A model generated the notes under the pieces. The model was not told the origin of the DNA, did not search any database, and saw only the letters and a program-made list of their open reading frames with translations. The position numbers and the translations under genes are program-made. Positions 1 through 64,000 of a stretch of 64,000 nucleotides of DNA are shown here, piece by piece (the first letter of the stretch is position 1; the number at the start of each line of letters is the position of its first letter). Origin of the DNA: Mariniblastus sp. (GTDB lineage Bacteria > Planctomycetota > Planctomycetia > Pirellulales > Pirellulaceae); the NCBI GenBank assembly GCA_022447555.1, contig JAKVBF010000011.1:124001-188000 (forward strand). Direction: 5' to 3'.

Positions 1-1610
1 CCGACTCTCCCTTCATGACACTTGTATGGGCGATGGTCTGGCTCTTGGCAACCTCCATTTTGAAGGGCATCGTCCTTGTTTTAAGCGCTATCCTCGTGGC
101 GAGGGTTGCCAATCGGACAGTCATGGATTTGCGGCGAATTTACTACCGCAAGGCACTGGAATTAGACCAAAGACGAATCGAGAAATTGGGCACCTCGAAC
201 ATGATGGTTCATCTCTCCAGTAACATGATCATGGTGAGCGGAGGCCTCCAAGTATTTTACGGGAAATCGATCCGGGAACCCTTGAAAATGGTGACCTGTC
301 TCGTCGGCGCCGCTCTCATCTCATTCCCACTCCTTCTGATATCGCTGGTCGTGGTTCCTGCGGGCGCTTTCCTGATTCACAGTGTCGCTCATCGGATGAA
401 ACATGCGACCAAAAAAGAAATCGCCGGTATGGCGGAAGTCTATCAAACATTGATAGAAACATTCAGCTCATTAAAGACAGTTCGCATTTTTAACCGCGAA
501 AGCACTGAACGACGGCGGTTTAAAAAAAATGCAGCGGTGCTGTATCGGATGGCGATTCGAATCTCACTATTTGATTCCCTTTTGCGACCCATTACTGAGG
601 TTCTTGGCATCATTTCGATTGCTCTCTCAGTACTAGCTGGTTCCTACATTGTATTAAACCAACAGACCGATCTATTCGGTTTTCACATCTGCGATCGTCC
701 CTTGAAGCCCAGTATGTTAGTGCTGTTCTATACGATGTTAGCCGGTGCGAGTGATCCAGCCCGAAAAATGAGTGAGATCGTCAACGTCCTCGTTCGAGGT
801 GGAACCGCCTGTGACAATTTAACAAGAACCTACGACGCGAAACCCAATGTTGTTGCAGCCACGCCACCCGTTCCTGTCCCGCTGCATTCCCAAAGCATCG
901 AATTCCAAAACGTTGTCTTTCACTACGAGCCGAAACAACCCGTTTTGAAACGTATTCAACTGACGATTCCTTTTGGCCAATCGGTTGCCATTGTCGGTGG
1001 AAACGGATGTGGCAAGTCAACAATGATGAATCTCTTAGCTCGATTCTATGACCCCAAACGAGGGGCCATTCTGTTGGACGGTAAAAACATCCGGGATATG
1101 AATCCACGCAAATTACGTCGTCAGATCGCTTGGGTGACCCAGCAGTCCGTCCTGTTCAAAGGTTCCGTATGGGAAAACATCTCGTATGGAGCGAGAAATC
1201 CAACCAAGCAACAAATACTCGAAGCCGCAAAGGTCGCGCGGGTGGATCAATTCATCGAACAATTAAACAACGGTTACCACTCAGAGGTAGGTGACAATGG
1301 CACACTTCTCTCGGCCGGACAAAGACAACGGGTCGCTTTGGCTCGCGCAGTTCTGGCGGATCCGAAAATCCTGATTCTGGACGAAGCCACCAGTCAAATG
1401 GATGGCAATACCGAGTCCCTCATCCACGAATCTTTGGCCAATTTCATTCAAAGTCGGACCACATTTGTTGTCACCCACCGTCAATCTTCGCTAAATCTAG
1501 TGGATCGTGTGGTGGTGATGGATTCTGGTAGGATCGTCCACGATGGCTCTGTCAAAGAGGCTCGCGAAACATCCGAAGATTTCAATTTCCTATTTGCCAA
1601 ATCGGCGTGA
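1..1610 (+). CDS. MsbA-type ABC exporter half-transporter (5' partial)
   Basis: Fused membrane and ATPase half-transporter of the lipid/glycan flippase type, acting at the cytoplasmic membrane. The frame is open to the left edge: the codons before the first ATG read DSPF and match the SDPY before MTLV in the paralogue at 17677-19677, so the gene starts outside the window. Transmembrane segments precede a C-terminal ATPase with Walker A GGNGCGKST, signature LSAGQRQR (usual LSGGQ with G to A), Walker B ILILDEATS and H-loop VTHR. The next gene overlaps or abuts its stop, so the two are probably co-transcribed. Its place at one end of a glycan cluster suggests export of a lipid-linked glycan; the substrate is inferred. 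Confidence 0.9.
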   Translation, partial: DSPFMTLVWAMVWLLATSILKGIVLVLSAILVARVANRTVMDLRRIYYRKALELDQRRIEKLGTSNMMVHLSSNMIMVSGGLQVFYGKSIREPLKMVTCLVGAALISFPLLLISLVVVPAGAFLIHSVAHRMKHATKKEIAGMAEVYQTLIETFSSLKTVRIFNRESTERRRFKKNAAVLYRMAIRISLFDSLLRPITEVLGIISIALSVLAGSYIVLNQQTDLFGFHICDRPLKPSMLVLFYTMLAGASDPARKMSEIVNVLVRGGTACDNLTRTYDAKPNVVAATPPVPVPLHSQSIEFQNVVFHYEPKQPVLKRIQLTIPFGQSVAIVGGNGCGKSTMMNLLARFYDPKRGAILLDGKNIRDMNPRKLRRQIAWVTQQSVLFKGSVWENISYGARNPTKQQILEAAKVARVDQFIEQLNNGYHSEVGDNGTLLSAGQRQRVALARAVLADPKILILDEATSQMDGNTESLIHESLANFIQSRTTFVVTHRQSSLNLVDRVVVMDSGRIVHDGSVKEARETSEDFNFLFAKSA

Positions 1611-1633
1611 TCATCGTCGTGTGGACAAATCAT

Positions 1634-2674
1634 ATGAGTGCAAGTGCTCGAGCAAAAACTAACGGAGTGGACAAACCTACTCCTCCAAAGATTGCCTTCG
1701 AGGAACATTTCAGGCCTTACCAGCAGAAGGTCAAATACCCCTCGCCAGAGGTCGAAAGGGAGATCGCGCCAAAACTGAGCCTCGACGAAATCCCGAAACG
1801 ACTAGAACTAATGGACCAGAACGGGATCGAAATGCAGATCCTTTCACACACCGCGAACGGTGCTCAGGAAATCTCTGATTTAGACCGCGTCAAGAGTTTC
1901 AACGACGACGCAATGGCGGTCGTCCAGAAGTACCCTGATCGGTTTCGCGCCTTGGCAGCACTTCCGCTTTGGGATCCCGAACTCGCGAACAAGGAGATGG
2001 ACCGATGCCTCGCTCACACGGAGTTCGTGGGCGTCATCTCCAATGGATTCCAGAACAAGGGAGACGAGCAACATTGGTATGACACTCCTGAGTACCTGAC
2101 TTTCTGGAAGCATCTGGAAGATTCGGGAGCTCCGATCTACCTGCACCCCCGAATGAAGCTCCCCGATAAGTTTACGGCCGACTACCCGGAACTTGCGGCA
2201 TCATGCATGATGTTCCACACGGGCGTCTTGGAACAGGTGCTTCGACTGCTGGTCTGCGGAATATTTGATCACTACTCGGGACTCAAGATGATCTTGGGGC
2301 ACATGGGCGAATTCCTGCCCTGGTGGATTTGGAGGTTCGACCATCGGTATGAGATGTCCGGATGGGGCGACTATTCCACATCCGCTCAAAAGGCACGAAG
2401 GGAGTCGTTTGGATTCAGCAAGGAATCGACCCTCAACCAAGTCATGCACAAGAACATCTGGATCACCACGAGTGGCATGTTCAGTGATCCGAATCTGAAG
2501 TTCAGCATCGATGTACTTGGAGCAGACCGGCTCCTCTTCGCCACTGATTATCCATATGATGACATGACGAAAGCCGCCGATTGGTTCGACAATCTAACCA
2601 TTGACGACCAGGACAAGATCAAGATAGCCAGGGGTAATGCCTTCTCGCTCATTCCAAGTCTGTGTGTGGAATGA
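1634..2674 (+). CDS. Amidohydrolase-family decarboxylase (gamma-resorcylate / 5-carboxyvanillate decarboxylase-like)
   Basis: Metal-dependent TIM-barrel protein of the amidohydrolase 2 group. An N-terminal EEHF supplies the E-x-H metal ligands typical of gamma-resorcylate decarboxylase-like enzymes. Further matches are YLHPR, the catalytic-His block GHMGE with WRFDHR, and the C-terminal metal Asp in FATDYPYDD. These enzymes decarboxylate aromatic acids non-oxidatively; the substrate here is unknown. The ATG at 1634 is preferred, but a GTG at 1607 would overlap the ABC stop as GTGA and allow translational coupling. The gene fits neither the glycan genes around it nor the C1 genes, and its bases look slightly more GC-rich than its neighbours, so it may be acquired. 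Confidence 0.82.
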   Translation: MSASARAKTNGVDKPTPPKIAFEEHFRPYQQKVKYPSPEVEREIAPKLSLDEIPKRLELMDQNGIEMQILSHTANGAQEISDLDRVKSFNDDAMAVVQKYPDRFRALAALPLWDPELANKEMDRCLAHTEFVGVISNGFQNKGDEQHWYDTPEYLTFWKHLEDSGAPIYLHPRMKLPDKFTADYPELAASCMMFHTGVLEQVLRLLVCGIFDHYSGLKMILGHMGEFLPWWIWRFDHRYEMSGWGDYSTSAQKARRESFGFSKESTLNQVMHKNIWITTSGMFSDPNLKFSIDVLGADRLLFATDYPYDDMTKAADWFDNLTIDDQDKIKIARGNAFSLIPSLCVE

Positions 2675-3518
2675 TCCACCGTGCGCCAGCTCGTTGTGCT
2701 GCAATGTTGCCAACGTGAATGTCGGGCGATCGAATCACCTCACCCGCTTTCAAACCAAGAAACCACTGTGACATCCAGGACGAAATGTGTCAGAAGACCG
2801 GAACAAAAGGAAGAGACACACAGAGAACTCTCTAAATTATCTGGATTGGCCCCCATTCCTCTGGCCTACAAACCGATTGAGAAAGACATGCTTCGCACCT
2901 TGACCATCATCGTATCGGCTGCGAGCAGCGCGATCTCCGCCTCGGCGTGAGGCCTAGGACCTCCTCCTCGAACCGCCATGCAACGAGTGCACCTCCGCGG
3001 AATGCCACCGCGGCTCTCTCGCCTACGTCTATCTCTCGCCGCTCATGGGCTTCGTCACCCTGCAGGCTGATCAGATCAAACTCGAGGACGGCAGCGGAAC
3101 CTCGCGAGAGCTTGTGGCCAGCGGTGTGAGTGACATCGCCGCCCCACGGCACCCTTTCTAGAGTCAGATCTTCTATCTCAACGGACTCCCTCTCTTGATC
3201 CCACAGATGGTGGCCGCCGATGAAAAAGGGCCTCTTACCCCGATTGCTAGCAGAAAGACTCTGCAAAACCGATAGGTATATTATCCTTACTGAAATGCTG
3301 GCACCATCTTGATCCTTTTCCCCACGCAAAAAAGTTGCCGTTGCGAAGATGAGCCATATACTCAATAAAAACAACTGGACGATCTTGAAAATCGGCTCAT
3401 TTAACCGGCGTGACGGAAAACAGTTCAGGAAGAATTGTATTACGTTCAGGCTGGCCATCGCATTTAACGACCAATCAGATAAACGAAAATAAATCCCCAA
3501 GACAACGGAGCAGACGCT
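2675..3518 (+). other. 844-bp gap without a convincing gene
   Basis: No frame gives a recognisable protein. A more GC-rich stretch at about 2925-3160 differs from its surroundings. An ATG at 2888 opens a short frame resembling a signal peptide (MLRTLTIIV...SASA) that stops at 2950. A second frame from about 2958 reads through two CxxC/ECH-like cysteines and ends near 3162. This could be the remains of a small exported protein, but I do not recognise a family. A minus-strand frame covering 2907-3587 runs into the next gene and is not credible. The end of the gap contains a TGCTAGCA site (3245-3252). Confidence 0.4.
3245..3252. promoter_or_regulatory. TGCTAGCA palindrome, site 1
   Basis: Exact 8-bp palindrome, 267 bp before the GTG of the GT4 glycosyltransferase. 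It belongs to the longer form TTGCTAGCAGAAAG shared with sites 4 and 5. One of five exact copies in the window, all intergenic. Proposed operator; no binding protein is identified. Confidence 0.45.
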
Positions 3519-4796
3519 GTGGGAGTTTTTGAACAAATCGCAGGGACAAAGTTGAGAATCTTTGGTGGCCCAAGAAAATCGGGCCAACCGCTAACACCTC
3601 AACGTAAGCGAGTTCTTTTTGTTTCACACGAAGCGACCCGAACCGGTGCGCCCAAAATCATCCTCAACATCCTGAAACATTTTTCAGAGAACTGTGAAAT
3701 TCAATGTGAGACGATCCTTCACAATGGAGGGCATCTAGCGTCCGAATTCGCCCGGCATTCGGAAGTGACCTGCCTAAACCTGGCCCGAAAACAAACGGAC
3801 GAGTTGCAGCGAAAAGTTCGCAAGATTGTTCAGAAAGAAAAGAACAATCCGCCGGTTCTGGCCATCTGTAACAGCATGGAGTCAAGGTTCATCGGAAAAG
3901 AACTTGCCGAGTGCGATGTGCCGGTCATTTCTTTGGTACACGAATTACCATCATCCTATGACACGGAGGATTACGACAACGTTTTCGACCAATCCAAGAA
4001 AATCGTCTTCCCGGTCCACGCAGTTCGCGATGCGGCAGATAAGAAAACGCCGCTGCCGCCAGGTAAATGTACCGTACTCCCTCAAGGCCTATTGAATCCA
4101 GATTTCGGCAAAGGCATCACACGCCAACAAGCTCACGAACAAATCCGGAAAGAGTTGTCACTGCCGGAGAATAGCTTTATCGTTCTCGGCTGTGGCACTT
4201 TGGATTTACGAAAAGGAATCGATCATTATTCAAACATCGCGAAAAAGGTTGTGGGACAAAATAAATCAGATACCCCGGTACACTTCATCTGGGTGGGAGA
4301 GGGGCCCCGATGGACGCATTCCCCATATCACTACGTTCAACTCGATCTAGAAAAATCAAAGGCAAAGCCTTTCGTCCACTTCATTGGTGAGCGAAACAAC
4401 GTTGACCCCTACTTTGTCGGCGCCGACGCGTTTTTGATGTCATCTCGCGTCGATCCATTTCCTTGTGTCATTCACGAAGCAATGGCAACCAGCCTTCCCG
4501 TGATTACATTTGCGGAATCGGGGGGTGCTTCTGAAGCCGTCGCTGGCGGAGCAGGTTTCGTTGTTCCGTATGCTGATTACGACCAAACGGCAAATATTAT
4601 ATGCATGTTAGCCACTCAGCCGGAAATTGCTGCGGGCATCCGCAGTCGATCTCTCGAACGAGTTCACTCGCGTTACCGATTCAGTGATTATGGCGATCAA
4701 CTGATACAATTATCAGAGACCGTGACTGGCACGACATTCCAGAATGCAACCCCTGCACTTAAGGTGATGGAAATGCCCATGCAGCGTGCGGCCTAA
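3519..4796 (+). CDS. Glycosyltransferase family 4 (GT-B) protein
   Basis: Cytoplasmic retaining glycosyltransferase of 425 residues that would add a sugar from an activated donor to a growing surface glycan. After a short leader, RVLFVSHEATRTGAP is the usual N-terminal glycine-rich GT4 loop. The C-terminal half has GCGTLDLRKGID, a typical donor-domain start, and HEAMATSLPVITF with a later SGGASEAV, which fits the conserved E-x7-E donor-binding region. The GTG start is supported by an upstream ACGGAG about 8 bp away. It is followed by a convergent group on the minus strand. Donor and acceptor cannot be read from the sequence. Confidence 0.87.
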   Translation: MGVFEQIAGTKLRIFGGPRKSGQPLTPQRKRVLFVSHEATRTGAPKIILNILKHFSENCEIQCETILHNGGHLASEFARHSEVTCLNLARKQTDELQRKVRKIVQKEKNNPPVLAICNSMESRFIGKELAECDVPVISLVHELPSSYDTEDYDNVFDQSKKIVFPVHAVRDAADKKTPLPPGKCTVLPQGLLNPDFGKGITRQQAHEQIRKELSLPENSFIVLGCGTLDLRKGIDHYSNIAKKVVGQNKSDTPVHFIWVGEGPRWTHSPYHYVQLDLEKSKAKPFVHFIGERNNVDPYFVGADAFLMSSRVDPFPCVIHEAMATSLPVITFAESGGASEAVAGGAGFVVPYADYDQTANIICMLATQPEIAAGIRSRSLERVHSRYRFSDYGDQLIQLSETVTGTTFQNATPALKVMEMPMQRAA

Positions 4797-4874
4797 AGCA
4801 TTACTCTGGGATTGTCAAAGTTTCGAGGCCGCTTCATCAGCAATACTACCTGAAAAAGTCTGCCAGTCGCAGAT

Positions 4875-5369
4875 TTACCAAACGCAATGACAGACTCCCC
4901 ATTGCCCTTCATTTTCGTCGACGCCAAGCGTAATTTCGTCGATCGCCTGATCCAATCGATCATCTCTGATCGCCTTCAATTCACTAATCATGAATCTTGC
5001 AATCAACTCAGCCGTCGTGTTGGCGATGGGGAGTAAGAGACAATTATCATACGGGAAAACCCAGCGGCGTTGTTCATAGGTAACGAGAACTTCATCGTTA
5101 CCATCGTCTACCTGAACCCGTATCTCAGGGTGCAGCGTGGGCAACAACACTTTGTGATCCATCCTTCTTACGAGACCATTTAAGGCGTCTCGCAAGGCAA
5201 TAAAATCAACGACGTAACCATTCTCATCCAACTTGCCAAACACCTCACACCGGACACGATAGTTGTGCCCGTGAAGGGACTCACAGATATTTCCGGCAAA
5301 CGTAATGAAATGAGCAGCGCTAAAAATAAGCTGTTCTTTTTCTAGTAAAACACTGAATCGTTCCGACAT
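4875..5369 (-). CDS. 6-pyruvoyl-tetrahydropterin synthase / QueD-family protein
   Basis: Pterin-forming T-fold enzyme of 164 residues from the preferred ATG at 5369 (an upstream TTG at 5408 is possible). Zinc ligands are His20 in FSAAH and His33/His35 in LHGHN. The catalytic Cys of the family is present at C29, and D71-H72 lie in MDHK. The family converts dihydroneopterin triphosphate to 6-pyruvoyl- or 6-carboxy-tetrahydropterin. It lies just 3' of a CitG-like gene on the same strand and no other queuosine gene is visible. Pterin synthesis for tetrahydromethanopterin is therefore a reasonable alternative to queuosine. That role is inference from context. Confidence 0.83.
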   Translation of the reverse strand: MSERFSVLLEKEQLIFSAAHFITFAGNICESLHGHNYRVRCEVFGKLDENGYVVDFIALRDALNGLVRRMDHKVLLPTLHPEIRVQVDDGNDEVLVTYEQRRWVFPYDNCLLLPIANTTAELIARFMISELKAIRDDRLDQAIDEITLGVDENEGQWGVCHCVW

Positions 5370-5420
5370 TTCCCCGTGGCTCCCCTCAAAAAATTCGAAC
5401 ACGTCCAAGTAGTCAATCCG

Positions 5421-6293
5421 TCATTGTAAGCGACCGCGTGTGAATGCCAATTCTCCATCAAACAGCATCACCATCAGGCCCGCAGCAATCAGGTCGGCAG
5501 TGGTCCCCGGATTACGACGATGACCGTCCGCCCTCATCCAGAAGTCGAGGTCACCGACCGCTTTCCAATAACCTTCGATTCCAAATTTCAAGGCCTCTAA
5601 GCACCTTCCGGCCATCGCCTGTGCCTGTAAGGCTGTCGGATCACCACACTTGCGAGCAATCAGAGAATCAGGAAAACGTGATAGTAATGCCACATGGGCA
5701 AAGACAATGGCTTCCGACGAGCCATCGAATTTCTTCAAGCCTTCCTTAAGGAGAGGAACGACATCCGAAAAAATATTCTGGAAACTATCTCGATACTGTC
5801 TGGCGACCATATCCCATTCTGAGGCATACGTCATTGCGTCGATTAAATGAACAGGGGCTTCTTGCTGAATGTCCATCCGTTCCACTGTTGGCATTCCACC
5901 CGATTGAGCCAAGCGGATAGCGGCATATACGGATCTAGAGTCATCGGCCGTTAATTCGAGTAAAACTTGGGACAGCGCCTCTGCGTCCATCCGATTAAAC
6001 GATTGGGCACTGCGTCCTAAGGGGCAAAGTAGGAGTGCCAACCCCAAATTGGTATTGCTACCCACGTGCTTGCGCGTCGCTTCGACCACGTTCAAAATCA
6101 TCTCACCCAGAGATTCGTTGCTCTTCTGATCGATGGTCGCGCCCAAAAGCTCGGCGCTCACCATAAAATCAACAAGTCCCACATCTTCGAAATCGGCCCC
6201 TCGGTGGACGTTTCCCGGTTTCGGAGCCGCTACTTCCAACAAGCAAGCCAAACTCGCAATTCGACCCGGAGATAACATCGTTGGAGGGGACAT
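5421..6293 (-). CDS. Triphosphoribosyl-dephospho-CoA synthase (CitG/MdcB)-family protein
   Basis: Member of the CitG family, which condenses dephospho-CoA with ATP to make a prosthetic-group precursor. Diagnostic blocks are EVAAPKPGNVHRG near the N-terminus, VGSNTNLGLALLL, and near the C-terminus the PGTTADLIAAGL motif with RRNPG before it. No citrate or malonate lyase acyl-carrier gene is nearby. CitG homologues also occur with tetrahydromethanopterin-linked C1 genes in planctomycetes and methylotrophs, and the pterin synthase next to it fits that. The frame is open to 6404, but the family match begins after the ATGs at 6293 and 6278. Starting at 6293 leaves a 49-bp gap after the preceding hydrolase gene rather than an overlap. 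Confidence 0.8.
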   Translation of the reverse strand: MSPPTMLSPGRIASLACLLEVAAPKPGNVHRGADFEDVGLVDFMVSAELLGATIDQKSNESLGEMILNVVEATRKHVGSNTNLGLALLLCPLGRSAQSFNRMDAEALSQVLLELTADDSRSVYAAIRLAQSGGMPTVERMDIQQEAPVHLIDAMTYASEWDMVARQYRDSFQNIFSDVVPLLKEGLKKFDGSSEAIVFAHVALLSRFPDSLIARKCGDPTALQAQAMAGRCLEALKFGIEGYWKAVGDLDFWMRADGHRRNPGTTADLIAAGLMVMLFDGELAFTRGRLQ

Positions 6294-6342
6294 AGATTTG
6301 ACGTTGCTATGAAGTGGTTGCAAAATTTCCGGTGAGCTCAGA

Positions 6343-7296
6343 TCAAAGAGGGGCTGTCTCTTGCAGGAATTGGTTAACGATATCCAGAACTTGATCGGGA
6401 GCATCTTCCAGAACGTAATGCCCCGCTGTACCGATTTCCTCCACCCTCGCCTGGGGCCAATGCTGCTGAAAACGCCGCAGGCATTCGGGGCGAAAACACC
6501 AGTCTTTCATTCCCCAAATGAGCTGGATAGGCCAGTCCGAAAGTGAATCCAACCCTTTTTCGATTTCACTGAGTACCGACCACGTTGGGTGGCGTTCTGA
6601 CAAAGGGATGTCTTTGACAAATTGATAAATCGCCATCCGATTGGCCCATGTGTCATAGGGCGCTAAGAAGCCTTCCGCGATTTCCGATGGCAATCCACCA
6701 GGCTGTTCAGTCGCCATGGTGATCGCCGCTTTGGCGAACATATTGAATCCCTGAACCCCAACTTTGCCAATCAACGGCCACCGACAAGCCCGTATTCGAA
6801 GGGGGATGTAGGGAGGAGGGAACGCCCCCGTATTAAACAATACAATGCTTTTGAATCGCTCGCGCCGTTTCAATAATGCCCCCAAGCCGATAGCCCCACC
6901 CCAGTCATGAGCCATCAATACGATCTTCTCTAAATTCAGCTCATCGATCAAAGCACACAAATTAGCAATGTGGGTTTCCAGACAATAGGAATAGTCAACA
7001 GGTTTATCACTCAAACCACATCCGACGTGGTCAACAGCAATCGTTCTATATCGGTGCGAGAATTGCTCAATCTGACGTCGATATAGAAAAGACCAGGTAG
7101 GATTCCCATGCACCATCAAGATAGGTGCGACAGGTTCCGCGGCAGCGCACTGATCGACGTAGTGCATTTGCACCGAGCCCAAAGAGAGATATTTCGATTG
7201 AAAATCGTAATCTTTCTTCCAAGCTTGTCGCTTGTCCGCGACAGCCCTTGAATCAGCGACGGTTTGCTGAGTCGCTTCGAATGCATCGGATTTCAT
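6343..7296 (-). CDS. Haloalkane dehalogenase-superfamily alpha/beta hydrolase, OleB-like
   Basis: A 317-residue alpha/beta hydrolase. The oxyanion block HGNPTWSFLYR lies at about residue 64. The nucleophile is Asp131 in AHDWGG, with the Trp that marks the haloalkane dehalogenase group directly after it, and the catalytic His is about residue 293 in AGHYVLED. Blocks DHVGCGLSDKP, FVKDIPLS and WG-x-D-x-C-F resemble OleB, the beta-lactone decarboxylase of olefin synthesis, more than classical dehalogenases. No oleA, oleC or oleD gene is in the window, so the substrate is open. It heads the minus-strand group running to the CitG-like and pterin synthase genes. Confidence 0.8.
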   Translation of the reverse strand: MKSDAFEATQQTVADSRAVADKRQAWKKDYDFQSKYLSLGSVQMHYVDQCAAAEPVAPILMVHGNPTWSFLYRRQIEQFSHRYRTIAVDHVGCGLSDKPVDYSYCLETHIANLCALIDELNLEKIVLMAHDWGGAIGLGALLKRRERFKSIVLFNTGAFPPPYIPLRIRACRWPLIGKVGVQGFNMFAKAAITMATEQPGGLPSEIAEGFLAPYDTWANRMAIYQFVKDIPLSERHPTWSVLSEIEKGLDSLSDWPIQLIWGMKDWCFRPECLRRFQQHWPQARVEEIGTAGHYVLEDAPDQVLDIVNQFLQETAPL

Positions 7297-7348
7297 AAGT
7301 CAACTGGTAAGAAATGGGAACACTCAAAGCTTCGCAGTTTACCTTAAA

Positions 7349-8248
7349 TCAAGCCACTCTACGATTGGCTTGGCCCGTCATTCGATTTTTCCGACATTCG
7401 ATGAATAGTGAGTCCGGCTTGCGAACCACATTTTCTTTGGAATCCAGTTCAAAATCACCGAACTGCTCTATTTTACTCGTGGAGGCTGTCACCACCTCAA
7501 ATGAGTCAAAACCAATTTGCTGGCAAAGGTCTCTTAACGAAAACCGATCATACATCCAACGATGAATCTCTCCCCGACTCCGAAAGAGGCCCTCATCAAA
7601 AGCTAAGACAGCGTCGGAACCAAGGAAAATCCGAGTCACGCAGCGAACGAACTTTTCTCGCCACCTCTCGGTCAACCGCCCTAGGCGCCGACCCAACCGG
7701 TGTTGACTAGGACTGCTGGAGTCGGGAGAGCGACAAACCCAAAATTCGTCACCGACTCGAGATCGAACGAATTGAGAATTTTTTAGATCGGCCGTTGCCA
7801 TGTAGCGTCCCATACGGCCACCAGAACAATCTCGGACCAATTGGTCCAAGAGCTCAAGCTTGATCCACCGATAGTCCTCTTGAGATTGTCGGTCTCCTGC
7901 CCAAGCCTGTGCATGCATTTTGAGATAAAGCTCGGCAATCTTTTCAAGATCCGGTACGACGATTCGAAGAATTCCGCCGGGCTCAAGAACCCGGTAGCAT
8001 TCGCGGAGTAGATCTATACCTTCCTCTGGCTTCAAGTGTTCCAGAATATGAGAATGGTATACCGCCGACAGGCTATCGGACGGACATGGAATACCTTGTG
8101 TGATATCGTGCTCGACCACGTTCGGATCCATCGCCTCCAGATCCATATTTAACCAGGCTGGATGATGGGTTCTTCCACATCCAATGTTGAGCATTTTAGG
8201 CCGCTCACGTTCCGACATCGTTGCGAGCGTTTTGGATTCAGACACCAT
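7349..8248 (-). CDS. Class I SAM-dependent methyltransferase
   Basis: Methyltransferase with a Rossmann SAM-binding motif (NIGCG at the N-terminus), an acidic residue after strand 2 (NMDLE), the HILEH motif and the post-motif EPGGILRIVVPD. This pattern matches the methyltransferase 11 group that often decorates sugars or lipids. The ATG at 8248 is chosen over a TTG at 8266 because GGAGG (8255-8259 on the complement) sits 6 nt before it. That ribosome site lies inside the 3' end of the upstream TylF-like gene, which overlaps by 11 nt, so the two are translationally coupled. The acceptor is unknown; a glycan methylation role is inferred from the neighbourhood. Confidence 0.83.
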   Translation of the reverse strand: MVSESKTLATMSERERPKMLNIGCGRTHHPAWLNMDLEAMDPNVVEHDITQGIPCPSDSLSAVYHSHILEHLKPEEGIDLLRECYRVLEPGGILRIVVPDLEKIAELYLKMHAQAWAGDRQSQEDYRWIKLELLDQLVRDCSGGRMGRYMATADLKNSQFVRSRVGDEFWVCRSPDSSSPSQHRLGRRLGRLTERWREKFVRCVTRIFLGSDAVLAFDEGLFRSRGEIHRWMYDRFSLRDLCQQIGFDSFEVVTASTSKIEQFGDFELDSKENVVRKPDSLFIECRKNRMTGQANRRVA

Positions 8249-9098
8249 CGACTGCCTCCAATCCAAAAATTTGATTCGTCGTCTTTGGTTCAGTTTGCCT
8301 ACCTATTTCCGCGTTAACGCCAGGGCAATGGATCCCGATTCTTCCGGTGTAATCGATCCGGTTTAACATCATCGCAACTTGATGTTCGGCGAAATACTCA
8401 TCCACCGCCCGACGACAGCCTTTCCAATGGCCGTAATCATCAATGATCAAAACACCGCCGGGACTCAATAAAGGAAAAAGAACTTCTAACTCAATTCGGG
8501 TTGATTCGTACCAATCGGTGTCCAGTCGTAGAATCGCAATTTCTTGAGGACGTCTCTCGAGAAGTGTCTCCTCTACTTTACCCTCTACGTAATGGACTTG
8601 TTCGCAGGGATAGCCCGTTTTTTTCATCACCGACTGAACTTGGTCCAAAGGCGATCTGCACCAAACAGACTTTGCGTCCGAGCGATCTTCAACGTCCATC
8701 AAATGGCTCGCCCTTTCACCAAGAAAGTCGACGTCTTGGTCGGAAGGTTCAGACATACCATCAAAAGTGTCATACAGCCAAAGCTCTCGATCCATCCGGT
8801 TCAACCCGATTAGTGTTCGGGCGACGGCGGCCATACTCCCGCCTCGCCAGACACCGCATTCGACGATCGAACCGGCAATTTGGTTTTGGGCAACGTATTC
8901 CACCGCGTTACATAACGCCAAAACACGTTCTGGTGACGTCATGGTGTAAGACTGGACAGCGCGAATGATGTCCAAGTATTCAGTCGGAGCATCCGGCAAT
9001 TGCGACCGAAGATCGGGAACCGCCACGACGGCTTGTCTATTCTTTTTTTTGCGGAAAAACAACACGGTTTTCTTAGGGACCCAAAGGTTCAAAGGCAA
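8238..9098 (-). CDS. TylF/MycF-family sugar O-methyltransferase
   Basis: A 286-residue SAM- and metal-dependent O-methyltransferase. It shows the SAM loop VECGVWRGGS, the metal-binding LDTDWYEST and the family-diagnostic IDDYGHWKGCRRAVDEY, matching macrocin O-methyltransferase relatives that methylate deoxysugars. It has a basic N-terminal stretch (FFRKKKNR) before the fold. The track start is TTG with no clear Shine-Dalgarno, so the first few residues are uncertain. It is transcribed ahead of the class I methyltransferase it overlaps, making a two-gene methylation unit inside the glycan region, divergent from the glycosyltransferase at 9372. Confidence 0.84.
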   Translation of the reverse strand: MPLNLWVPKKTVLFFRKKKNRQAVVAVPDLRSQLPDAPTEYLDIIRAVQSYTMTSPERVLALCNAVEYVAQNQIAGSIVECGVWRGGSMAAVARTLIGLNRMDRELWLYDTFDGMSEPSDQDVDFLGERASHLMDVEDRSDAKSVWCRSPLDQVQSVMKKTGYPCEQVHYVEGKVEETLLERRPQEIAILRLDTDWYESTRIELEVLFPLLSPGGVLIIDDYGHWKGCRRAVDEYFAEHQVAMMLNRIDYTGRIGIHCPGVNAEIGRQTEPKTTNQIFGLEAVDGV

Positions 9099-9356
9099 AA
9101 AGAAATATCTGCAAATCAGCCCCTGTTCACAATGGACTGTAAACCGAGATTTGCAACTCTAGGATGTAACAAATTCAGCGTTTCAGGTAAAGCGAATCAC
9201 ATGCTATCACCCCGTCTGATCCGCTCGATTTTGCGCTGAATAGCGGTCAGCTTGACAGTGTCATCCATGAAGCATTCGACAATCTGTAGATTCGTATTGG
9301 ACGGAACAAGACCAGATGTTTTAATCTTGCAAAATCCTTAGCTCACTCAAACTAAG

Positions 9357-9364
9357 TGCTAGCA
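9357..9364. promoter_or_regulatory. TGCTAGCA palindrome, site 2
   Basis: Exact copy ending 7 bp before the ATG of the glycosyltransferase at 9372, in the gap between divergent genes. At this distance a bound protein would block or reposition initiation of that transcript. It lacks the AGNAAG extension seen at sites 1, 4 and 5. Confidence 0.45.
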
Positions 9365-9371
9365 TTTCACC

Positions 9372-10331
9372 ATGCCACAGCTCAATACGCCGATAACTTT
9401 TTGCATCTTCAATCGACCGGATGTGACCGCGCGCGTTTTTAATGAAATCGCTCGCCAACAGCCCAAACACTTACTCGTCATTGGCGACGGCCCGCGGCCC
9501 GACCACCCCACGGATCCAGAACAAATTGCTCGCTCCCGACAAATACTTGACCGCATCGATTGGCCATGCGATCTGAGAACCTGTTTTACAGATGAAAACA
9601 TGGGATGCGGAAAACGAATGGGAACGGGGCTGACCTGGGCATTCGATCAATTCGAGGAACTCATCATCCTCGAAGATGATTGTCTGCCCCACCCCTCCTT
9701 TTTTTCGTTCTGCGAGACCTTGCTCGATCGCTTTCGGAACGAGCCACAAGTCATGATGATCAGTGGGAATCATTTCCAGCCCACTCCCCACACTCGGCAA
9801 TCCTACTACTTCTCACATTGGCCACATATTTGGGGATGGGCCAGCTGGCGAGATTGCTGGCAAGAATTCAATGCCGTCCAACCCCCGAAAAACGAGCTTG
9901 AGTTAACAACCATCTTGTCGAAGGTCTTGAATCAGGATGACGAGATCATTCGCTGGACATCAATCATGCGAGATTTTTTCGACGGCAGAATTGACACGTG
10001 GGATTTTCTCTGGACCTACGCGATTTGGAACCGACAGGGACTCGCCGTTCTGCCAAGTCAAAACCTCGTCTCCAATTTGGGTTTTGGCCATGACGCAACC
10101 CACACTCTCGACCAAAATTCTCCCCTCGCCGCTTTGGCAACCCACGACATCGGCACGCTGCATCATCCCTCAACCATTGCCCGAGATGGGATCGCAGATC
10201 GTTGGACCTTTGAAAACATCATGCAACTAGAGGGCGACGCCACGGCAGCAGAGGATCAGGCTAAGGATTCGACAAAAACTCGCTCTTGGTTGCGTCGACT
10301 GCTCCGTTCTAAGAACAAGCTAAAAGGGTAG
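9372..10331 (+). CDS. GT-A-fold glycosyltransferase (HlpA/GT2-like)
   Basis: A 319-residue protein opening with TPITFCIFNRPD, the nucleotide-sugar entry strand of GT-A enzymes, followed by LVIGDGPRPD. LIILEDDCLPHPSFF at about residues 98-112 is the metal-binding acidic motif (DxD equivalent, EDD). The downstream HWPHIWGWASWRDCW is characteristic of the hemolytic-protein-HlpA-like group of putative sugar transferases. It is probably cytoplasmic. Its stop lies 8 bp before the next gene, so the two form an operon. Donor and acceptor are unknown. Confidence 0.8.
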   Translation: MPQLNTPITFCIFNRPDVTARVFNEIARQQPKHLLVIGDGPRPDHPTDPEQIARSRQILDRIDWPCDLRTCFTDENMGCGKRMGTGLTWAFDQFEELIILEDDCLPHPSFFSFCETLLDRFRNEPQVMMISGNHFQPTPHTRQSYYFSHWPHIWGWASWRDCWQEFNAVQPPKNELELTTILSKVLNQDDEIIRWTSIMRDFFDGRIDTWDFLWTYAIWNRQGLAVLPSQNLVSNLGFGHDATHTLDQNSPLAALATHDIGTLHHPSTIARDGIADRWTFENIMQLEGDATAAEDQAKDSTKTRSWLRRLLRSKNKLKG

Positions 10332-10339
10332 GTCTGATC

Positions 10340-11764
10340 ATGAATATTGCCATCTTTTCGCCCTATGCGACGGTCGCCCCCCATTTTGAAACCGAGTTGG
10401 AAATTGCTCAAACGCATCTCGATCAGGGGGACTCGGTCGAGATCGTGAGTTGCTATGGAAAATTAGCCAATTGCGACTTCAATTTGGAACGGGACGCCAA
10501 ACGTTGCGAAGACTGTATCGGACGACGGAGGGCCGGAATCAGCATGCTGAAACCTGGGGTTCGCGCACTGGAACTGACCCCCATCCACACAGACTTTTCC
10601 CCACCAGCTTTTGATGATCTCACCGACCTTAAATCCTATTTCATTGAAAACTTCGATTTGGGTTATGCTGCTCTTTCGTCGCTGGTTTCTGTTTGCCGAA
10701 ACCCTGAACCCGACCTGCAGCAGTGGGGACCGTTGTTACATCGGTTGATGCAGTCAGCTTGGATCACTTATCAGGCCACTCGCGAGTACCTCCGCAAGGC
10801 CCAGCCAGAACGGGTCTATCTGTTCAACGGGCGATTTGCCTCGATGCGGGCCGTCCTCAGAGCCTGTCAGTCACTCAACACCGACTGCTTCATTCACGAA
10901 CGAGGGTGCGACCTTAAACACTACGATCTGTTTCCCAATCATTTGCCGCATGATATTGAAGGGATCCAAAAAATCATGCTCGAACTATGGCACCGAGGAG
11001 ATCCCCGCCGAGAGGCGATCGGAGCAAGCTGGTTCGAAGATCGCTTGAACCGAGTCGAAAAAAACTGGCATTCTTTCGTCAAGGGTCAGGAAGCGGGCCG
11101 ATTGCCCCCTAACTGGAAAAGCAACCGGCATAATATTTCCATTTTCTGTTCGTCCGACGATGAGTTCGTTGCCATTGGCGACCATTGGAAAAACGTAATG
11201 TACCCCAATCAGGTTGATGGAATTTCAAGAATCGTTACCGACATGCTGGCCCGCTCTCCAGAAACACATATCTACCTGCGTATCCATCCCAATCTCAAAG
11301 ACGTCGACAATCAGCGGAAACGGGAAATGCTGGCAATCGATTCCCCTAACTTGTCGATCATCACACCTGACGAGACAATTGACACCTATCAACTGTTGCG
11401 TCATAGCAACAAGATCATCACGTTTGGTTCGAGTGTCGGAATCGAAGCGGTCTATTGGGGGATCCCATCGATACTACTGGGGCCCTCTTTTTACAGACAA
11501 ATTGGCGGCACGTTCACGCCCTCAAATCATTCTGCCGCGTTAGATTTGTTATGCAAAGAACTCGAGCCCGCTGAACAAACGGGTGCCCTGATCTACGGTT
11601 ATTGGCAACAAACCCGAGGCATTCCCTACCAGTACTTTGAAGCCTCAGGGCTCTTCGAGGGAAAATTCATGGGGCAGGTCATTCACGCTGGAATGAAAAC
11701 ACGCGAGCCTCGATTCTTCAAGCGGTTGCTACGAAAGCTGAAACCCAACAAGAACATTCGTTGA
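10340..11764 (+). CDS. Capsule polysaccharide biosynthesis-type GT-B protein
   Basis: A 474-residue protein without a signal peptide. The N-terminal MNIAIFSPYA is a Rossmann start, and a four-cysteine set (SCYGKLANC, CEDC) follows at about residues 33-63. The C-terminal domain has HIYLRIHPNLK, then TFGSSVGIEAVYWGIPSILLG. This SS-x-G-E-A block with an upstream RxHP is typical of capsule polysaccharide biosynthesis and CDP-glycerol-transferase-like GT-B proteins. It directly follows the GT-A enzyme and precedes the pseudaminic acid genes. It could be the transferase for CMP-pseudaminic acid, but nothing in its sequence proves that. Confidence 0.65.
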   Translation: MNIAIFSPYATVAPHFETELEIAQTHLDQGDSVEIVSCYGKLANCDFNLERDAKRCEDCIGRRRAGISMLKPGVRALELTPIHTDFSPPAFDDLTDLKSYFIENFDLGYAALSSLVSVCRNPEPDLQQWGPLLHRLMQSAWITYQATREYLRKAQPERVYLFNGRFASMRAVLRACQSLNTDCFIHERGCDLKHYDLFPNHLPHDIEGIQKIMLELWHRGDPRREAIGASWFEDRLNRVEKNWHSFVKGQEAGRLPPNWKSNRHNISIFCSSDDEFVAIGDHWKNVMYPNQVDGISRIVTDMLARSPETHIYLRIHPNLKDVDNQRKREMLAIDSPNLSIITPDETIDTYQLLRHSNKIITFGSSVGIEAVYWGIPSILLGPSFYRQIGGTFTPSNHSAALDLLCKELEPAEQTGALIYGYWQQTRGIPYQYFEASGLFEGKFMGQVIHAGMKTREPRFFKRLLRKLKPNKNIR

Positions 11765-11823
11765 GTCGCCAAGCCCAAACAAAGGGCAGCTACCAAAACT
11801 GTAAACGTCATCGAAAATGGAAG

Positions 11824-11831
11824 TGCTAGCA
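11824..11831. promoter_or_regulatory. TGCTAGCA palindrome, site 3
   Basis: Exact copy 114 bp before the pseB ATG, with flanks extending the palindrome to GTGCTAGCAC. It sits in the 180-bp gap separating the glycosyltransferase pair from the pse operon, which is where a pse promoter would be expected. Confidence 0.45.
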
Positions 11832-11944
11832 CCTTGGTTTGATTCCTACTTCACATCGTATGCAAAGGCTTTTCGTATTGTTGTTTCTGTTTGTGTGGGA
11901 TAGCTTTAACGTCTCCCCAACAAAAACACGCGTGGAGAACAAGG

Positions 11945-12982
11945 ATGTTCTGGCTTGAAAACAAGACCGTTTTAATCACCGGTGGCACCGGCTCTTTCGG
12001 TAAAGAGTGCACCCGGTTCCTACTGGAAAATACGGGCATTCGTCGTTTGGTCATCTTTAGCCGTGATGAACAAAAACACGTTGCGATGCAACGCAATCAC
12101 TTTCCAACAGACCGCTATCCTCAGATACGATACTTTGTGGGTGATGTGCGCGATCGCGACCGACTCAAAATGGCATTGAAAGGGGTTGATTACGTGATTC
12201 ACGCGGCCGCGATGAAACACGTAGATGTCGCTGAATACAACCCAACGGAATGCATTCGCACCAATATCGGAGGTGCAGAAAACCTAATCACAGCCTGCCT
12301 TGACTCCGACGTAAAAAAAGTCATCGCGCTCTCGACCGACAAGGCAGCTGGCCCAATCAACTTATACGGTGCAACCAAGCTTTGCAGTGACAAACTATTT
12401 GTCGCTGCGAATTCACTGGCAGGTGAATCAGGCCCGCGCTTTGCAGTCGTGCGATATGGTAATGTACTCGGCTCAAACGGTTCGGTCGTACCGTTCTTTC
12501 AGAACAAGCAAGCCACAGGAGTCTTACCGATCACGGATCCAAAGATGACCCGTTTTATCATCACTCTGGAAGAGGGGATTGATTTTGTCATGACCGCTTT
12601 CGAACAGATGGACGGTGGTGAAGTGTTTGTCCCCAAGATTCCCAGTACCACCATTTCAGATATTGCCAAAGCCGTCGCCCCCGAGTGCAAGACTGAGGTC
12701 ATTGGTATTCGGCCGGGTGAAAAAATGCATGAATGCATGGTGCCCGCCGACGAGGCCCATCAAACACTGGAATTCCCAAAGTATTACATCATTCAGCCAA
12801 ACCAACGGAGCTGGTCAAGCGTGCCACCCAAATACTCAGAGGAAGGAATCCCATGTCCAGACGATTTCTCTTACGAGAGCGATAACAACCCCGAGTGGCT
12901 GTCTGTCAGGGAGCTCCGTGATTTGATTCGGAAATGCTGTCCGAAGGTTAACAAAACGACCCCAATGATTGACGTCGCCTGA
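11945..12982 (+). CDS. pseB: UDP-N-acetylglucosamine 4,6-dehydratase (inverting)
   Basis: First step of pseudaminic acid synthesis: UDP-GlcNAc to UDP-2-acetamido-2,6-dideoxy-beta-L-arabino-hexos-4-ulose. It is a short-chain dehydrogenase-fold enzyme of 345 residues with an NADP-binding GGTGSFG near residue 12, HAAAMKHVDVAEYNP, STDKA and the active-site YGATK. These match the inverting PseB/FlaA1 group rather than retaining dehydratases. The ATG at 11945 is chosen over an upstream TTG because GGAG lies 7 nt before it and the family begins with FWLENKTVLITGG. It heads the operon pseB-pseC-pseF-pseGH-pseI. Confidence 0.93.
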   Translation: MFWLENKTVLITGGTGSFGKECTRFLLENTGIRRLVIFSRDEQKHVAMQRNHFPTDRYPQIRYFVGDVRDRDRLKMALKGVDYVIHAAAMKHVDVAEYNPTECIRTNIGGAENLITACLDSDVKKVIALSTDKAAGPINLYGATKLCSDKLFVAANSLAGESGPRFAVVRYGNVLGSNGSVVPFFQNKQATGVLPITDPKMTRFIITLEEGIDFVMTAFEQMDGGEVFVPKIPSTTISDIAKAVAPECKTEVIGIRPGEKMHECMVPADEAHQTLEFPKYYIIQPNQRSWSSVPPKYSEEGIPCPDDFSYESDNNPEWLSVRELRDLIRKCCPKVNKTTPMIDVA

Positions 12983-13006
12983 CGTTCAAGCCCTCAGGAA
13001 TCTGAC

Positions 13007-14161
13007 GTGTTACCTTACGGAAAACAAACGATTGACGAAGCCGATATCCAAGCGGTTGTGGATGTCCTCAGATCAGACTGGTTAACCACCGGGCCGGTAG
13101 TCAATCAATTTGAAGAAGCCTTCTCGGATTACACAAACGCCTATTCGGCGACGTCCGTTTGCAATGGCACAGCAGCCTTACAAGCAGCAATGAACGCTCT
13201 AGGCATCCAACCCTCTGACGAAGTGGTTGTCCCTGCACTCACGTTTTGCGCAACGTCCAACGCTGTCCTTTACCACGGTGGTACTCCCGTGTTTGCAGAC
13301 GTTTCGGCAGACACCCTTTTGATCGATCCCGAAGATGTCGCCAACAAGATCACCGCTAAGACAAAAGCCATCATTGCTATGGATTATGCGGGCCAACCAT
13401 GTGACTACAAGGCGCTGCGAGATCTGGCAGATAAGTTTGGCTTATTTTTGGTTGCGGATGCTTGCCACTCACTTGGCGCCACCTACGATCACCGACCCGT
13501 CGGAGGTCTGGCCGACCTGAATTGTTTCAGCTTTCACCCGGTCAAGCCGTTAACCTCTGGTGAAGGTGGAATGGTCACCGTCAACACCAAAGACCCGAAA
13601 CGGGCCGATTCGTTAACGACCGCTCTCAGAGTATTCCGAAACCACGGAATTCAAAGCGACCACCGATCCCGTCATCACAACGGGCAATTCGAATACGACA
13701 TGAGCCAGTTAGGATTTAACCTGCGACTGACGGACATCCAATGCGCACTAGGGATGTCACAACTTTCGAAATTGGATACGTTCACCAAAAGCCGACAGGA
13801 AATAGCGGCTGAATATATCCGCCAACTAAAAGGTTTACCCGATTACGACCCGCTGGTTCAGTTGAGCGACCGGACGCACGCCTACCATTTAATGGTCATC
13901 CGCTGTCGGTCAAATCGAGACCATGTATTCCAAGAGCTTCGAAAGCGAGGAATCTTCGCCAACGTGCACTACCGACCGGTTTATCAACATTCGTTTTACC
14001 AAAATCGATTTGACACAAGCTCAGCTCGATGCCCGATTGCCGAACAGGCCTACCAAGAAATTTTATCGCTCCCCATTTTCCCTGGTCTGACAAGGGAGCA
14101 GATCAAATTCGTGAATCAAGCATTAGCCGAAATGACACTCGGCGTTCCCATGTCCGCTTAG
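13007..14161 (+). CDS. pseC: UDP-4-amino-4,6-dideoxy-N-acetyl-beta-L-altrosamine transaminase
   Basis: PLP-dependent DegT/DnrJ/EryC1 aminotransferase that aminates the PseB product. The PLP lysine lies in FHPVKPLTSGEGG, the form typical of PseC. Other family blocks are CNGTAALQAA (phosphate binding), ADACHSLGATY (the PLP Asp) and FNLRLTDIQCALG. The start is GTG at 13007, with AGGA about 8 nt ahead. At 384 residues it is the usual length. It follows pseB by 24 bp and precedes pseF by 12 bp. Confidence 0.93.
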   Translation: MLPYGKQTIDEADIQAVVDVLRSDWLTTGPVVNQFEEAFSDYTNAYSATSVCNGTAALQAAMNALGIQPSDEVVVPALTFCATSNAVLYHGGTPVFADVSADTLLIDPEDVANKITAKTKAIIAMDYAGQPCDYKALRDLADKFGLFLVADACHSLGATYDHRPVGGLADLNCFSFHPVKPLTSGEGGMVTVNTKDPKRADSLTTALRVFRNHGIQSDHRSRHHNGQFEYDMSQLGFNLRLTDIQCALGMSQLSKLDTFTKSRQEIAAEYIRQLKGLPDYDPLVQLSDRTHAYHLMVIRCRSNRDHVFQELRKRGIFANVHYRPVYQHSFYQNRFDTSSARCPIAEQAYQEILSLPIFPGLTREQIKFVNQALAEMTLGVPMSA

Positions 14162-14173
14162 AAAGAAACTGCT

Positions 14174-14899
14174 TTGTCGACCGTCGCCATCATCCAAGCT
14201 CGTATGGGAAGCCACCGATTACCTGGCAAAGTAATGTTACCGGTAGGTGATAAGAATATGTTAGCTCGGGTTATCCATCGTGTGCGCAAGAGTCGGTTTA
14301 TTGACCAGACGGTCGTCGCGGCATCCAACCGAGCCGAGGATGAGCCGATCTGGCAATGGTGCACCGATCATCGAGTTCCGTTCGTGATTGGAGATGCCCA
14401 GAATGTATTGAGTCGCTATGAATTGGCCGCTGATAACTTTGGAGCCAGCCGCATCGTGCGGGTCACCTCAGATTGTCCATTGATCGATCCAACGGTCATC
14501 GACGAGACCGTCCAAGTCTTGGCAGACAACGAGCACTTGGACTATGCCTGCAACTTTTATCCCGCTCGCACATTCCCGCGCGGATTGGATACGGAAGTGT
14601 TTACAAGGCACTGTCTCGAGCGATTGTCACGCGAGGCCAAAACCCCTGAATACAGGGAACACGTCACGCTCATGATTTACAAAAACCCTAACCGATTTAG
14701 GATTGGCAGTCACCTCAGCGGCACGAGTTACGCTGACCTTAGGTGGACCGTTGATACCCCGGAAGATCTTGAACTGGTTCGCTCCATTTACGAATATTTT
14801 TCAAACGGAGATTTCCGTTGGCAGGATGTGATACGAGCTTATTACGAGAACCCAAATTGGCGTTTCTGCAACCAATTGATACAGCAAAAGGCCGCCTGA
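14174..14899 (+). CDS. pseF: CMP-pseudaminic acid cytidylyltransferase (SpsF-type)
   Basis: Nucleotidyltransferase of 241 residues that would activate pseudaminic acid with CTP. The N-terminal IIQARMGSHRLPGKVM is the nucleotide-binding signature of the CTP_transf_3/SpsF group, followed by RVTSDCPLIDP with the metal-binding acidic residue. The late DLRWTVDTPEDLELV block is also conserved in the group. The start is TTG at 14174 with only a weak upstream purine stretch. The assignment to PseF rests on position between pseC and pseGH, because SpsF-like enzymes also serve other pathways. Confidence 0.82.
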   Translation: MSTVAIIQARMGSHRLPGKVMLPVGDKNMLARVIHRVRKSRFIDQTVVAASNRAEDEPIWQWCTDHRVPFVIGDAQNVLSRYELAADNFGASRIVRVTSDCPLIDPTVIDETVQVLADNEHLDYACNFYPARTFPRGLDTEVFTRHCLERLSREAKTPEYREHVTLMIYKNPNRFRIGSHLSGTSYADLRWTVDTPEDLELVRSIYEYFSNGDFRWQDVIRAYYENPNWRFCNQLIQQKAA

Positions 14900-14963
14900 T
14901 CTCTTCGTACTAAGCGATTCACCCGCCCTCGAAAACCCTCACGCCCAACTAATCACAAACACA

Positions 14964-16529
14964 ATGCCCGTCCGAATTCCAACACACAAACTTTTGATCC
15001 GTGCAGACGCGGGACCCAAACAGGGTACAGGCCATGTGATGCGTTGCCTTGCACTCGGGCAGGCATGGCAAAAAATGAGAGGCCAAGTCACTTTTCTGAC
15101 CGGCCCGCTCCCGGCCCGACTCTCCATGAGACTCAAAGCTGAAAACATCACGCTTCAAACACTTCCGCCAGACGCAGACGACCATGCTGAAAACCTTCTT
15201 TTCAATAAATTGATCGAACAATATGATCCTGACTGGGTCGTTCTTGATGGCTATCAGTTCGGTGATGATTATCAAAAAAAATTAGTACCGGGAAACGCCC
15301 GTCTCTTGGCCATTGATGACTACGGACACGCCCAGCACGACTTGGCAGATGCCGTCTTCAATCAAAATGCATACGCCACCACCCAAGACTACTCTCCCGT
15401 CCGAAGCGGACCGGAGGTGATCGCTGGATTAAAGTACGTTTTGATACGTGACGAATTCCATTGTCTCAACAAAAATCCTGCTGCGTTACCGAGGGCAAGC
15501 AAGGCCAAGCGTATATTAATCACCTTCGGAGGCTCTGACCCCAACAATACAACAGACGAAGTGCTTCAAATCCTAAACGACTGCGCCCTACCCCTCACCT
15601 CAGTCGACGTGATTGTCGGCCCCTGCAATCCTCACATCGAAAGCCTGAAAGCAACCGCGAAAAAATCGCAACTCTCGATTCGGCTCCATTCCAATGTCGA
15701 TCGTATGTCGAAACTATTCGAACGCACCGATTTGGCAATCACCGCAGCTGGTTCAACGTGTTATGAGTTATGCCACGCAGGGGTACCAATGATTGCGATC
15801 CCAATTGCCCCCAACCAACAAGCGGTCGCCGGCGCGCTCTGCCAGCAAGGGGCCGCTCAAGAAATAACCCAAAATGACTTGAAAACCGGGCACGCTCGAA
15901 AGGTGATCGGACAGGCCATTCACGACGTAAAACTGCGGCAATCCCTTTCCGAGACCGGCTTTCGTCTCGTGGATGGACAGGGTGCCGCGAGGCTTGCTCG
16001 GCGGCTCTGTTCGCACCTCTATCACTTTCGCCAAGCCCAAGACCAAGACGTTCCGATGTTGTTGGATTGGCACAACGACTCGGAGATTCGAGCGACCCGC
16101 TTCGGCCCCACCACGTCAAATGAAAACCAGCTTCGCAACTGGTTTCTTAACCAACTCGATGACGCGAGGCACTTGAACTGGATGATCGACAACCACGACG
16201 GTCGTCCGGTCGGACAAATACACCTTGATTCGTCCTCGGGAAACAGAACGGAGGTTCGAATCAGCCTGACCCCATCAATGCGTGGTAAAGGAATCGGAAC
16301 GGCCCTGATTGAAGCGGCCTGCCGAAGAAGAAACAAAGAGTCTGGCGACACTCAGTTTGTCGCCTATATCAAACCGATCGATATCGCTTCTCAAACGGCC
16401 TTCCGAAAAGCTGGATTCAAACCTGTGGCCACGACAACCATTCATGGACAGGTCGCCTTAGAGCTCGCTTATCACTCAGAGAGGGAACACGCTGCGTCTA
16501 TTCTTACCCCGCAATTGAAAGCATCTTAG
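14964..16529 (+). CDS. Fused UDP-sugar hydrolase (PseG) and N-acetyltransferase (PseH)
   Basis: Two consecutive pathway enzymes in one 521-residue chain. Residues 1 to about 345 are PseG-like: LIRADAGPKQGTGHVMRCL at the start is the GT-B-like hydrolase signature, ILITFGGSDPNNTT follows, and ITAAGSTCYELCHAGVP is the UDP-binding block. From about residue 353 a GNAT domain follows, with the acetyl-CoA loop MRGKGIGTALI and a C-terminal AFRKAGF. PseH acetylates the 4-amino group and PseG removes UDP. The two genes are separate in many bacteria, so this fusion links successive steps. The following gene begins 1 bp after the stop. Confidence 0.88.
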   Translation: MPVRIPTHKLLIRADAGPKQGTGHVMRCLALGQAWQKMRGQVTFLTGPLPARLSMRLKAENITLQTLPPDADDHAENLLFNKLIEQYDPDWVVLDGYQFGDDYQKKLVPGNARLLAIDDYGHAQHDLADAVFNQNAYATTQDYSPVRSGPEVIAGLKYVLIRDEFHCLNKNPAALPRASKAKRILITFGGSDPNNTTDEVLQILNDCALPLTSVDVIVGPCNPHIESLKATAKKSQLSIRLHSNVDRMSKLFERTDLAITAAGSTCYELCHAGVPMIAIPIAPNQQAVAGALCQQGAAQEITQNDLKTGHARKVIGQAIHDVKLRQSLSETGFRLVDGQGAARLARRLCSHLYHFRQAQDQDVPMLLDWHNDSEIRATRFGPTTSNENQLRNWFLNQLDDARHLNWMIDNHDGRPVGQIHLDSSSGNRTEVRISLTPSMRGKGIGTALIEAACRRRNKESGDTQFVAYIKPIDIASQTAFRKAGFKPVATTTIHGQVALELAYHSEREHAASILTPQLKAS

Positions 16530-16530
16530 C

Positions 16531-17586
16531 ATGTCGCAACCGATATTTCAGATTGGCAACCGCAAGATTGGGGGTGATCAACCCGCATATCTGATCGCAG
16601 AGTTATCCGCCAATCACGGACAGTCGATTGACCTAGCAAAACGCCTGATTCATGCCGCCGCTGACGCCGGCGCGGACGCGGTGAAATTACAAACTTACAC
16701 CGCAGATACGCTGACACTTAATTGCGATAACTCGTTTTTTCAAATCAACCACAACACGGACTGGGACGGCCAAAACTTTCACTCGCTCTATCAACAAGCG
16801 CATATGCCTTGGGACTGGCAACCCAAACTGAAATCGTTTGCCAATGGACTGGGACTGGAGCTTTTTTCTAGCCCCTTTGACTCGACGGCAGTCGACTTCC
16901 TTGAAGAGATGGAAGTGCCCGCTTATAAAATTGCCTCTTTTGAAATTGTCGACATACCACTTCTCGAACACGTTGCCAAAACAGGCCGCCCCACCATCCT
17001 GTCAACGGGTATGGCAACATTGGAGGAAATTGAATTAGCCGTTACGACGCTTCGAGAAAACGGGTGCAGCCAAATCGCATTATTGAAATGCACAAGCGCC
17101 TACCCCGCTCCTGTTGAGTCAATGAATTTGAAAACCATTCCGGTAATGGCAGAGCATTTCCAAGTTCCCGTCGGCCTATCAGATCACACCTTGGGTAACG
17201 AAGCGGCAATCGCCGCAGTCTGTTTGGGTGGCTGTATTGTTGAAAAACATCTAACTCTCTGCCGAAGTGATGGCGGGCCTGATAGTAGTTTTTCACTAGA
17301 GCCCAGTGAATTTCGCGAGATGGCCTCCACCATCCGACGCGTCGAGCGCGCGATGGGACGCGTCCATTTTGGCCCCAACTCACACGACGGGGAAAATACT
17401 GACTTTCGCCGCTCTTTATTTGTCGTTGCCGACATAAAACAAGGGGATGCATTCACCGAGGCCAATATACGGTCCATACGACCGGGAATGGGATTGGCTC
17501 CCAAAAACATGAGGCAAATCATCGGCAAAACGGCTCAAACAGACATTCGTCGCGGAACTCCTTTGGGTTGGGAACACATTGCTTAG
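16531..17586 (+). CDS. pseI: Pseudaminic acid synthase (NeuB family)
   Basis: Condenses the 6-deoxy-2,4-diacetamido altrose with phosphoenolpyruvate to give pseudaminic acid. It has the NeuB TIM barrel with AELSANHGQS at the start, AGADAVKLQTYTADT, ELFSSPFDSTAVDFLE, KIASFEIVDIPLL and GLSDHTLG, all standard in PseI. A C-terminal antifreeze-like SAF domain contains RRSLFVVADIKQGD and RSIRPGMGLAP. At 351 residues it is the usual size. It closes the pse operon; a 90-bp gap with a TGCTAGCA site separates it from the ABC exporter. Confidence 0.93.
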   Translation: MSQPIFQIGNRKIGGDQPAYLIAELSANHGQSIDLAKRLIHAAADAGADAVKLQTYTADTLTLNCDNSFFQINHNTDWDGQNFHSLYQQAHMPWDWQPKLKSFANGLGLELFSSPFDSTAVDFLEEMEVPAYKIASFEIVDIPLLEHVAKTGRPTILSTGMATLEEIELAVTTLRENGCSQIALLKCTSAYPAPVESMNLKTIPVMAEHFQVPVGLSDHTLGNEAAIAAVCLGGCIVEKHLTLCRSDGGPDSSFSLEPSEFREMASTIRRVERAMGRVHFGPNSHDGENTDFRRSLFVVADIKQGDAFTEANIRSIRPGMGLAPKNMRQIIGKTAQTDIRRGTPLGWEHIA

Positions 17587-17647
17587 CACATTGCCCTTGC
17601 CTCCAACTTTAGACAACGAGTAAAAAACACTTACGGAATCAGGCATT

Positions 17648-17655
17648 TGCTAGCA
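17648..17655. promoter_or_regulatory. TGCTAGCA palindrome, site 4
   Basis: Exact copy 21 bp before the ATG of the second ABC exporter, in the extended form TTGCTAGCAGCAAG. Relative to site 1 it also shares AAAC and ATA at the same spacing downstream. Its place suggests that the exporter has its own control separate from the pse operon. Confidence 0.45.
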
Positions 17656-17676
17656 GCAAGGAAGCTGTAAACACAT

Positions 17677-19677
17677 ATGAAAAATCTCAATCGAGCGTTA
17701 CGGATGGCGCTCAATTACCGCTGGTCATTAATCGGGGCTTCTTTGTGCTCCCTGCTTGTTGCTCTATTTTGGGGCGCTAACTTAGGCGCCGTCTATCCTT
17801 TTGTAGAAGTTGTTCTTAAAGACAAATCCCTCACCGAATGGGTCGAACAACGGATCGAAGACTCTCATCAGGCAATCGAAAAATCCGAAGAGGAAATCAA
17901 AGAACTCGAATCCCAAATCACTACCGGGGAATTGGACACCAAACAAACCGAAGTTAACCGTCGCGCTGTTCGATCTCTAAAAACCGACATCAAAACCCAA
18001 GAAGAGCGGATCTCTTGGTCCGTAGCGTTGGAACCCTGGATTAAACGATACGCGCCCAGTGATCCTTATATGACGCTCGTCATTTTAATGTGTCTGATGG
18101 TGATCGGAACGATTTTTCGAGGTGTCTTTTTAGCAACGAGTATTTACCTCGTGGCTCGAGTGGGTCAACGAACCATTCTTGACTTACAAAACCGTGTTTT
18201 CTCAAACGTCTTGAACATGGAAATTGCCGAGATTGATGTTCGGGGGACGGGTGACCTCATCAGTCGAATACGGGGTGAAACGGGCGCTATCGGCGGCTCC
18301 ATCATCACCTTGTTTGGGAAAACGGTTCGCGAACCCCTCAAAATGTTTGCTTGCTTGATCGGCGCAGCCGTCGTGAATTGGAGGCTCCTTCTGTTTTCTT
18401 TGTTGGTTTGCCCTTTGGCTGTTTACCTGATGGTTCAATTGGCCAGAATGACCAAGCGCGCCAGTAAGAAAGCAATGGAAGAATCAGCCCGACTTCTGGA
18501 CCGGCTTTATCAAGCATTGACTTACATGCGGGTCGTCAAGGCGTTCAACATGGAGGAAGATGAGCGCGCTCGCTTCCGGGTGGTTGCTCATGACGTTTAC
18601 AAAAAAGGGATGCGGATTGCACTTTATGGTGCTCTCGCAAGATCGAATAACGAACTTCTGGGGGTCAGTATCATCAGCCTCTCAATCCTTGCCGGTGGCT
18701 ACATGGTATTGAATCAGGAGATGTACCTATTCAATATTCGAATGAGTTCGGCGCCCATGGAATTTGGAGAGTTGATGGCATTCTTTGCCTTTTTGATTGG
18801 TGTTTCCGACCCACTACGAAAACTCGGTAACGTCTACAACCAAATCCAGTCCGGGATAGTTGCGGCCGATCGCGTCTTTCCTCTAATTGATCAACAACCT
18901 GCCGTGGCCGCTCCCGCCCGTCCTCATGCGGTACCGAATGGTGCATTGGGCATTGAGTTTGACAATGTAAAATTCGCCTACAATGACGACGCACCTGTCT
19001 TGAATGGCGTCACCTTTGATCTTCCCGCCGGATCATCCATGGCTATTATTGGTCCTAACGGTTGTGGAAAAAGCACTCTCATTAACTTACTCCCTCGGTT
19101 CTTTGATGTAGCAAGCGGATGTATTCGAGTGGGTGGTCGCGACCTTCGAGATTTCTCTCCTAATGACCTTCGAGCCGAAATCGGCTACGTCACGCAAATG
19201 ACCATGTTGTTTCGAGATTCCATTGGCGCGAACATTAGTTATGGGAATCCGGATGCCACTACAGAGCAGATCGAAAATGCAGCCCGTCGCGCCCATGCTC
19301 ATGAATTCATAAGAGACCTCGAGACTGGCTATGAGTCGGACATTGGTGAACACGGTGGACGCCTTTCTGGCGGCCAACGCCAACGACTTGCGTTGGCACG
19401 CGCAATATTGCATGATCCGCGAATCCTTATTTTGGATGAAGCGACCAGCCAAATTGATCCAGAAAGTGAAGCACTGATCCATGCCACCCTCAAGTCGTTT
19501 ATCAAAAACCGCACCACCCTTATCGTGACTCATCGTATGTCGACACTTGAATTGGTCGACCGAATCATGGTTATGAACAAAGGAAAGGTTCTGGATTGTG
19601 GAACCCACGCAGAATTAATCAAACGTTGCGATGTATACCGTCGTCTAAGACAGTCTGATTTGGAGAAGGTTGCGTAG
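17677..19677 (+). CDS. MsbA-type ABC exporter half-transporter with an extracytoplasmic coiled-coil insert
   Basis: A 666-residue homodimer-forming exporter, paralogous to the one cut by the left edge. TM1 (about residues 15-40) is followed by a charged, heptad-like insert at about residues 48-112 (ESEEEIKELESQ-type pattern) before TM2 at MTLVILMCLMV. That loop is much longer than in MsbA. The ATPase has Walker A GPNGCGKST at about 459, LSGGQRQR at about 563, Walker B ILILDEATSQID at about 583 and H-loop VTHR at about 617. The kpsF-like gene starts 2 bp after the stop. Probable role: flipping or exporting the lipid-linked pseudaminic-acid-containing glycan, inferred from context. Confidence 0.9.
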   Translation: MKNLNRALRMALNYRWSLIGASLCSLLVALFWGANLGAVYPFVEVVLKDKSLTEWVEQRIEDSHQAIEKSEEEIKELESQITTGELDTKQTEVNRRAVRSLKTDIKTQEERISWSVALEPWIKRYAPSDPYMTLVILMCLMVIGTIFRGVFLATSIYLVARVGQRTILDLQNRVFSNVLNMEIAEIDVRGTGDLISRIRGETGAIGGSIITLFGKTVREPLKMFACLIGAAVVNWRLLLFSLLVCPLAVYLMVQLARMTKRASKKAMEESARLLDRLYQALTYMRVVKAFNMEEDERARFRVVAHDVYKKGMRIALYGALARSNNELLGVSIISLSILAGGYMVLNQEMYLFNIRMSSAPMEFGELMAFFAFLIGVSDPLRKLGNVYNQIQSGIVAADRVFPLIDQQPAVAAPARPHAVPNGALGIEFDNVKFAYNDDAPVLNGVTFDLPAGSSMAIIGPNGCGKSTLINLLPRFFDVASGCIRVGGRDLRDFSPNDLRAEIGYVTQMTMLFRDSIGANISYGNPDATTEQIENAARRAHAHEFIRDLETGYESDIGEHGGRLSGGQRQRLALARAILHDPRILILDEATSQIDPESEALIHATLKSFIKNRTTLIVTHRMSTLELVDRIMVMNKGKVLDCGTHAELIKRCDVYRRLRQSDLEKVA

Positions 19678-19679
19678 AA

Positions 19680-20687
19680 ATGGAATCCATACAAAAAAAC
19701 CTAAACACCTCCTCCTTTGACCTCATGCGACAGGCTAAGGAAATCGTACGTGATGAGGCCCGTGCGCTTGAAAATTTAGCGACTCATATCCCTCTTGAAT
19801 TTATCGACGCCGTCGAATTGATCGGCGAGTGCCAAGGGGCGGTAATTGTTTGCGGGGTCGGCAAAGCCGGATGGATTGGCCAGAAAATCTCTGCCTCGTT
19901 GGCGTCCACAGGTACTGTCAGTCACTTCTTAAACCCCAGCGAGGCTTTTCACGGTGATTTGGGACGGATTGGTACCCACGATGTCGTTTTGGCGCTCTCC
20001 AATAGCGGGGAAACCGGAGAGCTAACACAGATTCTGCCAAGGATCAATCAGTTTGGGATCCCCATTATCTCGATCACTGCCAATGCGAATTCCACCCTAG
20101 CCAAGCATTCACAAGTCGTTCTAGATTACGGAAAAACGCCTGAAACCGGCCACCTGCAATTAGCACCTTCGACCACGACGACCGTCATGTTGGCAATGGG
20201 CGACGCTTTGGCACTGGTTGTTTCCGAGCAAAGACAGTTTCAAAGCATGGACTTTGCAAAGTATCATCCTGGCGGCAGTTTGGGACGCAAACTCTCCTTG
20301 GTCGACGAGATTATGAAACCGCTGGACCATTGCCGTCTGGCACATGAATCGGAAACGGTCCGAGAAGTTTACGTACGTTATCAGGGGAGCGAACGTCGTG
20401 TTGGCGTGGTCCTTATCGTCGATCAAAATAACGCGCTTGCTGGCTTATTTACCGACAGCGACCTCGCAAGAATGCTTGAGCGACAGCAGGAAAATCTTTT
20501 CGATATGCCCATTCGCGAGGTCATGACACGCAAACCATTTACCGTTACGAGCGGCAGCCGAACCGCCGTTGCCGTGGAAATACTCGCCTGTCGCAATTTG
20601 AGTGAATTACCGGTCGTCGACGCGAAAGCTCGCCCCATCGGACTGATTGACATCACCGATGTGGTGGGCTTGCTACCCAACTCATGA
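19680..20687 (+). CDS. Arabinose-5-phosphate isomerase, KpsF/GutQ family
   Basis: A 335-residue SIS-domain sugar isomerase with two C-terminal CBS domains. It interconverts ribulose 5-phosphate and arabinose 5-phosphate, the first step to Kdo. The SIS domain shows VCGVGKAGWIGQKISASLASTG, FLNPSEAFHGDLGRIG and LALSNSGETGE. FAKYHPGGSLGRKL marks the catalytic-His linker, and CBS repeats start near 205 (VDEIM) and 280 (VMTRKPF). The start is 2 bp after the ABC exporter stop, so the genes are co-translated. It suggests that Kdo, or a Kdo-containing glycan or LPS core, goes with the exporter. I leave the symbol blank because kpsF, gutQ and kdsD cannot be told apart here. Confidence 0.9.
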   Translation: MESIQKNLNTSSFDLMRQAKEIVRDEARALENLATHIPLEFIDAVELIGECQGAVIVCGVGKAGWIGQKISASLASTGTVSHFLNPSEAFHGDLGRIGTHDVVLALSNSGETGELTQILPRINQFGIPIISITANANSTLAKHSQVVLDYGKTPETGHLQLAPSTTTTVMLAMGDALALVVSEQRQFQSMDFAKYHPGGSLGRKLSLVDEIMKPLDHCRLAHESETVREVYVRYQGSERRVGVVLIVDQNNALAGLFTDSDLARMLERQQENLFDMPIREVMTRKPFTVTSGSRTAVAVEILACRNLSELPVVDAKARPIGLIDITDVVGLLPNS

Positions 20688-20892
20688 CTCGATTTTCGCG
20701 TTGCAGTCATGCCTTTAAGAGAAACGGTTTACCGAAGCTTGTTTCGCGATCTTTATCAAAAACCCGCCAGTCGACGAATTCCCACTTGGCTCTACTGGTC
20801 GTCTTCGGTCAATTAAAGGTAAGATAAGCGAACTCAGTCAAAACTAAGTATTGCTTCGCCCCGATCAAGTCGTTCGTAAACAAGGCATTTCA

Positions 20893-21141
20893 ATGGACAA
20901 ACCCGAGATTGCAGCTACCTGCCCGAAAAAGGTTGAATTAAAAGCCGGTAAAAAATATGCCTATTGCACCTGCGGGCTTTCTACCAATCAACCGTTCTGT
21001 GACGGTAAGCATTCCGGTACCGATTTCCGGCCTGCCCTGTTCGTGGTTGAAGAAGATCAGGTCAAACATCTTTGTCAATGCAAACAGACAGCCAATCCAC
21101 CTTATTGCGACGGGAGCCACAAAAACATCGATGTGAGCTGA
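20893..21141 (+). CDS. Tandem CDGSH iron-sulfur domain protein
   Basis: An 82-residue protein made almost entirely of two CDGSH-type 2Fe-2S motifs. The first has Cys25, Cys27, Cys36 and His40 (CTCGLS...FCDGKH); the second has Cys61, Cys63, Cys72 and His76 (CQCKQT...YCDGSH). Each cluster has the 3Cys-1His ligation known from mitoNEET-like proteins, which suits redox sensing or cluster transfer. The ATG at 20893 is preferred over an upstream TTG-type start at 20851 because the homologous part begins there. No partner gene is visible and no transmembrane segment is present. Confidence 0.88.
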   Translation: MDKPEIAATCPKKVELKAGKKYAYCTCGLSTNQPFCDGKHSGTDFRPALFVVEEDQVKHLCQCKQTANPPYCDGSHKNIDVS

Positions 21142-21202
21142 CCGTCTAATACTGATCAACGTGCAATAAGATCAACCGAACCAAAATCCATCGGATCGTA
21201 GC

Positions 21203-22426
21203 ATGAGAGAGTCGCCCTGGAAAGCGATCAAGGTTGCAATTGGGACGTTCACTTTTCTCGCTATATTGCTCCTATTTGTTCTGCCTTTGGGTGTTTCCCA
21301 ATGGCTCCAGACGAAACCCGAACCGCCACCCGGGATCCTCCGATATTTACGGTGGCTTGAAAATTGCCAAAGGCTGTCGATACAAATTCTGGCTGGTGGC
21401 TATTTCTTTGCCGTTGGGAGTTGCTTTGCAAGCTTCCTCAATGTGGTTGCATCGAGGGTGCCTCGCGGACAGAGCATCACGGGTCACAGCCGATGCCCCC
21501 AGTGCCTCGCTCGTTTGAGGCTGCGCGACAACCTCCCAATCATTGGCTGGCTACGCAATCAGGGGCAATGTCGTTTCTGCCAGGCACCGATTGCGTCACG
21601 TTACCTCTATGTTGAAATTCTTTTGGGAACCGTATTTCTAGTCCTTGGACTTTCGACGCTCGCCACGGGAGGGGTCACGCTTCCTGTTCGGCACCCGAAT
21701 CCAGGAATGGGATTCGAACGCTTCTTGCTCCAACCAAAATGGGATCTGCTTCAAATCCTTATGGGCCAGATCTGTTTACTCCTTTTTCTATTCACCTTTG
21801 CTCTTATCGAACTGGAACGATTCCGAATTCCTCGATCGCTCCTATTAGCCGGTTTTTTCTGCGGATTCGCTATGGCGACCTGCAACCCTTCCATGATCCT
21901 GATTGAATACGCATGGCCATTGCAGGAGAAGTGGCCAATGGTCTGGGGAAGTTACTCACTTCTGGGCACGCTGTTGATCGGCGTCTTGATTGGAGCGCTG
22001 CTTGGGAGAATTCTCAACCGCTGCCTTGGGAGCCGCTTAATCGAACGCGTGTACCTCGCCAATGTTGCAAACCAAAAAGAAGATGAACTGGAAACACACG
22101 GACCGGACAGACAACTCACCTTAGGACCTGACCTTGGAAATTCTTCAAACCCCGCCACCAAAACCTTTCCAGCCAATGGCGACCCAAGCCAAACGATCCC
22201 CGGTGGAGTCACCAGCTCCTTTTTTTGCGGTTTGGTTTTGTGCGGGCTCTTTCTCGGCTGGCAATCAGCAGTGATTATCTCAATCTGGGTGGCTCTAATT
22301 TATTTTATATTCGGCGGTAAGTTTCAGCGAGAGACAAGTCCGTGGTTCACCAGCAGCAGCCTCGTTTTCATCGGCTGTCTGCTCCATTTGATGACTTGGC
22401 GATGGCTCAATGTACTGACAAACTGA
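21203..22426 (+). CDS. Prepilin peptidase (A24) homologue lacking both catalytic aspartates
   Basis: A 407-residue polytopic membrane protein. The N-terminal DiS_P_DiS domain is well kept: GSCFASFLNVVASRVPRGQS, then zinc-type cysteines C98, C101, C123 and C126, and ASRYLYVEILLG. In the A24 peptidase part, the first aspartate (usually I-D-L-D with IPD) is replaced by Glu203 in LIELERFRIPRS. The GxGD motif before the helix ending FLGWQSA is replaced by GGVTSSF at about 334-340. Prepilin cleavage and methylation by type II/IV systems is the family role; this copy probably cannot cleave. A long hydrophilic loop (about residues 285-333) is an addition. No pilin gene is adjacent. Confidence 0.78.
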   Translation: MRESPWKAIKVAIGTFTFLAILLLFVLPLGVSQWLQTKPEPPPGILRYLRWLENCQRLSIQILAGGYFFAVGSCFASFLNVVASRVPRGQSITGHSRCPQCLARLRLRDNLPIIGWLRNQGQCRFCQAPIASRYLYVEILLGTVFLVLGLSTLATGGVTLPVRHPNPGMGFERFLLQPKWDLLQILMGQICLLLFLFTFALIELERFRIPRSLLLAGFFCGFAMATCNPSMILIEYAWPLQEKWPMVWGSYSLLGTLLIGVLIGALLGRILNRCLGSRLIERVYLANVANQKEDELETHGPDRQLTLGPDLGNSSNPATKTFPANGDPSQTIPGGVTSSFFCGLVLCGLFLGWQSAVIISIWVALIYFIFGGKFQRETSPWFTSSSLVFIGCLLHLMTWRWLNVLTN

Positions 22427-22620
22427 CCCCAAACCGCTACCATCGGTTCAAAAAATATCGGTTTTCACTGAACCGTTTTGGTATTTCGGCCAACATTGTG
22501 CCAACCGTTTTAGCCCTGCACCACGTTTACGTTCTCGCGAAATACTAGATAATAGGAAACCGGCCAATCAGAAACGGCCGCACCGTCCAATCAACCACTT
22601 TTGAAAAAGATTGATTCGCA

Positions 22621-23802
22621 ATGAGTTCTAAAACAGACAACCATAATCTCCCAACCGACGAATGTGTTCGCGAGCGATACTCTGCTGCATCACAAAGCCA
22701 AGAGCCTGCCCTTTGTTGCCCCGTCGTTTACGACACGCGTTATCTCAAAGTCATTCCTAAAGAGATCATTGACCGGGACTATGGTTGCGGCGATCCGTCG
22801 CCGTACGTGCGCCCCGGTGACACTGTGGTCGATCTGGGGGCCGGAGGTGGAAAACTGTGCTTCATCATGTCACAACTGGTAGGCGAATCGGGAAAGGTCA
22901 TTGGCGTTGATGTAAACGACGACATGCTAAACTTATCGCGAACCCACCAAGACGCGGTGGCCGACAAAATCGGCTATAGCAATATTCAGTTTCGTTGTGG
23001 TCGCATTCAGGACCTCGCCATTGATCTGGAACAATTATCCGAAGAGATGGAGCAGCTGGATTCTCAGGGACCCCAGCATGTCATCGACATCCTTACGTTA
23101 CAAGATAACATCCGTAAAAACCGACCCATGATTCCGGATAATAGCGTCGACTGCGTTGTCTCTAACTGTGTGCTAAATCTAGTCCACCCATCGGACCGCA
23201 AACAGCTATTTACAGAGATTTTTCGGGTCTTGAAACCGGGCGGCCGAGCGGCAATCAGCGATATTGTGTCAGATGAAGATGTCCCGGTCGCAATGCAAAA
23301 CAACCCAGAACTATGGTCCGGCTGCATTTCGGGAGCTTGGCGTGAGGATCTGTTCGTTGAAGAATTTTGCCATATCGGATTCCAAGGTGTCCAAATTGAC
23401 AAACGTCAAGCAGAAGCTTGGCAAACGGTGGAGGGAATTGAGTTTCGGTCGATCACGGTTCTAGCGATCAAACCATTTAGCGATATCTGCTTGGAAAAAA
23501 ACCAGGCGGTTATCTACCGGGGACCCTTCGCAAAAGTAATCGATGATGACGGTGGAACCTACGCTCGTGGGGTGCCAATGGCGGTCTGTGACAAGACCTT
23601 TCAAATGTTGTCCGAACAAGGTCTCGCCAACAATTTTTATCGACTCGAACCCCGCAATCCGATAAGTGATGAGCGGGCGCAGTTATTCGACTGCACGATC
23701 GACCGCAGGCGAAGCCCTCAGGAAATTAAAGGCCAGCAGTTCAGCCTGACTCAAATCTCATCCGACGATTGCTGCGGCGGAGACAACGGAGCTTGTGGTT
23801 AA
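22621..23802 (+). CDS. arsM: ArsM-type arsenite S-adenosylmethionine methyltransferase
   Basis: A 393-residue methyltransferase related to ArsM. It has the SAM motif DLGAGGGKLCF, VVSNCVLNLV (typical of ArsM, where the Cys is an As(III) ligand), RVLKPGGRAAISD and a C-terminal extension ending in a CC...C cluster (DDCCGGDNGACG). A CCP motif occurs early (about residue 31). ArsM methylates arsenite. The next gene, 30 bp on, encodes ArsS, so the pair probably makes arsenosugars rather than volatile methylarsenicals. The ATG at 22621 is used. The extra C-terminal domain resembles that of other ArsM-ArsS systems, but its function is not certain. Confidence 0.85.
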   Translation: MSSKTDNHNLPTDECVRERYSAASQSQEPALCCPVVYDTRYLKVIPKEIIDRDYGCGDPSPYVRPGDTVVDLGAGGGKLCFIMSQLVGESGKVIGVDVNDDMLNLSRTHQDAVADKIGYSNIQFRCGRIQDLAIDLEQLSEEMEQLDSQGPQHVIDILTLQDNIRKNRPMIPDNSVDCVVSNCVLNLVHPSDRKQLFTEIFRVLKPGGRAAISDIVSDEDVPVAMQNNPELWSGCISGAWREDLFVEEFCHIGFQGVQIDKRQAEAWQTVEGIEFRSITVLAIKPFSDICLEKNQAVIYRGPFAKVIDDDGGTYARGVPMAVCDKTFQMLSEQGLANNFYRLEPRNPISDERAQLFDCTIDRRRSPQEIKGQQFSLTQISSDDCCGGDNGACG

Positions 23803-23832
23803 AGAGCAACCGGCATGCTTACGGACTAAACA

Positions 23833-24885
23833 TTGAAAAAACTCCCTGTCTTATCACTGCAGCGGCGAGGCGACCAATTAGCCAATGCGCGTCGGCAACG
23901 CGAGATCCTCGAAGCCAAAGGACAACTCCCGACCTTTGAAATGTCGCTCGAGAAATGCCACGCTTCCCCACTGGTGTCCGAGGGTATCGAAATCTTGCAA
24001 GTGAATGTTGGGAAGCTTTGCAACATGACGTGTCGGCACTGCCACGTCGACGCCGGTCCAGACCGTCGAGAGATCATGGAACGTCAAACCATTGATGACT
24101 GCCTGGCTGCCATTACGGCCGCTTCGATCACCACGCTCGACCTCACCGGCGGGGCCCCGGAAATGAATCCCGATTTTAAGTATTTTGTAGCCGAGGCGCG
24201 AGCCAAGGATTGCCACGTCATTGACCGCTGCAACTTGACTATTTTGTTAGCCAACGGCTACACAGACATGCCTGAATTCTTGGCGTCCCATCAAGTTGAA
24301 ATCGTTGCGTCGCTACCCTGTTACTTAGAGGAAAACGCAGATGCCCAACGTGGTGACGGGAGCTTTCAAAAATCAATACAGGCGTTGCAACAATTGAATA
24401 CCATTGGTTATGGTAAGCCGGGTAGCGGGTTGATGCTGACCCTCGTTTATAATCCTGTGGGGACTTCGCTGCCGCCCGATCAAAATGAATTGACGGCGGC
24501 CTACCGACAAGAGTTATCTGAACGTTACGGGATTGAGTTCAATCGCCTGTTCACGATCACAAATATGCCTATCAGTCGCTACCTAGAGGACCTGATGGAA
24601 CAAAATAAGTATTCGAGTTATATGCAGACTCTGATTGATGCGTTCAATCCGCTGGCCGTCGAGGGAGTCATGTGCAAAAAGATGTTGTCAGTAGGTTGGA
24701 ACGGAATTTTGTATGATTGCGATTTCAATCAGATGCTCGAACTCCCTACTCAGGCACCATCCTCACGCCACATTTCCGATTTTACGTTAGAACATCTGGA
24801 ACAGAGAGCCATCGCGACGGGGCGACACTGTTTCGGGTGCGCCGCCGCATCGGGATCAGGTTGTTTAGGCGCGATCAACACATAA
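23833..24885 (+). CDS. arsS: Arsenosugar biosynthesis radical SAM protein ArsS
   Basis: A 350-residue radical SAM enzyme that adds the 5'-deoxyadenosyl group to dimethylarsenite. It carries the radical SAM CxxxCxxC as CNMTCRHC at about residues 59-66, then DLTGGAPEMN (the GGE-like SAM block), DRCNLTIL, and a C-terminal Cys-rich tail HCFGCAAASGSGC that fits the ArsS auxiliary cluster. The start is TTG at 23833, 30 bp after arsM. The family was also known as a radical SAM/Cys-rich domain protein. Convergent xylA starts its 3' end 41 bp away. Confidence 0.9.
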   Translation: MKKLPVLSLQRRGDQLANARRQREILEAKGQLPTFEMSLEKCHASPLVSEGIEILQVNVGKLCNMTCRHCHVDAGPDRREIMERQTIDDCLAAITAASITTLDLTGGAPEMNPDFKYFVAEARAKDCHVIDRCNLTILLANGYTDMPEFLASHQVEIVASLPCYLEENADAQRGDGSFQKSIQALQQLNTIGYGKPGSGLMLTLVYNPVGTSLPPDQNELTAAYRQELSERYGIEFNRLFTITNMPISRYLEDLMEQNKYSSYMQTLIDAFNPLAVEGVMCKKMLSVGWNGILYDCDFNQMLELPTQAPSSRHISDFTLEHLEQRAIATGRHCFGCAAASGSGCLGAINT

Positions 24886-24925
24886 CCATCGCCACCAACA
24901 CGCTAAATTTTTTATTTACACCGGT

Positions 24926-26236
24926 CTAAAAAAATCGATTGATATAATTCTCAAGGTATTCCTGACGTCCACTGGGACTCGAAGTCGAATCGCCTTTTTC
25001 GATCATCACATCGAACAAACTTTCAAACGTATGTTTCCCCGTTTCGATTTCCGCTCCCAAGCCGGACTCCCAGTTGCCGTAACGCTGTCTAACAAACTCT
25101 TCCAAACCTCCATCAGCCCGAATGGCCGCAGCAATTTTCAGCCCGCGAGCAAACGCGTCCATCCCGCCAATGTGGGCATAAAACAAGTCGACGGGATCGA
25201 TACTTTCGCGACGGACTTTGGCATCAAAATTCACACCGCCCGGCGCGATCCCTCCGTATTTCAGCAGCGTTAGCATAACCTCAGCGGTCAAGTAAAAATT
25301 GGTCGGGAATTGATCGGTATCCCAACCCAATAGCAAGTCGCCCGTATTCGCATCAATTGAACCGAGACAACCTTGAGCACCCGCATAATCCAATTCATGC
25401 ATCATCGTATGCCCTGCCAAGGTCGCGTGATTGGTTTCGATATTCAATTTAAAATGATCCATCAAACCGTAGGCTCGCAAAAAATTGATGCAGGCTGCGG
25501 CATCGCTATCATACTGATGTTTTGTAGGCTCTTTGGGCTTTGGTTCAATAAGAAAAGTACCGTCGAATCCAATCTGCTTTGCAAAATCAACGGCCATGTT
25601 CAAAAACTGACCTAGATGGTCCATCTCACGCTTGATGTCCGTGTTAAAGAGATTCATGTACCCCTCACGGCCGCCCCAGAAAACATAATTCTCCCCACCT
25701 AACCGATGGGTGACTTCCATTGCTTTCTTTACCTGCGCCGCTGCATAGGCGAACACTTCCGCATTGGGACTTGTCGCTGCACCATGCATGAATCTCGGAT
25801 TGCTAAACAGATTGGCCGTGCCCCAGAGGAGTTTAATCCCGGTGCGATCTTGCTCTTCTTCCAATACATCCACAACCGCATCGAGATTTCGATTGGTTTC
25901 TGTAAAGTCACCACCCTCAGGAGCCACATCGCGATCATGGAACGCATAATAGGGGGCCCCCAACTTTTCCATGAATTCAAAAGCCACTCGCGCCCGATTG
26001 ATCGCATTCTCTACCGAATCTGAACCGTCCTCCCATGGACGGTGCAAAGTCGGCATGCCAAAGGGATCGGCTCCGTTGGCACGAAACGTATGCCAATAAA
26101 CCACGCTGAAACGGAGATGGTCGCGCATCGATTTCCCTTCGATCATCTCGTCGGGATTGTACCAACGAAAAGCGAGTGGGTTTTTGGATTCAGGACCTTC
26201 GTATTCTATTTTTGGAATTTCAGGGAATGCGGTCAT
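24926..26236 (-). CDS. xylA: Xylose isomerase
   Basis: A 436-residue TIM-barrel isomerase converting D-xylose to D-xylulose (and glucose to fructose). Family blocks are the active-site [11 protein letters not shown] with the catalytic His, [14 protein letters not shown], the metal-binding [26 protein letters not shown] and DANTGD. It has the usual length for the long class II type. It is a single gene with no xylulokinase nearby. The ATG is at 26236; only a weak AAGTG lies upstream. Confidence 0.96.
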
Positions 26237-26399
26237 ATCACTTACTGATTTTTAAGAAATGAAATCGGGATAGAATCCTGCCGCGAACAAAAACCAAAGA
26301 CCATGTCAATCGATTCTGGCAGGGGCAAGGAACCGGAGTGTTTACCCGGGGTGACCTAGATTTTGAACTGGATCGGCTTTTTCAGCAACCGCTTAAACT

Positions 26400-27215
26400 T
26401 CACTTTCGAGACAGCCGCTTGAGAATCCAGTCACCCAAACGTGGAAAAAGTTGAGAGATCGAAAAAAGCAGCCTAGAATGCCAAGGGACAACCAGTTCCA
26501 CCGACCTTTTCTGACATGCGCGAACAATTTTTTCCGCAAGTTGGTCCGGAGCAATTTTTCCGACAGGCGCACCCGCACCAGCCTGTTTCGCAGCCTCGCC
26601 CAATTGGGCTGTCTGCTCTCGATAGCGATCAACTGTATCGTCTCGCGAAATAGGACCTGGACAAACCTGAAGGTAATGGACCTCAGACGGTCCCTCGATA
26701 CGCAATTGTTGAGTAAATGCAGATAAGGCATGCTTGCTCGTTGCGTAAGGAGCCACATAAGGCCAAGCCGTTTTGGAAGAGAGCGACCCAATATTGATCA
26801 AATGTCCACGGGACCTCTTCAACAAGGGGAGGGCAGCCAAAGAGCATCTTACCGCTGCGAAAAAATTAATTTCCATTAATTCTCGGTAATCCCCCAGAAG
26901 CGATGTCTCCAAATCACAGCGGATCGACTTGCCGGCACAATTGACCCATACATCAACTGTTTCCAATGTTTCGATAAGCTGCTCGAACCGCTGTTCAAAG
27001 ACAGCCTCGTCAGTAATGTCGAGGCAAAAGGTATCAACCCGCTGAGACAACGCGTCGTCCAGAATCTCACTTCGAGCTGATTCCAGACGTTCCACATCAC
27101 GTCCGATCAAGACCACATTGGCCGAGTGAGCCGCGAACGCTTTTCCGATCGCCAGCCCAAGCCCCCGAGAACCGCCGGTGATTACCACTGTCTTTTCTTT
27201 CCAGAAAGTCGGCAT
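26400..27215 (-). CDS. SDR-family NAD(P)-dependent oxidoreductase
   Basis: A 271-residue Rossmann-fold dehydrogenase. It has the cofactor loop GGSRGLGLAIG near residue 14, VNCAG near 89, and active-site Ser (NIGSLSSKTAW) with YATSK about 13 residues later. ACSS-type or 3-ketosphinganine reductase-like roles are possible, since the C-terminal region ends in a hydrophobic stretch (LLFSISQLFPRLGDWIL). The substrate is unknown. It is encoded 163 bp upstream of xylA on the same strand, but co-function with xylose metabolism is not supported. Confidence 0.83.
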   Translation of the reverse strand: MPTFWKEKTVVITGGSRGLGLAIGKAFAAHSANVVLIGRDVERLESARSEILDDALSQRVDTFCLDITDEAVFEQRFEQLIETLETVDVWVNCAGKSIRCDLETSLLGDYRELMEINFFAAVRCSLAALPLLKRSRGHLINIGSLSSKTAWPYVAPYATSKHALSAFTQQLRIEGPSEVHYLQVCPGPISRDDTVDRYREQTAQLGEAAKQAGAGAPVGKIAPDQLAEKIVRACQKRSVELVVPWHSRLLFSISQLFPRLGDWILKRLSRK

Positions 27216-27490
27216 CTATTACCTATCATTCATATCGGGGTGGGAGGAAAGGATCGAGGAAAGCTTAGTCGGGCCTGATTCGAAAACCAATCCTTGGCCC
27301 GCTCCTGATAGCAATAAATGCCAGCATTTAGGATTGAATGGGAAAATCCAAGGTTCAATTCAAAAAAGGTTAATGCTTAACGCTAAGCATGCCGATGCCG
27401 ATTATATCACACAGGGGGTTTAGGGAAAGTTTAACGACTAACCCGGGCTATTTGGCCAGATCACTAACTTCCGGAAAACGAGACTGTTCG

Positions 27491-27955
27491 ATGATGACTT
27501 CACTCTGTAATCCTAGAATCTCTGTATGGGCAGCAATGCTACTGGGACTGATCTTCTGTCTTCAAACCGGCTGCACCGCAATCAAGCCTTTTGGATCGCA
27601 GGAAATCCCGATGACTGATTCGGAACCCACTGATCAGTGCATGGTGAAAATCACTCCCAAATTTGGACAAACTCGTTCTACGATCCTGAATGTCAACGAC
27701 GAAACTACCATTCAAACCGTCCTTGAAGAAACAGGCGCTATCTCTGATTTCCGATCGATGAAAATCAATATCTTCCGCCAGGTTATGGAAAACGGACAAA
27801 CATTGCGATTACCGGTAGAATACAACTCGCAGCAGAATCGCGCCCGTGAAGAGTGGAATTACGCAATCCATCCTGGCGACACCATCACAATCGGCCCTAA
27901 AAGTAGCTCCGGACTCGATAAATTCGTGGATACCGTGTTCGGCAGCAGAAACTAA
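27491..27955 (+). CDS. Small exported (lipo)protein with an SLBB-like end
   Basis: I do not recognise a named family. From the ATG at 27491 the protein (about 154 residues) has a hydrophobic signal segment ending LQTGC, a plausible but imperfect lipobox. The mature part has predicted strands and ends AIHPGDTITIGP, which resembles the PGD motif of SLBB or polysaccharide-export proteins. The frame upstream to 27389 is less likely coding. The gene lies just before rnpB. A periplasmic, lipid-anchored role is inferred from the signal only. Confidence 0.55.
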   Translation: MMTSLCNPRISVWAAMLLGLIFCLQTGCTAIKPFGSQEIPMTDSEPTDQCMVKITPKFGQTRSTILNVNDETTIQTVLEETGAISDFRSMKINIFRQVMENGQTLRLPVEYNSQQNRAREEWNYAIHPGDTITIGPKSSSGLDKFVDTVFGSRN

Positions 27956-28051
27956 ATTCGCCTGCACGGATACTCCTCGGTGCTTTCAGAAATCTTTATC
28001 CATTCACGGTCATAATCAGATTTCTTCGATGTCTTTAACCTGTCCCCGCAT

Positions 28052-28057
28052 TAAAAT
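28052..28057 (+). promoter_or_regulatory. Candidate -10 element for rnpB
   Basis: TAAAAT ends 5 bp before the first base of the RNase P P1 helix (28063), the position expected for a -10 box. No convincing -35 hexamer is seen at the matching distance. Confidence 0.35.
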
Positions 28058-28062
28058 CGGAC

Positions 28063-28433
28063 GCGAAGTTGAAGAGACGATCGCTGGTGGCGCATGCCAC
28101 GAGAGGAAAGTCCGGGCTCTATAGGACAGAATGGTCGGTAACGCCGACCGGTCGTGAGATCAGGGAAAGTGCCACAGAAAGTAAACCGCCGAACGGGTGT
28201 CTAGGCACCGCGTGGTAAGGGTGAAACGGTAAGGTAAGAGCTTACCAGATTGCCGGGTGACCGGCAGTGCTAGGTAAACCCCATTCAGAGCAAGGCCAAG
28301 CAGAAAGCAGTGGCGGTCCGCCGCGTGATGACTTTCGGGTAGGCTGCTTGAATCGTTTAGCAATAAACGATCTAGATAAATGATCGTCACCAACCTCGGT
28401 TGGTCACAAAACCCGGCTTACGATCAACTTCGC
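28063..28433 (+). ncRNA. rnpB: RNase P RNA, bacterial type A
   Basis: Catalytic RNA that trims tRNA 5' ends. Conserved pieces occur in order: GAGGAAAGTCCGGGCT (P4 side, about 28101), ACAGAA and AAACCGCC, GGTAAGGGTGAAACGGT, GTAAACCCC with AGCAAGGCCAA, GGGTAGG, TAGATAAATGATCGTC, and ACAAAACCCGGCTTA near the end. The terminal helix P1 pairs GCGAAGTTGA (28063-28072) with TCAACTTCGC (28424-28433), which fixes the ends at about 371 nt. The T run after P1 begins at 28434 and overlaps the stop of the convergent mutS gene. Confidence 0.95.
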
Positions 28434-28436
28434 TTT

Positions 28437-31082
28437 TTATTCACTTTGAGGATGATCGGTTCCCAATTTATCCGACTCTTCGGCAAATTCGGTTTTCCAC
28501 TCACTCAGAACCTGGATGGCCTCAATGGGCGTCAATTGATTGATATCGACAACCTTCAAACGTTCGACAATTGGGTGGGTCGCCGTTTCAAAGAGAGTCA
28601 ACTGAACCCCACTATCCGCCGGAGGGTGCCGCGGAGATAGACGTTCCCTATTTTTTTCGGTTGTCCCACCATTTTCAAGCCTTTTGAGAATCTGCTCCGC
28701 TCTCAAATTGACCGCGCCAGGTACGCCCGCCAATTGCGCTACGTGAATACCATAACTCTTGTCCGCACTACCTTGAATGATCTTGTGAAGGAAGACAATC
28801 TTTTCCTCCCATTCCTTGACGGCAACGTTGTAATTCCTGACACCCGCCAACTGGGATTCTAAGTCCGTCAGCTCGTGGTAATGCGTGGCGAATAAAGTGC
28901 GACAGCCAATATGATCGTGAATGTATTCGACGATTGACCAAGCCAGTGACACTCCATCGTAAGTACTCGTACCCCGACCGATTTCATCCAAGATCACCAA
29001 ACTAGACGCAGAAGCTGTATTGAGGATCCGAGCCGTTTCTGTCATCTCGACCATGAAGGTGCTTTGGCCTCGAGTTAGCTCGTCGCTTGCCCCAACCCGA
29101 GCAAAGATGCGGTCAACGATTCCTAAGCGAGCCGATTTAGCCGGTACAAAACTGCCGATCTGGGCGAGCAGTGTGATCAAGGCAACTTGCCTGATGTAGG
29201 TGCTTTTACCAGCCATATTCGGACCGGTAATAAGGTGCAAAAAACCTCTGTCGTCGTCAATGGTTGTATCATTCGGCACGAACGCCCCAAGAGGCTCAAG
29301 AATATCCAAAACCGGATGACGGCCCTCTTCAATGACCAAGGACTGATCTTCAGTGATCAAAGGACGACAATAACCCTGCGCTGACGCCAGCTCGCCCAGC
29401 CCAGCCACTACGTCAAGTGCCGCGATCATCGCGGCATTCGATTTCAACCGCGCCGTGTTACCCTGAACCAGTTGTCTCAACTGCTCAAACAAACGAATTT
29501 CATGTTCCAGTGCTTTTTCGTCAGCAGAAAGAACTTTCTCTTCGTACTCCTTCAATTCAGGGGTGATATAACGCTCGGCATTCTTTAACGTTTGTTTGCG
29601 AATAAAAGTCTCTGGAATTTTGTCGCGATGAGTGTGCGTCACTTCTAGATAGTACCCAAACACTTTGTTGTATCCAACCTTCAAACTGGGGATACCGGTG
29701 GTCTCGCAAATCGCTTTTTGATACTCGGCGATCCATTGCTTGCCTCCTCGCGCGAGCTCTCGAAAACCATCCAACTCAGAATCAAAACCAGTTCTCAGGA
29801 CTCCGCCATCCTTGATTTGTGCCGGGCAGGGATCCTCAATCGCTCGCACCAGCTCCTCACGCAAATCGGGACACGGATCCAACTCTGTTTTTACCCGTTG
29901 CAGCCAGGGACTGGAAAACGATTCCAATTTTTGAACGAGCCGAGGAATGGCATCCAAAGTTTTAGAAATGGCACTCAAGTCTCTAGGAGAGGCACGGCCC
30001 GTCGCAACGCGTGAGACCAAACGTTCTAAATCAAAAACACCGTTAAGTAACTGTCGCAAGTCGCGTCGCTGTTCGTTACAAGAAACCATTTCTTCTACCG
30101 CATCATGACGGTTCCCGATCTCAGTCCGATCGGTCAGCGGGGCCGTTAGCCAAGTTCCCAACAATCGCGATCCCATCGGTGTGACCGAACGGTCGACCAC
30201 CTCAAATAAGGAACCTTGTTGGCTACCAGTCCTAATCGTCCGACTGATTTCAAGGCTACGCCACGTTGCTTGGTCAATTTCAACAAATTCACTCTGCCGG
30301 TAGGACATCAGGAAGTCGACATGCTCAAGCCGGCTGTTTTGTGTCTCCTTTAGATATTCAAGTATGCCTCCGGCAGCTCGAATACCTGGGCTGTCACCTG
30401 GCACCACACCAAAACCATCAAGTGTTGCCACGCCAAAATGTTTTTGCAGCCCCTCGATGGCATGGTCACTTGCAAACGTCCAACTGGGACGACTGGTCAA
30501 CATGGCGTGGGGACAACAACTCCGGACAAAATCCATGTCATCTTCGTGACAAAGGATTTCGCTCACCGATAATCTTGCGAGCAAGTCGGCCGCCTTCATT
30601 CCACTTGCAACCGACTGGACAAACCGGCCTGTAGATAATTCGATCCAAGAGACGCCAAACCTTGGTTCAGGTGTTTTTTTAGACTCTGAATCGCAAACGA
30701 CCGCTGCGAGATAATTACTTTGCGTAGGCTCCAACAATGAGGCATCCGTCACCGTTCCCGGTGAAACGACCTGTTGCACCTCACGCTTGACAAGACCCTT
30801 TGCCATTTTAGGGTCTTCCACCTGCTCACAAACAGCGACGCGAAATCCTTGCTTGATCAATTTGCCCATGTAACTATCAAGCTGGTGGTGGGGAAAACCG
30901 GCCATCGCGATAGCATTTTCGCTTTTATCGCGACTGGTAAGTGTTAAACCAAGCACTTTTGAGGTCGTCACTGCGTCTTCGTAGAAAAGCTCATAGAAAT
31001 CCCCCATACGAAAGAGCAGCAGGGCATCCCCACAGGCTTTCCTAGCTTCCTCGTATTGACGCATCATCGGTGTTTTTGACAT
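28437..31082 (-). CDS. mutS: DNA mismatch repair protein MutS
   Basis: Recognises base mismatches and small loops and recruits MutL. From the ATG at 31082 (TPMMRQYEEAR) it is about 881 residues, close to the family norm. The frame upstream to 31208 has no family similarity. Mismatch-binding FRMGDFYELF, the connector and clamp domains, Walker A GPNMAGKSTYIRQ, ASDELTRGQSTFMVEM, LILDEIGRGTSTYDG (LVILDEIG) and ATHYHEL are present. The stop lies 3 bp beyond rnpB on the opposite strand. No mutL is in the window. Confidence 0.97.
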   Translation of the reverse strand: MSKTPMMRQYEEARKACGDALLLFRMGDFYELFYEDAVTTSKVLGLTLTSRDKSENAIAMAGFPHHQLDSYMGKLIKQGFRVAVCEQVEDPKMAKGLVKREVQQVVSPGTVTDASLLEPTQSNYLAAVVCDSESKKTPEPRFGVSWIELSTGRFVQSVASGMKAADLLARLSVSEILCHEDDMDFVRSCCPHAMLTSRPSWTFASDHAIEGLQKHFGVATLDGFGVVPGDSPGIRAAGGILEYLKETQNSRLEHVDFLMSYRQSEFVEIDQATWRSLEISRTIRTGSQQGSLFEVVDRSVTPMGSRLLGTWLTAPLTDRTEIGNRHDAVEEMVSCNEQRRDLRQLLNGVFDLERLVSRVATGRASPRDLSAISKTLDAIPRLVQKLESFSSPWLQRVKTELDPCPDLREELVRAIEDPCPAQIKDGGVLRTGFDSELDGFRELARGGKQWIAEYQKAICETTGIPSLKVGYNKVFGYYLEVTHTHRDKIPETFIRKQTLKNAERYITPELKEYEEKVLSADEKALEHEIRLFEQLRQLVQGNTARLKSNAAMIAALDVVAGLGELASAQGYCRPLITEDQSLVIEEGRHPVLDILEPLGAFVPNDTTIDDDRGFLHLITGPNMAGKSTYIRQVALITLLAQIGSFVPAKSARLGIVDRIFARVGASDELTRGQSTFMVEMTETARILNTASASSLVILDEIGRGTSTYDGVSLAWSIVEYIHDHIGCRTLFATHYHELTDLESQLAGVRNYNVAVKEWEEKIVFLHKIIQGSADKSYGIHVAQLAGVPGAVNLRAEQILKRLENGGTTEKNRERLSPRHPPADSGVQLTLFETATHPIVERLKVVDINQLTPIEAIQVLSEWKTEFAEESDKLGTDHPQSE

Positions 31083-31429
31083 AGGAAAAAATGGTATCAA
31101 CGAGCGATCGACAAGGCGAGTGGCGAAGTCGCGAATATCTAAAATTCTGTCCATAGCAACCCGAGTCTGAACCGAGAAAGCTTGGTTTAATGGGACAATT
31201 TGTTCCAATTAGCCGATCCCTAACAAAATGTCCGGCAGTGCCAATCAAACGAATAATAATCATTGTAAAGGCCGTCTTATGGATGTTCGGCCTCAGGTGA
31301 GCAATAAATAGTTGAGATTCGATTCCCCGTTGCTATAGTTGAGAAACCACTGGAAAACACTTCTCTTCTCACCTGAACAGGCTGTGCCCGACTGGGTATC
31401 GTCCTTGTTTTTCCCCTTGGAGGATCACT
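31083..31429. other. Divergent intergenic region between mutS and the tyrosine kinase
   Basis: 347 bp without a supported gene if mutS begins at 31082. It contains the likely promoter of the downstream tyrosine kinase and an ATG-containing reading frame continuing mutS upstream that shows no homology. No RNA gene or repeat was recognised. Confidence 0.5.
31312..31339 (+). promoter_or_regulatory. Candidate sigma70-type promoter for the Wzc-like kinase
   Basis: TTGAGA (31312-31317) and TATAGT (31334-31339) are separated by 16 bp, a good housekeeping-type arrangement 91 bp before the GTG at 31430. Confidence 0.45.
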
Positions 31430-33808
31430 GTGGAAACCCACAATCAACCGTTACAACCTCAGATGGGCCCGCCCATACTGTTATCTGATACCAATCACCA
31501 AGATGAGGACATCGGCTTCGATTTTTGGGGAGTCTTGAATCGCCGAAAATGGCTGATTTTTCTGGGACTCGTAACGGGAATGGGACTCGGCTATCTGTAC
31601 GATGTTCAGACAGCAAAGATTTACGAAAGCAAAGCCGTTATTCGGATCGAGCCCAAGAACCCCATGGCTCTACCCATTAGCCGCTCCGACTTGATGTTAC
31701 CTGAGACGGACAACTTTGCCCGCCGTCACGATCGGATCATTAATCAAGAAATCACCGTCGATACCTGCCTCCGCAGCAATAATCTTTTTGTACTTGATTC
31801 TCTGTCTGACCTGCCCGAAGACGAGGCAGTGGCAGAAGTACTTAAAAACTTAGAGATCGAGCCGGAGCGAGAGGACCCCTTCAACTTCCAATTATCGTTT
31901 CGCTCAACAGACGGCGACGACTCTCAAACGATCCTCAACAATTTAATTGAAACGTACCGCAACGAACTAGAAAATGAATACAACGATAAAAGCGACCAAT
32001 TCGTAACGCTTTTGAAAGATGTGAAACATCAATTTGATACGAGCTATAAAAAAGTGGTGGATGAAATCCGAATCAAACGGGCACAAATCACCTCTCCCGT
32101 GGTCGCTGAAAATGGCAGGAATATTCATCAAGTTAGGATTCAGGATCTTTCGGCAAGGATCGATCTACTCAAGATCGAACTCAACAATTTCTTGGCGTCT
32201 AAAGAACGGATTTTAGAATCGCTCGAAAACGGCAACGAGGCCATGAAAGAGCAGATCTGGATTCTCGCTCAAAACAAAGACCTGTCTTTGAACAATGGTA
32301 GTGAGCAGATGCTGCGTAGCGAGTATGAACTGTCTCAAAAGACGGCGCAAGCAGAAATCGCACTGAATAGTGCTAAAATGCGATTGGGTGCGAGTCACCC
32401 TACGGTGAAGACACTGGCCGCACAGGCTGCGATGTGGCGACAGTTCGCCAAAGAATCGGCACTGAACTCATCCTCTGCAAGCAGTGAACCCGATGATGTC
32501 ATTCTACGACGCTTCCTAATTGCCATTGAGCAGAGTATTTTTGATGCTCAATCAAATTTGCGGGAATCGACAAACGAATTTGAGTTCCATGTGGGCGAGG
32601 AAGAAAAACTCTCGAAAGTGCGTGAAGAAATCGCTGATCTGACTCGCGAGCGTGACTATATCGAGGGTCTTTTGACAACTGCCCGAAATAAAATTTTGGA
32701 GATTGACGCGAGTGAGGACCTCAACGGTGGCAATAAGCAGGAGGGCTTTTCTTTTCGCAGCCTGAGGATCGCCAGTTACGGCGATGTTGTTTGGCCCATT
32801 TTACCGATTTCTTTGGGTATTGGTGGAATGATCGGCCTGCTGTGCGGTTTCGGCTTGGGATGTTTGGTCGACCTCGCTGACAAGACATTCCACAACCCGG
32901 ATGAAATCGTCAAGCAACTGAGACTCCCATTGATTGGCCACATTCCAGTGATCAGTCAAAACAAACGATTCGTCGTTGACCAATCCTTGGTTGAACCCAT
33001 TGTTTGTTGTTATCACCGTCCTAAATCGCAAACATCTGAAGCATTCCGAGCCGTTCGAACGGCTCTTTACTTCAATACACAGGGTAAGGAGCACTCCGTC
33101 ATCCAGGTGACGAGCCCAACCCCGGGAGATGGGAAATCGACCGTAGCGGCTAATCTAGCCGTCTCGATTGCACAATCTGGCAAGCGATGCCTGCTGGTCG
33201 ACGCCGACATGCGACGTCCTCGGCAAGCGACGACGTTTGGGCTTAAATCAGCCGAAGGATTTGCAACCATTCTCAGCGGGCAATCTCACTGGCGAGATGT
33301 TGTCTTTGATTGCGAAGAGGTCGGTGGCCTGTCGGTACTACCCTGTGGAGCGAAGCCCAACAATCCGGCCGAACTAAGCTCTCTGCCGGCCGTCAAAGAT
33401 TTGATTGAAGAATTGCGCGAAGAATACGATTTCGTCATCATCGATTCACCACCGCTACTCGCCGTAACGGATCCTTGCCCGATTGCAGCACGTGTTGACG
33501 GCGTAATTTTGACTTTACGAATCAAGAAAAACGTACGCATCAGCGCGGAGAGAGCCTCCGAGATACTGTCCAACCTCGGTGCCAAAACGATCGGCCTAGT
33601 CGTCAACGGAGTGGGTGCGCAATCTGGATATGGCAGCCAGTACACCTATGGAGCCTATCGGGCAGGCTACGCTTACAACGGCTACGGCTACGGCTACGGC
33701 TACGGTTATGGCTCCGGCTCCGGCTCTAAATATTACGATGAGCAAAAGACGGGTATTCGCGAACCTCTGCGTGGCATCGAAGCCTCGCCCACCAGCAGCA
33801 ATGACTAA
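31430..33808 (+). CDS. Wzc-type polysaccharide biosynthesis tyrosine autokinase
   Basis: A 792-residue inner-membrane co-polymerase and protein tyrosine kinase that controls exopolysaccharide chain length and export. It has a Wzz domain with TM1 at about 43-62 (KWLIFLGLV) and TM2 at about 453-478, a periplasmic coiled-coil region between, and a BY-kinase domain. That domain has Walker A TPGDGKST at about 564, Walker A' LLVDADMRRP at about 588 and Walker B FVIIDSPP at about 668. A C-terminal Tyr-rich tail (751 to the end) has a (Gly-Tyr)5 run, the usual autophosphorylation cluster. The GTG start is backed by GGAGGA 5 nt upstream. No Wza or polymerase gene is adjacent. Confidence 0.93.
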   Translation: METHNQPLQPQMGPPILLSDTNHQDEDIGFDFWGVLNRRKWLIFLGLVTGMGLGYLYDVQTAKIYESKAVIRIEPKNPMALPISRSDLMLPETDNFARRHDRIINQEITVDTCLRSNNLFVLDSLSDLPEDEAVAEVLKNLEIEPEREDPFNFQLSFRSTDGDDSQTILNNLIETYRNELENEYNDKSDQFVTLLKDVKHQFDTSYKKVVDEIRIKRAQITSPVVAENGRNIHQVRIQDLSARIDLLKIELNNFLASKERILESLENGNEAMKEQIWILAQNKDLSLNNGSEQMLRSEYELSQKTAQAEIALNSAKMRLGASHPTVKTLAAQAAMWRQFAKESALNSSSASSEPDDVILRRFLIAIEQSIFDAQSNLRESTNEFEFHVGEEEKLSKVREEIADLTRERDYIEGLLTTARNKILEIDASEDLNGGNKQEGFSFRSLRIASYGDVVWPILPISLGIGGMIGLLCGFGLGCLVDLADKTFHNPDEIVKQLRLPLIGHIPVISQNKRFVVDQSLVEPIVCCYHRPKSQTSEAFRAVRTALYFNTQGKEHSVIQVTSPTPGDGKSTVAANLAVSIAQSGKRCLLVDADMRRPRQATTFGLKSAEGFATILSGQSHWRDVVFDCEEVGGLSVLPCGAKPNNPAELSSLPAVKDLIEELREEYDFVIIDSPPLLAVTDPCPIAARVDGVILTLRIKKNVRISAERASEILSNLGAKTIGLVVNGVGAQSGYGSQYTYGAYRAGYAYNGYGYGYGYGYGSGSGSKYYDEQKTGIREPLRGIEASPTSSND
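33680..33727 (+). repeat. Eight tandem hexamers encoding (Gly-Tyr)5-(Gly-Ser)3
   Basis: Four exact GGCTAC units are followed by GGTTAT, two GGCTCC and GGCTCT. In-frame, 48 bp, within the kinase's tyrosine tail. The unit count could change by slippage without shifting the frame. Confidence 0.9.
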
Positions 33809-33850
33809 CCTCCAGTGGTCTCGTCAATTCCTCTGAATTGATAAGCCATG

Positions 33851-33885
33851 GGCGTCTTCGATCCTCCGAAGACGCCTTTTTTTTT
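33851..33885 (+). terminator. Rho-independent terminator after the Wzc-like kinase
   Basis: A perfect 10-bp stem GGCGTCTTCG/CGAAGACGCC with a 6-nt loop (33861-33866), followed by nine T residues (33877-33885). Confidence 0.92.
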
Positions 33886-34026
33886 AACCATCTAAAACGG
33901 GTCTGAATCAGCCGACTAGAAAATGGATAAAGCAGGACGTTTCGTTGATGAGCCCGGAACCCAATCATCACGACTGCCTCGACACCCTCAACCCGTTAAA
34001 GACACGGCCTCCCAAACGGGTGGCAT

Positions 34027-34034
34027 TGCTAGCA
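34027..34034. promoter_or_regulatory. TGCTAGCA palindrome, site 5
   Basis: Exact copy 79 bp before the ATG of the HEAT-repeat lipoprotein, in the extended form TTGCTAGCAGGAAG. It is the only copy outside the first 18 kb and lies just downstream of the exopolysaccharide kinase gene. Confidence 0.45.
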
Positions 34035-34112
34035 GGAAGATCGACCTATTGACCGGTAAATGAGTCTGCTAAAGTCCGCACGGTCTTTTCCTCTACCGGA
34101 TCCAATATCGCT

Positions 34113-34838
34113 ATGAAGATTCAAAACACACTGTTTGGTGTCGGCCTCCTCTTTTTGGCTGTCTCGCTTTTCTCAGCCTGTGCGGAGGGCCCGCTCTGGC
34201 GCACCGGTAGTCTGTCGCCATGGGTGCGAGAGCAATGGTCCGCAGAAGAGCAAATTGCAGACACACTATTTAAACGCAAACGCGAAATGAACGAAGCGGT
34301 CTCAAACGTTCTCAATTCACCCACTCAGGAACAAGACAAAATCGCCCGAGAGCTGTCTGAAATCGTTCGTAATGATCAAGTGCTACTATTACGTCTCAAC
34401 GCGGTGCATCTACTAGGTCAATTAAATTGTCCGGAATCGATCGATGCACTGAAGCAAGCGTCCACTGATCCAGATCCCGATATCCGTATTGCGGCCATCC
34501 AGAGTTGGAAAAATCTATCGGCTAACGTCGCGATTGGCCAGCTGCAAGAGATCATTGGTAGTGACACAAATACCGATGTCCGTCTAGCGGCTACACGCGC
34601 ACTCGGGAATTTCACCGGGGAAAATGCCGTCCGGGCGTTGGCCTTAGCCCTGACCGACTCAGATCCAGCACTCCAAGTCCGAGCAACCGAATCGCTAAGA
34701 AGCGTCACTGGGGAAAACATTGGTGCTGACGTAGCCGCGTGGCAGAATTTCGTCCAACAATACGGAATCGAATTACAGAGGGCACCCTTAACACGTTTTG
34801 TTGACGCCGATGAGGGAAACAGGGGAACGTCAAAGTAG
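34113..34838 (+). CDS. HEAT-repeat lipoprotein
   Basis: A 241-residue exported protein. The N-terminal signal ends at a Cys near residue 23 (LFSAC), suiting a lipoprotein. The mature part contains about three HEAT-type helical repeats: RLNAVHLLGQL, RIAAIQSWKNL with VAIGQLQEI, and RLAATRALGNF with VRALALAL. These folds mediate protein-protein contact, and no enzymatic motif is present. It sits between the tyrosine kinase and the DacZ-like gene. The role is unknown; a TGCTAGCA site upstream could place it with the glycan genes. Confidence 0.7.
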   Translation: MKIQNTLFGVGLLFLAVSLFSACAEGPLWRTGSLSPWVREQWSAEEQIADTLFKRKREMNEAVSNVLNSPTQEQDKIARELSEIVRNDQVLLLRLNAVHLLGQLNCPESIDALKQASTDPDPDIRIAAIQSWKNLSANVAIGQLQEIIGSDTNTDVRLAATRALGNFTGENAVRALALALTDSDPALQVRATESLRSVTGENIGADVAAWQNFVQQYGIELQRAPLTRFVDADEGNRGTSK

Positions 34839-35001
34839 ACCTCGGACTTTAATCTCCTGCGGACGTCCGCAGAGTGGCTCCAATGCGAAAGCCGATTCAC
34901 CGAGTTCATACGATAACCATGTGACATGCTTGTCAGATGCCGCCGCAAAACGTAAATTAGAGTCCATCAAGCAGTCCGGTTTCTAGTTCGTTTTTATTTG
35001 C

Positions 35002-35958
35002 ATGGCTTCGACTTCGGATAAAACGTTTTTCTCATTCGTCGATTCGGCAAATCGGCTGGCTAAAGCTACCGACGCCGATGCCGTCTTGCTATTGCTCGAG
35101 CATACGCCCGACATCACGCGCCTCAAGAAGAAGTTCAACTCGACAGATTTGGTTGTGGCCACTCACGTGAAAGAGATCGCCCAAGCAATGCTGGCCTCGG
35201 AAATACCTGTGATTCAACTCGACATCCCGGAGGCTTCTGTTCAGGATCGGCTTACCCAAGCCGTACTGGAGAGTGTGGCGGATGAACATCTTCGGCCCGG
35301 TTCAACGGTGGTCGCGATCTATAGCAGCTTCGAATCCGATGCAATTGACACCATCAGCGTTGTCAAATTAACGGAAAGACTCGGAAAACTGACCGCCAGA
35401 GATCTGAAAAAACTGGAAACCAAGGTTCCACTCGATACGTTAAAAATCGTCGTCGATCTCGCCGTCGAAATAGGACGTGAAGGACGTGAAGGCAAGGCCG
35501 TCGGGACCATGTTCGTTGTGGGTGACCAACGGAAAGTCATGGAACAAAGCCGACCAGCCGGCTTTGACTCAGTGAAAGGGTATTCCGTCGACGAGCGGAA
35601 TTTATTCGATGTCAAAGTCCGAGAAGGGGTCAAAGAGATTGCCCAACTCGATGGTATGTTTGTTGTCTCAGCCAGCGGAAGTGTTGTCTCATCCGCAAGG
35701 ATTATTGATACGTCACCTGTTGAGCTGACCATGACGACAGGCCTCGGTTCGCGTCACTTCGCAGGAGCCGCGATCAGCAAGAACACCAAAGCCATTGCAG
35801 TGGTCGTTAGTCAATCCAGCGGTACCGTCCGTATCTTTCAAAACGGCGAGGTCGTGTTGAGAATCGAGCCGATGCAACGAGCTATGAAATGGAAAGATTT
35901 CGACTCCGATGCTGCTAATTCGACGACAGCTGATTTCCAACAGGCGAGCAAACAGTAA
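35002..35958 (+). CDS. DacZ/DisA-N-type diadenylate cyclase homologue
   Basis: A 318-residue protein. Residues 1 to about 130 resemble the pyruvate kinase C-terminal-like domain found in DacZ-type cyclases. From about residue 140 it is a DisA-N (DAC) domain that makes cyclic di-AMP from two ATP. The DGA motif is DGM at 217-219 (LDGMFVV), and the RHR motif is RHF at 251-253 (GSRHF). The rest of the second block, SSGTVRIFQNGEV, fits the family well. Both motifs are altered, so activity is uncertain. The gene stands alone, and the c-di-AMP pathway partner (a phosphodiesterase) is not in the window. Confidence 0.75.
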   Translation: MASTSDKTFFSFVDSANRLAKATDADAVLLLLEHTPDITRLKKKFNSTDLVVATHVKEIAQAMLASEIPVIQLDIPEASVQDRLTQAVLESVADEHLRPGSTVVAIYSSFESDAIDTISVVKLTERLGKLTARDLKKLETKVPLDTLKIVVDLAVEIGREGREGKAVGTMFVVGDQRKVMEQSRPAGFDSVKGYSVDERNLFDVKVREGVKEIAQLDGMFVVSASGSVVSSARIIDTSPVELTMTTGLGSRHFAGAAISKNTKAIAVVVSQSSGTVRIFQNGEVVLRIEPMQRAMKWKDFDSDAANSTTADFQQASKQ

Positions 35959-36105
35959 AGAGACCGAGCGGAATAATTCATCTTCGAACCTCCCGCGTTG
36001 GCTGGGCCAAGCTGAACCAAGGAATTCCTTCGTGTGCTCATCAACGCCTCGGCTTCACTGACGGCCGAAGACCGTGCCAAAACCGACAGCAAAAAGGGAA
36101 ACTCC

Positions 36106-36426
36106 ATGGCTGTGAAACGTATATGGCGAGGCTGGACAACGCCGGAAAACGCTGCAACCTATCAGGCCTTATTAGACCAAAAGATCCGCCCCGAAATCGA
36201 AGCAAAGGAAATACCCGGGTATCGCAGTCTCGAACTGCATTCGAGAAACCTGAAGACGGAGGTAGAGTTCATGACCATCATGACCTTCGACTCGCTGCAA
36301 AACGTCGTTGATTTTGCTGGCGAACGGTATGAACAATGCTACGTCCCCGAAGTCGCCCAAGCAGTCCTGAGCCGCTGGGACGAGGTCTGCGTGCACTATG
36401 AGACACTTGATCCTTCCCGCGACTGA
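36106..36426 (+). CDS. Antibiotic biosynthesis monooxygenase-like ferredoxin-fold protein
   Basis: A small protein of 106 residues from the ATG at 36106, which has AAGGG upstream; the frame to 36034 is not needed. The compact alpha-beta pattern (VKRIWRGWTTPENAATYQALL; PGYRSLELHSR; EFMTIMTFDS) matches the dimeric ABM fold, used by heme-degrading and quinone-acting monooxygenases and also by small-molecule binders. No catalytic residue can be named. It is convergent with nnrE, with 4 bp between the stops. Confidence 0.6.
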   Translation: MAVKRIWRGWTTPENAATYQALLDQKIRPEIEAKEIPGYRSLELHSRNLKTEVEFMTIMTFDSLQNVVDFAGERYEQCYVPEVAQAVLSRWDEVCVHYETLDPSRD

Positions 36427-36430
36427 CACG

Positions 36431-37159
36431 TCAAGCGATCTCCTCCAGGCCGTTTAATAACAATCTTGAATCGACACCTATATCAATCACTCGAACATCT
36501 CCCAGCCAATCACTTGCGTCCGGATTTGAAAAACCTCGCTTGGCCGCTACCATCGTGCAGGTCATATCAGCTTGAAATGTCGGGTCTGAAAGCTGCCCCG
36601 TGTCGCAATCCATCCCGCTCGGCATATCCACCGCCATCCGCCTGACACCGGTTTGATTGGATACTCGAATGACCTTAGCAGCCAAACCTCTTGGTGGCCC
36701 CTGACCGCCTGTCCCCAACACCGCATCGACCACCCACTCGGTCGGCGTTCCGTCAACTCTGGAAATGGACGCCTCCATTTCGAACCGACCCGTTAACTGT
36801 TCTGCCGAAACCACAGGCAAGCCTAACCGATCAGCTATCTCGAGGTTCACCGCCGCCTCTCCGCGAAATCTTGAACGAGCGCCCATCAACAATACGCTTA
36901 CCTTGATATCACAAACAGCCAGATGGCGTGCGATCACCAACCCGTCACCTCCGTTATTGCCGGAACCACACAGAACGACAACGGGCCCTCGACAGCCTTC
37001 TCGACGCAATTCAACACAACATCCTCGTCCGGCATTTTCCATCAACACCATGCTTGGGATTCCATAATTCTCGATCGCAAGGCGGTCTACCAAACGGCTT
37101 TGGCGTCTCGTTAAGGAATCGCTGTGGCGAGAATTCGGTTTTTCGTTTGGATGAGCCAT
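36431..37159 (-). CDS. nnrE: NAD(P)H-hydrate epimerase (YjeF N-terminal family)
   Basis: Repairs hydrated NAD(P)H by epimerising the R form to S. The 242-residue protein has VLMENAGRG near the N-terminus, GSGNNGGDGLVIARHL as the signature binding block, LLMGARSRFRGEA, AVLGTGGQGPPRG and AVDMPSGMDCDTG, all diagnostic. Only the epimerase domain is present; the NAD(P)H-hydrate dehydratase (NnrD) domain, often fused, is absent. The start at 37159 is an ATG. The neighbouring gene on the upstream side is a decayed FmdB-like sequence. Confidence 0.92.
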   Translation of the reverse strand: MAHPNEKPNSRHSDSLTRRQSRLVDRLAIENYGIPSMVLMENAGRGCCVELRREGCRGPVVVLCGSGNNGGDGLVIARHLAVCDIKVSVLLMGARSRFRGEAAVNLEIADRLGLPVVSAEQLTGRFEMEASISRVDGTPTEWVVDAVLGTGGQGPPRGLAAKVIRVSNQTGVRRMAVDMPSGMDCDTGQLSDPTFQADMTCTMVAAKRGFSNPDASDWLGDVRVIDIGVDSRLLLNGLEEIA

Positions 37160-37203
37160 GTCGAGATTGGATCATTTACAGGGCAAGACTCGAAAGCATT
37201 GTT

Positions 37204-37436
37204 ATGCGGTTATACGAACACTGCTGCGACCGTTGTCAGCATGATTTTGAGCGACTGATTCGTGGAACGCAACAACCCGAATACCCAGCCTTCCATCATT
37301 CTGAGGTGACCAAAAAAACCAAGCGTTTCCACATCACCTTAATCATCCAATGGGCTCCAGGTGCGGAGCGATCTAGGCAATTGCGCTGCGCCGCGATGCC
37401 GCGGGGGGTGGATGTGGATGCAAAGAGGATGCCTAA
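37204..37436 (+). pseudogene. Decayed FmdB-family zinc-ribbon protein gene
   Basis: The plus-strand frame from ATG 37204 opens with MRLYEHCCDRCQHDFE, a clear match to FmdB-type zinc ribbons (MPxYEYxCxxCGHxFE). The second cysteine pair appears as EYPAFHH instead of CPxCH, so it has lost both cysteines. A one-base shift at the A run near 37310 restores a VTKKPSVS-like ending of the domain. A further frame ending near 37436 reads GGGCGCKEDA, like the Gly/Cys tail of FmdB proteins. The reading is thus broken in at least two places. The intact open frame to 37500 is coincidental. Confidence is moderate because the homology rests on a short domain. Confidence 0.42.
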
Positions 37437-37469
37437 TCCTTTCTTGCGAGTTCGCGGGTGTCGTCTAAA

Positions 37470-40575
<3,106 letters not shown>

Positions 40576-40597
40576 TCACAAACAAGGTGTTGGATAG

Positions 40598-40613
40598 TAT
40601 TCCAAATGGAATA
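40598..40613. promoter_or_regulatory. Inverted repeat between guaB and xseA
   Basis: TATTCC-AAAT-GGAATA, perfect 6-bp arms with a 4-bp centre, in the 143-bp divergent gap. A possible operator for either gene; no regulator can be named. Confidence 0.3.
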
Positions 40614-40646
40614 TGATAGGCGTTCCTAATACCCTCGAGATTAAAC

Positions 40647-42074
40647 GTGTCCCAACGATCGCAAAATTCGCACTATCTGACGGTTTCTCAACTGACCGAT
40701 GGCATAAAGAACTCGCTAAACTCGGAATTCCCCGATGTTTGGGTCAAAGCAGAGATCTCGGGCATGACCAAGGCAGCGTCGGGGCATTACTATCTAACGC
40801 TCAAAGACGAACACGCTCAAATTTCAGCCATCATCTGGCGAAGTAATGCCGAAAAGCTGAGATTTATTCCGGAAAACGGCCAGGAAGTGATTTGCCGATC
40901 ATTTTTGGACGTTTACCCTCAACGCGGCACGTATCAACTGATCATTCAACAATTGCAGCCTGTAGGACAGGGTGCGCTTCAACTGGCGTTCCGCCAACTC
41001 CACGACCGGCTCAAAACCGACGGTCTCTTTGATTCTAAAAAGAAGCAATCCCTACCCAGATTTCCTCGGCGTGTAGCAGTGGTCACCAGTCCGACAGGCG
41101 CTGCGGTGCGTGATTTCTTGCAAGTCGTACAGCGTCGATGGCCCAAACTACACGTGACGATCTTGCCAACAAAGGTACAAGGTTCTGGCGCTGCGGAACA
41201 AATTGCCGAAGCGATCCGTTTATGCTCCAAACAAGGTCCGCGCGTATTTGATGTTCTCATCGTCACGCGAGGTGGGGGCAGTATCGAAGACCTCTGGTCT
41301 TTTAACGAAGAGGTGGTCTGTCGAGCGATCCACGACTGCAGGGTCCCCGTCATTTCAGCAATCGGCCATGAGGTCGATGTCACACTGTCTGATTTGGTCG
41401 CCGATTTACGAGCCTTAACCCCCACCGAGGCCGGGGAACGACTTGTGCCTGACTTGGAAGCCGTGGTTTCAAAACTGCATTCCTCGCAACAACAGTTGAT
41501 GCGGCAGGTCCACCAGCTCATCGCCAACTACCAAAACCAATTGGAACGCCTAGCCACCAGGCCCGTCATCCAGCGCCCCACCGAATTGATTCGACGGCAA
41601 CAAGCTGAATTGGACCGGCTTGCGGAACAACTCGCTACGGCCTTACCCGAAAGAATGCATCACACCCGCCACTTTTTGAACGAACAACGGGGGCGACTGC
41701 AACGTTCTCTGGCTAACATCTTACCCATCGCTCGCTTAAGATTATCCGAATTGGCAGACCAAGCGGTGATTCGCAGGCCAAAATCAATGATCCACATTCG
41801 TAAGGAGGGATTGCAACAGCTTGATGCAAGACTGGAGCGGGCCAAAATCGCATTATTTCTCAACCTCAACCGCCGTGTCGAACACGCCACCGCTCGACTG
41901 GAAGCTTTCAACCCTTTAGCGGTCCTCTCGAGAGGTTACAGTTTGACGACGAACATGCAAAATGTCCCCCTAACCGACTGCCAAAAACTATCAGTTGATG
42001 ATAAGATCCAGACTCAGCTTGGCAACGGACGCTTGGTGAGTCGCATCGAGGAAATCGAACAAGATAATGGCTAA
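40647..42074 (+). CDS. xseA: Exodeoxyribonuclease VII large subunit
   Basis: Catalytic subunit of the single-strand-specific nuclease ExoVII. The N-terminal OB fold (LTVSQLTDGIKNSLNSEFPDVWVKAEISG) is followed by the catalytic core VAVVTSPTGAAVRDFLQV, TRGGGSIEDLWSFNEE and SAIGHEVDVTLSDLVADLRA. The rest is a long coiled-coil domain to about 440 with LSRGYSL near the end. It is 475 residues. The start is GTG at 40647. Its last codons overlap the start of xseB by 8 bp. Confidence 0.96.
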   Translation: MSQRSQNSHYLTVSQLTDGIKNSLNSEFPDVWVKAEISGMTKAASGHYYLTLKDEHAQISAIIWRSNAEKLRFIPENGQEVICRSFLDVYPQRGTYQLIIQQLQPVGQGALQLAFRQLHDRLKTDGLFDSKKKQSLPRFPRRVAVVTSPTGAAVRDFLQVVQRRWPKLHVTILPTKVQGSGAAEQIAEAIRLCSKQGPRVFDVLIVTRGGGSIEDLWSFNEEVVCRAIHDCRVPVISAIGHEVDVTLSDLVADLRALTPTEAGERLVPDLEAVVSKLHSSQQQLMRQVHQLIANYQNQLERLATRPVIQRPTELIRRQQAELDRLAEQLATALPERMHHTRHFLNEQRGRLQRSLANILPIARLRLSELADQAVIRRPKSMIHIRKEGLQQLDARLERAKIALFLNLNRRVEHATARLEAFNPLAVLSRGYSLTTNMQNVPLTDCQKLSVDDKIQTQLGNGRLVSRIEEIEQDNG

Positions 42075-42378
42075 AAAGAAAACTGCTCGCAAATCAAAAA
42101 AAGCCGCAACCGAAGTTCCATTTGAACAGTCGTTTTTGGAACTTCAAGAAATCGTTTCCCAGCTCGAACAAGGGCAACTGACTTTGGGAGACTCCCTCGA
42201 GAAATACGAGCAGGGGATTCAACATTTGCGAAATTGCTATTCCGCTTTGGACCAAGCAGAGCAAAAAATCGAATTGCTCGTTGACTTGGATGATCAAGGT
42301 CGCATGATCACTCATCGCTTCGCTGGCCAAGAAGCAACGGACGAACTCGATGTTGAATCGGGGGATGAATTGTTTTAG
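42067..42378 (+). CDS. xseB: Exodeoxyribonuclease VII small subunit
   Basis: A 103-residue helical partner of XseA. The core SFLELQEIVSQLEQGQLTLGDSLEKYEQGIQHL is the family signature. A Lys-rich N-terminal leader and an acidic C-terminal tail are additions to the usual 60-80 residues. Overlap with xseA fits a translationally coupled pair with a fixed subunit ratio. Confidence 0.95.
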   Translation: MAKKKTARKSKKAATEVPFEQSFLELQEIVSQLEQGQLTLGDSLEKYEQGIQHLRNCYSALDQAEQKIELLVDLDDQGRMITHRFAGQEATDELDVESGDELF

Positions 42379-42592
42379 GGAAACGTCCAACCCAAGGAAA
42401 AAACAGTGTGAAAACGCCCCCTACTAAGACCCGCGTTCCCTACAATTGTTTTAGATTTCGATTAGAATTGATCAAAGAAGAAGTTCTCGGTTCGATTCAA
42501 GGTTGTGGCTCTAGAGGGCCAACGGTTGATCTGTCAGGGTCGGCTTTAAAACCGGCGCTCTAGCTCTCTTCGTTTAATACTCCAGCGAAAAA

Positions 42593-43510
42593 ATGGTCAT
42601 GTCGATTTCGGATGTCGAAGTGTTTCCCGTTGAAGTTTTAGAGGCCCGTGCGCAAATCAACCGGCAGCTCGACATTTACACTCGGTTCGACTCGCAGACT
42701 TTATCGGGCGGCCAATGCCCCAAGCGTTTGCAAGAGGCCATCCGTCACAGTCTGCTCTCCGACGGAAAGCGATTGCGACCGCTGCTCGTCATGGCGGCGA
42801 CTCATGTTTGCGGTGGTGACATGGGGAAGGCCTTAGGTGCAGCTTGTGCCGTCGAAATGATCCACACCTACTCGCTGATCCACGACGACCTGCCGGCCAT
42901 GGATGACGATGATTTGAGACGAGGTAAGCCGACCTGCCATGTTCGATTTGATGAAGCCACGGCTATTCTCGCCGGCGATGCGTTACTCGCAAATGCCTTT
43001 GAAATTATGGCTCGCGACACACCCCAAGGGGTTGCTGCAGAGTGCTGCCGGATGCTTGCCACCGCAGCTGGCCCATCTCACTTAGTCGGTGGACAGGTAG
43101 ACGATTTAGCTTGTCAATTTGGGGCCTCTGATTTGGAGACCCTGCAAAGCATTCATGATCGAAAAACAGGGGCCTTACTTTCTGTCTCGCTTCAATTAGG
43201 GGGATTGATTGCAGGTGGCTCGCCAAAAATGCTAAGCGGGCTTCATGAGTATGGAAAAAATGTCGGCCTAGCCTTTCAGATCATAGACGATTTGTTGGAT
43301 TTGCGAGGCGAAGTGAACCAGATCGGGAAAAGAACCGGAAAAGACTCAGAACATGGTAAACTGACTTACCCCTCGGTGATCGGGGTGGAAGCAAGCGAAC
43401 AACTCGCTCGGGAGAAAGTCGCCTCGGCTATCTCCGCGTTGCAAATCTTTGGTTCCAATGGGGCGCCGCTGGTTCTATTTGCTAATTTCGTGGTTGATCG
43501 TACTCGTTAA
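42593..43510 (+). CDS. ispA: Short-chain polyprenyl (farnesyl/geranyl) diphosphate synthase
   Basis: Condenses IPP with allylic diphosphates. The 305-residue protein has the first Asp-rich motif DDLPAMDDDDLRRGKPTCH and the second DDLLD, both required for Mg-diphosphate binding, with SDGKRLRPLL and KTGALL. The two-residue insertion in the first motif (DDxxxxD) is typical of bacterial farnesyl diphosphate synthases. It lies just before dxs, which supplies the pathway's first intermediate, so an isoprenoid operon is likely. ATG 42593 or 42599 may be the start. Confidence 0.93.
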   Translation: MVMSISDVEVFPVEVLEARAQINRQLDIYTRFDSQTLSGGQCPKRLQEAIRHSLLSDGKRLRPLLVMAATHVCGGDMGKALGAACAVEMIHTYSLIHDDLPAMDDDDLRRGKPTCHVRFDEATAILAGDALLANAFEIMARDTPQGVAAECCRMLATAAGPSHLVGGQVDDLACQFGASDLETLQSIHDRKTGALLSVSLQLGGLIAGGSPKMLSGLHEYGKNVGLAFQIIDDLLDLRGEVNQIGKRTGKDSEHGKLTYPSVIGVEASEQLAREKVASAISALQIFGSNGAPLVLFANFVVDRTR

Positions 43511-43553
43511 TTGGAGACGATCTCCGACCATTACAAAAACTGGTAACAATTTC

Positions 43554-45464
43554 ATGTCTAACGTACTGCCCTCGATTGAATCACCCGTTCAACTCCAGTC
43601 CATGTCCAATCCACAATTGGAAAAGATCGCTGATGAAATCCGGGAAACTCTATGCAATCTCCTCAGCAAGCGTGCGGCTCACTTTGCGTCAAATTTAGGG
43701 GTCGTCGAATTAACTCTTGCCCTCCACAGTACGTTTGACTTTCGTTCCGACCATTTGATATGGGACACCGGACACCAAATTTATCCACACAAACTGATCA
43801 CCGGCAGGTACCACGATTTCCAGTCCATTCGCACCAAGGGCGGACTGATGGGCTACCCTAATCCACGAGAAAGTGAGTACGACCTGTTCATGACGGGACA
43901 TGCCGGCTGCAGCGTCTCAACGGTGGTCGGATTACGCAGCGGCGATGACATTCAAGGACGCTCCGACACGCATTCGGTCGCAGTCATTGGTGATGGCGCA
44001 TTCCCCTCAGGGATTGTTTTTGAAGCACTCAACAATGCCTGTGAGTTGAAAAGTAAGATGCTTGTCATTTTAAACGACAATGAAATGTCGATCTGCCCTC
44101 GGGTGGGGGGCATGGGAAGCTATCTGGACCGTCTTCGATCCAATCCGTTGTATACCGGAATGAAATCCGAGGTCGTCAATCTGCTCAACAAAGTCCCCGT
44201 TTTTGGTGACCCCACCGAGCGGTTGCTGTTCCAAATCAAAGAAGGTGTCAAAGCCGGCATGCACGGAGGCATGATGTTTGAGGACTTTGGTTTTAAGTAC
44301 TTCGGCCCGATTGATGGGCACAACATCGGTGTGGTCAAAAAGTACTTAAAAATGGTCAAGGATATTGAAGGACCGGTGCTGCTGCATGTCATCACCAATA
44401 AGGGACATGGTTTCAAACCCGCCGCTGAGGATCCGGTCTACTTTCACACGCCCCCCGCATTCGAACTCGACGGTGAAAAACCAATCCCCAAATCCAATTT
44501 GAAATCTGCTGCCTACACCAACCACGCCCGAGACGCCATCTTCGACCAGATGAAACACAACGAGAAGGTTACGGTAATCACAGCAGCCATGTGCCAGGGG
44601 AATAAACTTGAGCCGGTTCGCGAGGCGTTTCCCAGCCGATTTTTTGATGTCGGAATATGTGAATCGCACGCGGTAGCCTTTGCAGCGGGACAAGCTAAAA
44701 CGGGTCTCCGTCCGATTGTCGATATCTACAGTACATTCCTTCAACGAAGTTACGATCAGATTTTCCAAGAAGTCTGCCTGCAAAATCTACCCGTGACATT
44801 TATGTTAGATCGAGGTGGACTGACAGCACCTGACGGTCCGACTCACCACGGCACTTTCGACATTGGCTACATGCGTATCTTTCCGAACATGGTCGTGATG
44901 ACCCCGGGAGATGCCAATGACATCGGAGCCATGCTTGACTTCGCGATGTCACAGAATTCTCCCTGCAGCCTCCGATACCCCAAGACCGAAGCGGCTGAAA
45001 TCTCTCGTGACATTCAACCGGTCGAACTGGGAAAAGCGGAAGTCTTGAAGTCAGGTGATGACGGCACCATTCTCTGTGCGGGAACGCAGTTACAGTCCTG
45101 CCTGGAAGCGGCAGAGGAGCTCCTCAAGGAAGGTCTGGATGTTGGCGTGGTCAACGCAAGGTTCGTGAAGCCGCTGGATAAGGAAACAGTCCGCCGTGCG
45201 ATCCAAAAGACTGGGTTTGTGGTGACCGTTGAAGAAGGGATGCTCATGGGTGGCTACGGAAGTGCTGTTTTGGAGGCTGCCAATGAGATGAAATTGGACA
45301 CGAACTCCATTTACCGTTTAGGAATACCCGACACCTTTGTGGAACATGGCAGTCGCCCCGAACTTCTTGCCGAACTTAAAATTGATCCTGACGGTATCGC
45401 CGCAACCTGTCGCCAAGCATCTGCAGACGCAAAATCTAGGTCAGCAAACAATCAAATCGTTTGA
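43554..45464 (+). CDS. dxs: 1-deoxy-D-xylulose-5-phosphate synthase
   Basis: TPP enzyme that joins pyruvate and glyceraldehyde 3-phosphate at the start of the MEP isoprenoid pathway. The chain is 636 residues from ATG 43554; the frame upstream overlaps ispA and is not homologous. Conserved blocks are DTGHQIYPHKLITGR, GDGAFPSGIVFEALN with the NDNEMSI TPP/Mg site, GHGFKPAAEDP, ICESHAVAFAAGQA with the catalytic Glu, and DRGGLTAPDGPTHHG. The C-terminal domain follows. It lies 43 bp downstream of ispA. Confidence 0.95.
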   Translation: MSNVLPSIESPVQLQSMSNPQLEKIADEIRETLCNLLSKRAAHFASNLGVVELTLALHSTFDFRSDHLIWDTGHQIYPHKLITGRYHDFQSIRTKGGLMGYPNPRESEYDLFMTGHAGCSVSTVVGLRSGDDIQGRSDTHSVAVIGDGAFPSGIVFEALNNACELKSKMLVILNDNEMSICPRVGGMGSYLDRLRSNPLYTGMKSEVVNLLNKVPVFGDPTERLLFQIKEGVKAGMHGGMMFEDFGFKYFGPIDGHNIGVVKKYLKMVKDIEGPVLLHVITNKGHGFKPAAEDPVYFHTPPAFELDGEKPIPKSNLKSAAYTNHARDAIFDQMKHNEKVTVITAAMCQGNKLEPVREAFPSRFFDVGICESHAVAFAAGQAKTGLRPIVDIYSTFLQRSYDQIFQEVCLQNLPVTFMLDRGGLTAPDGPTHHGTFDIGYMRIFPNMVVMTPGDANDIGAMLDFAMSQNSPCSLRYPKTEAAEISRDIQPVELGKAEVLKSGDDGTILCAGTQLQSCLEAAEELLKEGLDVGVVNARFVKPLDKETVRRAIQKTGFVVTVEEGMLMGGYGSAVLEAANEMKLDTNSIYRLGIPDTFVEHGSRPELLAELKIDPDGIAATCRQASADAKSRSANNQIV

Positions 45465-45512
45465 GGGAAATCCGAGGCGACCTTAACAAGGCGCAGTAGG
45501 TTAAGATCAGTC

Positions 45513-46394
45513 ATGCATAGCTCCAATGCCATTCCCCAGCGAGTTGTATTGCTCGGATCAGGTTCGCGAAGACCGGGGCTTATTGCTGCGGCCGAGCAAC
45601 TCAGACCGATCATCGAACAGTATTTTGAGATTGTGGACGAAGATCTCAATGAAACGTCAAAACCCATAAACCTCGATGCGGACATGGCAATCGTGATGGG
45701 TGGTGATGGATCAATCTTGAGAGCCGCGAAAGCGATGCGGCGAAAACCGATTCCCGTACTGGGCGTCAATCTTGGAAAACTCGGATTTCTGGCGGATATT
45801 CAACCGGACCAACTAGAATCTGCTTTGGAAAAAATCTCAAACGGTAAATACGAGACGATCAATCATCTCATGATGCGGTGTCAAGTGTTTGAAAACGATC
45901 AGTTGATCTGTGATGAAACCGGCCTTAACGAAGCCGCTATTCTAGGTGGGCCTCCCTTCAGCATTCAGCAATTCGATCTGTACATCGATGATGAATTTTC
46001 GACCTCTTACCGCTGTGACGGTCTGATTGTCAGCACGCCCGTCGGATCAACGGCACACAACCTTTCGGCGGGCGGACCTATTCTCCGGAAAAATCTGCAA
46101 GCATTTGTGATATCACCTATTAGCCCGCACACTCTAACGGTTCGGCCGGTTGTCGACACTGCGGACAGAATCTATGAAATCGTGGTGCCAGAACCCAATC
46201 AATCGACTTCGGTCGTCTTGGACGGCGAAGTCTTATCCAAGCTGGATAGCCGGCATCGAGTTCGGATCCAACGGGCTGATAGCATTTTCCGGTTGATTGA
46301 AATCGAGGGGAAAGGGTACTATCGTACTTTGAGAGAAAAGCTCGGCTGGGGTGGGTCGATCGATCAGACAAAACATGATCGGAATCAAGTCTAA
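45513..46394 (+). CDS. nadK: NAD kinase
   Basis: Phosphorylates NAD to NADP. The 293-residue protein has the diagnostic GGDGS (MGGDGSILRAA), VNLGKLGFLADI and TPVGSTAHNLSAGGPI, with the usual beta-rich C-terminal domain. The gene lies 48 bp after dxs, possibly in one operon with ispA and dxs, as NADPH serves the MEP pathway. Start ATG at 45513. Confidence 0.95.
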   Translation: MHSSNAIPQRVVLLGSGSRRPGLIAAAEQLRPIIEQYFEIVDEDLNETSKPINLDADMAIVMGGDGSILRAAKAMRRKPIPVLGVNLGKLGFLADIQPDQLESALEKISNGKYETINHLMMRCQVFENDQLICDETGLNEAAILGGPPFSIQQFDLYIDDEFSTSYRCDGLIVSTPVGSTAHNLSAGGPILRKNLQAFVISPISPHTLTVRPVVDTADRIYEIVVPEPNQSTSVVLDGEVLSKLDSRHRVRIQRADSIFRLIEIEGKGYYRTLREKLGWGGSIDQTKHDRNQV

Positions 46395-46446
46395 TCCCGG
46401 GTCACCGAACTACCACTGCAGCATTGAAATCGTAGGGAGACGATCG

Positions 46447-47415
46447 ATGAAGCGTCTTTTGGGGACACTGACACTTACCGTGATACTGGGCGCCGCGGGG
46501 ATTCTAGCCGCACAAGATGACACCGTTACAGATCGGGTCAAATCGGCTACCGAGCATCTGAACCAGAAACAAAAATTCAAACTGATGTATCGATTTGAAG
46601 CCGAAGATCAGTTGCGATGGGACGTTGAACACACCGCCTCCACCAAAGCACAAATTGCCGGAACGCTCGAGGAAACTTCCAGCCGCAGCCAGTCGAAAAA
46701 GCTATGGAAAGTTGTCAATGTCGACGCAACTGGGAACATGCGATTCGTCCACAGTATCGAGTCAGTTAAAATGTGGCAGAAAATTGGTGACGAAGAACCG
46801 GTTACATTCAATAGCCTTACCGATAAAACGACACCTGCTGAATTCGCCGGGATTACGGAAAAAATCGGCAAGCCCTTGGCCATGATTACGATCTCACCGG
46901 AAGGTAAAATCATCGACCGGAAATCAGCTTCCCAACAAGCTAAATTCGGAGTGGGCGACATCTGCATCCCCCTTCCCAAAGAAGAAATTGCCGTCGGTCA
47001 CGAATGGTATGTTGCAACCACTTTTAAAGGGAACGATGAAGACGGGCGACCTCAAAACCTCAAAGCGCGGATCAACTATAAACTGAACAAAGTTAAGGGC
47101 AAATACGCTTACGTCTCATTCAAAACACAAGTCTTGACACCAATTGAAAGTGAAAAAGTTCGATCTCAAATATTGCAACAGCTAACCAATGGCTACGCCG
47201 TCTTCAACATGGAAACGGGAAAAATGACTCGAAAAGAAGTCGAGTGGAATGAAAAAGTCCAAGGCTATGAAGGGCCCGATAGCTTTCTGCAATATAACGG
47301 GCGGATGACAGAAAAGTTCGTCACAACGAACAATACGCCTGTCACAGCGGATGCAACGACCTCTCAAAACGTAGAAATCAAAGACCGGAACGACAAACCG
47401 GTGCTTCGAAAATAA
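46447..47415 (+). CDS. Exported protein of unknown function
   Basis: A 322-residue protein from ATG 46447, with GGGAG 7 nt upstream. The signal peptide is clear (MKRLLGTLTLTVILGAAGILAAQ). The mature chain is beta-rich, without cysteine clusters or a catalytic motif that I can identify; blocks such as AMITISPEGKIIDR and GHEWYVATTFKG suggest a soluble periplasmic beta domain. No family is recognised. It follows nadK by 52 bp and is convergent with the DUF1501 gene. Confidence 0.7.
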   Translation: MKRLLGTLTLTVILGAAGILAAQDDTVTDRVKSATEHLNQKQKFKLMYRFEAEDQLRWDVEHTASTKAQIAGTLEETSSRSQSKKLWKVVNVDATGNMRFVHSIESVKMWQKIGDEEPVTFNSLTDKTTPAEFAGITEKIGKPLAMITISPEGKIIDRKSASQQAKFGVGDICIPLPKEEIAVGHEWYVATTFKGNDEDGRPQNLKARINYKLNKVKGKYAYVSFKTQVLTPIESEKVRSQILQQLTNGYAVFNMETGKMTRKEVEWNEKVQGYEGPDSFLQYNGRMTEKFVTTNNTPVTADATTSQNVEIKDRNDKPVLRK

Positions 47416-47442
47416 TCGCGGGCAATGACAGCAGGGCGAAGG

Positions 47443-48924
47443 TCAAATCAAAAGCTCCCGGATGACTTTGCCATGCACATCCGTCAGACGACGCTCAATC
47501 CCATTGTGGTAAAAACTGAGGCGTTCGTGATCCAGTCCGAGTAAATGCAAGATGGTTGCATGGAAGTCGTAGACCGTCACTGGCTTTTCTACGGCTTTGT
47601 ACCCTAACTCATCAGTGGCCCCATAGCTGAACCCTCGCTTCACCCCTGCACCTGCCATCCACGCCGTAAAGCCAGCGGGATTATGATCTCTGCCACTGGC
47701 ACCTTTTTGAAACGTCGGCATCCGTCCAAATTCGGTACACCAAACCACCAAAGTTTCCTCTAGCATCCCCCGCTGCTTCAGATCCTTTAATAACGCCGCG
47801 ACTGGCTGGTCCAAGATGGGCCCGTGAACGTCATATTGTTTCTTAATTGACTTATGTCCGTCCCAGTTACTGGTTCCTTCTCCACCTGTTTGGTAGGCCC
47901 CGTTAAACAGTTGAACAAATCGCACCCCATTTTCGATCAAACGTCGAGCCAGAATACAGTTTCGGGCAAAACCGGCTTTCACAGAGTTTTCGGTGTCGTC
48001 TGCACCATAAGCCGATAGGATGTGCTGAGGCTCCGTAGAGAGATCACTGATTGCCGGTACACTCAGTTGCATACGGGCCGCTAATTCATAACTGGCAATC
48101 CGGGCGGCAAGTTCCGAATCACCGGGAAACTTTTCTAGGTGTCTCTCGTTCAATCGTTTGAGATAATCGCGTGTCGCGCGATCCCTGACTGCCGTAATTT
48201 GATCAGGACGCGCGAGATTTCTAATGGGAGCCGCTGCATTGAAATCCGTGCCCTGAAAAACGGCTGGCAGAAAGCCGGGGCCCCAGTTGTTAACACTCGA
48301 TTGCGGGGTGCCACGTGGATCTGGAATTGCCACGTAAGCTGGCAAATTCTCGTTTTCGCTGCCTAGAGCATAAGTGGTCCATGCACCCATGCTGGGGAAT
48401 CCATCCAAGGTAAAACCCGTCGACATAAAGTTTTCACCCGGTCCGTGTGTGTTCGTTTTCCCCGTCAGCGAGTGTAAAAAGCACATGTCATCGGCAAACT
48501 CTCCAATCCGATCCACAAGCGTCGATATCATTTTCCCCGATTCACCTCGAGGCTTAAATTCCCAGGGACTTTTTTGAAGATTCCCCTGGGCTCCCTGAAA
48601 TGTAATGACCCCGTCACCTGGCATCGGCTGCCCATCGAGTCGCTTCAGCTCCGGTTTGTAATCAAACGTGTCGATATGACTGCAAGCGCCTGCACAGAAA
48701 ATCAACAGCACATTTTTGGCCGCGCCATTAAAATGGGGCGCGCGTTGCAGTGTTGGATTCTCGGGATCGATCACGGGACGAAGCGGGTGATCCTCGATTT
48801 TCCTGCCAAACAACAGCTGATTTTCTGACAGCAGATGTGTTAAGGCGATGGAACTCAAACCGGTGGCTGCGGTACCCAAAAAACCACGCCGATTGAAACG
48901 CACCGAGTTTATTTTCTCTTGCAT
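47443..48924 (-). CDS. DUF1501-domain secreted protein, copy A
   Basis: A 493-residue protein of the alkaline-phosphatase-like DUF1501 family, abundant in planctomycetes. The N-terminal [12 protein letters not shown] is a twin-arginine-type signal. Family blocks are [46 protein letters not shown] and the C-terminal [19 protein letters not shown] and [11 protein letters not shown]. Its role is not established; it is almost always next to a PSD1/DUF1549/DUF1553 gene. Here it follows its PSD1 partner by 3 bp, so they are co-transcribed. Confidence 0.88.
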
Positions 48925-48927
48925 GGT

Positions 48928-51849
48928 TCAACTCAAAAACAAAAACTCATTGGCATTCAACAAAGCACGACAAAATGCCGCGAGACCGTGGTTGTTGATC
49001 AAATCAATTGAATCCTCGAGCTCTTCTTCGGTCGGCCTTCGTAGGAACGCTAACTCAAACGCGTGTCGGACCTGACGCTCTACCGAAGCACCACTCTCAC
49101 GCTCCAGTCGCCCTTTTAAGAAACTTGCTTGCTCTAGCATGAACTTACTGTTCAGGAGGTTCAATGCCTGCAACGCGGTCGTTGAGCGGTTCCGTTTCGG
49201 AATCGTCTGGCCACCATCGGGGCAGTCGAACACCCCAAATACGGCGTCCTGCTCCTGACGGATTTTTGTCATGTAAATCATTCTTCTGAAATGTTCAGGC
49301 TTGAACTCCTTCAACGGAAAATAATGGTGAACATTTTCCCGATCAATCTCGAATAGCAGGAAACCCGGGCCACCCGCTTTGGGATTCAGCTTGCCGGACA
49401 ACTGAAGAACACAATCGCGAATGGCTTCCGCCTCAAGACGGCGAGGGGGGAACCGCCATAAGAATTTGCAATCTGCATCCAAGCGAGCGGGGGCCGCTCG
49501 AGGAGTGCTAGATTGCCGATACGTACTCGACTTCAGAATCAGCCGATGGAGCCACTTGAGAGACCAGCCATTCTCCATAAACTGCCACGCCATCCAATCC
49601 AACAACTCCGGATGGGTTGGCTTAAAACCGTTCTCCCCAAAGTCGCTTGGGGTCGCCACCAGTCCCGTCCCGAAATGATATTGCCAGACTCGATTGACAA
49701 TTACCCGAGCCGTAAGCGGGTTCGACGGATCCACAATCCATTCGGCCAACTTCAAGCGACGTTCAGGCTCTGGGGTTTGGGCCTTTAAACCGAGTGTCCC
49801 CATGACCGTCAACGTGTCGGGGATGACTATTTCTCGGGGGTCCGACGGATCACCACGGTGCAAACGACGGATTTCTTGAGAAGGCCCAAAGACTCCAACG
49901 TAACCCATCGGATTGGTAGCATTTAATTCGGCTATCTGTTTGCGCAGCTCGACAATATCCGCGAACGCGGCCTGAGCCGCGGTGGCATCCTCACCCGAAA
50001 GTCGTGCGATAAACGCATTCTCGGGCTCTTTACCATTCACGAGAAAGGGCTTACGATCCGACGAACTTGAAACGGTCTGCCACGTTTTCCCATCTTTGGA
50101 TACGTTAATCTCGTAATCAATCGGCAACCGGTCACCCCAAGTTCCGGTTCGATCTCGCCCCCAATCCACGCGATCGATTTCGCTGATTACCGGCAACTCA
50201 ATTTGGACCCAACCGTCTATTTGATCACAGATCCAACTGTGATCGTTACCGTATAACCCGTCATTTATATGCTTCAAAAGGTGCTTCGGGTTATTTGCGT
50301 AATCTCCCGATGAGGAGGGGACGCTGCCTAGACTGGCCAACGCGATATTGACCCCTCCGGAAAAGATTTCCAGCTCATCGAGGCACGGTTCGCCCGAATT
50401 AGTTTGTTGTATCTTAAAACGAATGTACTTAGCGAGAACGGGATTAAAATGATCCGTATTGTGCTTGGGATTGACCGCCTCCAAAGCAGGACCGTTTGCC
50501 GGATTTGCCTGGGCGGCTTTCGTTCGCCATTGAGCCAATTGAGCCAGGCTTTGTGATAATTTAGCAAGCTTATCTGACCGAGCAGCTTTCTTTGCAGTTG
50601 AAAGCTTGTTCTTTAGAACCCTCTCACCATGTTGAACGCCTGAAAAAATAGCCTGTAGCGCGTAATAATCTTTTTGGAGAATGGCATCAAACTTGTGATT
50701 ATGGCACCGCGCGCAAGCCACGGTTAAGCCCAAAAAAGAGGCACTGGTTGTGTGTACATAATCCGCTAGTTCATCCTGACGCTGCATCAAGGTCAAATTC
50801 ACATCGGGGCTTTTGACGATATCATTGGGGCCACCCACCAGGAATCCTGTCGCTTCATCAACGCCCAAAACGTCACCCGCCAACTGCTCACGAACAAAGT
50901 CACGATACGATTTATCCTGATTCAATGCCTCAATCACATAATCTCGATAGTGATACGCGTTCGCCCGATCACGATTGACTTCGTAGCCCGTCGATTCACC
51001 GAACCGTACAACATCCAACCAGTGCCGGGCCCACCGCTCCCCGTAATGGGAATGTTCCAAAACCGATTCCACCAGCGACTCATAAGCAGCAGGTGAAAAA
51101 TCGTTGGTGAATTCAAGAACGGATTCAGGAGTTGGTTGAAGGCCGTGTAAATCAAGATAAAGTCGCCGGATAAGCGAAACCGGATCTGTCTGAGGAGATG
51201 GTGTGAGTCCTTGCTCTTTTAATTTGATCGCGATGAACTGGTCGATTGGATTGACGATCGGGAAAATCGCTTCAGGCCAGTCCCCAACCTCTGGCGGGCC
51301 GGTCTTGCGGATCGGCTGAAAAGCCCAATGTTCCGTCGTGATTTCATTTTGCCCCTTTCCACTGAGGTGTTCCGGCCATGCGGCGCCCTGATCAACCCAT
51401 CGCACCAGTGTATCGATCTCCTTCGATGTAAGAGATGCCCCAGAGCCCACCGGTGGCATCGTCATATCAGGGTCATCCCCCGTGACGTAGCCGATCAAAT
51501 CGCTGGTTTTGCTGTCACCCGCTGAGATGGGTGGCACTCCATAGTCCCCACCCTTCATCGCTCGGTCTCTGACGTCCAACCGATAGTTACTCTCCTGCTT
51601 GGAGGGCCCGTGACAGGAATAGCAGTGGTTCTTCAGTATAGGCTGAACCTCAGTCTCAAAATCAACCCGACCGGTAGTGGGAGACAAACCATCGGAGATT
51701 GATTGGCCAACTATCGGGCTGACCAACGGGCTGGCAAGAAAAAAGAATACCGGGAACCAAGTCTTAGTCCGGGTCACGTTGAAATAGGTCAACCGCAATC
51801 GAGTAAACATCGTTCCATCAGGTTGCTGTCGCCGCTGGAAGAACGTCAT
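48928..51849 (-). CDS. PSD1-cytochrome c/DUF1549/DUF1553 protein with an F5/8-type insert
   Basis: A 973-residue periplasmic protein. After a signal region, CYSCH at 76-80 (heme c attachment, PSD1 domain) has the usual MPP downstream. DUF1549 spans about 190-400 (RWARHWLDVVRFGESTGYEVNRDR; CARCHNHKFDAI). A galactose-binding or discoidin (F5/8 C)-like domain at about 460-620 (KYIRFKIQQ; WVQIELPVISEIDRVDWGRDRTG) interrupts the usual order. DUF1553 (ARVIVNRVWQYHFGTGL) occupies the C-terminal half. The family is thought to couple to DUF1501 at the cell envelope. The F5/8 domain suggests carbohydrate binding. The start could also be the Met at residue 14. Confidence 0.88.
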   Translation of the reverse strand: MTFFQRRQQPDGTMFTRLRLTYFNVTRTKTWFPVFFFLASPLVSPIVGQSISDGLSPTTGRVDFETEVQPILKNHCYSCHGPSKQESNYRLDVRDRAMKGGDYGVPPISAGDSKTSDLIGYVTGDDPDMTMPPVGSGASLTSKEIDTLVRWVDQGAAWPEHLSGKGQNEITTEHWAFQPIRKTGPPEVGDWPEAIFPIVNPIDQFIAIKLKEQGLTPSPQTDPVSLIRRLYLDLHGLQPTPESVLEFTNDFSPAAYESLVESVLEHSHYGERWARHWLDVVRFGESTGYEVNRDRANAYHYRDYVIEALNQDKSYRDFVREQLAGDVLGVDEATGFLVGGPNDIVKSPDVNLTLMQRQDELADYVHTTSASFLGLTVACARCHNHKFDAILQKDYYALQAIFSGVQHGERVLKNKLSTAKKAARSDKLAKLSQSLAQLAQWRTKAAQANPANGPALEAVNPKHNTDHFNPVLAKYIRFKIQQTNSGEPCLDELEIFSGGVNIALASLGSVPSSSGDYANNPKHLLKHINDGLYGNDHSWICDQIDGWVQIELPVISEIDRVDWGRDRTGTWGDRLPIDYEINVSKDGKTWQTVSSSSDRKPFLVNGKEPENAFIARLSGEDATAAQAAFADIVELRKQIAELNATNPMGYVGVFGPSQEIRRLHRGDPSDPREIVIPDTLTVMGTLGLKAQTPEPERRLKLAEWIVDPSNPLTARVIVNRVWQYHFGTGLVATPSDFGENGFKPTHPELLDWMAWQFMENGWSLKWLHRLILKSSTYRQSSTPRAAPARLDADCKFLWRFPPRRLEAEAIRDCVLQLSGKLNPKAGGPGFLLFEIDRENVHHYFPLKEFKPEHFRRMIYMTKIRQEQDAVFGVFDCPDGGQTIPKRNRSTTALQALNLLNSKFMLEQASFLKGRLERESGASVERQVRHAFELAFLRRPTEEELEDSIDLINNHGLAAFCRALLNANEFLFLS

Positions 51850-51888
51850 TCGTCATACCGATTCAAATATCCGAACAAACCAATTACA

Positions 51889-53346
51889 TCAAACCAGTAT
51901 ATCACTCAAGACCTTGCCATGCACGTCTGTCAAACGAAAGTCCCGACCCTGAAATCGATAGGTCAGACGCTTATGATCAACCCCAAATTGATGCAACATG
52001 GTTGCATGGAGGTCATGAACTTGACAAACATTTTCTACCGACGCATAGCCCAACTCGTCTGTGTTGCCATAACTCACACCGGGCTTGATTCCGCCGCCGG
52101 CCATCCACAAAGAAAAACCTTTAATGTGATGATCTCGTCCACTCCCTTGAGCCATTGGAGTCCTCCCAAACTCACCACCCCAAATCACAAGCGTCTCGTC
52201 AAGCATCCCTCGTTGTTTCAGGTCCTTAATCAATGCTGCCGAAGCTTGATCCACATGCTTGGCTGTCACCTCGATCCCTTTTTTAATGCCTCCATGATGA
52301 TCCCATCCACGGTGATAGAGTTGAATGAATCGGACGCCGCGTTCGGCCAAACGCCTGGCTAACAGACAGTTGGAGGCGAAGGAACCATCGCCACCACGAG
52401 TCCCATACATGTCCAGAACATGCTCGGGCTCATCCTCAATATCCACCAACTGGGGCACCGACATCTGCATTTTGAAAGCCAACTCGTACTGCGCAATTCG
52501 CGTCAGCAGTTCATTATCCCGCAACGTTTCATTACCAAGCTGGTTCATCGATCGAACCGCGTCGATCACATCTCGCTGCCGCCGTGCATCCACGCCAGAA
52601 GGATTCTTAACATAGAGTACCGGATCGCCTTTGGAACGGAATTCAACCCCCTGAAACCGACTAGGTAAAAAACCGCTATGCCATTGGCGCGAAGCGATCG
52701 GCTGGGATTGTCCTCCTCCCACCGACGTCAAAACCACATATCCGGGAAGATCATCACATTCGCTTCCCAGCCCGTAGAGCAACCAAGAACCCATCGAGGG
52801 TCGGCCACCAATAATCGAGCCTGTGTTCATCAATGTATGAGCTGGGTCGTGATTGATCTGAGCGGTCTCCATCGAACGCACAATACAAATATCATCGGCG
52901 ATTGACTGAATATTTGGTAACACGTCGGAAATCATCTGTCCCGATTCACCGGATGCCGTGAAATTCTGTTGTGGCCCAAGGCACTTGAGACGCTCGCGCT
53001 GCCCCTGCAATTGAGCAATTTGCTGACCTTCGGTGAATGATTTGGGCATGGGCTGACCATTCATTTCAGCCAGCTTAGGCTTGTAATCCAATGTCTCCAG
53101 ATGCGACGGACCACCTGCCATGTATAGGTGGATGACCCGTTTAATTTTTTGCGGATAATGGAGGCGATCAAGGATTCCGGTCCATTGGGAATCCCCATCT
53201 TGCCTTTGAGCGAGCGATCGGCTTCCGCGAGCCGAATCAGATAACATCATCCCCAACGCCACGGAACCCAACCCCGCACTGCTCCGACGCAAAAACGTTC
53301 GGCGATTTTGCTTAAGGACCAAGTCTTCGAAGGCATCACTCATCAA
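51889..53346 (-). CDS. DUF1501-domain secreted protein, copy B
   Basis: A 485-residue paralogue of the DUF1501 protein at 47443, with the same blocks: HLYMAGGPSHLETLDYKPKL, GQPMPKS, GRTPMAQGSGRDHHIKGFSLWMAGGGIKPG, DLHATMLHQFGVDHKRLTY and [10 protein letters not shown]. The N-terminus carries NRRTFLRRSSAG, a twin-arginine signal. It follows its PSD1 partner by 6 bp, and the second PSD1 gene begins 39 bp downstream. The four genes run in one direction as PSD1-DUF1501-PSD1-DUF1501, which looks like a duplicated pair. Confidence 0.88.
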   Translation of the reverse strand: MMSDAFEDLVLKQNRRTFLRRSSAGLGSVALGMMLSDSARGSRSLAQRQDGDSQWTGILDRLHYPQKIKRVIHLYMAGGPSHLETLDYKPKLAEMNGQPMPKSFTEGQQIAQLQGQRERLKCLGPQQNFTASGESGQMISDVLPNIQSIADDICIVRSMETAQINHDPAHTLMNTGSIIGGRPSMGSWLLYGLGSECDDLPGYVVLTSVGGGQSQPIASRQWHSGFLPSRFQGVEFRSKGDPVLYVKNPSGVDARRQRDVIDAVRSMNQLGNETLRDNELLTRIAQYELAFKMQMSVPQLVDIEDEPEHVLDMYGTRGGDGSFASNCLLARRLAERGVRFIQLYHRGWDHHGGIKKGIEVTAKHVDQASAALIKDLKQRGMLDETLVIWGGEFGRTPMAQGSGRDHHIKGFSLWMAGGGIKPGVSYGNTDELGYASVENVCQVHDLHATMLHQFGVDHKRLTYRFQGRDFRLTDVHGKVLSDILV

Positions 53347-53352
53347 CGCACC

Positions 53353-56300
53353 TTAGTTCCGAGTTACAAATTCATGAAGGTTCATCACTGTCCTCGCCAC
53401 CGACGTCCACGCCGCTAACTCTGCCTTAGAAACATCTACCGGTACTTCCGACACCCCCGTCGCGATCAGTAGTTCTGCCTGCTTGGGAGCCGACTGATAG
53501 TGCGCCAAGTGAGATTGATACAACTGAATTAACACGTCTCTTTCCTGAGATCTGGGGTGACGTGACAAGGCCCGCCGGAACAATTGGTCGACCCGATCCG
53601 CAACCGTTGACTGAGGTTCCTGCAAAGCTAATTCCGCCAATTTCCTCGCGGATTCAACGAAACTAGGATCGTTCAGTAAGACCAAGGCGCCCACCGGTGT
53701 GTTGGACCTTGGACGGTCACAGGCACATTCTTCACGAGAAGGTGCATCAAATGCCTTCATTGCGGGATGCAAAAACTGCCGCTGCCAATGTGTATACAAA
53801 CCGCGGCGAAACTGGTTTTCCCCCGTATCGGCCACGTACTTCCTCGCTGGAAAATTCAAATGTCGATACAAACCAGCGGGTTGATAAGGCTTCGCGCTTC
53901 GCCCCCCGATTTCACGATTCAACAAGTCACTGACCGCTAACGCATTATCGCGAATCAACTCTGCCTCGATTCGATAGCGCGACTGTCTGGCCAGCAAGCG
54001 GTTATAGGGGTCTGTTTCCATCAGATCGTCTCGTTCCGCCGAAGACTGCTTGTAGGTTTTACTGGTGACCAATTCTTTCACGATCGATTTCACATCCCAG
54101 CCGGAATCCATAAAATCTTGTGCCAATCGATCTAACAGCTCCGGATGAGAGGGAGGTTCCCCCTGAGCTCCTAAATCGTCTAGGACTTTGGATAGGCCGG
54201 TGCCAAAGTATAGTTTCCACAATCGATTGACAAAAACTCGGGCGGTTAAAGGGTTATCTTTGGAAACAATCCAATTGGCTAGATCCAATCGGTTGAGACG
54301 TTTTCCCTGAGTATTTTCGATCGCTCCAAATAGCTCTGGAATGGCTGGTTGAACGACTTCGCCTGACTGATCCATCCAATTACCTCTAGGCAAAACCCGC
54401 ATTTCCCGGGGCGGAACGGCCACCGTCACCAGACTGGTTCGCGTATGGGCTTTGACGAGCTCTTCCCGTTGTTTCTCAAGATCCCCCATCTTTTTTCGCG
54501 AGGGTTCCAGCTTGGGTGCGACCGAAAAATAATACTCTTTCACCGCTTGGTTTTGCTCCTCGGATCGATCCGCGGACGACACCTGAATCAGCTCTTTAAT
54601 CTCGGCGGGCAAGCTTTGAAACGGATCCGCCGTCGCATCACTCGCGGACGTCGTACCGATTCGAAAGCGACCCAAAATATGATTCCCTGACCCGTGATAT
54701 TGATGCATCACCACCGTAACCGTTTCGGGCTGAGTTAGTGCTAAGGGCTCTGCAAACTGGGCCACCCACTCGTTCGCCTGACCGTGCTGGGGCATGACTG
54801 CCCAGCCGAAGGTTGGGCCGTGCTTGTCTCGATCAATCGCACTTTCGGCAGACCATTTTTTATAAGGATTACTTTCAGCCGAGGCCATCTGCTCAAATGT
54901 CGCAGATGCGTCAACGAGCTCGATATCGACCTCAGCCATTTCCGGCGGCCATAAATCGACCACCTTCTTGAGTGTCTCCATTTCTTGCCGATGGTCTCCT
55001 TGAACGACTCTTAATTGTGTCACCACAAAATTTCCATTGCCCGCTCGGCCGGGGCCCCGTTGTGGCAGCGAGGGATCAGGCAAAACCTCCAGCCGCAATG
55101 CACGATGCACGCCCGCGGGCAAATCCAAAGTTACGAGGTAACAATCTTCGTCGGTCACAGGCCCGGTCATCAATACCGAGTCGTCCTTCAAAACCTTGTA
55201 TTCTGTCCCGTGGTAAGTCTGAAGGTCCAAAGGACGAAGATGATTCCAAGTAAAAGCTCGATCCCGAATACCAGCTTCCCAATTTTCTTGGTCCCCCGTC
55301 AATGCATCAGCTTGGGCCGCCATCGCCGTTTTTAACTGACCTATCTGTCGCTCTAGTGGCTTGACCAACTCAGCCAGCTCTGCGTCCGGCACATCAACAC
55401 GAGGCCCCCAGTCACCCGTCGTATTGGCACCCGAATAAAGTCCTCGCTCCTTTATATCCGCGAAGAACGCCGCAAAGGAATAAAAATCCTTGGCGGTAAA
55501 CGGATCAAATTTATGGTCATGGCACTCTGCACAACCCAAAGTGACGCCCAGCCAAACCGAGGCTGTCGTCCGCACTCGGTCGGCCGCGTACTTCGTCAAG
55601 TACTCTTCGGGTTGCACACCCCCTTCGGCCGACATCATTCCTAAACGATTGTAACCGGAGGCGATTTGCTGCTCGATGGTCGCATCCTGCAGTAAGTCTC
55701 CTGCAATTTGCTCTCGAGTGAACTGATCAAAGGGGCGATTTGAATTGAACGAATCGATGACATAATCACGATAGGGAGACACGCTCATATCCTGATCGCC
55801 GTGATACCCTACCGTGTCCGCGTATCGCACCTGATCCAGCCAGAAAATCGCCAGTCGTTCACCGAAATGAGGAGACGCCAGCAGCTGATCAACCTGTTTC
55901 TCGTAAGCGTTCGGTGACACGTCGGCAAGGTAGGTATCCACCTGTTCGGGCGTAGGAGGCAACCCAACCAAATCAAAATAAAGCCGCCTGAGTAATACGA
56001 TTTTATCGGCTGACTTTGACGGTTTCAGGTTTCGATCCTGAAGCCCAGCGAGCACGCCCTGATCGATGTAGCTCTCTTTACTAGCAACCGACGCTGACGG
56101 CGGTGCTACGGGAAGCCAGGCCCAATGCTTTTGCCAAAGGGCGCCTTCTTCAACCCAGCGTTTCAATAACGCCTTATCCGCGGGTGACAGTTTTTTGCGA
56201 TGATCTAGGGGCGGCATCACCTCGTCGGGATCATCGGAGAGAACGCGTTCGATCAGCTCGCTTAATTCTGGTTTTCCCGGAACGATTGCCGAATAACCAC

Positions 56301-56556
56301 CACGGTCGGCCAGCGCTTCAGCTTGAGTGTCCAATCGTAAATCAGCTTGGCGCTGGTTTTCATCCGGGCCATGACAAGCATAACAATTGTCCGAAAGAAT
56401 CGGCCGAATGTCCCGGTTGAATTCAACAGGCAATTCCTCGGCCGTAAGCGCCCCACTAACAAACAACAAAGCAAGCTGACAACTGGTCAGCCATCGACTC
56501 TGACGATACCCTTGCATCATTGGCGTCCATTCAGGAAACGGCAAACGGTCAAACAC
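53353..56556 (-). CDS. PSD1-cytochrome c/DUF1549/DUF1553 protein, long copy
   Basis: A 1067-residue paralogue heading the four-gene group. CYACH lies at 58-62, with MPP and HRKKLSP downstream. DUF1549 includes FWLDQVRYADTVGYHGDQD and CAECHDHKFDPF at about 230-350. DUF1553 shows ARVFVNRLWKLYFGTGL and CACDRPRSNTPVGALVLL. Between them a beta-rich 200-residue stretch replaces the F5/8 domain seen in the other copy. The usual N-terminus probably begins at the Met at residue 13, giving a signal peptide (CQLALLFVSGALTAEE). Confidence 0.9.
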   Translation of the reverse strand: MFDRLPFPEWTPMMQGYRQSRWLTSCQLALLFVSGALTAEELPVEFNRDIRPILSDNCYACHGPDENQRQADLRLDTQAEALADRGGYSAIVPGKPELSELIERVLSDDPDEVMPPLDHRKKLSPADKALLKRWVEEGALWQKHWAWLPVAPPSASVASKESYIDQGVLAGLQDRNLKPSKSADKIVLLRRLYFDLVGLPPTPEQVDTYLADVSPNAYEKQVDQLLASPHFGERLAIFWLDQVRYADTVGYHGDQDMSVSPYRDYVIDSFNSNRPFDQFTREQIAGDLLQDATIEQQIASGYNRLGMMSAEGGVQPEEYLTKYAADRVRTTASVWLGVTLGCAECHDHKFDPFTAKDFYSFAAFFADIKERGLYSGANTTGDWGPRVDVPDAELAELVKPLERQIGQLKTAMAAQADALTGDQENWEAGIRDRAFTWNHLRPLDLQTYHGTEYKVLKDDSVLMTGPVTDEDCYLVTLDLPAGVHRALRLEVLPDPSLPQRGPGRAGNGNFVVTQLRVVQGDHRQEMETLKKVVDLWPPEMAEVDIELVDASATFEQMASAESNPYKKWSAESAIDRDKHGPTFGWAVMPQHGQANEWVAQFAEPLALTQPETVTVVMHQYHGSGNHILGRFRIGTTSASDATADPFQSLPAEIKELIQVSSADRSEEQNQAVKEYYFSVAPKLEPSRKKMGDLEKQREELVKAHTRTSLVTVAVPPREMRVLPRGNWMDQSGEVVQPAIPELFGAIENTQGKRLNRLDLANWIVSKDNPLTARVFVNRLWKLYFGTGLSKVLDDLGAQGEPPSHPELLDRLAQDFMDSGWDVKSIVKELVTSKTYKQSSAERDDLMETDPYNRLLARQSRYRIEAELIRDNALAVSDLLNREIGGRSAKPYQPAGLYRHLNFPARKYVADTGENQFRRGLYTHWQRQFLHPAMKAFDAPSREECACDRPRSNTPVGALVLLNDPSFVESARKLAELALQEPQSTVADRVDQLFRRALSRHPRSQERDVLIQLYQSHLAHYQSAPKQAELLIATGVSEVPVDVSKAELAAWTSVARTVMNLHEFVTRN

Positions 56557-56589
56557 TGTGTTTAGTTTAATGCAAACTGCTACGAGCGG

Positions 56590-57693
56590 TTAATCTTGAT
56601 GGTGCCCACTGAAGAAAAATCCGAGGACTTTCCGAATTTCATCTGGCAATACAGGTAAATCAGCCCGCGGTAGAAGATAGGTCGACAAATTGAAAAGATC
56701 CAAAAACACGCGATTTTGACGGGTCGTTTGACTCAAGTAGTCGTGACCCGATGATCCTCCCGTCCCAATTTTCGTGCCCAACATTCGTTGCACCATAATT
56801 GCATGACGTTGGCGCCACGTCGTGAACAACTCATCGATATCGACTAGGAGGGTCAGATATCGAAATGGCGAGTACAGCATCGGCTCGTCTCGGTAGAGAT
56901 GAATGAATAACGCCGCTAAGAAACCATGGTGGGACAAACGAAACTCACCCGCTTTTCGCAGTTCTTCGAAATCATCCTTGCGCAACAACGACAGAAACCT
57001 GAGTCGTGTGGCTTCGGCCCCTGCTAACTGAAACTCTTTTTCCCGATCGGTTAACGTTGGGTTGGATTGAATGATCTCCATATCTGAACGCAACATCTTT
57101 TCAACCGCCTCAGCATATACGGTCCAGAAATCAAAATTTCCGTACTTCATAAAAGGCATTCGTTGCAACCACTGATCGGTTAACTGCAGAAGACTCGGCT
57201 GATCTTCCAGACGATCTAGTGTCTCACGATCTTCGTCTTTCAAACGAGAATGAAAAAACTCACGGTCGGGAGGAATCCTATCATGCCGTTTGATCCCCAA
57301 CATGATTTCAATCTGTTTGAACTGAATACTCTGAAATCCAGATGCCGGCACGAGCAGATCCCGGAACTCTAGGAAATCAAGTGGAGTCATCGTCTGGATA
57401 ATGTCAATCTGCTGTACCAATAACCGCTGAATCGATTTGATCCTGGCAAGACGGTGGAGCACCACCCCCATTTTCTTATCTTCGACGACCGGGTCATCAA
57501 AAACATTAATCACCGAACGGAGTTCAAAGACAATTTGCTTGAACCACAATTCGTAAGCTTGGTGCGTGATGATGAATAGCATCTCATCATGGGCAGGTTT
57601 ACCTACCAGCTCGCTTTCGAGCTGTTGAGCAGCCAGTATTTTATCGAGCTGCAAGTACTCTCCGTAGTAAACCTGCTTGTTCCTCGCTGCCAT
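56590..57693 (-). CDS. kynA: Tryptophan 2,3-dioxygenase
   Basis: Heme enzyme that opens the tryptophan indole ring to N-formylkynurenine, the first step of the kynurenine pathway. At 367 residues it is longer than the roughly 280 of many bacterial versions but close to eukaryotic ones. The signature blocks are HQAYELWFKQI, LVPASGFQSIQFKQIE and RQRHAIMVQRMLGTKIGTGGSSGHDYL (heme His and substrate site). KMO and kynureninase follow in the window at 62140-64000. Formamidase (kynB) is not seen. The Gfo/Idh gene lies 9 bp upstream on the same strand. Confidence 0.95.
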   Translation of the reverse strand: MAARNKQVYYGEYLQLDKILAAQQLESELVGKPAHDEMLFIITHQAYELWFKQIVFELRSVINVFDDPVVEDKKMGVVLHRLARIKSIQRLLVQQIDIIQTMTPLDFLEFRDLLVPASGFQSIQFKQIEIMLGIKRHDRIPPDREFFHSRLKDEDRETLDRLEDQPSLLQLTDQWLQRMPFMKYGNFDFWTVYAEAVEKMLRSDMEIIQSNPTLTDREKEFQLAGAEATRLRFLSLLRKDDFEELRKAGEFRLSHHGFLAALFIHLYRDEPMLYSPFRYLTLLVDIDELFTTWRQRHAIMVQRMLGTKIGTGGSSGHDYLSQTTRQNRVFLDLFNLSTYLLPRADLPVLPDEIRKVLGFFFSGHHQD

Positions 57694-57702
57694 CTATTTC
57701 CC

Positions 57703-58995
57703 TTATCCTGGTTTTGCGACTTCACGAGGTTGATAATCACCCCAAGCCCAATTTTCGGGGCCCAACTTCACGTCCGATTCGTGCAACTTGTCCCACTCGA
57801 TTTTTTTGCCCGTGTAGCTTGCCTCCCGACCCATGATGGCCATCAGCGTGCTCTTGCACATGTAATCGCCATTATTGATGGGTTGTCCCTGACGGATGCT
57901 ACGGAACAAGTGCACGTGTTCTACGTCGTACATGCTTGGTTTTTTCTGATCGAACTTCCACACTACATTCCCATTGGCATCACGAATCTCATGCTTGAGG
58001 ATTTTTGCAGTGCCTTCTGTTCCAACAATGTAGTCTTCAACATCGTTAAAACAGCCCGCCATTTGTCGGCAATACGAGTAAGCTTTCACTCCATTATCCC
58101 ACTCGTAGCAAGTCGAAAAATGATCGTAAATGTTTCCCCACTTAGGTTGCGTGCGAACCAACCGGCCACCACTCCCATAAGCAAGTGAAGGAGCCTCGTC
58201 ACCCATTAACCAAACGGCTTTGTCCAGAGAGTGAATATGCTGCTCGGCGATATGGTCACCCGAAAGCCAGTTGTAATACAACCAGTTTCGCATTTGGTAC
58301 TCCATCTCACTCCATTCAGGATTCTCTCCTCGATGCCAAAGTGTTCCCGTCAGGTAATTCTCTTGAATGGTGAGAATGTCTCCGATCAGCCCACCCTGTA
58401 TCTGTTCCATCGTGGCGCGAACCCCATCGTCGTACCGCCAACACAAGCCAGAAACGACACTCGTGCCCATCTCGGAAGCCATTTTACAGCTCTCTTCGAC
58501 GTGCCGAACACCTGGTGCATCGACCGCGACTGGTTTTTCACAAAACACGTGTTTCCCGGCCTCAACCGCTGCCCGTAGCTGGCTGGGCCGAAAGTAAGGC
58601 GGGGTCGCCAAAATCACTACATCCACATCCGAGTCGACCAAATTTTTTGCACAGTCGAAACCTGTAAATTGCCGCTCGGGAGTCACATTCATTCGGTCTT
58701 TGGCAAGTTTGTTTCGACCAAGAGATTTGAGGCAGACATCAATCCGATCCTGAAATGCGTCCGCAACAGCCGTCACTTCAGAATTGGAATCTGCCTTGAG
58801 CGCGTTAATGACAGCCCCGGTGCCTCGTCCGCCACACCCAACCAAGCCAATTCTCAATTTATCATCAACGCCAGTGTGATAACCAAAGGCAGTCGAGGGC
58901 TGGCTCACCAACGAGCCAACCAGCGAACCGGCCACGACCGTTTTTGCCGTTGATTTAATAAAACGTCGACGATCGGGTGACTTTCCAGTGGTCAT
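57703..58995 (-). CDS. Gfo/Idh/MocA-family oxidoreductase, Tat-exported
   Basis: A 430-residue NAD(P)-dependent dehydrogenase. The N-terminus DRRRFIKSTAKTVVAGSLVGSL is a twin-arginine signal, typical of planctomycete Gfo/Idh paralogues exported with a bound cofactor. The Rossmann part has RIGLVGCGGRGTGAVINA, VILATPPYFRPSQLRAAVEAGKHVFCEKPVA (EKP lysine), and SGLCWRYDDG. Sugar, inositol or amine substrates are possible; none is indicated. It precedes tryptophan dioxygenase on the same strand, but a functional link is not obvious. Confidence 0.88.
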   Translation of the reverse strand: MTTGKSPDRRRFIKSTAKTVVAGSLVGSLVSQPSTAFGYHTGVDDKLRIGLVGCGGRGTGAVINALKADSNSEVTAVADAFQDRIDVCLKSLGRNKLAKDRMNVTPERQFTGFDCAKNLVDSDVDVVILATPPYFRPSQLRAAVEAGKHVFCEKPVAVDAPGVRHVEESCKMASEMGTSVVSGLCWRYDDGVRATMEQIQGGLIGDILTIQENYLTGTLWHRGENPEWSEMEYQMRNWLYYNWLSGDHIAEQHIHSLDKAVWLMGDEAPSLAYGSGGRLVRTQPKWGNIYDHFSTCYEWDNGVKAYSYCRQMAGCFNDVEDYIVGTEGTAKILKHEIRDANGNVVWKFDQKKPSMYDVEHVHLFRSIRQGQPINNGDYMCKSTLMAIMGREASYTGKKIEWDKLHESDVKLGPENWAWGDYQPREVAKPG

Positions 58996-59194
58996 ATTAC
59001 AACTCCGTTTTGGGGGAGAGAGCTTACAAAGTACAAAATTTGATGATAACGTCCGCTATGAACCGCTCGCAAGCAGTGATCTTGTGATGATCCACATTGT
59101 TAGCGTAATAGTACGACCAATAGGTGGCAGAAACAACGGACTCCAGAAGGTGTTTTATTCAATGGCATTTATTAGAGCCTCCTATCCGATCAGG

Positions 59195-60337
59195 TCACTG
59201 CTTTTGCATGTATTGGACAAACTCTCGATCTAAGGTTGGCAAATCCTGCTTGAAAAACTGGAGGAATTCAGCAAGCCGGGTTTCAGGCGGATCGTATTGA
59301 AGCCGAGGTTTTTGGGCCATGTGCTTGAGGAAATTAACATATTCTTTGGGGTATTGATTCAGCAAAAAATAATTAAACGCCCATGCTTCAGCATAAGCAT
59401 CTAAAGAGCTGCTCGGATCCCGAAATCGCGCGTCCGTTGACAACATTCTCTCCAACGAATCAGATCCTCTGGTGGGAATCAATTGACGAAAACGTCCAAT
59501 TCGCATCGGGTTGATCTGGCCAATCGCCCGCCAACCTCGAGGGTTCGAAAGATCCGGAGTTTCGAAATACATGGCCAAACCCTCGTTCATCCACAATGGT
59601 GTATCCGAGAATCGAGTCTGCATCCCCATGTTAAACATCAACTGATGCGTCCCCTCATGGATGACTGTGGCAACCATGGGAATCGCGCGAGGATTTGAAA
59701 GCACTTCTGCGATTCTGCGCCCATCACCCGGATTTGCCCCGGGTGCCCGCTGCCCTCCGGTCAGGTCATACATCACAACCCGATTGTTGAGCAGATTGTA
59801 ATAGGCAACCAATAGCCCGGGTGGGTCACCTAATTCTTTTGTGAGATAATGATCATACTGCAACTTATCCGCAAAAATAATAACCGCCAGAGGGTAAACC
59901 GGATCTGATAATTTCAGTCGCTTTCGTTGCCAATATTTTTCAAATCCCCGCTGCAGACGCTGATACAAACCGCCAATCCATTGGGCGTAAGCTCGTTCTG
60001 TGTTGTATGCAATGACGAAATCACCATTGATATGAATCTTAAAACCCTCAGGCAGTTCATCGAGCAATTGCTGACCTAACTGCTTATGGGTCATTGGGAC
60101 GACCGCTTTATCATCGTCCATTTTGGATTTGATTTCATCCGCTTTGACAACCCATAGTCGAGCATCAAGCGTCCGGAAAAGAAGGCTTCCATCCTCAGCT
60201 TCTACGATGATTTCGCCCTGCAGTTTTTCCTCAGAATTGTTGCGAATTAAAACCAGCTCATCGGACATTGCCGTTTCGATACCGGACAGTAACAAAGCCG
60301 CAACCAACACCACTCGCCAATTCAATAACCGCCGCAT
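59195..60337 (-). CDS. DUF1570-domain exported metalloprotease-like protein
   Basis: A 380-residue protein from ATG 60337, where a hydrophobic signal follows (VVLVAALLLSGIETAMS); the frame to 60403 has no function. The motif HEGTH at about 220 with the downstream NEGLAMYFE gives an HExxH plus Glu arrangement of gluzincin type. This is the DUF1570 planctomycete family, whose function is unknown. A possible SHD1-like N-terminal part (NSEEKLQGEIIVEAEDGSLLF) is visible. It is a single gene. Confidence 0.8.
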   Translation of the reverse strand: MRRLLNWRVVLVAALLLSGIETAMSDELVLIRNNSEEKLQGEIIVEAEDGSLLFRTLDARLWVVKADEIKSKMDDDKAVVPMTHKQLGQQLLDELPEGFKIHINGDFVIAYNTERAYAQWIGGLYQRLQRGFEKYWQRKRLKLSDPVYPLAVIIFADKLQYDHYLTKELGDPPGLLVAYYNLLNNRVVMYDLTGGQRAPGANPGDGRRIAEVLSNPRAIPMVATVIHEGTHQLMFNMGMQTRFSDTPLWMNEGLAMYFETPDLSNPRGWRAIGQINPMRIGRFRQLIPTRGSDSLERMLSTDARFRDPSSSLDAYAEAWAFNYFLLNQYPKEYVNFLKHMAQKPRLQYDPPETRLAEFLQFFKQDLPTLDREFVQYMQKQ

Positions 60338-60446
60338 CGCTAAAACTCGGTTGAGATTTGAAAATATTTGCACCGAATACTCCTGCTCAGGATTATACCC
60401 CAAAACTGCATCAAAGAAAAAAACGTAGGGACATCAATCACTCTTC

Positions 60447-62060
60447 TCATGCCGCGCTTCGGCCAGCCCGTCGAATCAACCCCCAACTGACTATCGCTAG
60501 TGTGAAAACCAGAAGGAAATTGACCAGCGAGAACGCCGCTGTCAGCTCATTCACGCCCGAATGCAATAAACCCAACATCCTCCGAGGAATCGTATCGATC
60601 CCGGCAGGCAACACCATCTGACTGGCCGACAGTTCGCCGAAGCTCAATACGAATGCAACTAAAAAACACCCTGTTATTGCCAGCCCGTTTTGCATCACGG
60701 CGATCCGAATCAGACGTGTCAAACCCCCTGCACCTTCGACTTTGGCATGTTCCAACGCGTCTTTTGCAGTACTGCCCATAACGCAATAAGTGATCAACGC
60801 GATCAAGGGCCAACAAAACAAGGTGGTCGCCAGCACCGTTGGGAAGATCGTACGATCATATAAATAGGCCAACCAGTCGTATTCAACAGACGAACAGACA
60901 GTCACGACTCCAACCCCGAGTAAAGGACCCGGTATTGCCGCGAGCATTCCGACAGAAAGGACAAAAGCAATCCGCCATTTCGGGCTTTCAATCGCCAGCC
61001 AACCAAACCCGATCGCAACGACCATCAACACCACTGCCGAGACCGACGCAATGGCCAAAGACCACTGCATTTCAAGACTGTACTCGTCAAAAACTCGCTG
61101 CAGAGCATGGCCCAACTGAGAAAGGCTATATTCTGGCACGGGCTCACCATCAAGTCGCTGGACTCCAAAACTGGCACGCACCAGAAGATTCCCCAAAGGA
61201 ACCACCGATATGCCACACCACAACAGAATTCCCACACATCGTTTGGGCAATGTCATCGGACTAAAGGATTTCTGATTTTTCGTCCACTTGTCACTATAAA
61301 AATGGGGACTCAGGTAACTAAAACAGGCAATGGTGAACACGACCACCACCCAAAATATGAGTGCCACCGACAACTGCCAGCGAGTCGACTCGGCCCGGAC
61401 AATGTCTTCAGCAGACCACGGACTCAGCCCAGTGTTAAATTGCCCCAATGAATAGCCCAAGTAAATTTGTTCAGCTAACGTTCCAATTTGAAAAATATCC
61501 GTCACGGCTATTTCCCGGGCTGTAACCACAAGCGTCCAAACAAAACCGATTATTACAAGCGGTGCCAATTTACGGGCCGTCACATTCCAAAAAACAACCG
61601 ACGGCGACGCATCCAGCATCGCCTGCTCTTCCGAGGATCGGCTGCCCATCATTACGCCAACCAACATGATCAGGGCGACTTGCGGCGCCGCGGCAAGACC
61701 ATGTATCCAAACGGCTGCGGCCCACCCCGTCAACATTGGCTGCAAGGAAGCCCCTTGCGTGCTGAACCAACCAAGTTTTCCGAAAGCGCTATCCCATGCA
61801 CTGACTTGCAAAAAGAGCGGAACGAAAACCAGTCCCGTACAGGTAATCAACAAAACTTCCGAGATTAGAGATCTCGATCGACAAACCCAAGTGATCAAGA
61901 TGCCGATGGGGACAGAGATGAGACCCGCGCCAACTCCGAGGCCCAAAGTCCGAAGCGCTACCTGCTGCCCGTGCGGATCCACGCCAAACCAAAGCACGCA
62001 AACCGACAAACCACTAGCTGTCAAAACGAGAGTCGTTGTAAATTTGGCTCGAGCGCCCAT
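60447..62060 (-). CDS. Two-domain ABC transporter permease (FbpB/ThiP type)
   Basis: A 537-residue inner-membrane protein of about 12 transmembrane segments formed by two permease halves. Each half has the EAA-type loop before its last helices: EQAMLDASPSVVFWNVTARKLAP and DALEHAKVEGAGGLTRLIRI. This fused layout fits iron(III), thiamine or sulfate importers of the FbpB group. No ATPase or substrate-binding protein is seen beside it, so the partner genes lie elsewhere or beyond the window. The substrate cannot be told. Confidence 0.85.
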   Translation of the reverse strand: MGARAKFTTTLVLTASGLSVCVLWFGVDPHGQQVALRTLGLGVGAGLISVPIGILITWVCRSRSLISEVLLITCTGLVFVPLFLQVSAWDSAFGKLGWFSTQGASLQPMLTGWAAAVWIHGLAAAPQVALIMLVGVMMGSRSSEEQAMLDASPSVVFWNVTARKLAPLVIIGFVWTLVVTAREIAVTDIFQIGTLAEQIYLGYSLGQFNTGLSPWSAEDIVRAESTRWQLSVALIFWVVVVFTIACFSYLSPHFYSDKWTKNQKSFSPMTLPKRCVGILLWCGISVVPLGNLLVRASFGVQRLDGEPVPEYSLSQLGHALQRVFDEYSLEMQWSLAIASVSAVVLMVVAIGFGWLAIESPKWRIAFVLSVGMLAAIPGPLLGVGVVTVCSSVEYDWLAYLYDRTIFPTVLATTLFCWPLIALITYCVMGSTAKDALEHAKVEGAGGLTRLIRIAVMQNGLAITGCFLVAFVLSFGELSASQMVLPAGIDTIPRRMLGLLHSGVNELTAAFSLVNFLLVFTLAIVSWGLIRRAGRSAA

Positions 62061-62139
62061 AAGGTCTTACTGTCCGTTTTGCGGCATATTCTAAATGCAA
62101 CGCTTACAATACAGCTTACAGGACATTTCGCCTAGAACA

Positions 62140-63528
62140 TCAAGCCAACAACGACTCAGCCAACAACGACTCATTCAACAAATCCAAACGCTCTCGCACC
62201 AACTCCCCTGCACGAGCTCTATCCACCTGATCGAGTGAATCCAGTCCAAGCAACAGTTCGTCGAGTATCTCCTGCTGCACGACCCCACGCCGCTTCGCCT
62301 CAGCATAGGGAACCCGGTGAAACATAACCATTGAATATCGGGGGATGAATCTTCTAGGAAATTCTAATTCTAGTTCAAAACCGAGTTTCTTTTTTAAGGC
62401 GAATGTCGGATCAAGAACACTATCCCGCATGGTGATGTAGTTTTCGAGGGCCATATCGGCAATCGCATCCGCGTCCCTAGGCCGCGTCCTCCCAAACGCT
62501 TGCATCGCTTTGGGCCAATCGTCTCCAAATTGCTCTAATAAGCAAATAAATAACTCACAATCTTCGAAGCCTGAGTTCATTCCTTGACCATGAAACGGAA
62601 CAATCGCATGTGAAGCATCACCAATCAACATCACATTCTCGTTATCAATCCAAGGATCGCACCGAACGGTACCCAGCACTCCCTGAGGATTTTCAAAAAA
62701 TTCATCGGCCAACCCCGGAATAAGCTCCATCGCATCGGCAAACTGAGTTTTGAAAAAAGCATTGACAGCTTGATGAGAATCGAGCTGAGCGAAACTGGGG
62801 TCACCCTCTTTTTTCAAAAACAGGGTTACGGTGAAGCTGCCGTCTAAATTTGGCAATGCAATCAGCATGTAACCACCACGCGGCCATATGTGTAACGATT
62901 CTCGGTCGATCTGGTGCTGGCCATTGGACGCCGGCGGGATCGTTAACTCCTTGTAATCGTGATCGAGCAACTCCGATCGATCCAGCCCTTTAACGAAAGG
63001 TAAAAGAGAACGTCGCACCCGCGACCCCGCACCGTCGGCCCCAATTAGCATCTGAGTCGGGACGACCACCGACTCTCGGTTGACCGCATCGGTAAAGTGA
63101 ATGGTTTGGTTTTCGAAATCAATTGAATCCAATTCGTGCTCGAAGCGAATCTCTACCTGCTTTGAATCTTCTGCGGCCGTCAACATGAGCTCGTTGAGTC
63201 CACCGCGAGACACCGAGTAGATAACTTCATGCGGTCGCTGACCGTAGGATTGAAACTCTAAGTTTCCCGAACGATCGTGTAACATTCGGCCACGCATCGG
63301 AATCAGCAACGGTTTCACGGCGTCCATCAAACCGGCTTTTTTAAGCGCATGAATCCCTCGCTCGGCCAAGGCAAGGTTGATTGACCGACCGGCAGCGACC
63401 TCTTGACCTCGCATGTCAGCACGACGCTCAAAAATCTGAACACGATAGCCACGTTTCCCCAGCATTACCCCCAATAAGGAGCCAACCAAACCGGCGCCCG
63501 CAATGGTGATCAACTCCGGTCGTTTCAT
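62140..63528 (-). CDS. kmo: Kynurenine 3-monooxygenase
   Basis: FAD- and NADPH-dependent hydroxylase making 3-hydroxykynurenine. It has the GxGxxG FAD loop GAGLVGSLLGVML at the N-terminus, AAGRSINLALAERG, the DG motif MLIGADGAGSRVR and the FAD-ribose GD motif LIGDASHAIVPFHGQGMNSGFEDC. From ATG 63528 it is 462 residues. AGGAG sits 7 nt before this ATG, which decides it over the upstream Met at 63549. It lies 50 bp after the kynureninase end on the same strand. The duplicated end (ESLLAESLLA) is a small 5-residue repeat. Confidence 0.95.
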   Translation of the reverse strand: MKRPELITIAGAGLVGSLLGVMLGKRGYRVQIFERRADMRGQEVAAGRSINLALAERGIHALKKAGLMDAVKPLLIPMRGRMLHDRSGNLEFQSYGQRPHEVIYSVSRGGLNELMLTAAEDSKQVEIRFEHELDSIDFENQTIHFTDAVNRESVVVPTQMLIGADGAGSRVRRSLLPFVKGLDRSELLDHDYKELTIPPASNGQHQIDRESLHIWPRGGYMLIALPNLDGSFTVTLFLKKEGDPSFAQLDSHQAVNAFFKTQFADAMELIPGLADEFFENPQGVLGTVRCDPWIDNENVMLIGDASHAIVPFHGQGMNSGFEDCELFICLLEQFGDDWPKAMQAFGRTRPRDADAIADMALENYITMRDSVLDPTFALKKKLGFELELEFPRRFIPRYSMVMFHRVPYAEAKRRGVVQQEILDELLLGLDSLDQVDRARAGELVRERLDLLNESLLAESLLA

Positions 63529-63578
63529 TCGAGGACTCCTAAGCAACATCTGATTACATGAGCTGTCGGCATTTCAGG

Positions 63579-64000
63579 CTACCTTTCACCCAACAATTGA
63601 GCCAGTGCATCCACGAAGCGATAGACATCCTGATAGGAATTATAAAGCGGCACGGGGGCCGCACGAATCACATTCGGCTCACGCCAATCAGTCCGAATCC
63701 CAGCTAACTCAAGTTGTTCGTAAACTGACTTACCCGATCCTTCCCGCAAATGGATCGATAGAGACAACTGACAACCTCGTGATGAAGGATCTTGAGGGGT
63801 CAGCGTTTCGACCTGTTCGGCCAATAAAGCGTCCAAGCAATGGCTAAAAAAACCAGTCAGTTTCAACGATTTTTCTCGTAGTTTGGGCATCCCCCCAACT
63901 CGCTGAAACACATCAAGTGACGCCCGAATCGCCGCGAGTGACAAAATCGGCGGATTGCTCAACTGCCAACCTTCAGCCGTCCGAATGGGAACGAACCGGT
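63579..64000 (-). CDS. kynU: Kynureninase (partial, gene runs off the right edge)
   Basis: C-terminal part of the PLP enzyme that cleaves 3-hydroxykynurenine to 3-hydroxyanthranilate and alanine. The visible end includes EGWQLSNPPILSLAAIRASLDVF, a strong kynureninase block, and RTDWREPNVIRAAPVPLYNSYQDVYRFV. The reading frame is still open at the edge (FVPIRTA before EGWQLS), so the start is outside. It is upstream of kmo in the same transcription unit, giving kynU-kmo. Confidence 0.92.
   Translation of the reverse strand, partial: RFVPIRTAEGWQLSNPPILSLAAIRASLDVFQRVGGMPKLREKSLKLTGFFSHCLDALLAEQVETLTPQDPSSRGCQLSLSIHLREGSGKSVYEQLELAGIRTDWREPNVIRAAPVPLYNSYQDVYRFVDALAQLLGER

Follow-up and report, generated by a model that had tools for sequence, protein, structure and literature searches.

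The window, that is, the whole 64-kb stretch of DNA that was analysed, carries genes for surface glycans, and the palindrome TGCTAGCA is present in it as five exact copies (Table 1). In dinucleotide shuffles of the window the mean was 0.44 copies and 0 of 100 shuffles reached five; eight other palindromic 8-mers, however, also reach at least five copies in the same window, so that the number in the window is by itself unremarkable. All five copies are non-coding in our codon-usage gene calls, in agreement with the original prediction. A 226-aa antisense reading frame over the site at 3245, taken from a mechanical ORF list, was without codon-usage support. At 9357, one codon-usage run placed a 49-aa antisense frame over the site and another called the site intergenic; the frame was rejected because the site directly precedes the ATG of the GT-A gene. 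Near the site at 34027 lies an extended −10-like box, whose TAAAGT is 36 nt from the GCTAGC core and which reads TGCTAGAGT or TGCTAATCT in several relatives. A diadenylate cyclase gene follows the HEAT-protein gene.

Table 1. Copies of the palindrome and a nearby promoter-like box in the window
Feature	Position	Strand	Context
TGCTAGCA	3245..3252	.	266 bp upstream of GT4 glycosyltransferase (3519-4796)
TGCTAGCA	9357..9364	.	upstream of GT-A gene (9372-10331); end of GCTAGC core 8 nt from ATG
TGCTAGCA	11824..11831	.	upstream of pseB-like Polysacc_synt_2 gene (11891/11945-12982)
TGCTAGCA	17648..17655	.	21 nt upstream of ATG of second ABC exporter (17677-19677)
TGCTAGCA	34027..34034	.	between Wzc-like gene (31430-33808) and HEAT-repeat gene (34113-34838)
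TGCTAAAGT, extended −10-like box	34067..34075	+	consensus match only

Genome-wide, TGCTAGCA occurs 35 times in 4.19 Mb, against about 29 copies expected from the scaled window shuffle mean, so the count proposed earlier as a check is literally near chance. At this density, five copies in one 64-kb window have a Poisson probability of 2.3e-4, or about 0.015 after 65 windows. The placement of the copies is clearly non-random, as expected of an operator: depending on the gene-call run, 27 or 29 of the 35 are intergenic, and 30 with the site at 9357 corrected, where the calls were made with a codon-usage script of our own and not with a standard annotator, and start codons are uncertain. Equal frequency inside genes, named beforehand as an outcome against the proposal, is thus not what was observed overall. 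The background was 400 kb sampled from this genome, hand-picked at spaced places with the site list already known, in which 12.3% of the DNA, 88 of 580 CTAG and 6 of 19 GCTAGC were intergenic; it contained no TGCTAGCA where about three were expected. Against the CTAG rate, 29 of 35 corresponds to P ~1e-18. In a second genome (G017) the intergenic share was weaker, at 18 of 30. That composition is the origin of this pattern, CTAG being avoided in genes and any CTAG palindrome hence appearing intergenic, is extremely unlikely. The total count near the dinucleotide expectation and the slight intergenic excess of CTAG (15% vs 12%) would fit such an origin, but other NNCTAGNN palindromes were intergenic in only 5 of 26 cases in the 400-kb sample (Fisher P 1e-6 vs 29/35), and composition does not account for retention at orthologous places. 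We therefore rejected it on this contrast, together with the orthologue counts at GT-A, Wzc and NeuB, the hexamer count and the order-wide dnaA2 pattern described below.

A search for a longer hidden motif around the 35 sites revealed no clear flank preference, and near-copies within 300 bp of them (8 vs 6.0 expected) were not in clear excess. A reading of TGCTAGCA as an extended −10 element (TGnTAnnnT) was ruled out because T is the least frequent base at the positions flanking the 8-mer (11 of 70, both sides pooled).

At orthologous loci of the genus, where several loci belong to one close clade and the genomes are thus non-independent, GCTAGC is retained despite divergence of the flanks. 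It is this hexamer, with a favoured but variable outer T and A, and not the 8-mer first put forward, that forms the conserved core. GCTAGC was found within 100 bp before the GT-A start in 14 of 18 loci, several of the 14 being closely related to one another, and the next palindromic hexamer in 4 of 18; these 18 were taken from 23 loci after dropping those without the GT-A start motif, and in the 14 the distance between the hexamer and the ATG is 8-37 nt. In the 300 bp that follow Wzc, the place of the site at 34027, GCTAGC was present in 17 of 23 loci (4 of 27 were too short and were dropped), compared to 5 of 23 for the next palindromic hexamer. Within 300 bp after NeuB, the place of the site at 17648, it was seen in 11 of the 18 loci covered out of 26, and the next palindromic hexamers in 7. 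Several clade members carry two GCTAGC there, 71 bp apart, and among three named Pirellulaceae contigs two (L135 and L136, not L137) have GCTAGC directly before the exporter. The site at 3245 has a GCTAGC counterpart upstream of the GT4 orthologue in G010 and G017. When hexamers were counted without bias in 26 triples of orthologous upstream regions (14 of 40 triples were too short and were dropped), GCTAGC and the overlapping CTAGCA came out on top with 5, the next hexamer reaching 3. Seven TGCTAGCA places of G017 match places of sites in the genome of the window (G000), two of the seven being inside coding sequence. In both genomes parA contains one TGCTAGCA site.

Four of the five window sites are thus kept beyond the two nearest relatives, which supports the original prediction of a cis-element preceding separate transcription units of the glycan region and which is not the loss in relatives that would have spoken against it. 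The exception is the site before the pseB-like gene: of the loci compared, only those of G000, G010 and G033 have it directly behind GT-B.

The most conserved copy of GCTAGC lies 2.3 kb to the left of the window, in the promoter of a paralogue of dnaA for which we use our own name dnaA2. There the hexamer sits between the −35 and −10 elements, within a spacer of 16 bp, in the pattern TTGACA-N5-GCTAGC-N5-TANNNT. This pattern was present once in each of 26 genus loci (20 of 26 under an earlier filter, 26 of 26 without it), taken from 26 of 28 genomes; G012 has the locus in two fragments and G036 only a weaker paralogue. Derived from these genus promoters and applied order-wide, the composite pattern was found in 139 of 396 genomes, against 4 for a reversed-pattern control, and in 81 of 144 sampled genera; the remaining 257 genomes are without the exact pattern. 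In 29 of 30 inspected loci of the order a dnaA homologue (31-48% identity) is located downstream on the same strand, and in the 30th the contig ends there. Across the order, the sequences flanking the dnaA2 promoter show no conservation. GCTAGC is therefore conserved at orthologous promoters with diverged flanks, as an operator would be, and at dnaA2 it overlaps a recognizable promoter. All promoters given here are matches to the consensus. At dnaA2 the overlap is evident, whereas none is evident at the five sites of the window, and at loci other than dnaA2 the placement of GCTAGC relative to the promoter is variable or uncertain. Further GCTAGC around dnaA2 in 20 genomes were intergenic in 28 of 67 cases, a share equalled by TAGCTA and AAATTT. 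A marker of the oriC or parS type is not favoured, because the dnaN-linked dnaA1 forms a separate locus and TGCTAGCA is unlike both parS and a DnaA box.

Beyond dnaA2, GCTAGC was kept before csrA in 20 of 26 genus loci (2 of 28 dropped, csrA paralogues not separated). At glnA, the exception to the conservation described above, it was kept in only 3 of 22, and many of the 35 TGCTAGCA copies may therefore be neutral. Genome-wide, the neighbours are mixed and include csrA, glnA, OmpA, an RND efflux pump, ketoacyl-ACP synthase III and a helicase; glycan genes are not the main targets. When 13 query proteins were compared with 20 pieces of 20 kb surrounding dnaA2, taken from 20 genomes, exporter, GT4 and csrA were not found outside the genus and only L405, of the same genus, matched; a HEAT match was seen in L402, diadenylate cyclase in L402 and L403, and DUF6690 in 16 of 20 pieces. 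The earlier model of a single regulator dedicated to the glycan locus, although in line with the five window sites and the conserved orthologues of four of them, is consequently very unlikely as it stands: conserved sites are also found at dnaA2, at csrA and at a set of unrelated genes, and among the 20 pieces only L405 has exporter and GT4 homologues near dnaA2. Of the proposed glycan regulon the element itself is real, while its restriction to glycan genes does not hold. The regulon is only part of the picture.

GCTAGC is scarce genome-wide (306 vs 2713 for its reverse) and relatively intergenic, as might be the target of a solitary DNA methyltransferase whose methylation state gates promoters, like CcrM/GANTC or Dam/GATC. 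PF01555 DNA methyltransferases are present in 28 of 28 genus genomes, with at least two matches in 27. One such enzyme, of 300-308 aa with a TSPPYY motif, is encoded immediately downstream of arginyl-tRNA synthetase in each of the two genomes read, and its solved relatives include the CcrM, RsrI and PvuII methyltransferases; the neighbours scanned were arginyl-tRNA synthetase (G000, G017), ketopantoate hydroxymethyltransferase (G000) and a symporter (G017). None of the PF01555 enzymes is known to act on GCTAGC, however, the scarcity arises partly because CTAG is scarce in general, and a protein site explains the preference for the outer T..A and the conserved positions equally well, which makes a methylation target distinctly unlikely. 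CTAG methyltransferases of haloarchaea have N4-cytosine specificity. They resemble the present case in combining a conserved orphan methyltransferase with a CTAG motif, but the available text of that work makes no link to GCTAGC or a dnaA promoter (PMC6471742).

The location of the most conserved site raises the question of DnaA2 itself. DnaA is known to autoregulate its own gene, and DnaA2 has the Bac_DnaA ATPase and HTH domains. The loop reading RDHST in DnaA1 (L353, L355) is R[S/T/K/R]HST in all 26 DnaA2 of the genus, and its D is replaced by S or K in all 13 readable order loci (of 30 loci, 7 rows were without letters there, 1 stopped short and 9 had no row). Standard DnaA boxes occur between positions −300 and +500 relative to the −35 element in only 5 of 56 loci carrying the dnaA2 promoter. 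A DnaA2 with a changed recognition loop, acting mainly as a transcription factor, may thus bind TGCTAGCA in its own promoter and at other genes. The usual target of DnaA, however, is a non-palindromic 9-mer bound by a monomer, whereas TGCTAGCA is an 8-bp palindrome and not a TTATNCACA-like 9-mer, and autoregulation would here be argued by association; we consider this reading possible but rather unlikely. As probe sequences for DnaA2 and DnaA1 binding, TTATCCACA is proposed beside TGCTAGCA.

We therefore favour, with a probability of roughly 80%, TGCTAGCA, with its core GCTAGC, as the operator of a regulator that would act on dnaA2 and csrA and, within this genus, also on genes for surface glycans. 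The control site looks real and evolutionarily conserved. A sequence-specific regulator, widespread in the order (nearest named relatives Pirellulaceae), would bind TGCTAGCA; a protein at GCTAGC between the −35 and −10 elements of dnaA2 would block RNA polymerase, so that repression would be the expected effect. In this genus the site is retained before csrA and at several of the promoters or leaders belonging to the adjoining surface-glycan genes (GT4, GT-A/GT-B, ABC exporter, and HEAT with the diadenylate cyclase behind it). Candidate binders are a dimeric factor, DnaA2 with its altered recognition loop, or a methyltransferase-linked switch.

With operators of the lac/tet type the dnaA2 site shares a palindrome centred between a −35 TTGACA and a −10 TANAAT in a fixed 16-bp spacer; most such operators are longer, whereas only 6-8 bp are conserved here. 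CtrA and GcrA-CcrM control dnaA and development in Caulobacter, and like TGCTAGCA their sites are short, genome-depleted promoter motifs at dnaA and at envelope or developmental genes; the sequence and the phylum differ, however, and the dnaA concerned here is a second paralogue not linked to dnaN. The DnaA box shares with our site a place in a dnaA promoter, but the site is not TTATNCACA and the recognition loop of DnaA2 is changed. A study of Waddlia and the PVC group, as far as its main text goes, sought master regulators of replication and division genes, noted DnaA paralogues and described Euo as unique to Chlamydiae; the string CTAG is absent from that main text (PMC4989314). Among the literature matches listed for the TGCTAGCA string none was related by title, no paper was found for a dnaA promoter in combination with Planctomycet, and titles and abstract openings revealed neither this motif nor a master cell-cycle regulator in Planctomycetes.

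To our knowledge, no master cell-cycle regulator is known in Planctomycetes. That the divergent second DnaA, having left the classical box, is an order-wide master switch of its own promoter, of csrA and of envelope and glycan genes via TGCTAGCA seems unlikely to us; if true, it would couple the programme of replication to a sessile state with polysaccharide production. For the operator that we favour, a single regulator may act on DNA replication and cell-surface genes. The fixed-spacing GCTAGC in the dnaA2 promoter provides a handle for fishing out that regulator by DNA affinity, and the sites at dnaA2 and at csrA and surface-glycan genes make a coupling between replication control and surface attachment testable.

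The five exact copies of TGCTAGCA in the window were all recovered, where dinucleotide shuffles expect 0.44. Codon usage supported the intergenic position of each, after rejection of a 49-aa antisense call at 9357, and the downstream genes named in the original prediction, which had taken the sites to mark glycan transcription units under one regulator, were confirmed at all five. For the second exporter, whole-length matches in named contigs were limited to three Pirellulaceae MAGs at 60% identity (80 loci kept). A DacZ-type diadenylate cyclase gene lies immediately 3' of the HEAT-repeat gene and therefore downstream of the 34027 site. Between the pseB-like gene and the exporter, a single ORF joins a glycosyltransferase-28 C-terminal domain to a GNAT acetyltransferase domain, resembling a fused PseG-PseH.

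Palindrome sites and related genes in the source genome (G000) and the same-genus genomes G010 and G017; L numbers are retrieved loci
Feature	Coordinates	Remark
TGCTAGCA site	window 3245	followed by GT4 glycosyltransferase
TGCTAGCA site	window 9357	followed by weakly GT2-like gene (GT-A) and Capsule_synth gene
TGCTAGCA site	window 11824	followed by Polysacc_synt_2 (pseB-like)
TGCTAGCA site	window 17648	followed by ABC exporter
TGCTAGCA site	window 34027	followed by HEAT-repeat protein
Glycosyltransferase-28/GNAT ORF	window 14964-16529	
Diadenylate cyclase	window 35002-35958	
dnaA2 with GCTAGC site before it	G000 C3:121968	
DnaA1	L355:1348-2430 (G010)	about 360 aa
TSPPYY DNA methyltransferase	L321:4764-5666 (G000:C34)	directly after arginyl-tRNA synthetase gene
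TSPPYY DNA methyltransferase	L322:4396-5322 (G017:C4)	directly after arginyl-tRNA synthetase gene
DPPF DNA methyltransferase	L320:2798-4552 (G000:C1)	
DPPF DNA methyltransferase	L323:4481-6232 (G017:C9)	

In the whole G000 assembly (4.19 Mb, 62 contigs), of which the window is C3:124001-188000, 35 copies were counted against about 29 expected from the scaled window shuffle mean; the total is therefore unremarkable. Placement, however, is strongly intergenic: two codon-usage calls gave 27/35 and 29/35, and 30/35 without the antisense call at 9357, versus a background in 400 kb of 12.3% of the DNA, 88/580 CTAG and 6/19 GCTAGC. The share was lower in G017 (18/30). No clear further consensus was seen in the flanks of the G000 copies. 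The list of neighbouring genes is varied and not restricted to glycans, comprising csrA, glnA with an aminotransferase, OmpA, a TPR protein, a GT2 glycosyltransferase, a helicase, KAS III, an RND pump and efflux protein, and a DegT aminotransferase paired with a glutamine amidotransferase; several neighbours had no Pfam match.

At orthologous loci drawn from 28 genus genomes the GCTAGC core is retained while the outer bases vary and the surroundings have diverged. It was found in the 100 bp preceding the GT-A gene at 14/18 loci (next palindromic hexamer 4), in the 300 bp following Wzc at 17/23 (next 5) and NeuB at 11/18 (next 7), and in the 350 bp preceding csrA at 20/26 (next 12). The glnA site is a counter-example, common to just 3/22 loci, and among the loci compared the pseB site was seen only in G000, G010 and a third same-genus genome, G033. 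When every hexamer was counted blindly across 26 triples of orthologous upstream regions (G000, G010, G017), the top rank, with a count of 5, went to GCTAGC and to CTAGCA, which overlaps it; the hexamers ranked next reached 3. Intergenic DNA makes up 11-14.5% of the syntenic block that surrounds the window, and of the GCTAGC copies in this block the intergenic ones amounted to 7/13 in G000 (124 kb, 9357 scored as coding), 8/11 in G010 (80 kb) and 9/11 in G017 (79 kb). Seven of the 30 TGCTAGCA places in G017 correspond to G000 sites: OmpA, DegT/amidotransferase, TPR, KAS III/peptidase C26, parA and the locus pairs L012/L313 and L018/L309, with those at L018/L309 and parA inside coding sequence. 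Between 4 and 11 csrA-like matches were present per genome in G000 and its relatives (6 in G000), and one such gene outside the glycan block of G017 (L294) also has TGCTAGCA upstream.

The strongest evidence for the palindrome as a putative functional element comes from a conserved GCTAGC site in the syntenic block that precedes a second dnaA gene (dnaA2). Its product scored 336.6 bits with the NCBIfam DnaA model, slightly below the 343.9 cut-off; the other gene, dnaA1, has dnaN after it in G010, which was the sole genome read at that locus. DnaA2 has 445 aa, and the DnaA N-terminal domain gave no Pfam match in it or in the G010 DnaA1. The site lies in the context TTGACA-N5-GCTAGC-N5-TA[GA]AAT, and the hexamer therefore fills the middle of a 16-bp spacer. 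With TANNNT as the last element, this pattern occurred once per locus in 26/26 genus loci examined and, across the order, at one place each in 139/396 genomes (reversed pattern, 4). A DnaA homologue (31-48% identity) followed on the same strand at 29 of the 30 loci returned, the thirtieth contig ending at the promoter. The consensus of 29 of these loci is TTTGACAgcngTGCTAGCaggCGTAcAATCG, with little conservation further outward. The composite promoter occurs once in G000 and at none of the five window sites.

Pieces of 20 kb around dnaA2 were compared in 20 genomes, 19 of them from other genera. Homologues of the exporter, GT4 and csrA were near dnaA2 in the same-genus piece only; outside the genus, HEAT was found in one piece and diadenylate cyclase in two, and DUF6690 was a recurrent neighbour (16/20 pieces). 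Apart from the promoter copy, 28/67 GCTAGC (42%) were intergenic, an enrichment which is only suggestive because TAGCTA (9/21) and AAATTT (13/32) gave similar shares. In one genome (G360, L392) four intergenic GCTAGC lie within about 170 bp of partly repeated sequence, at +5088 to +5250 relative to the dnaA2 site, and in three genomes of genus g13 (L394, L395, L396) GCTAGCA stands 49 bp before a DUF6690-like gene adjoining dnaA2. The putative dnaA2 operator is thus widespread in the order, the glycan part being, as far as tested, a feature of the genus.

DnaA2 itself is one candidate for a protein predicted to bind the palindrome. The aspartate of RDHST in its recognition loop, presumably a DnaA-box contact, is lost in 26/26 genus proteins and, across the order, in each of the 13 loci where this position could be read; the two DnaA1 proteins read keep it. 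A more speculative candidate is a methylation switch that would act at GCTAGC: PF01555 methyltransferases are present in 28/28 genus genomes, and in the two genomes read a TSPPYY-motif enzyme adjoins the arginyl-tRNA synthetase gene (Table). A different DNA methyltransferase of 583-584 aa combines a DPPF motif with a long extension at its C-terminus, and many genomes of the genus contain long frames of this kind; the end of the G017 protein had no Pfam match, weakly matched excinuclease UvrC-type models and looked GIY-YIG-like by eye.

A protein bound in the dnaA2 spacer would exclude RNA polymerase, so that repression of dnaA2 would be expected. Before the HEAT gene the site stands 36 nt from an extended -10-like hexamer, a position usual for activators, and at GT-A and the exporter the site lies shortly before the start codon. 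Since these arrangements differ, a regulator with mixed effects appears likely. The palindrome looks like a real, if still putative, regulatory element: its placement and conservation uphold the element and position originally proposed, but the varied neighbours and the dnaA2 anchor do not fit a glycan-only role, which should be widened to that of a putative operator anchored at the dnaA2 promoter.
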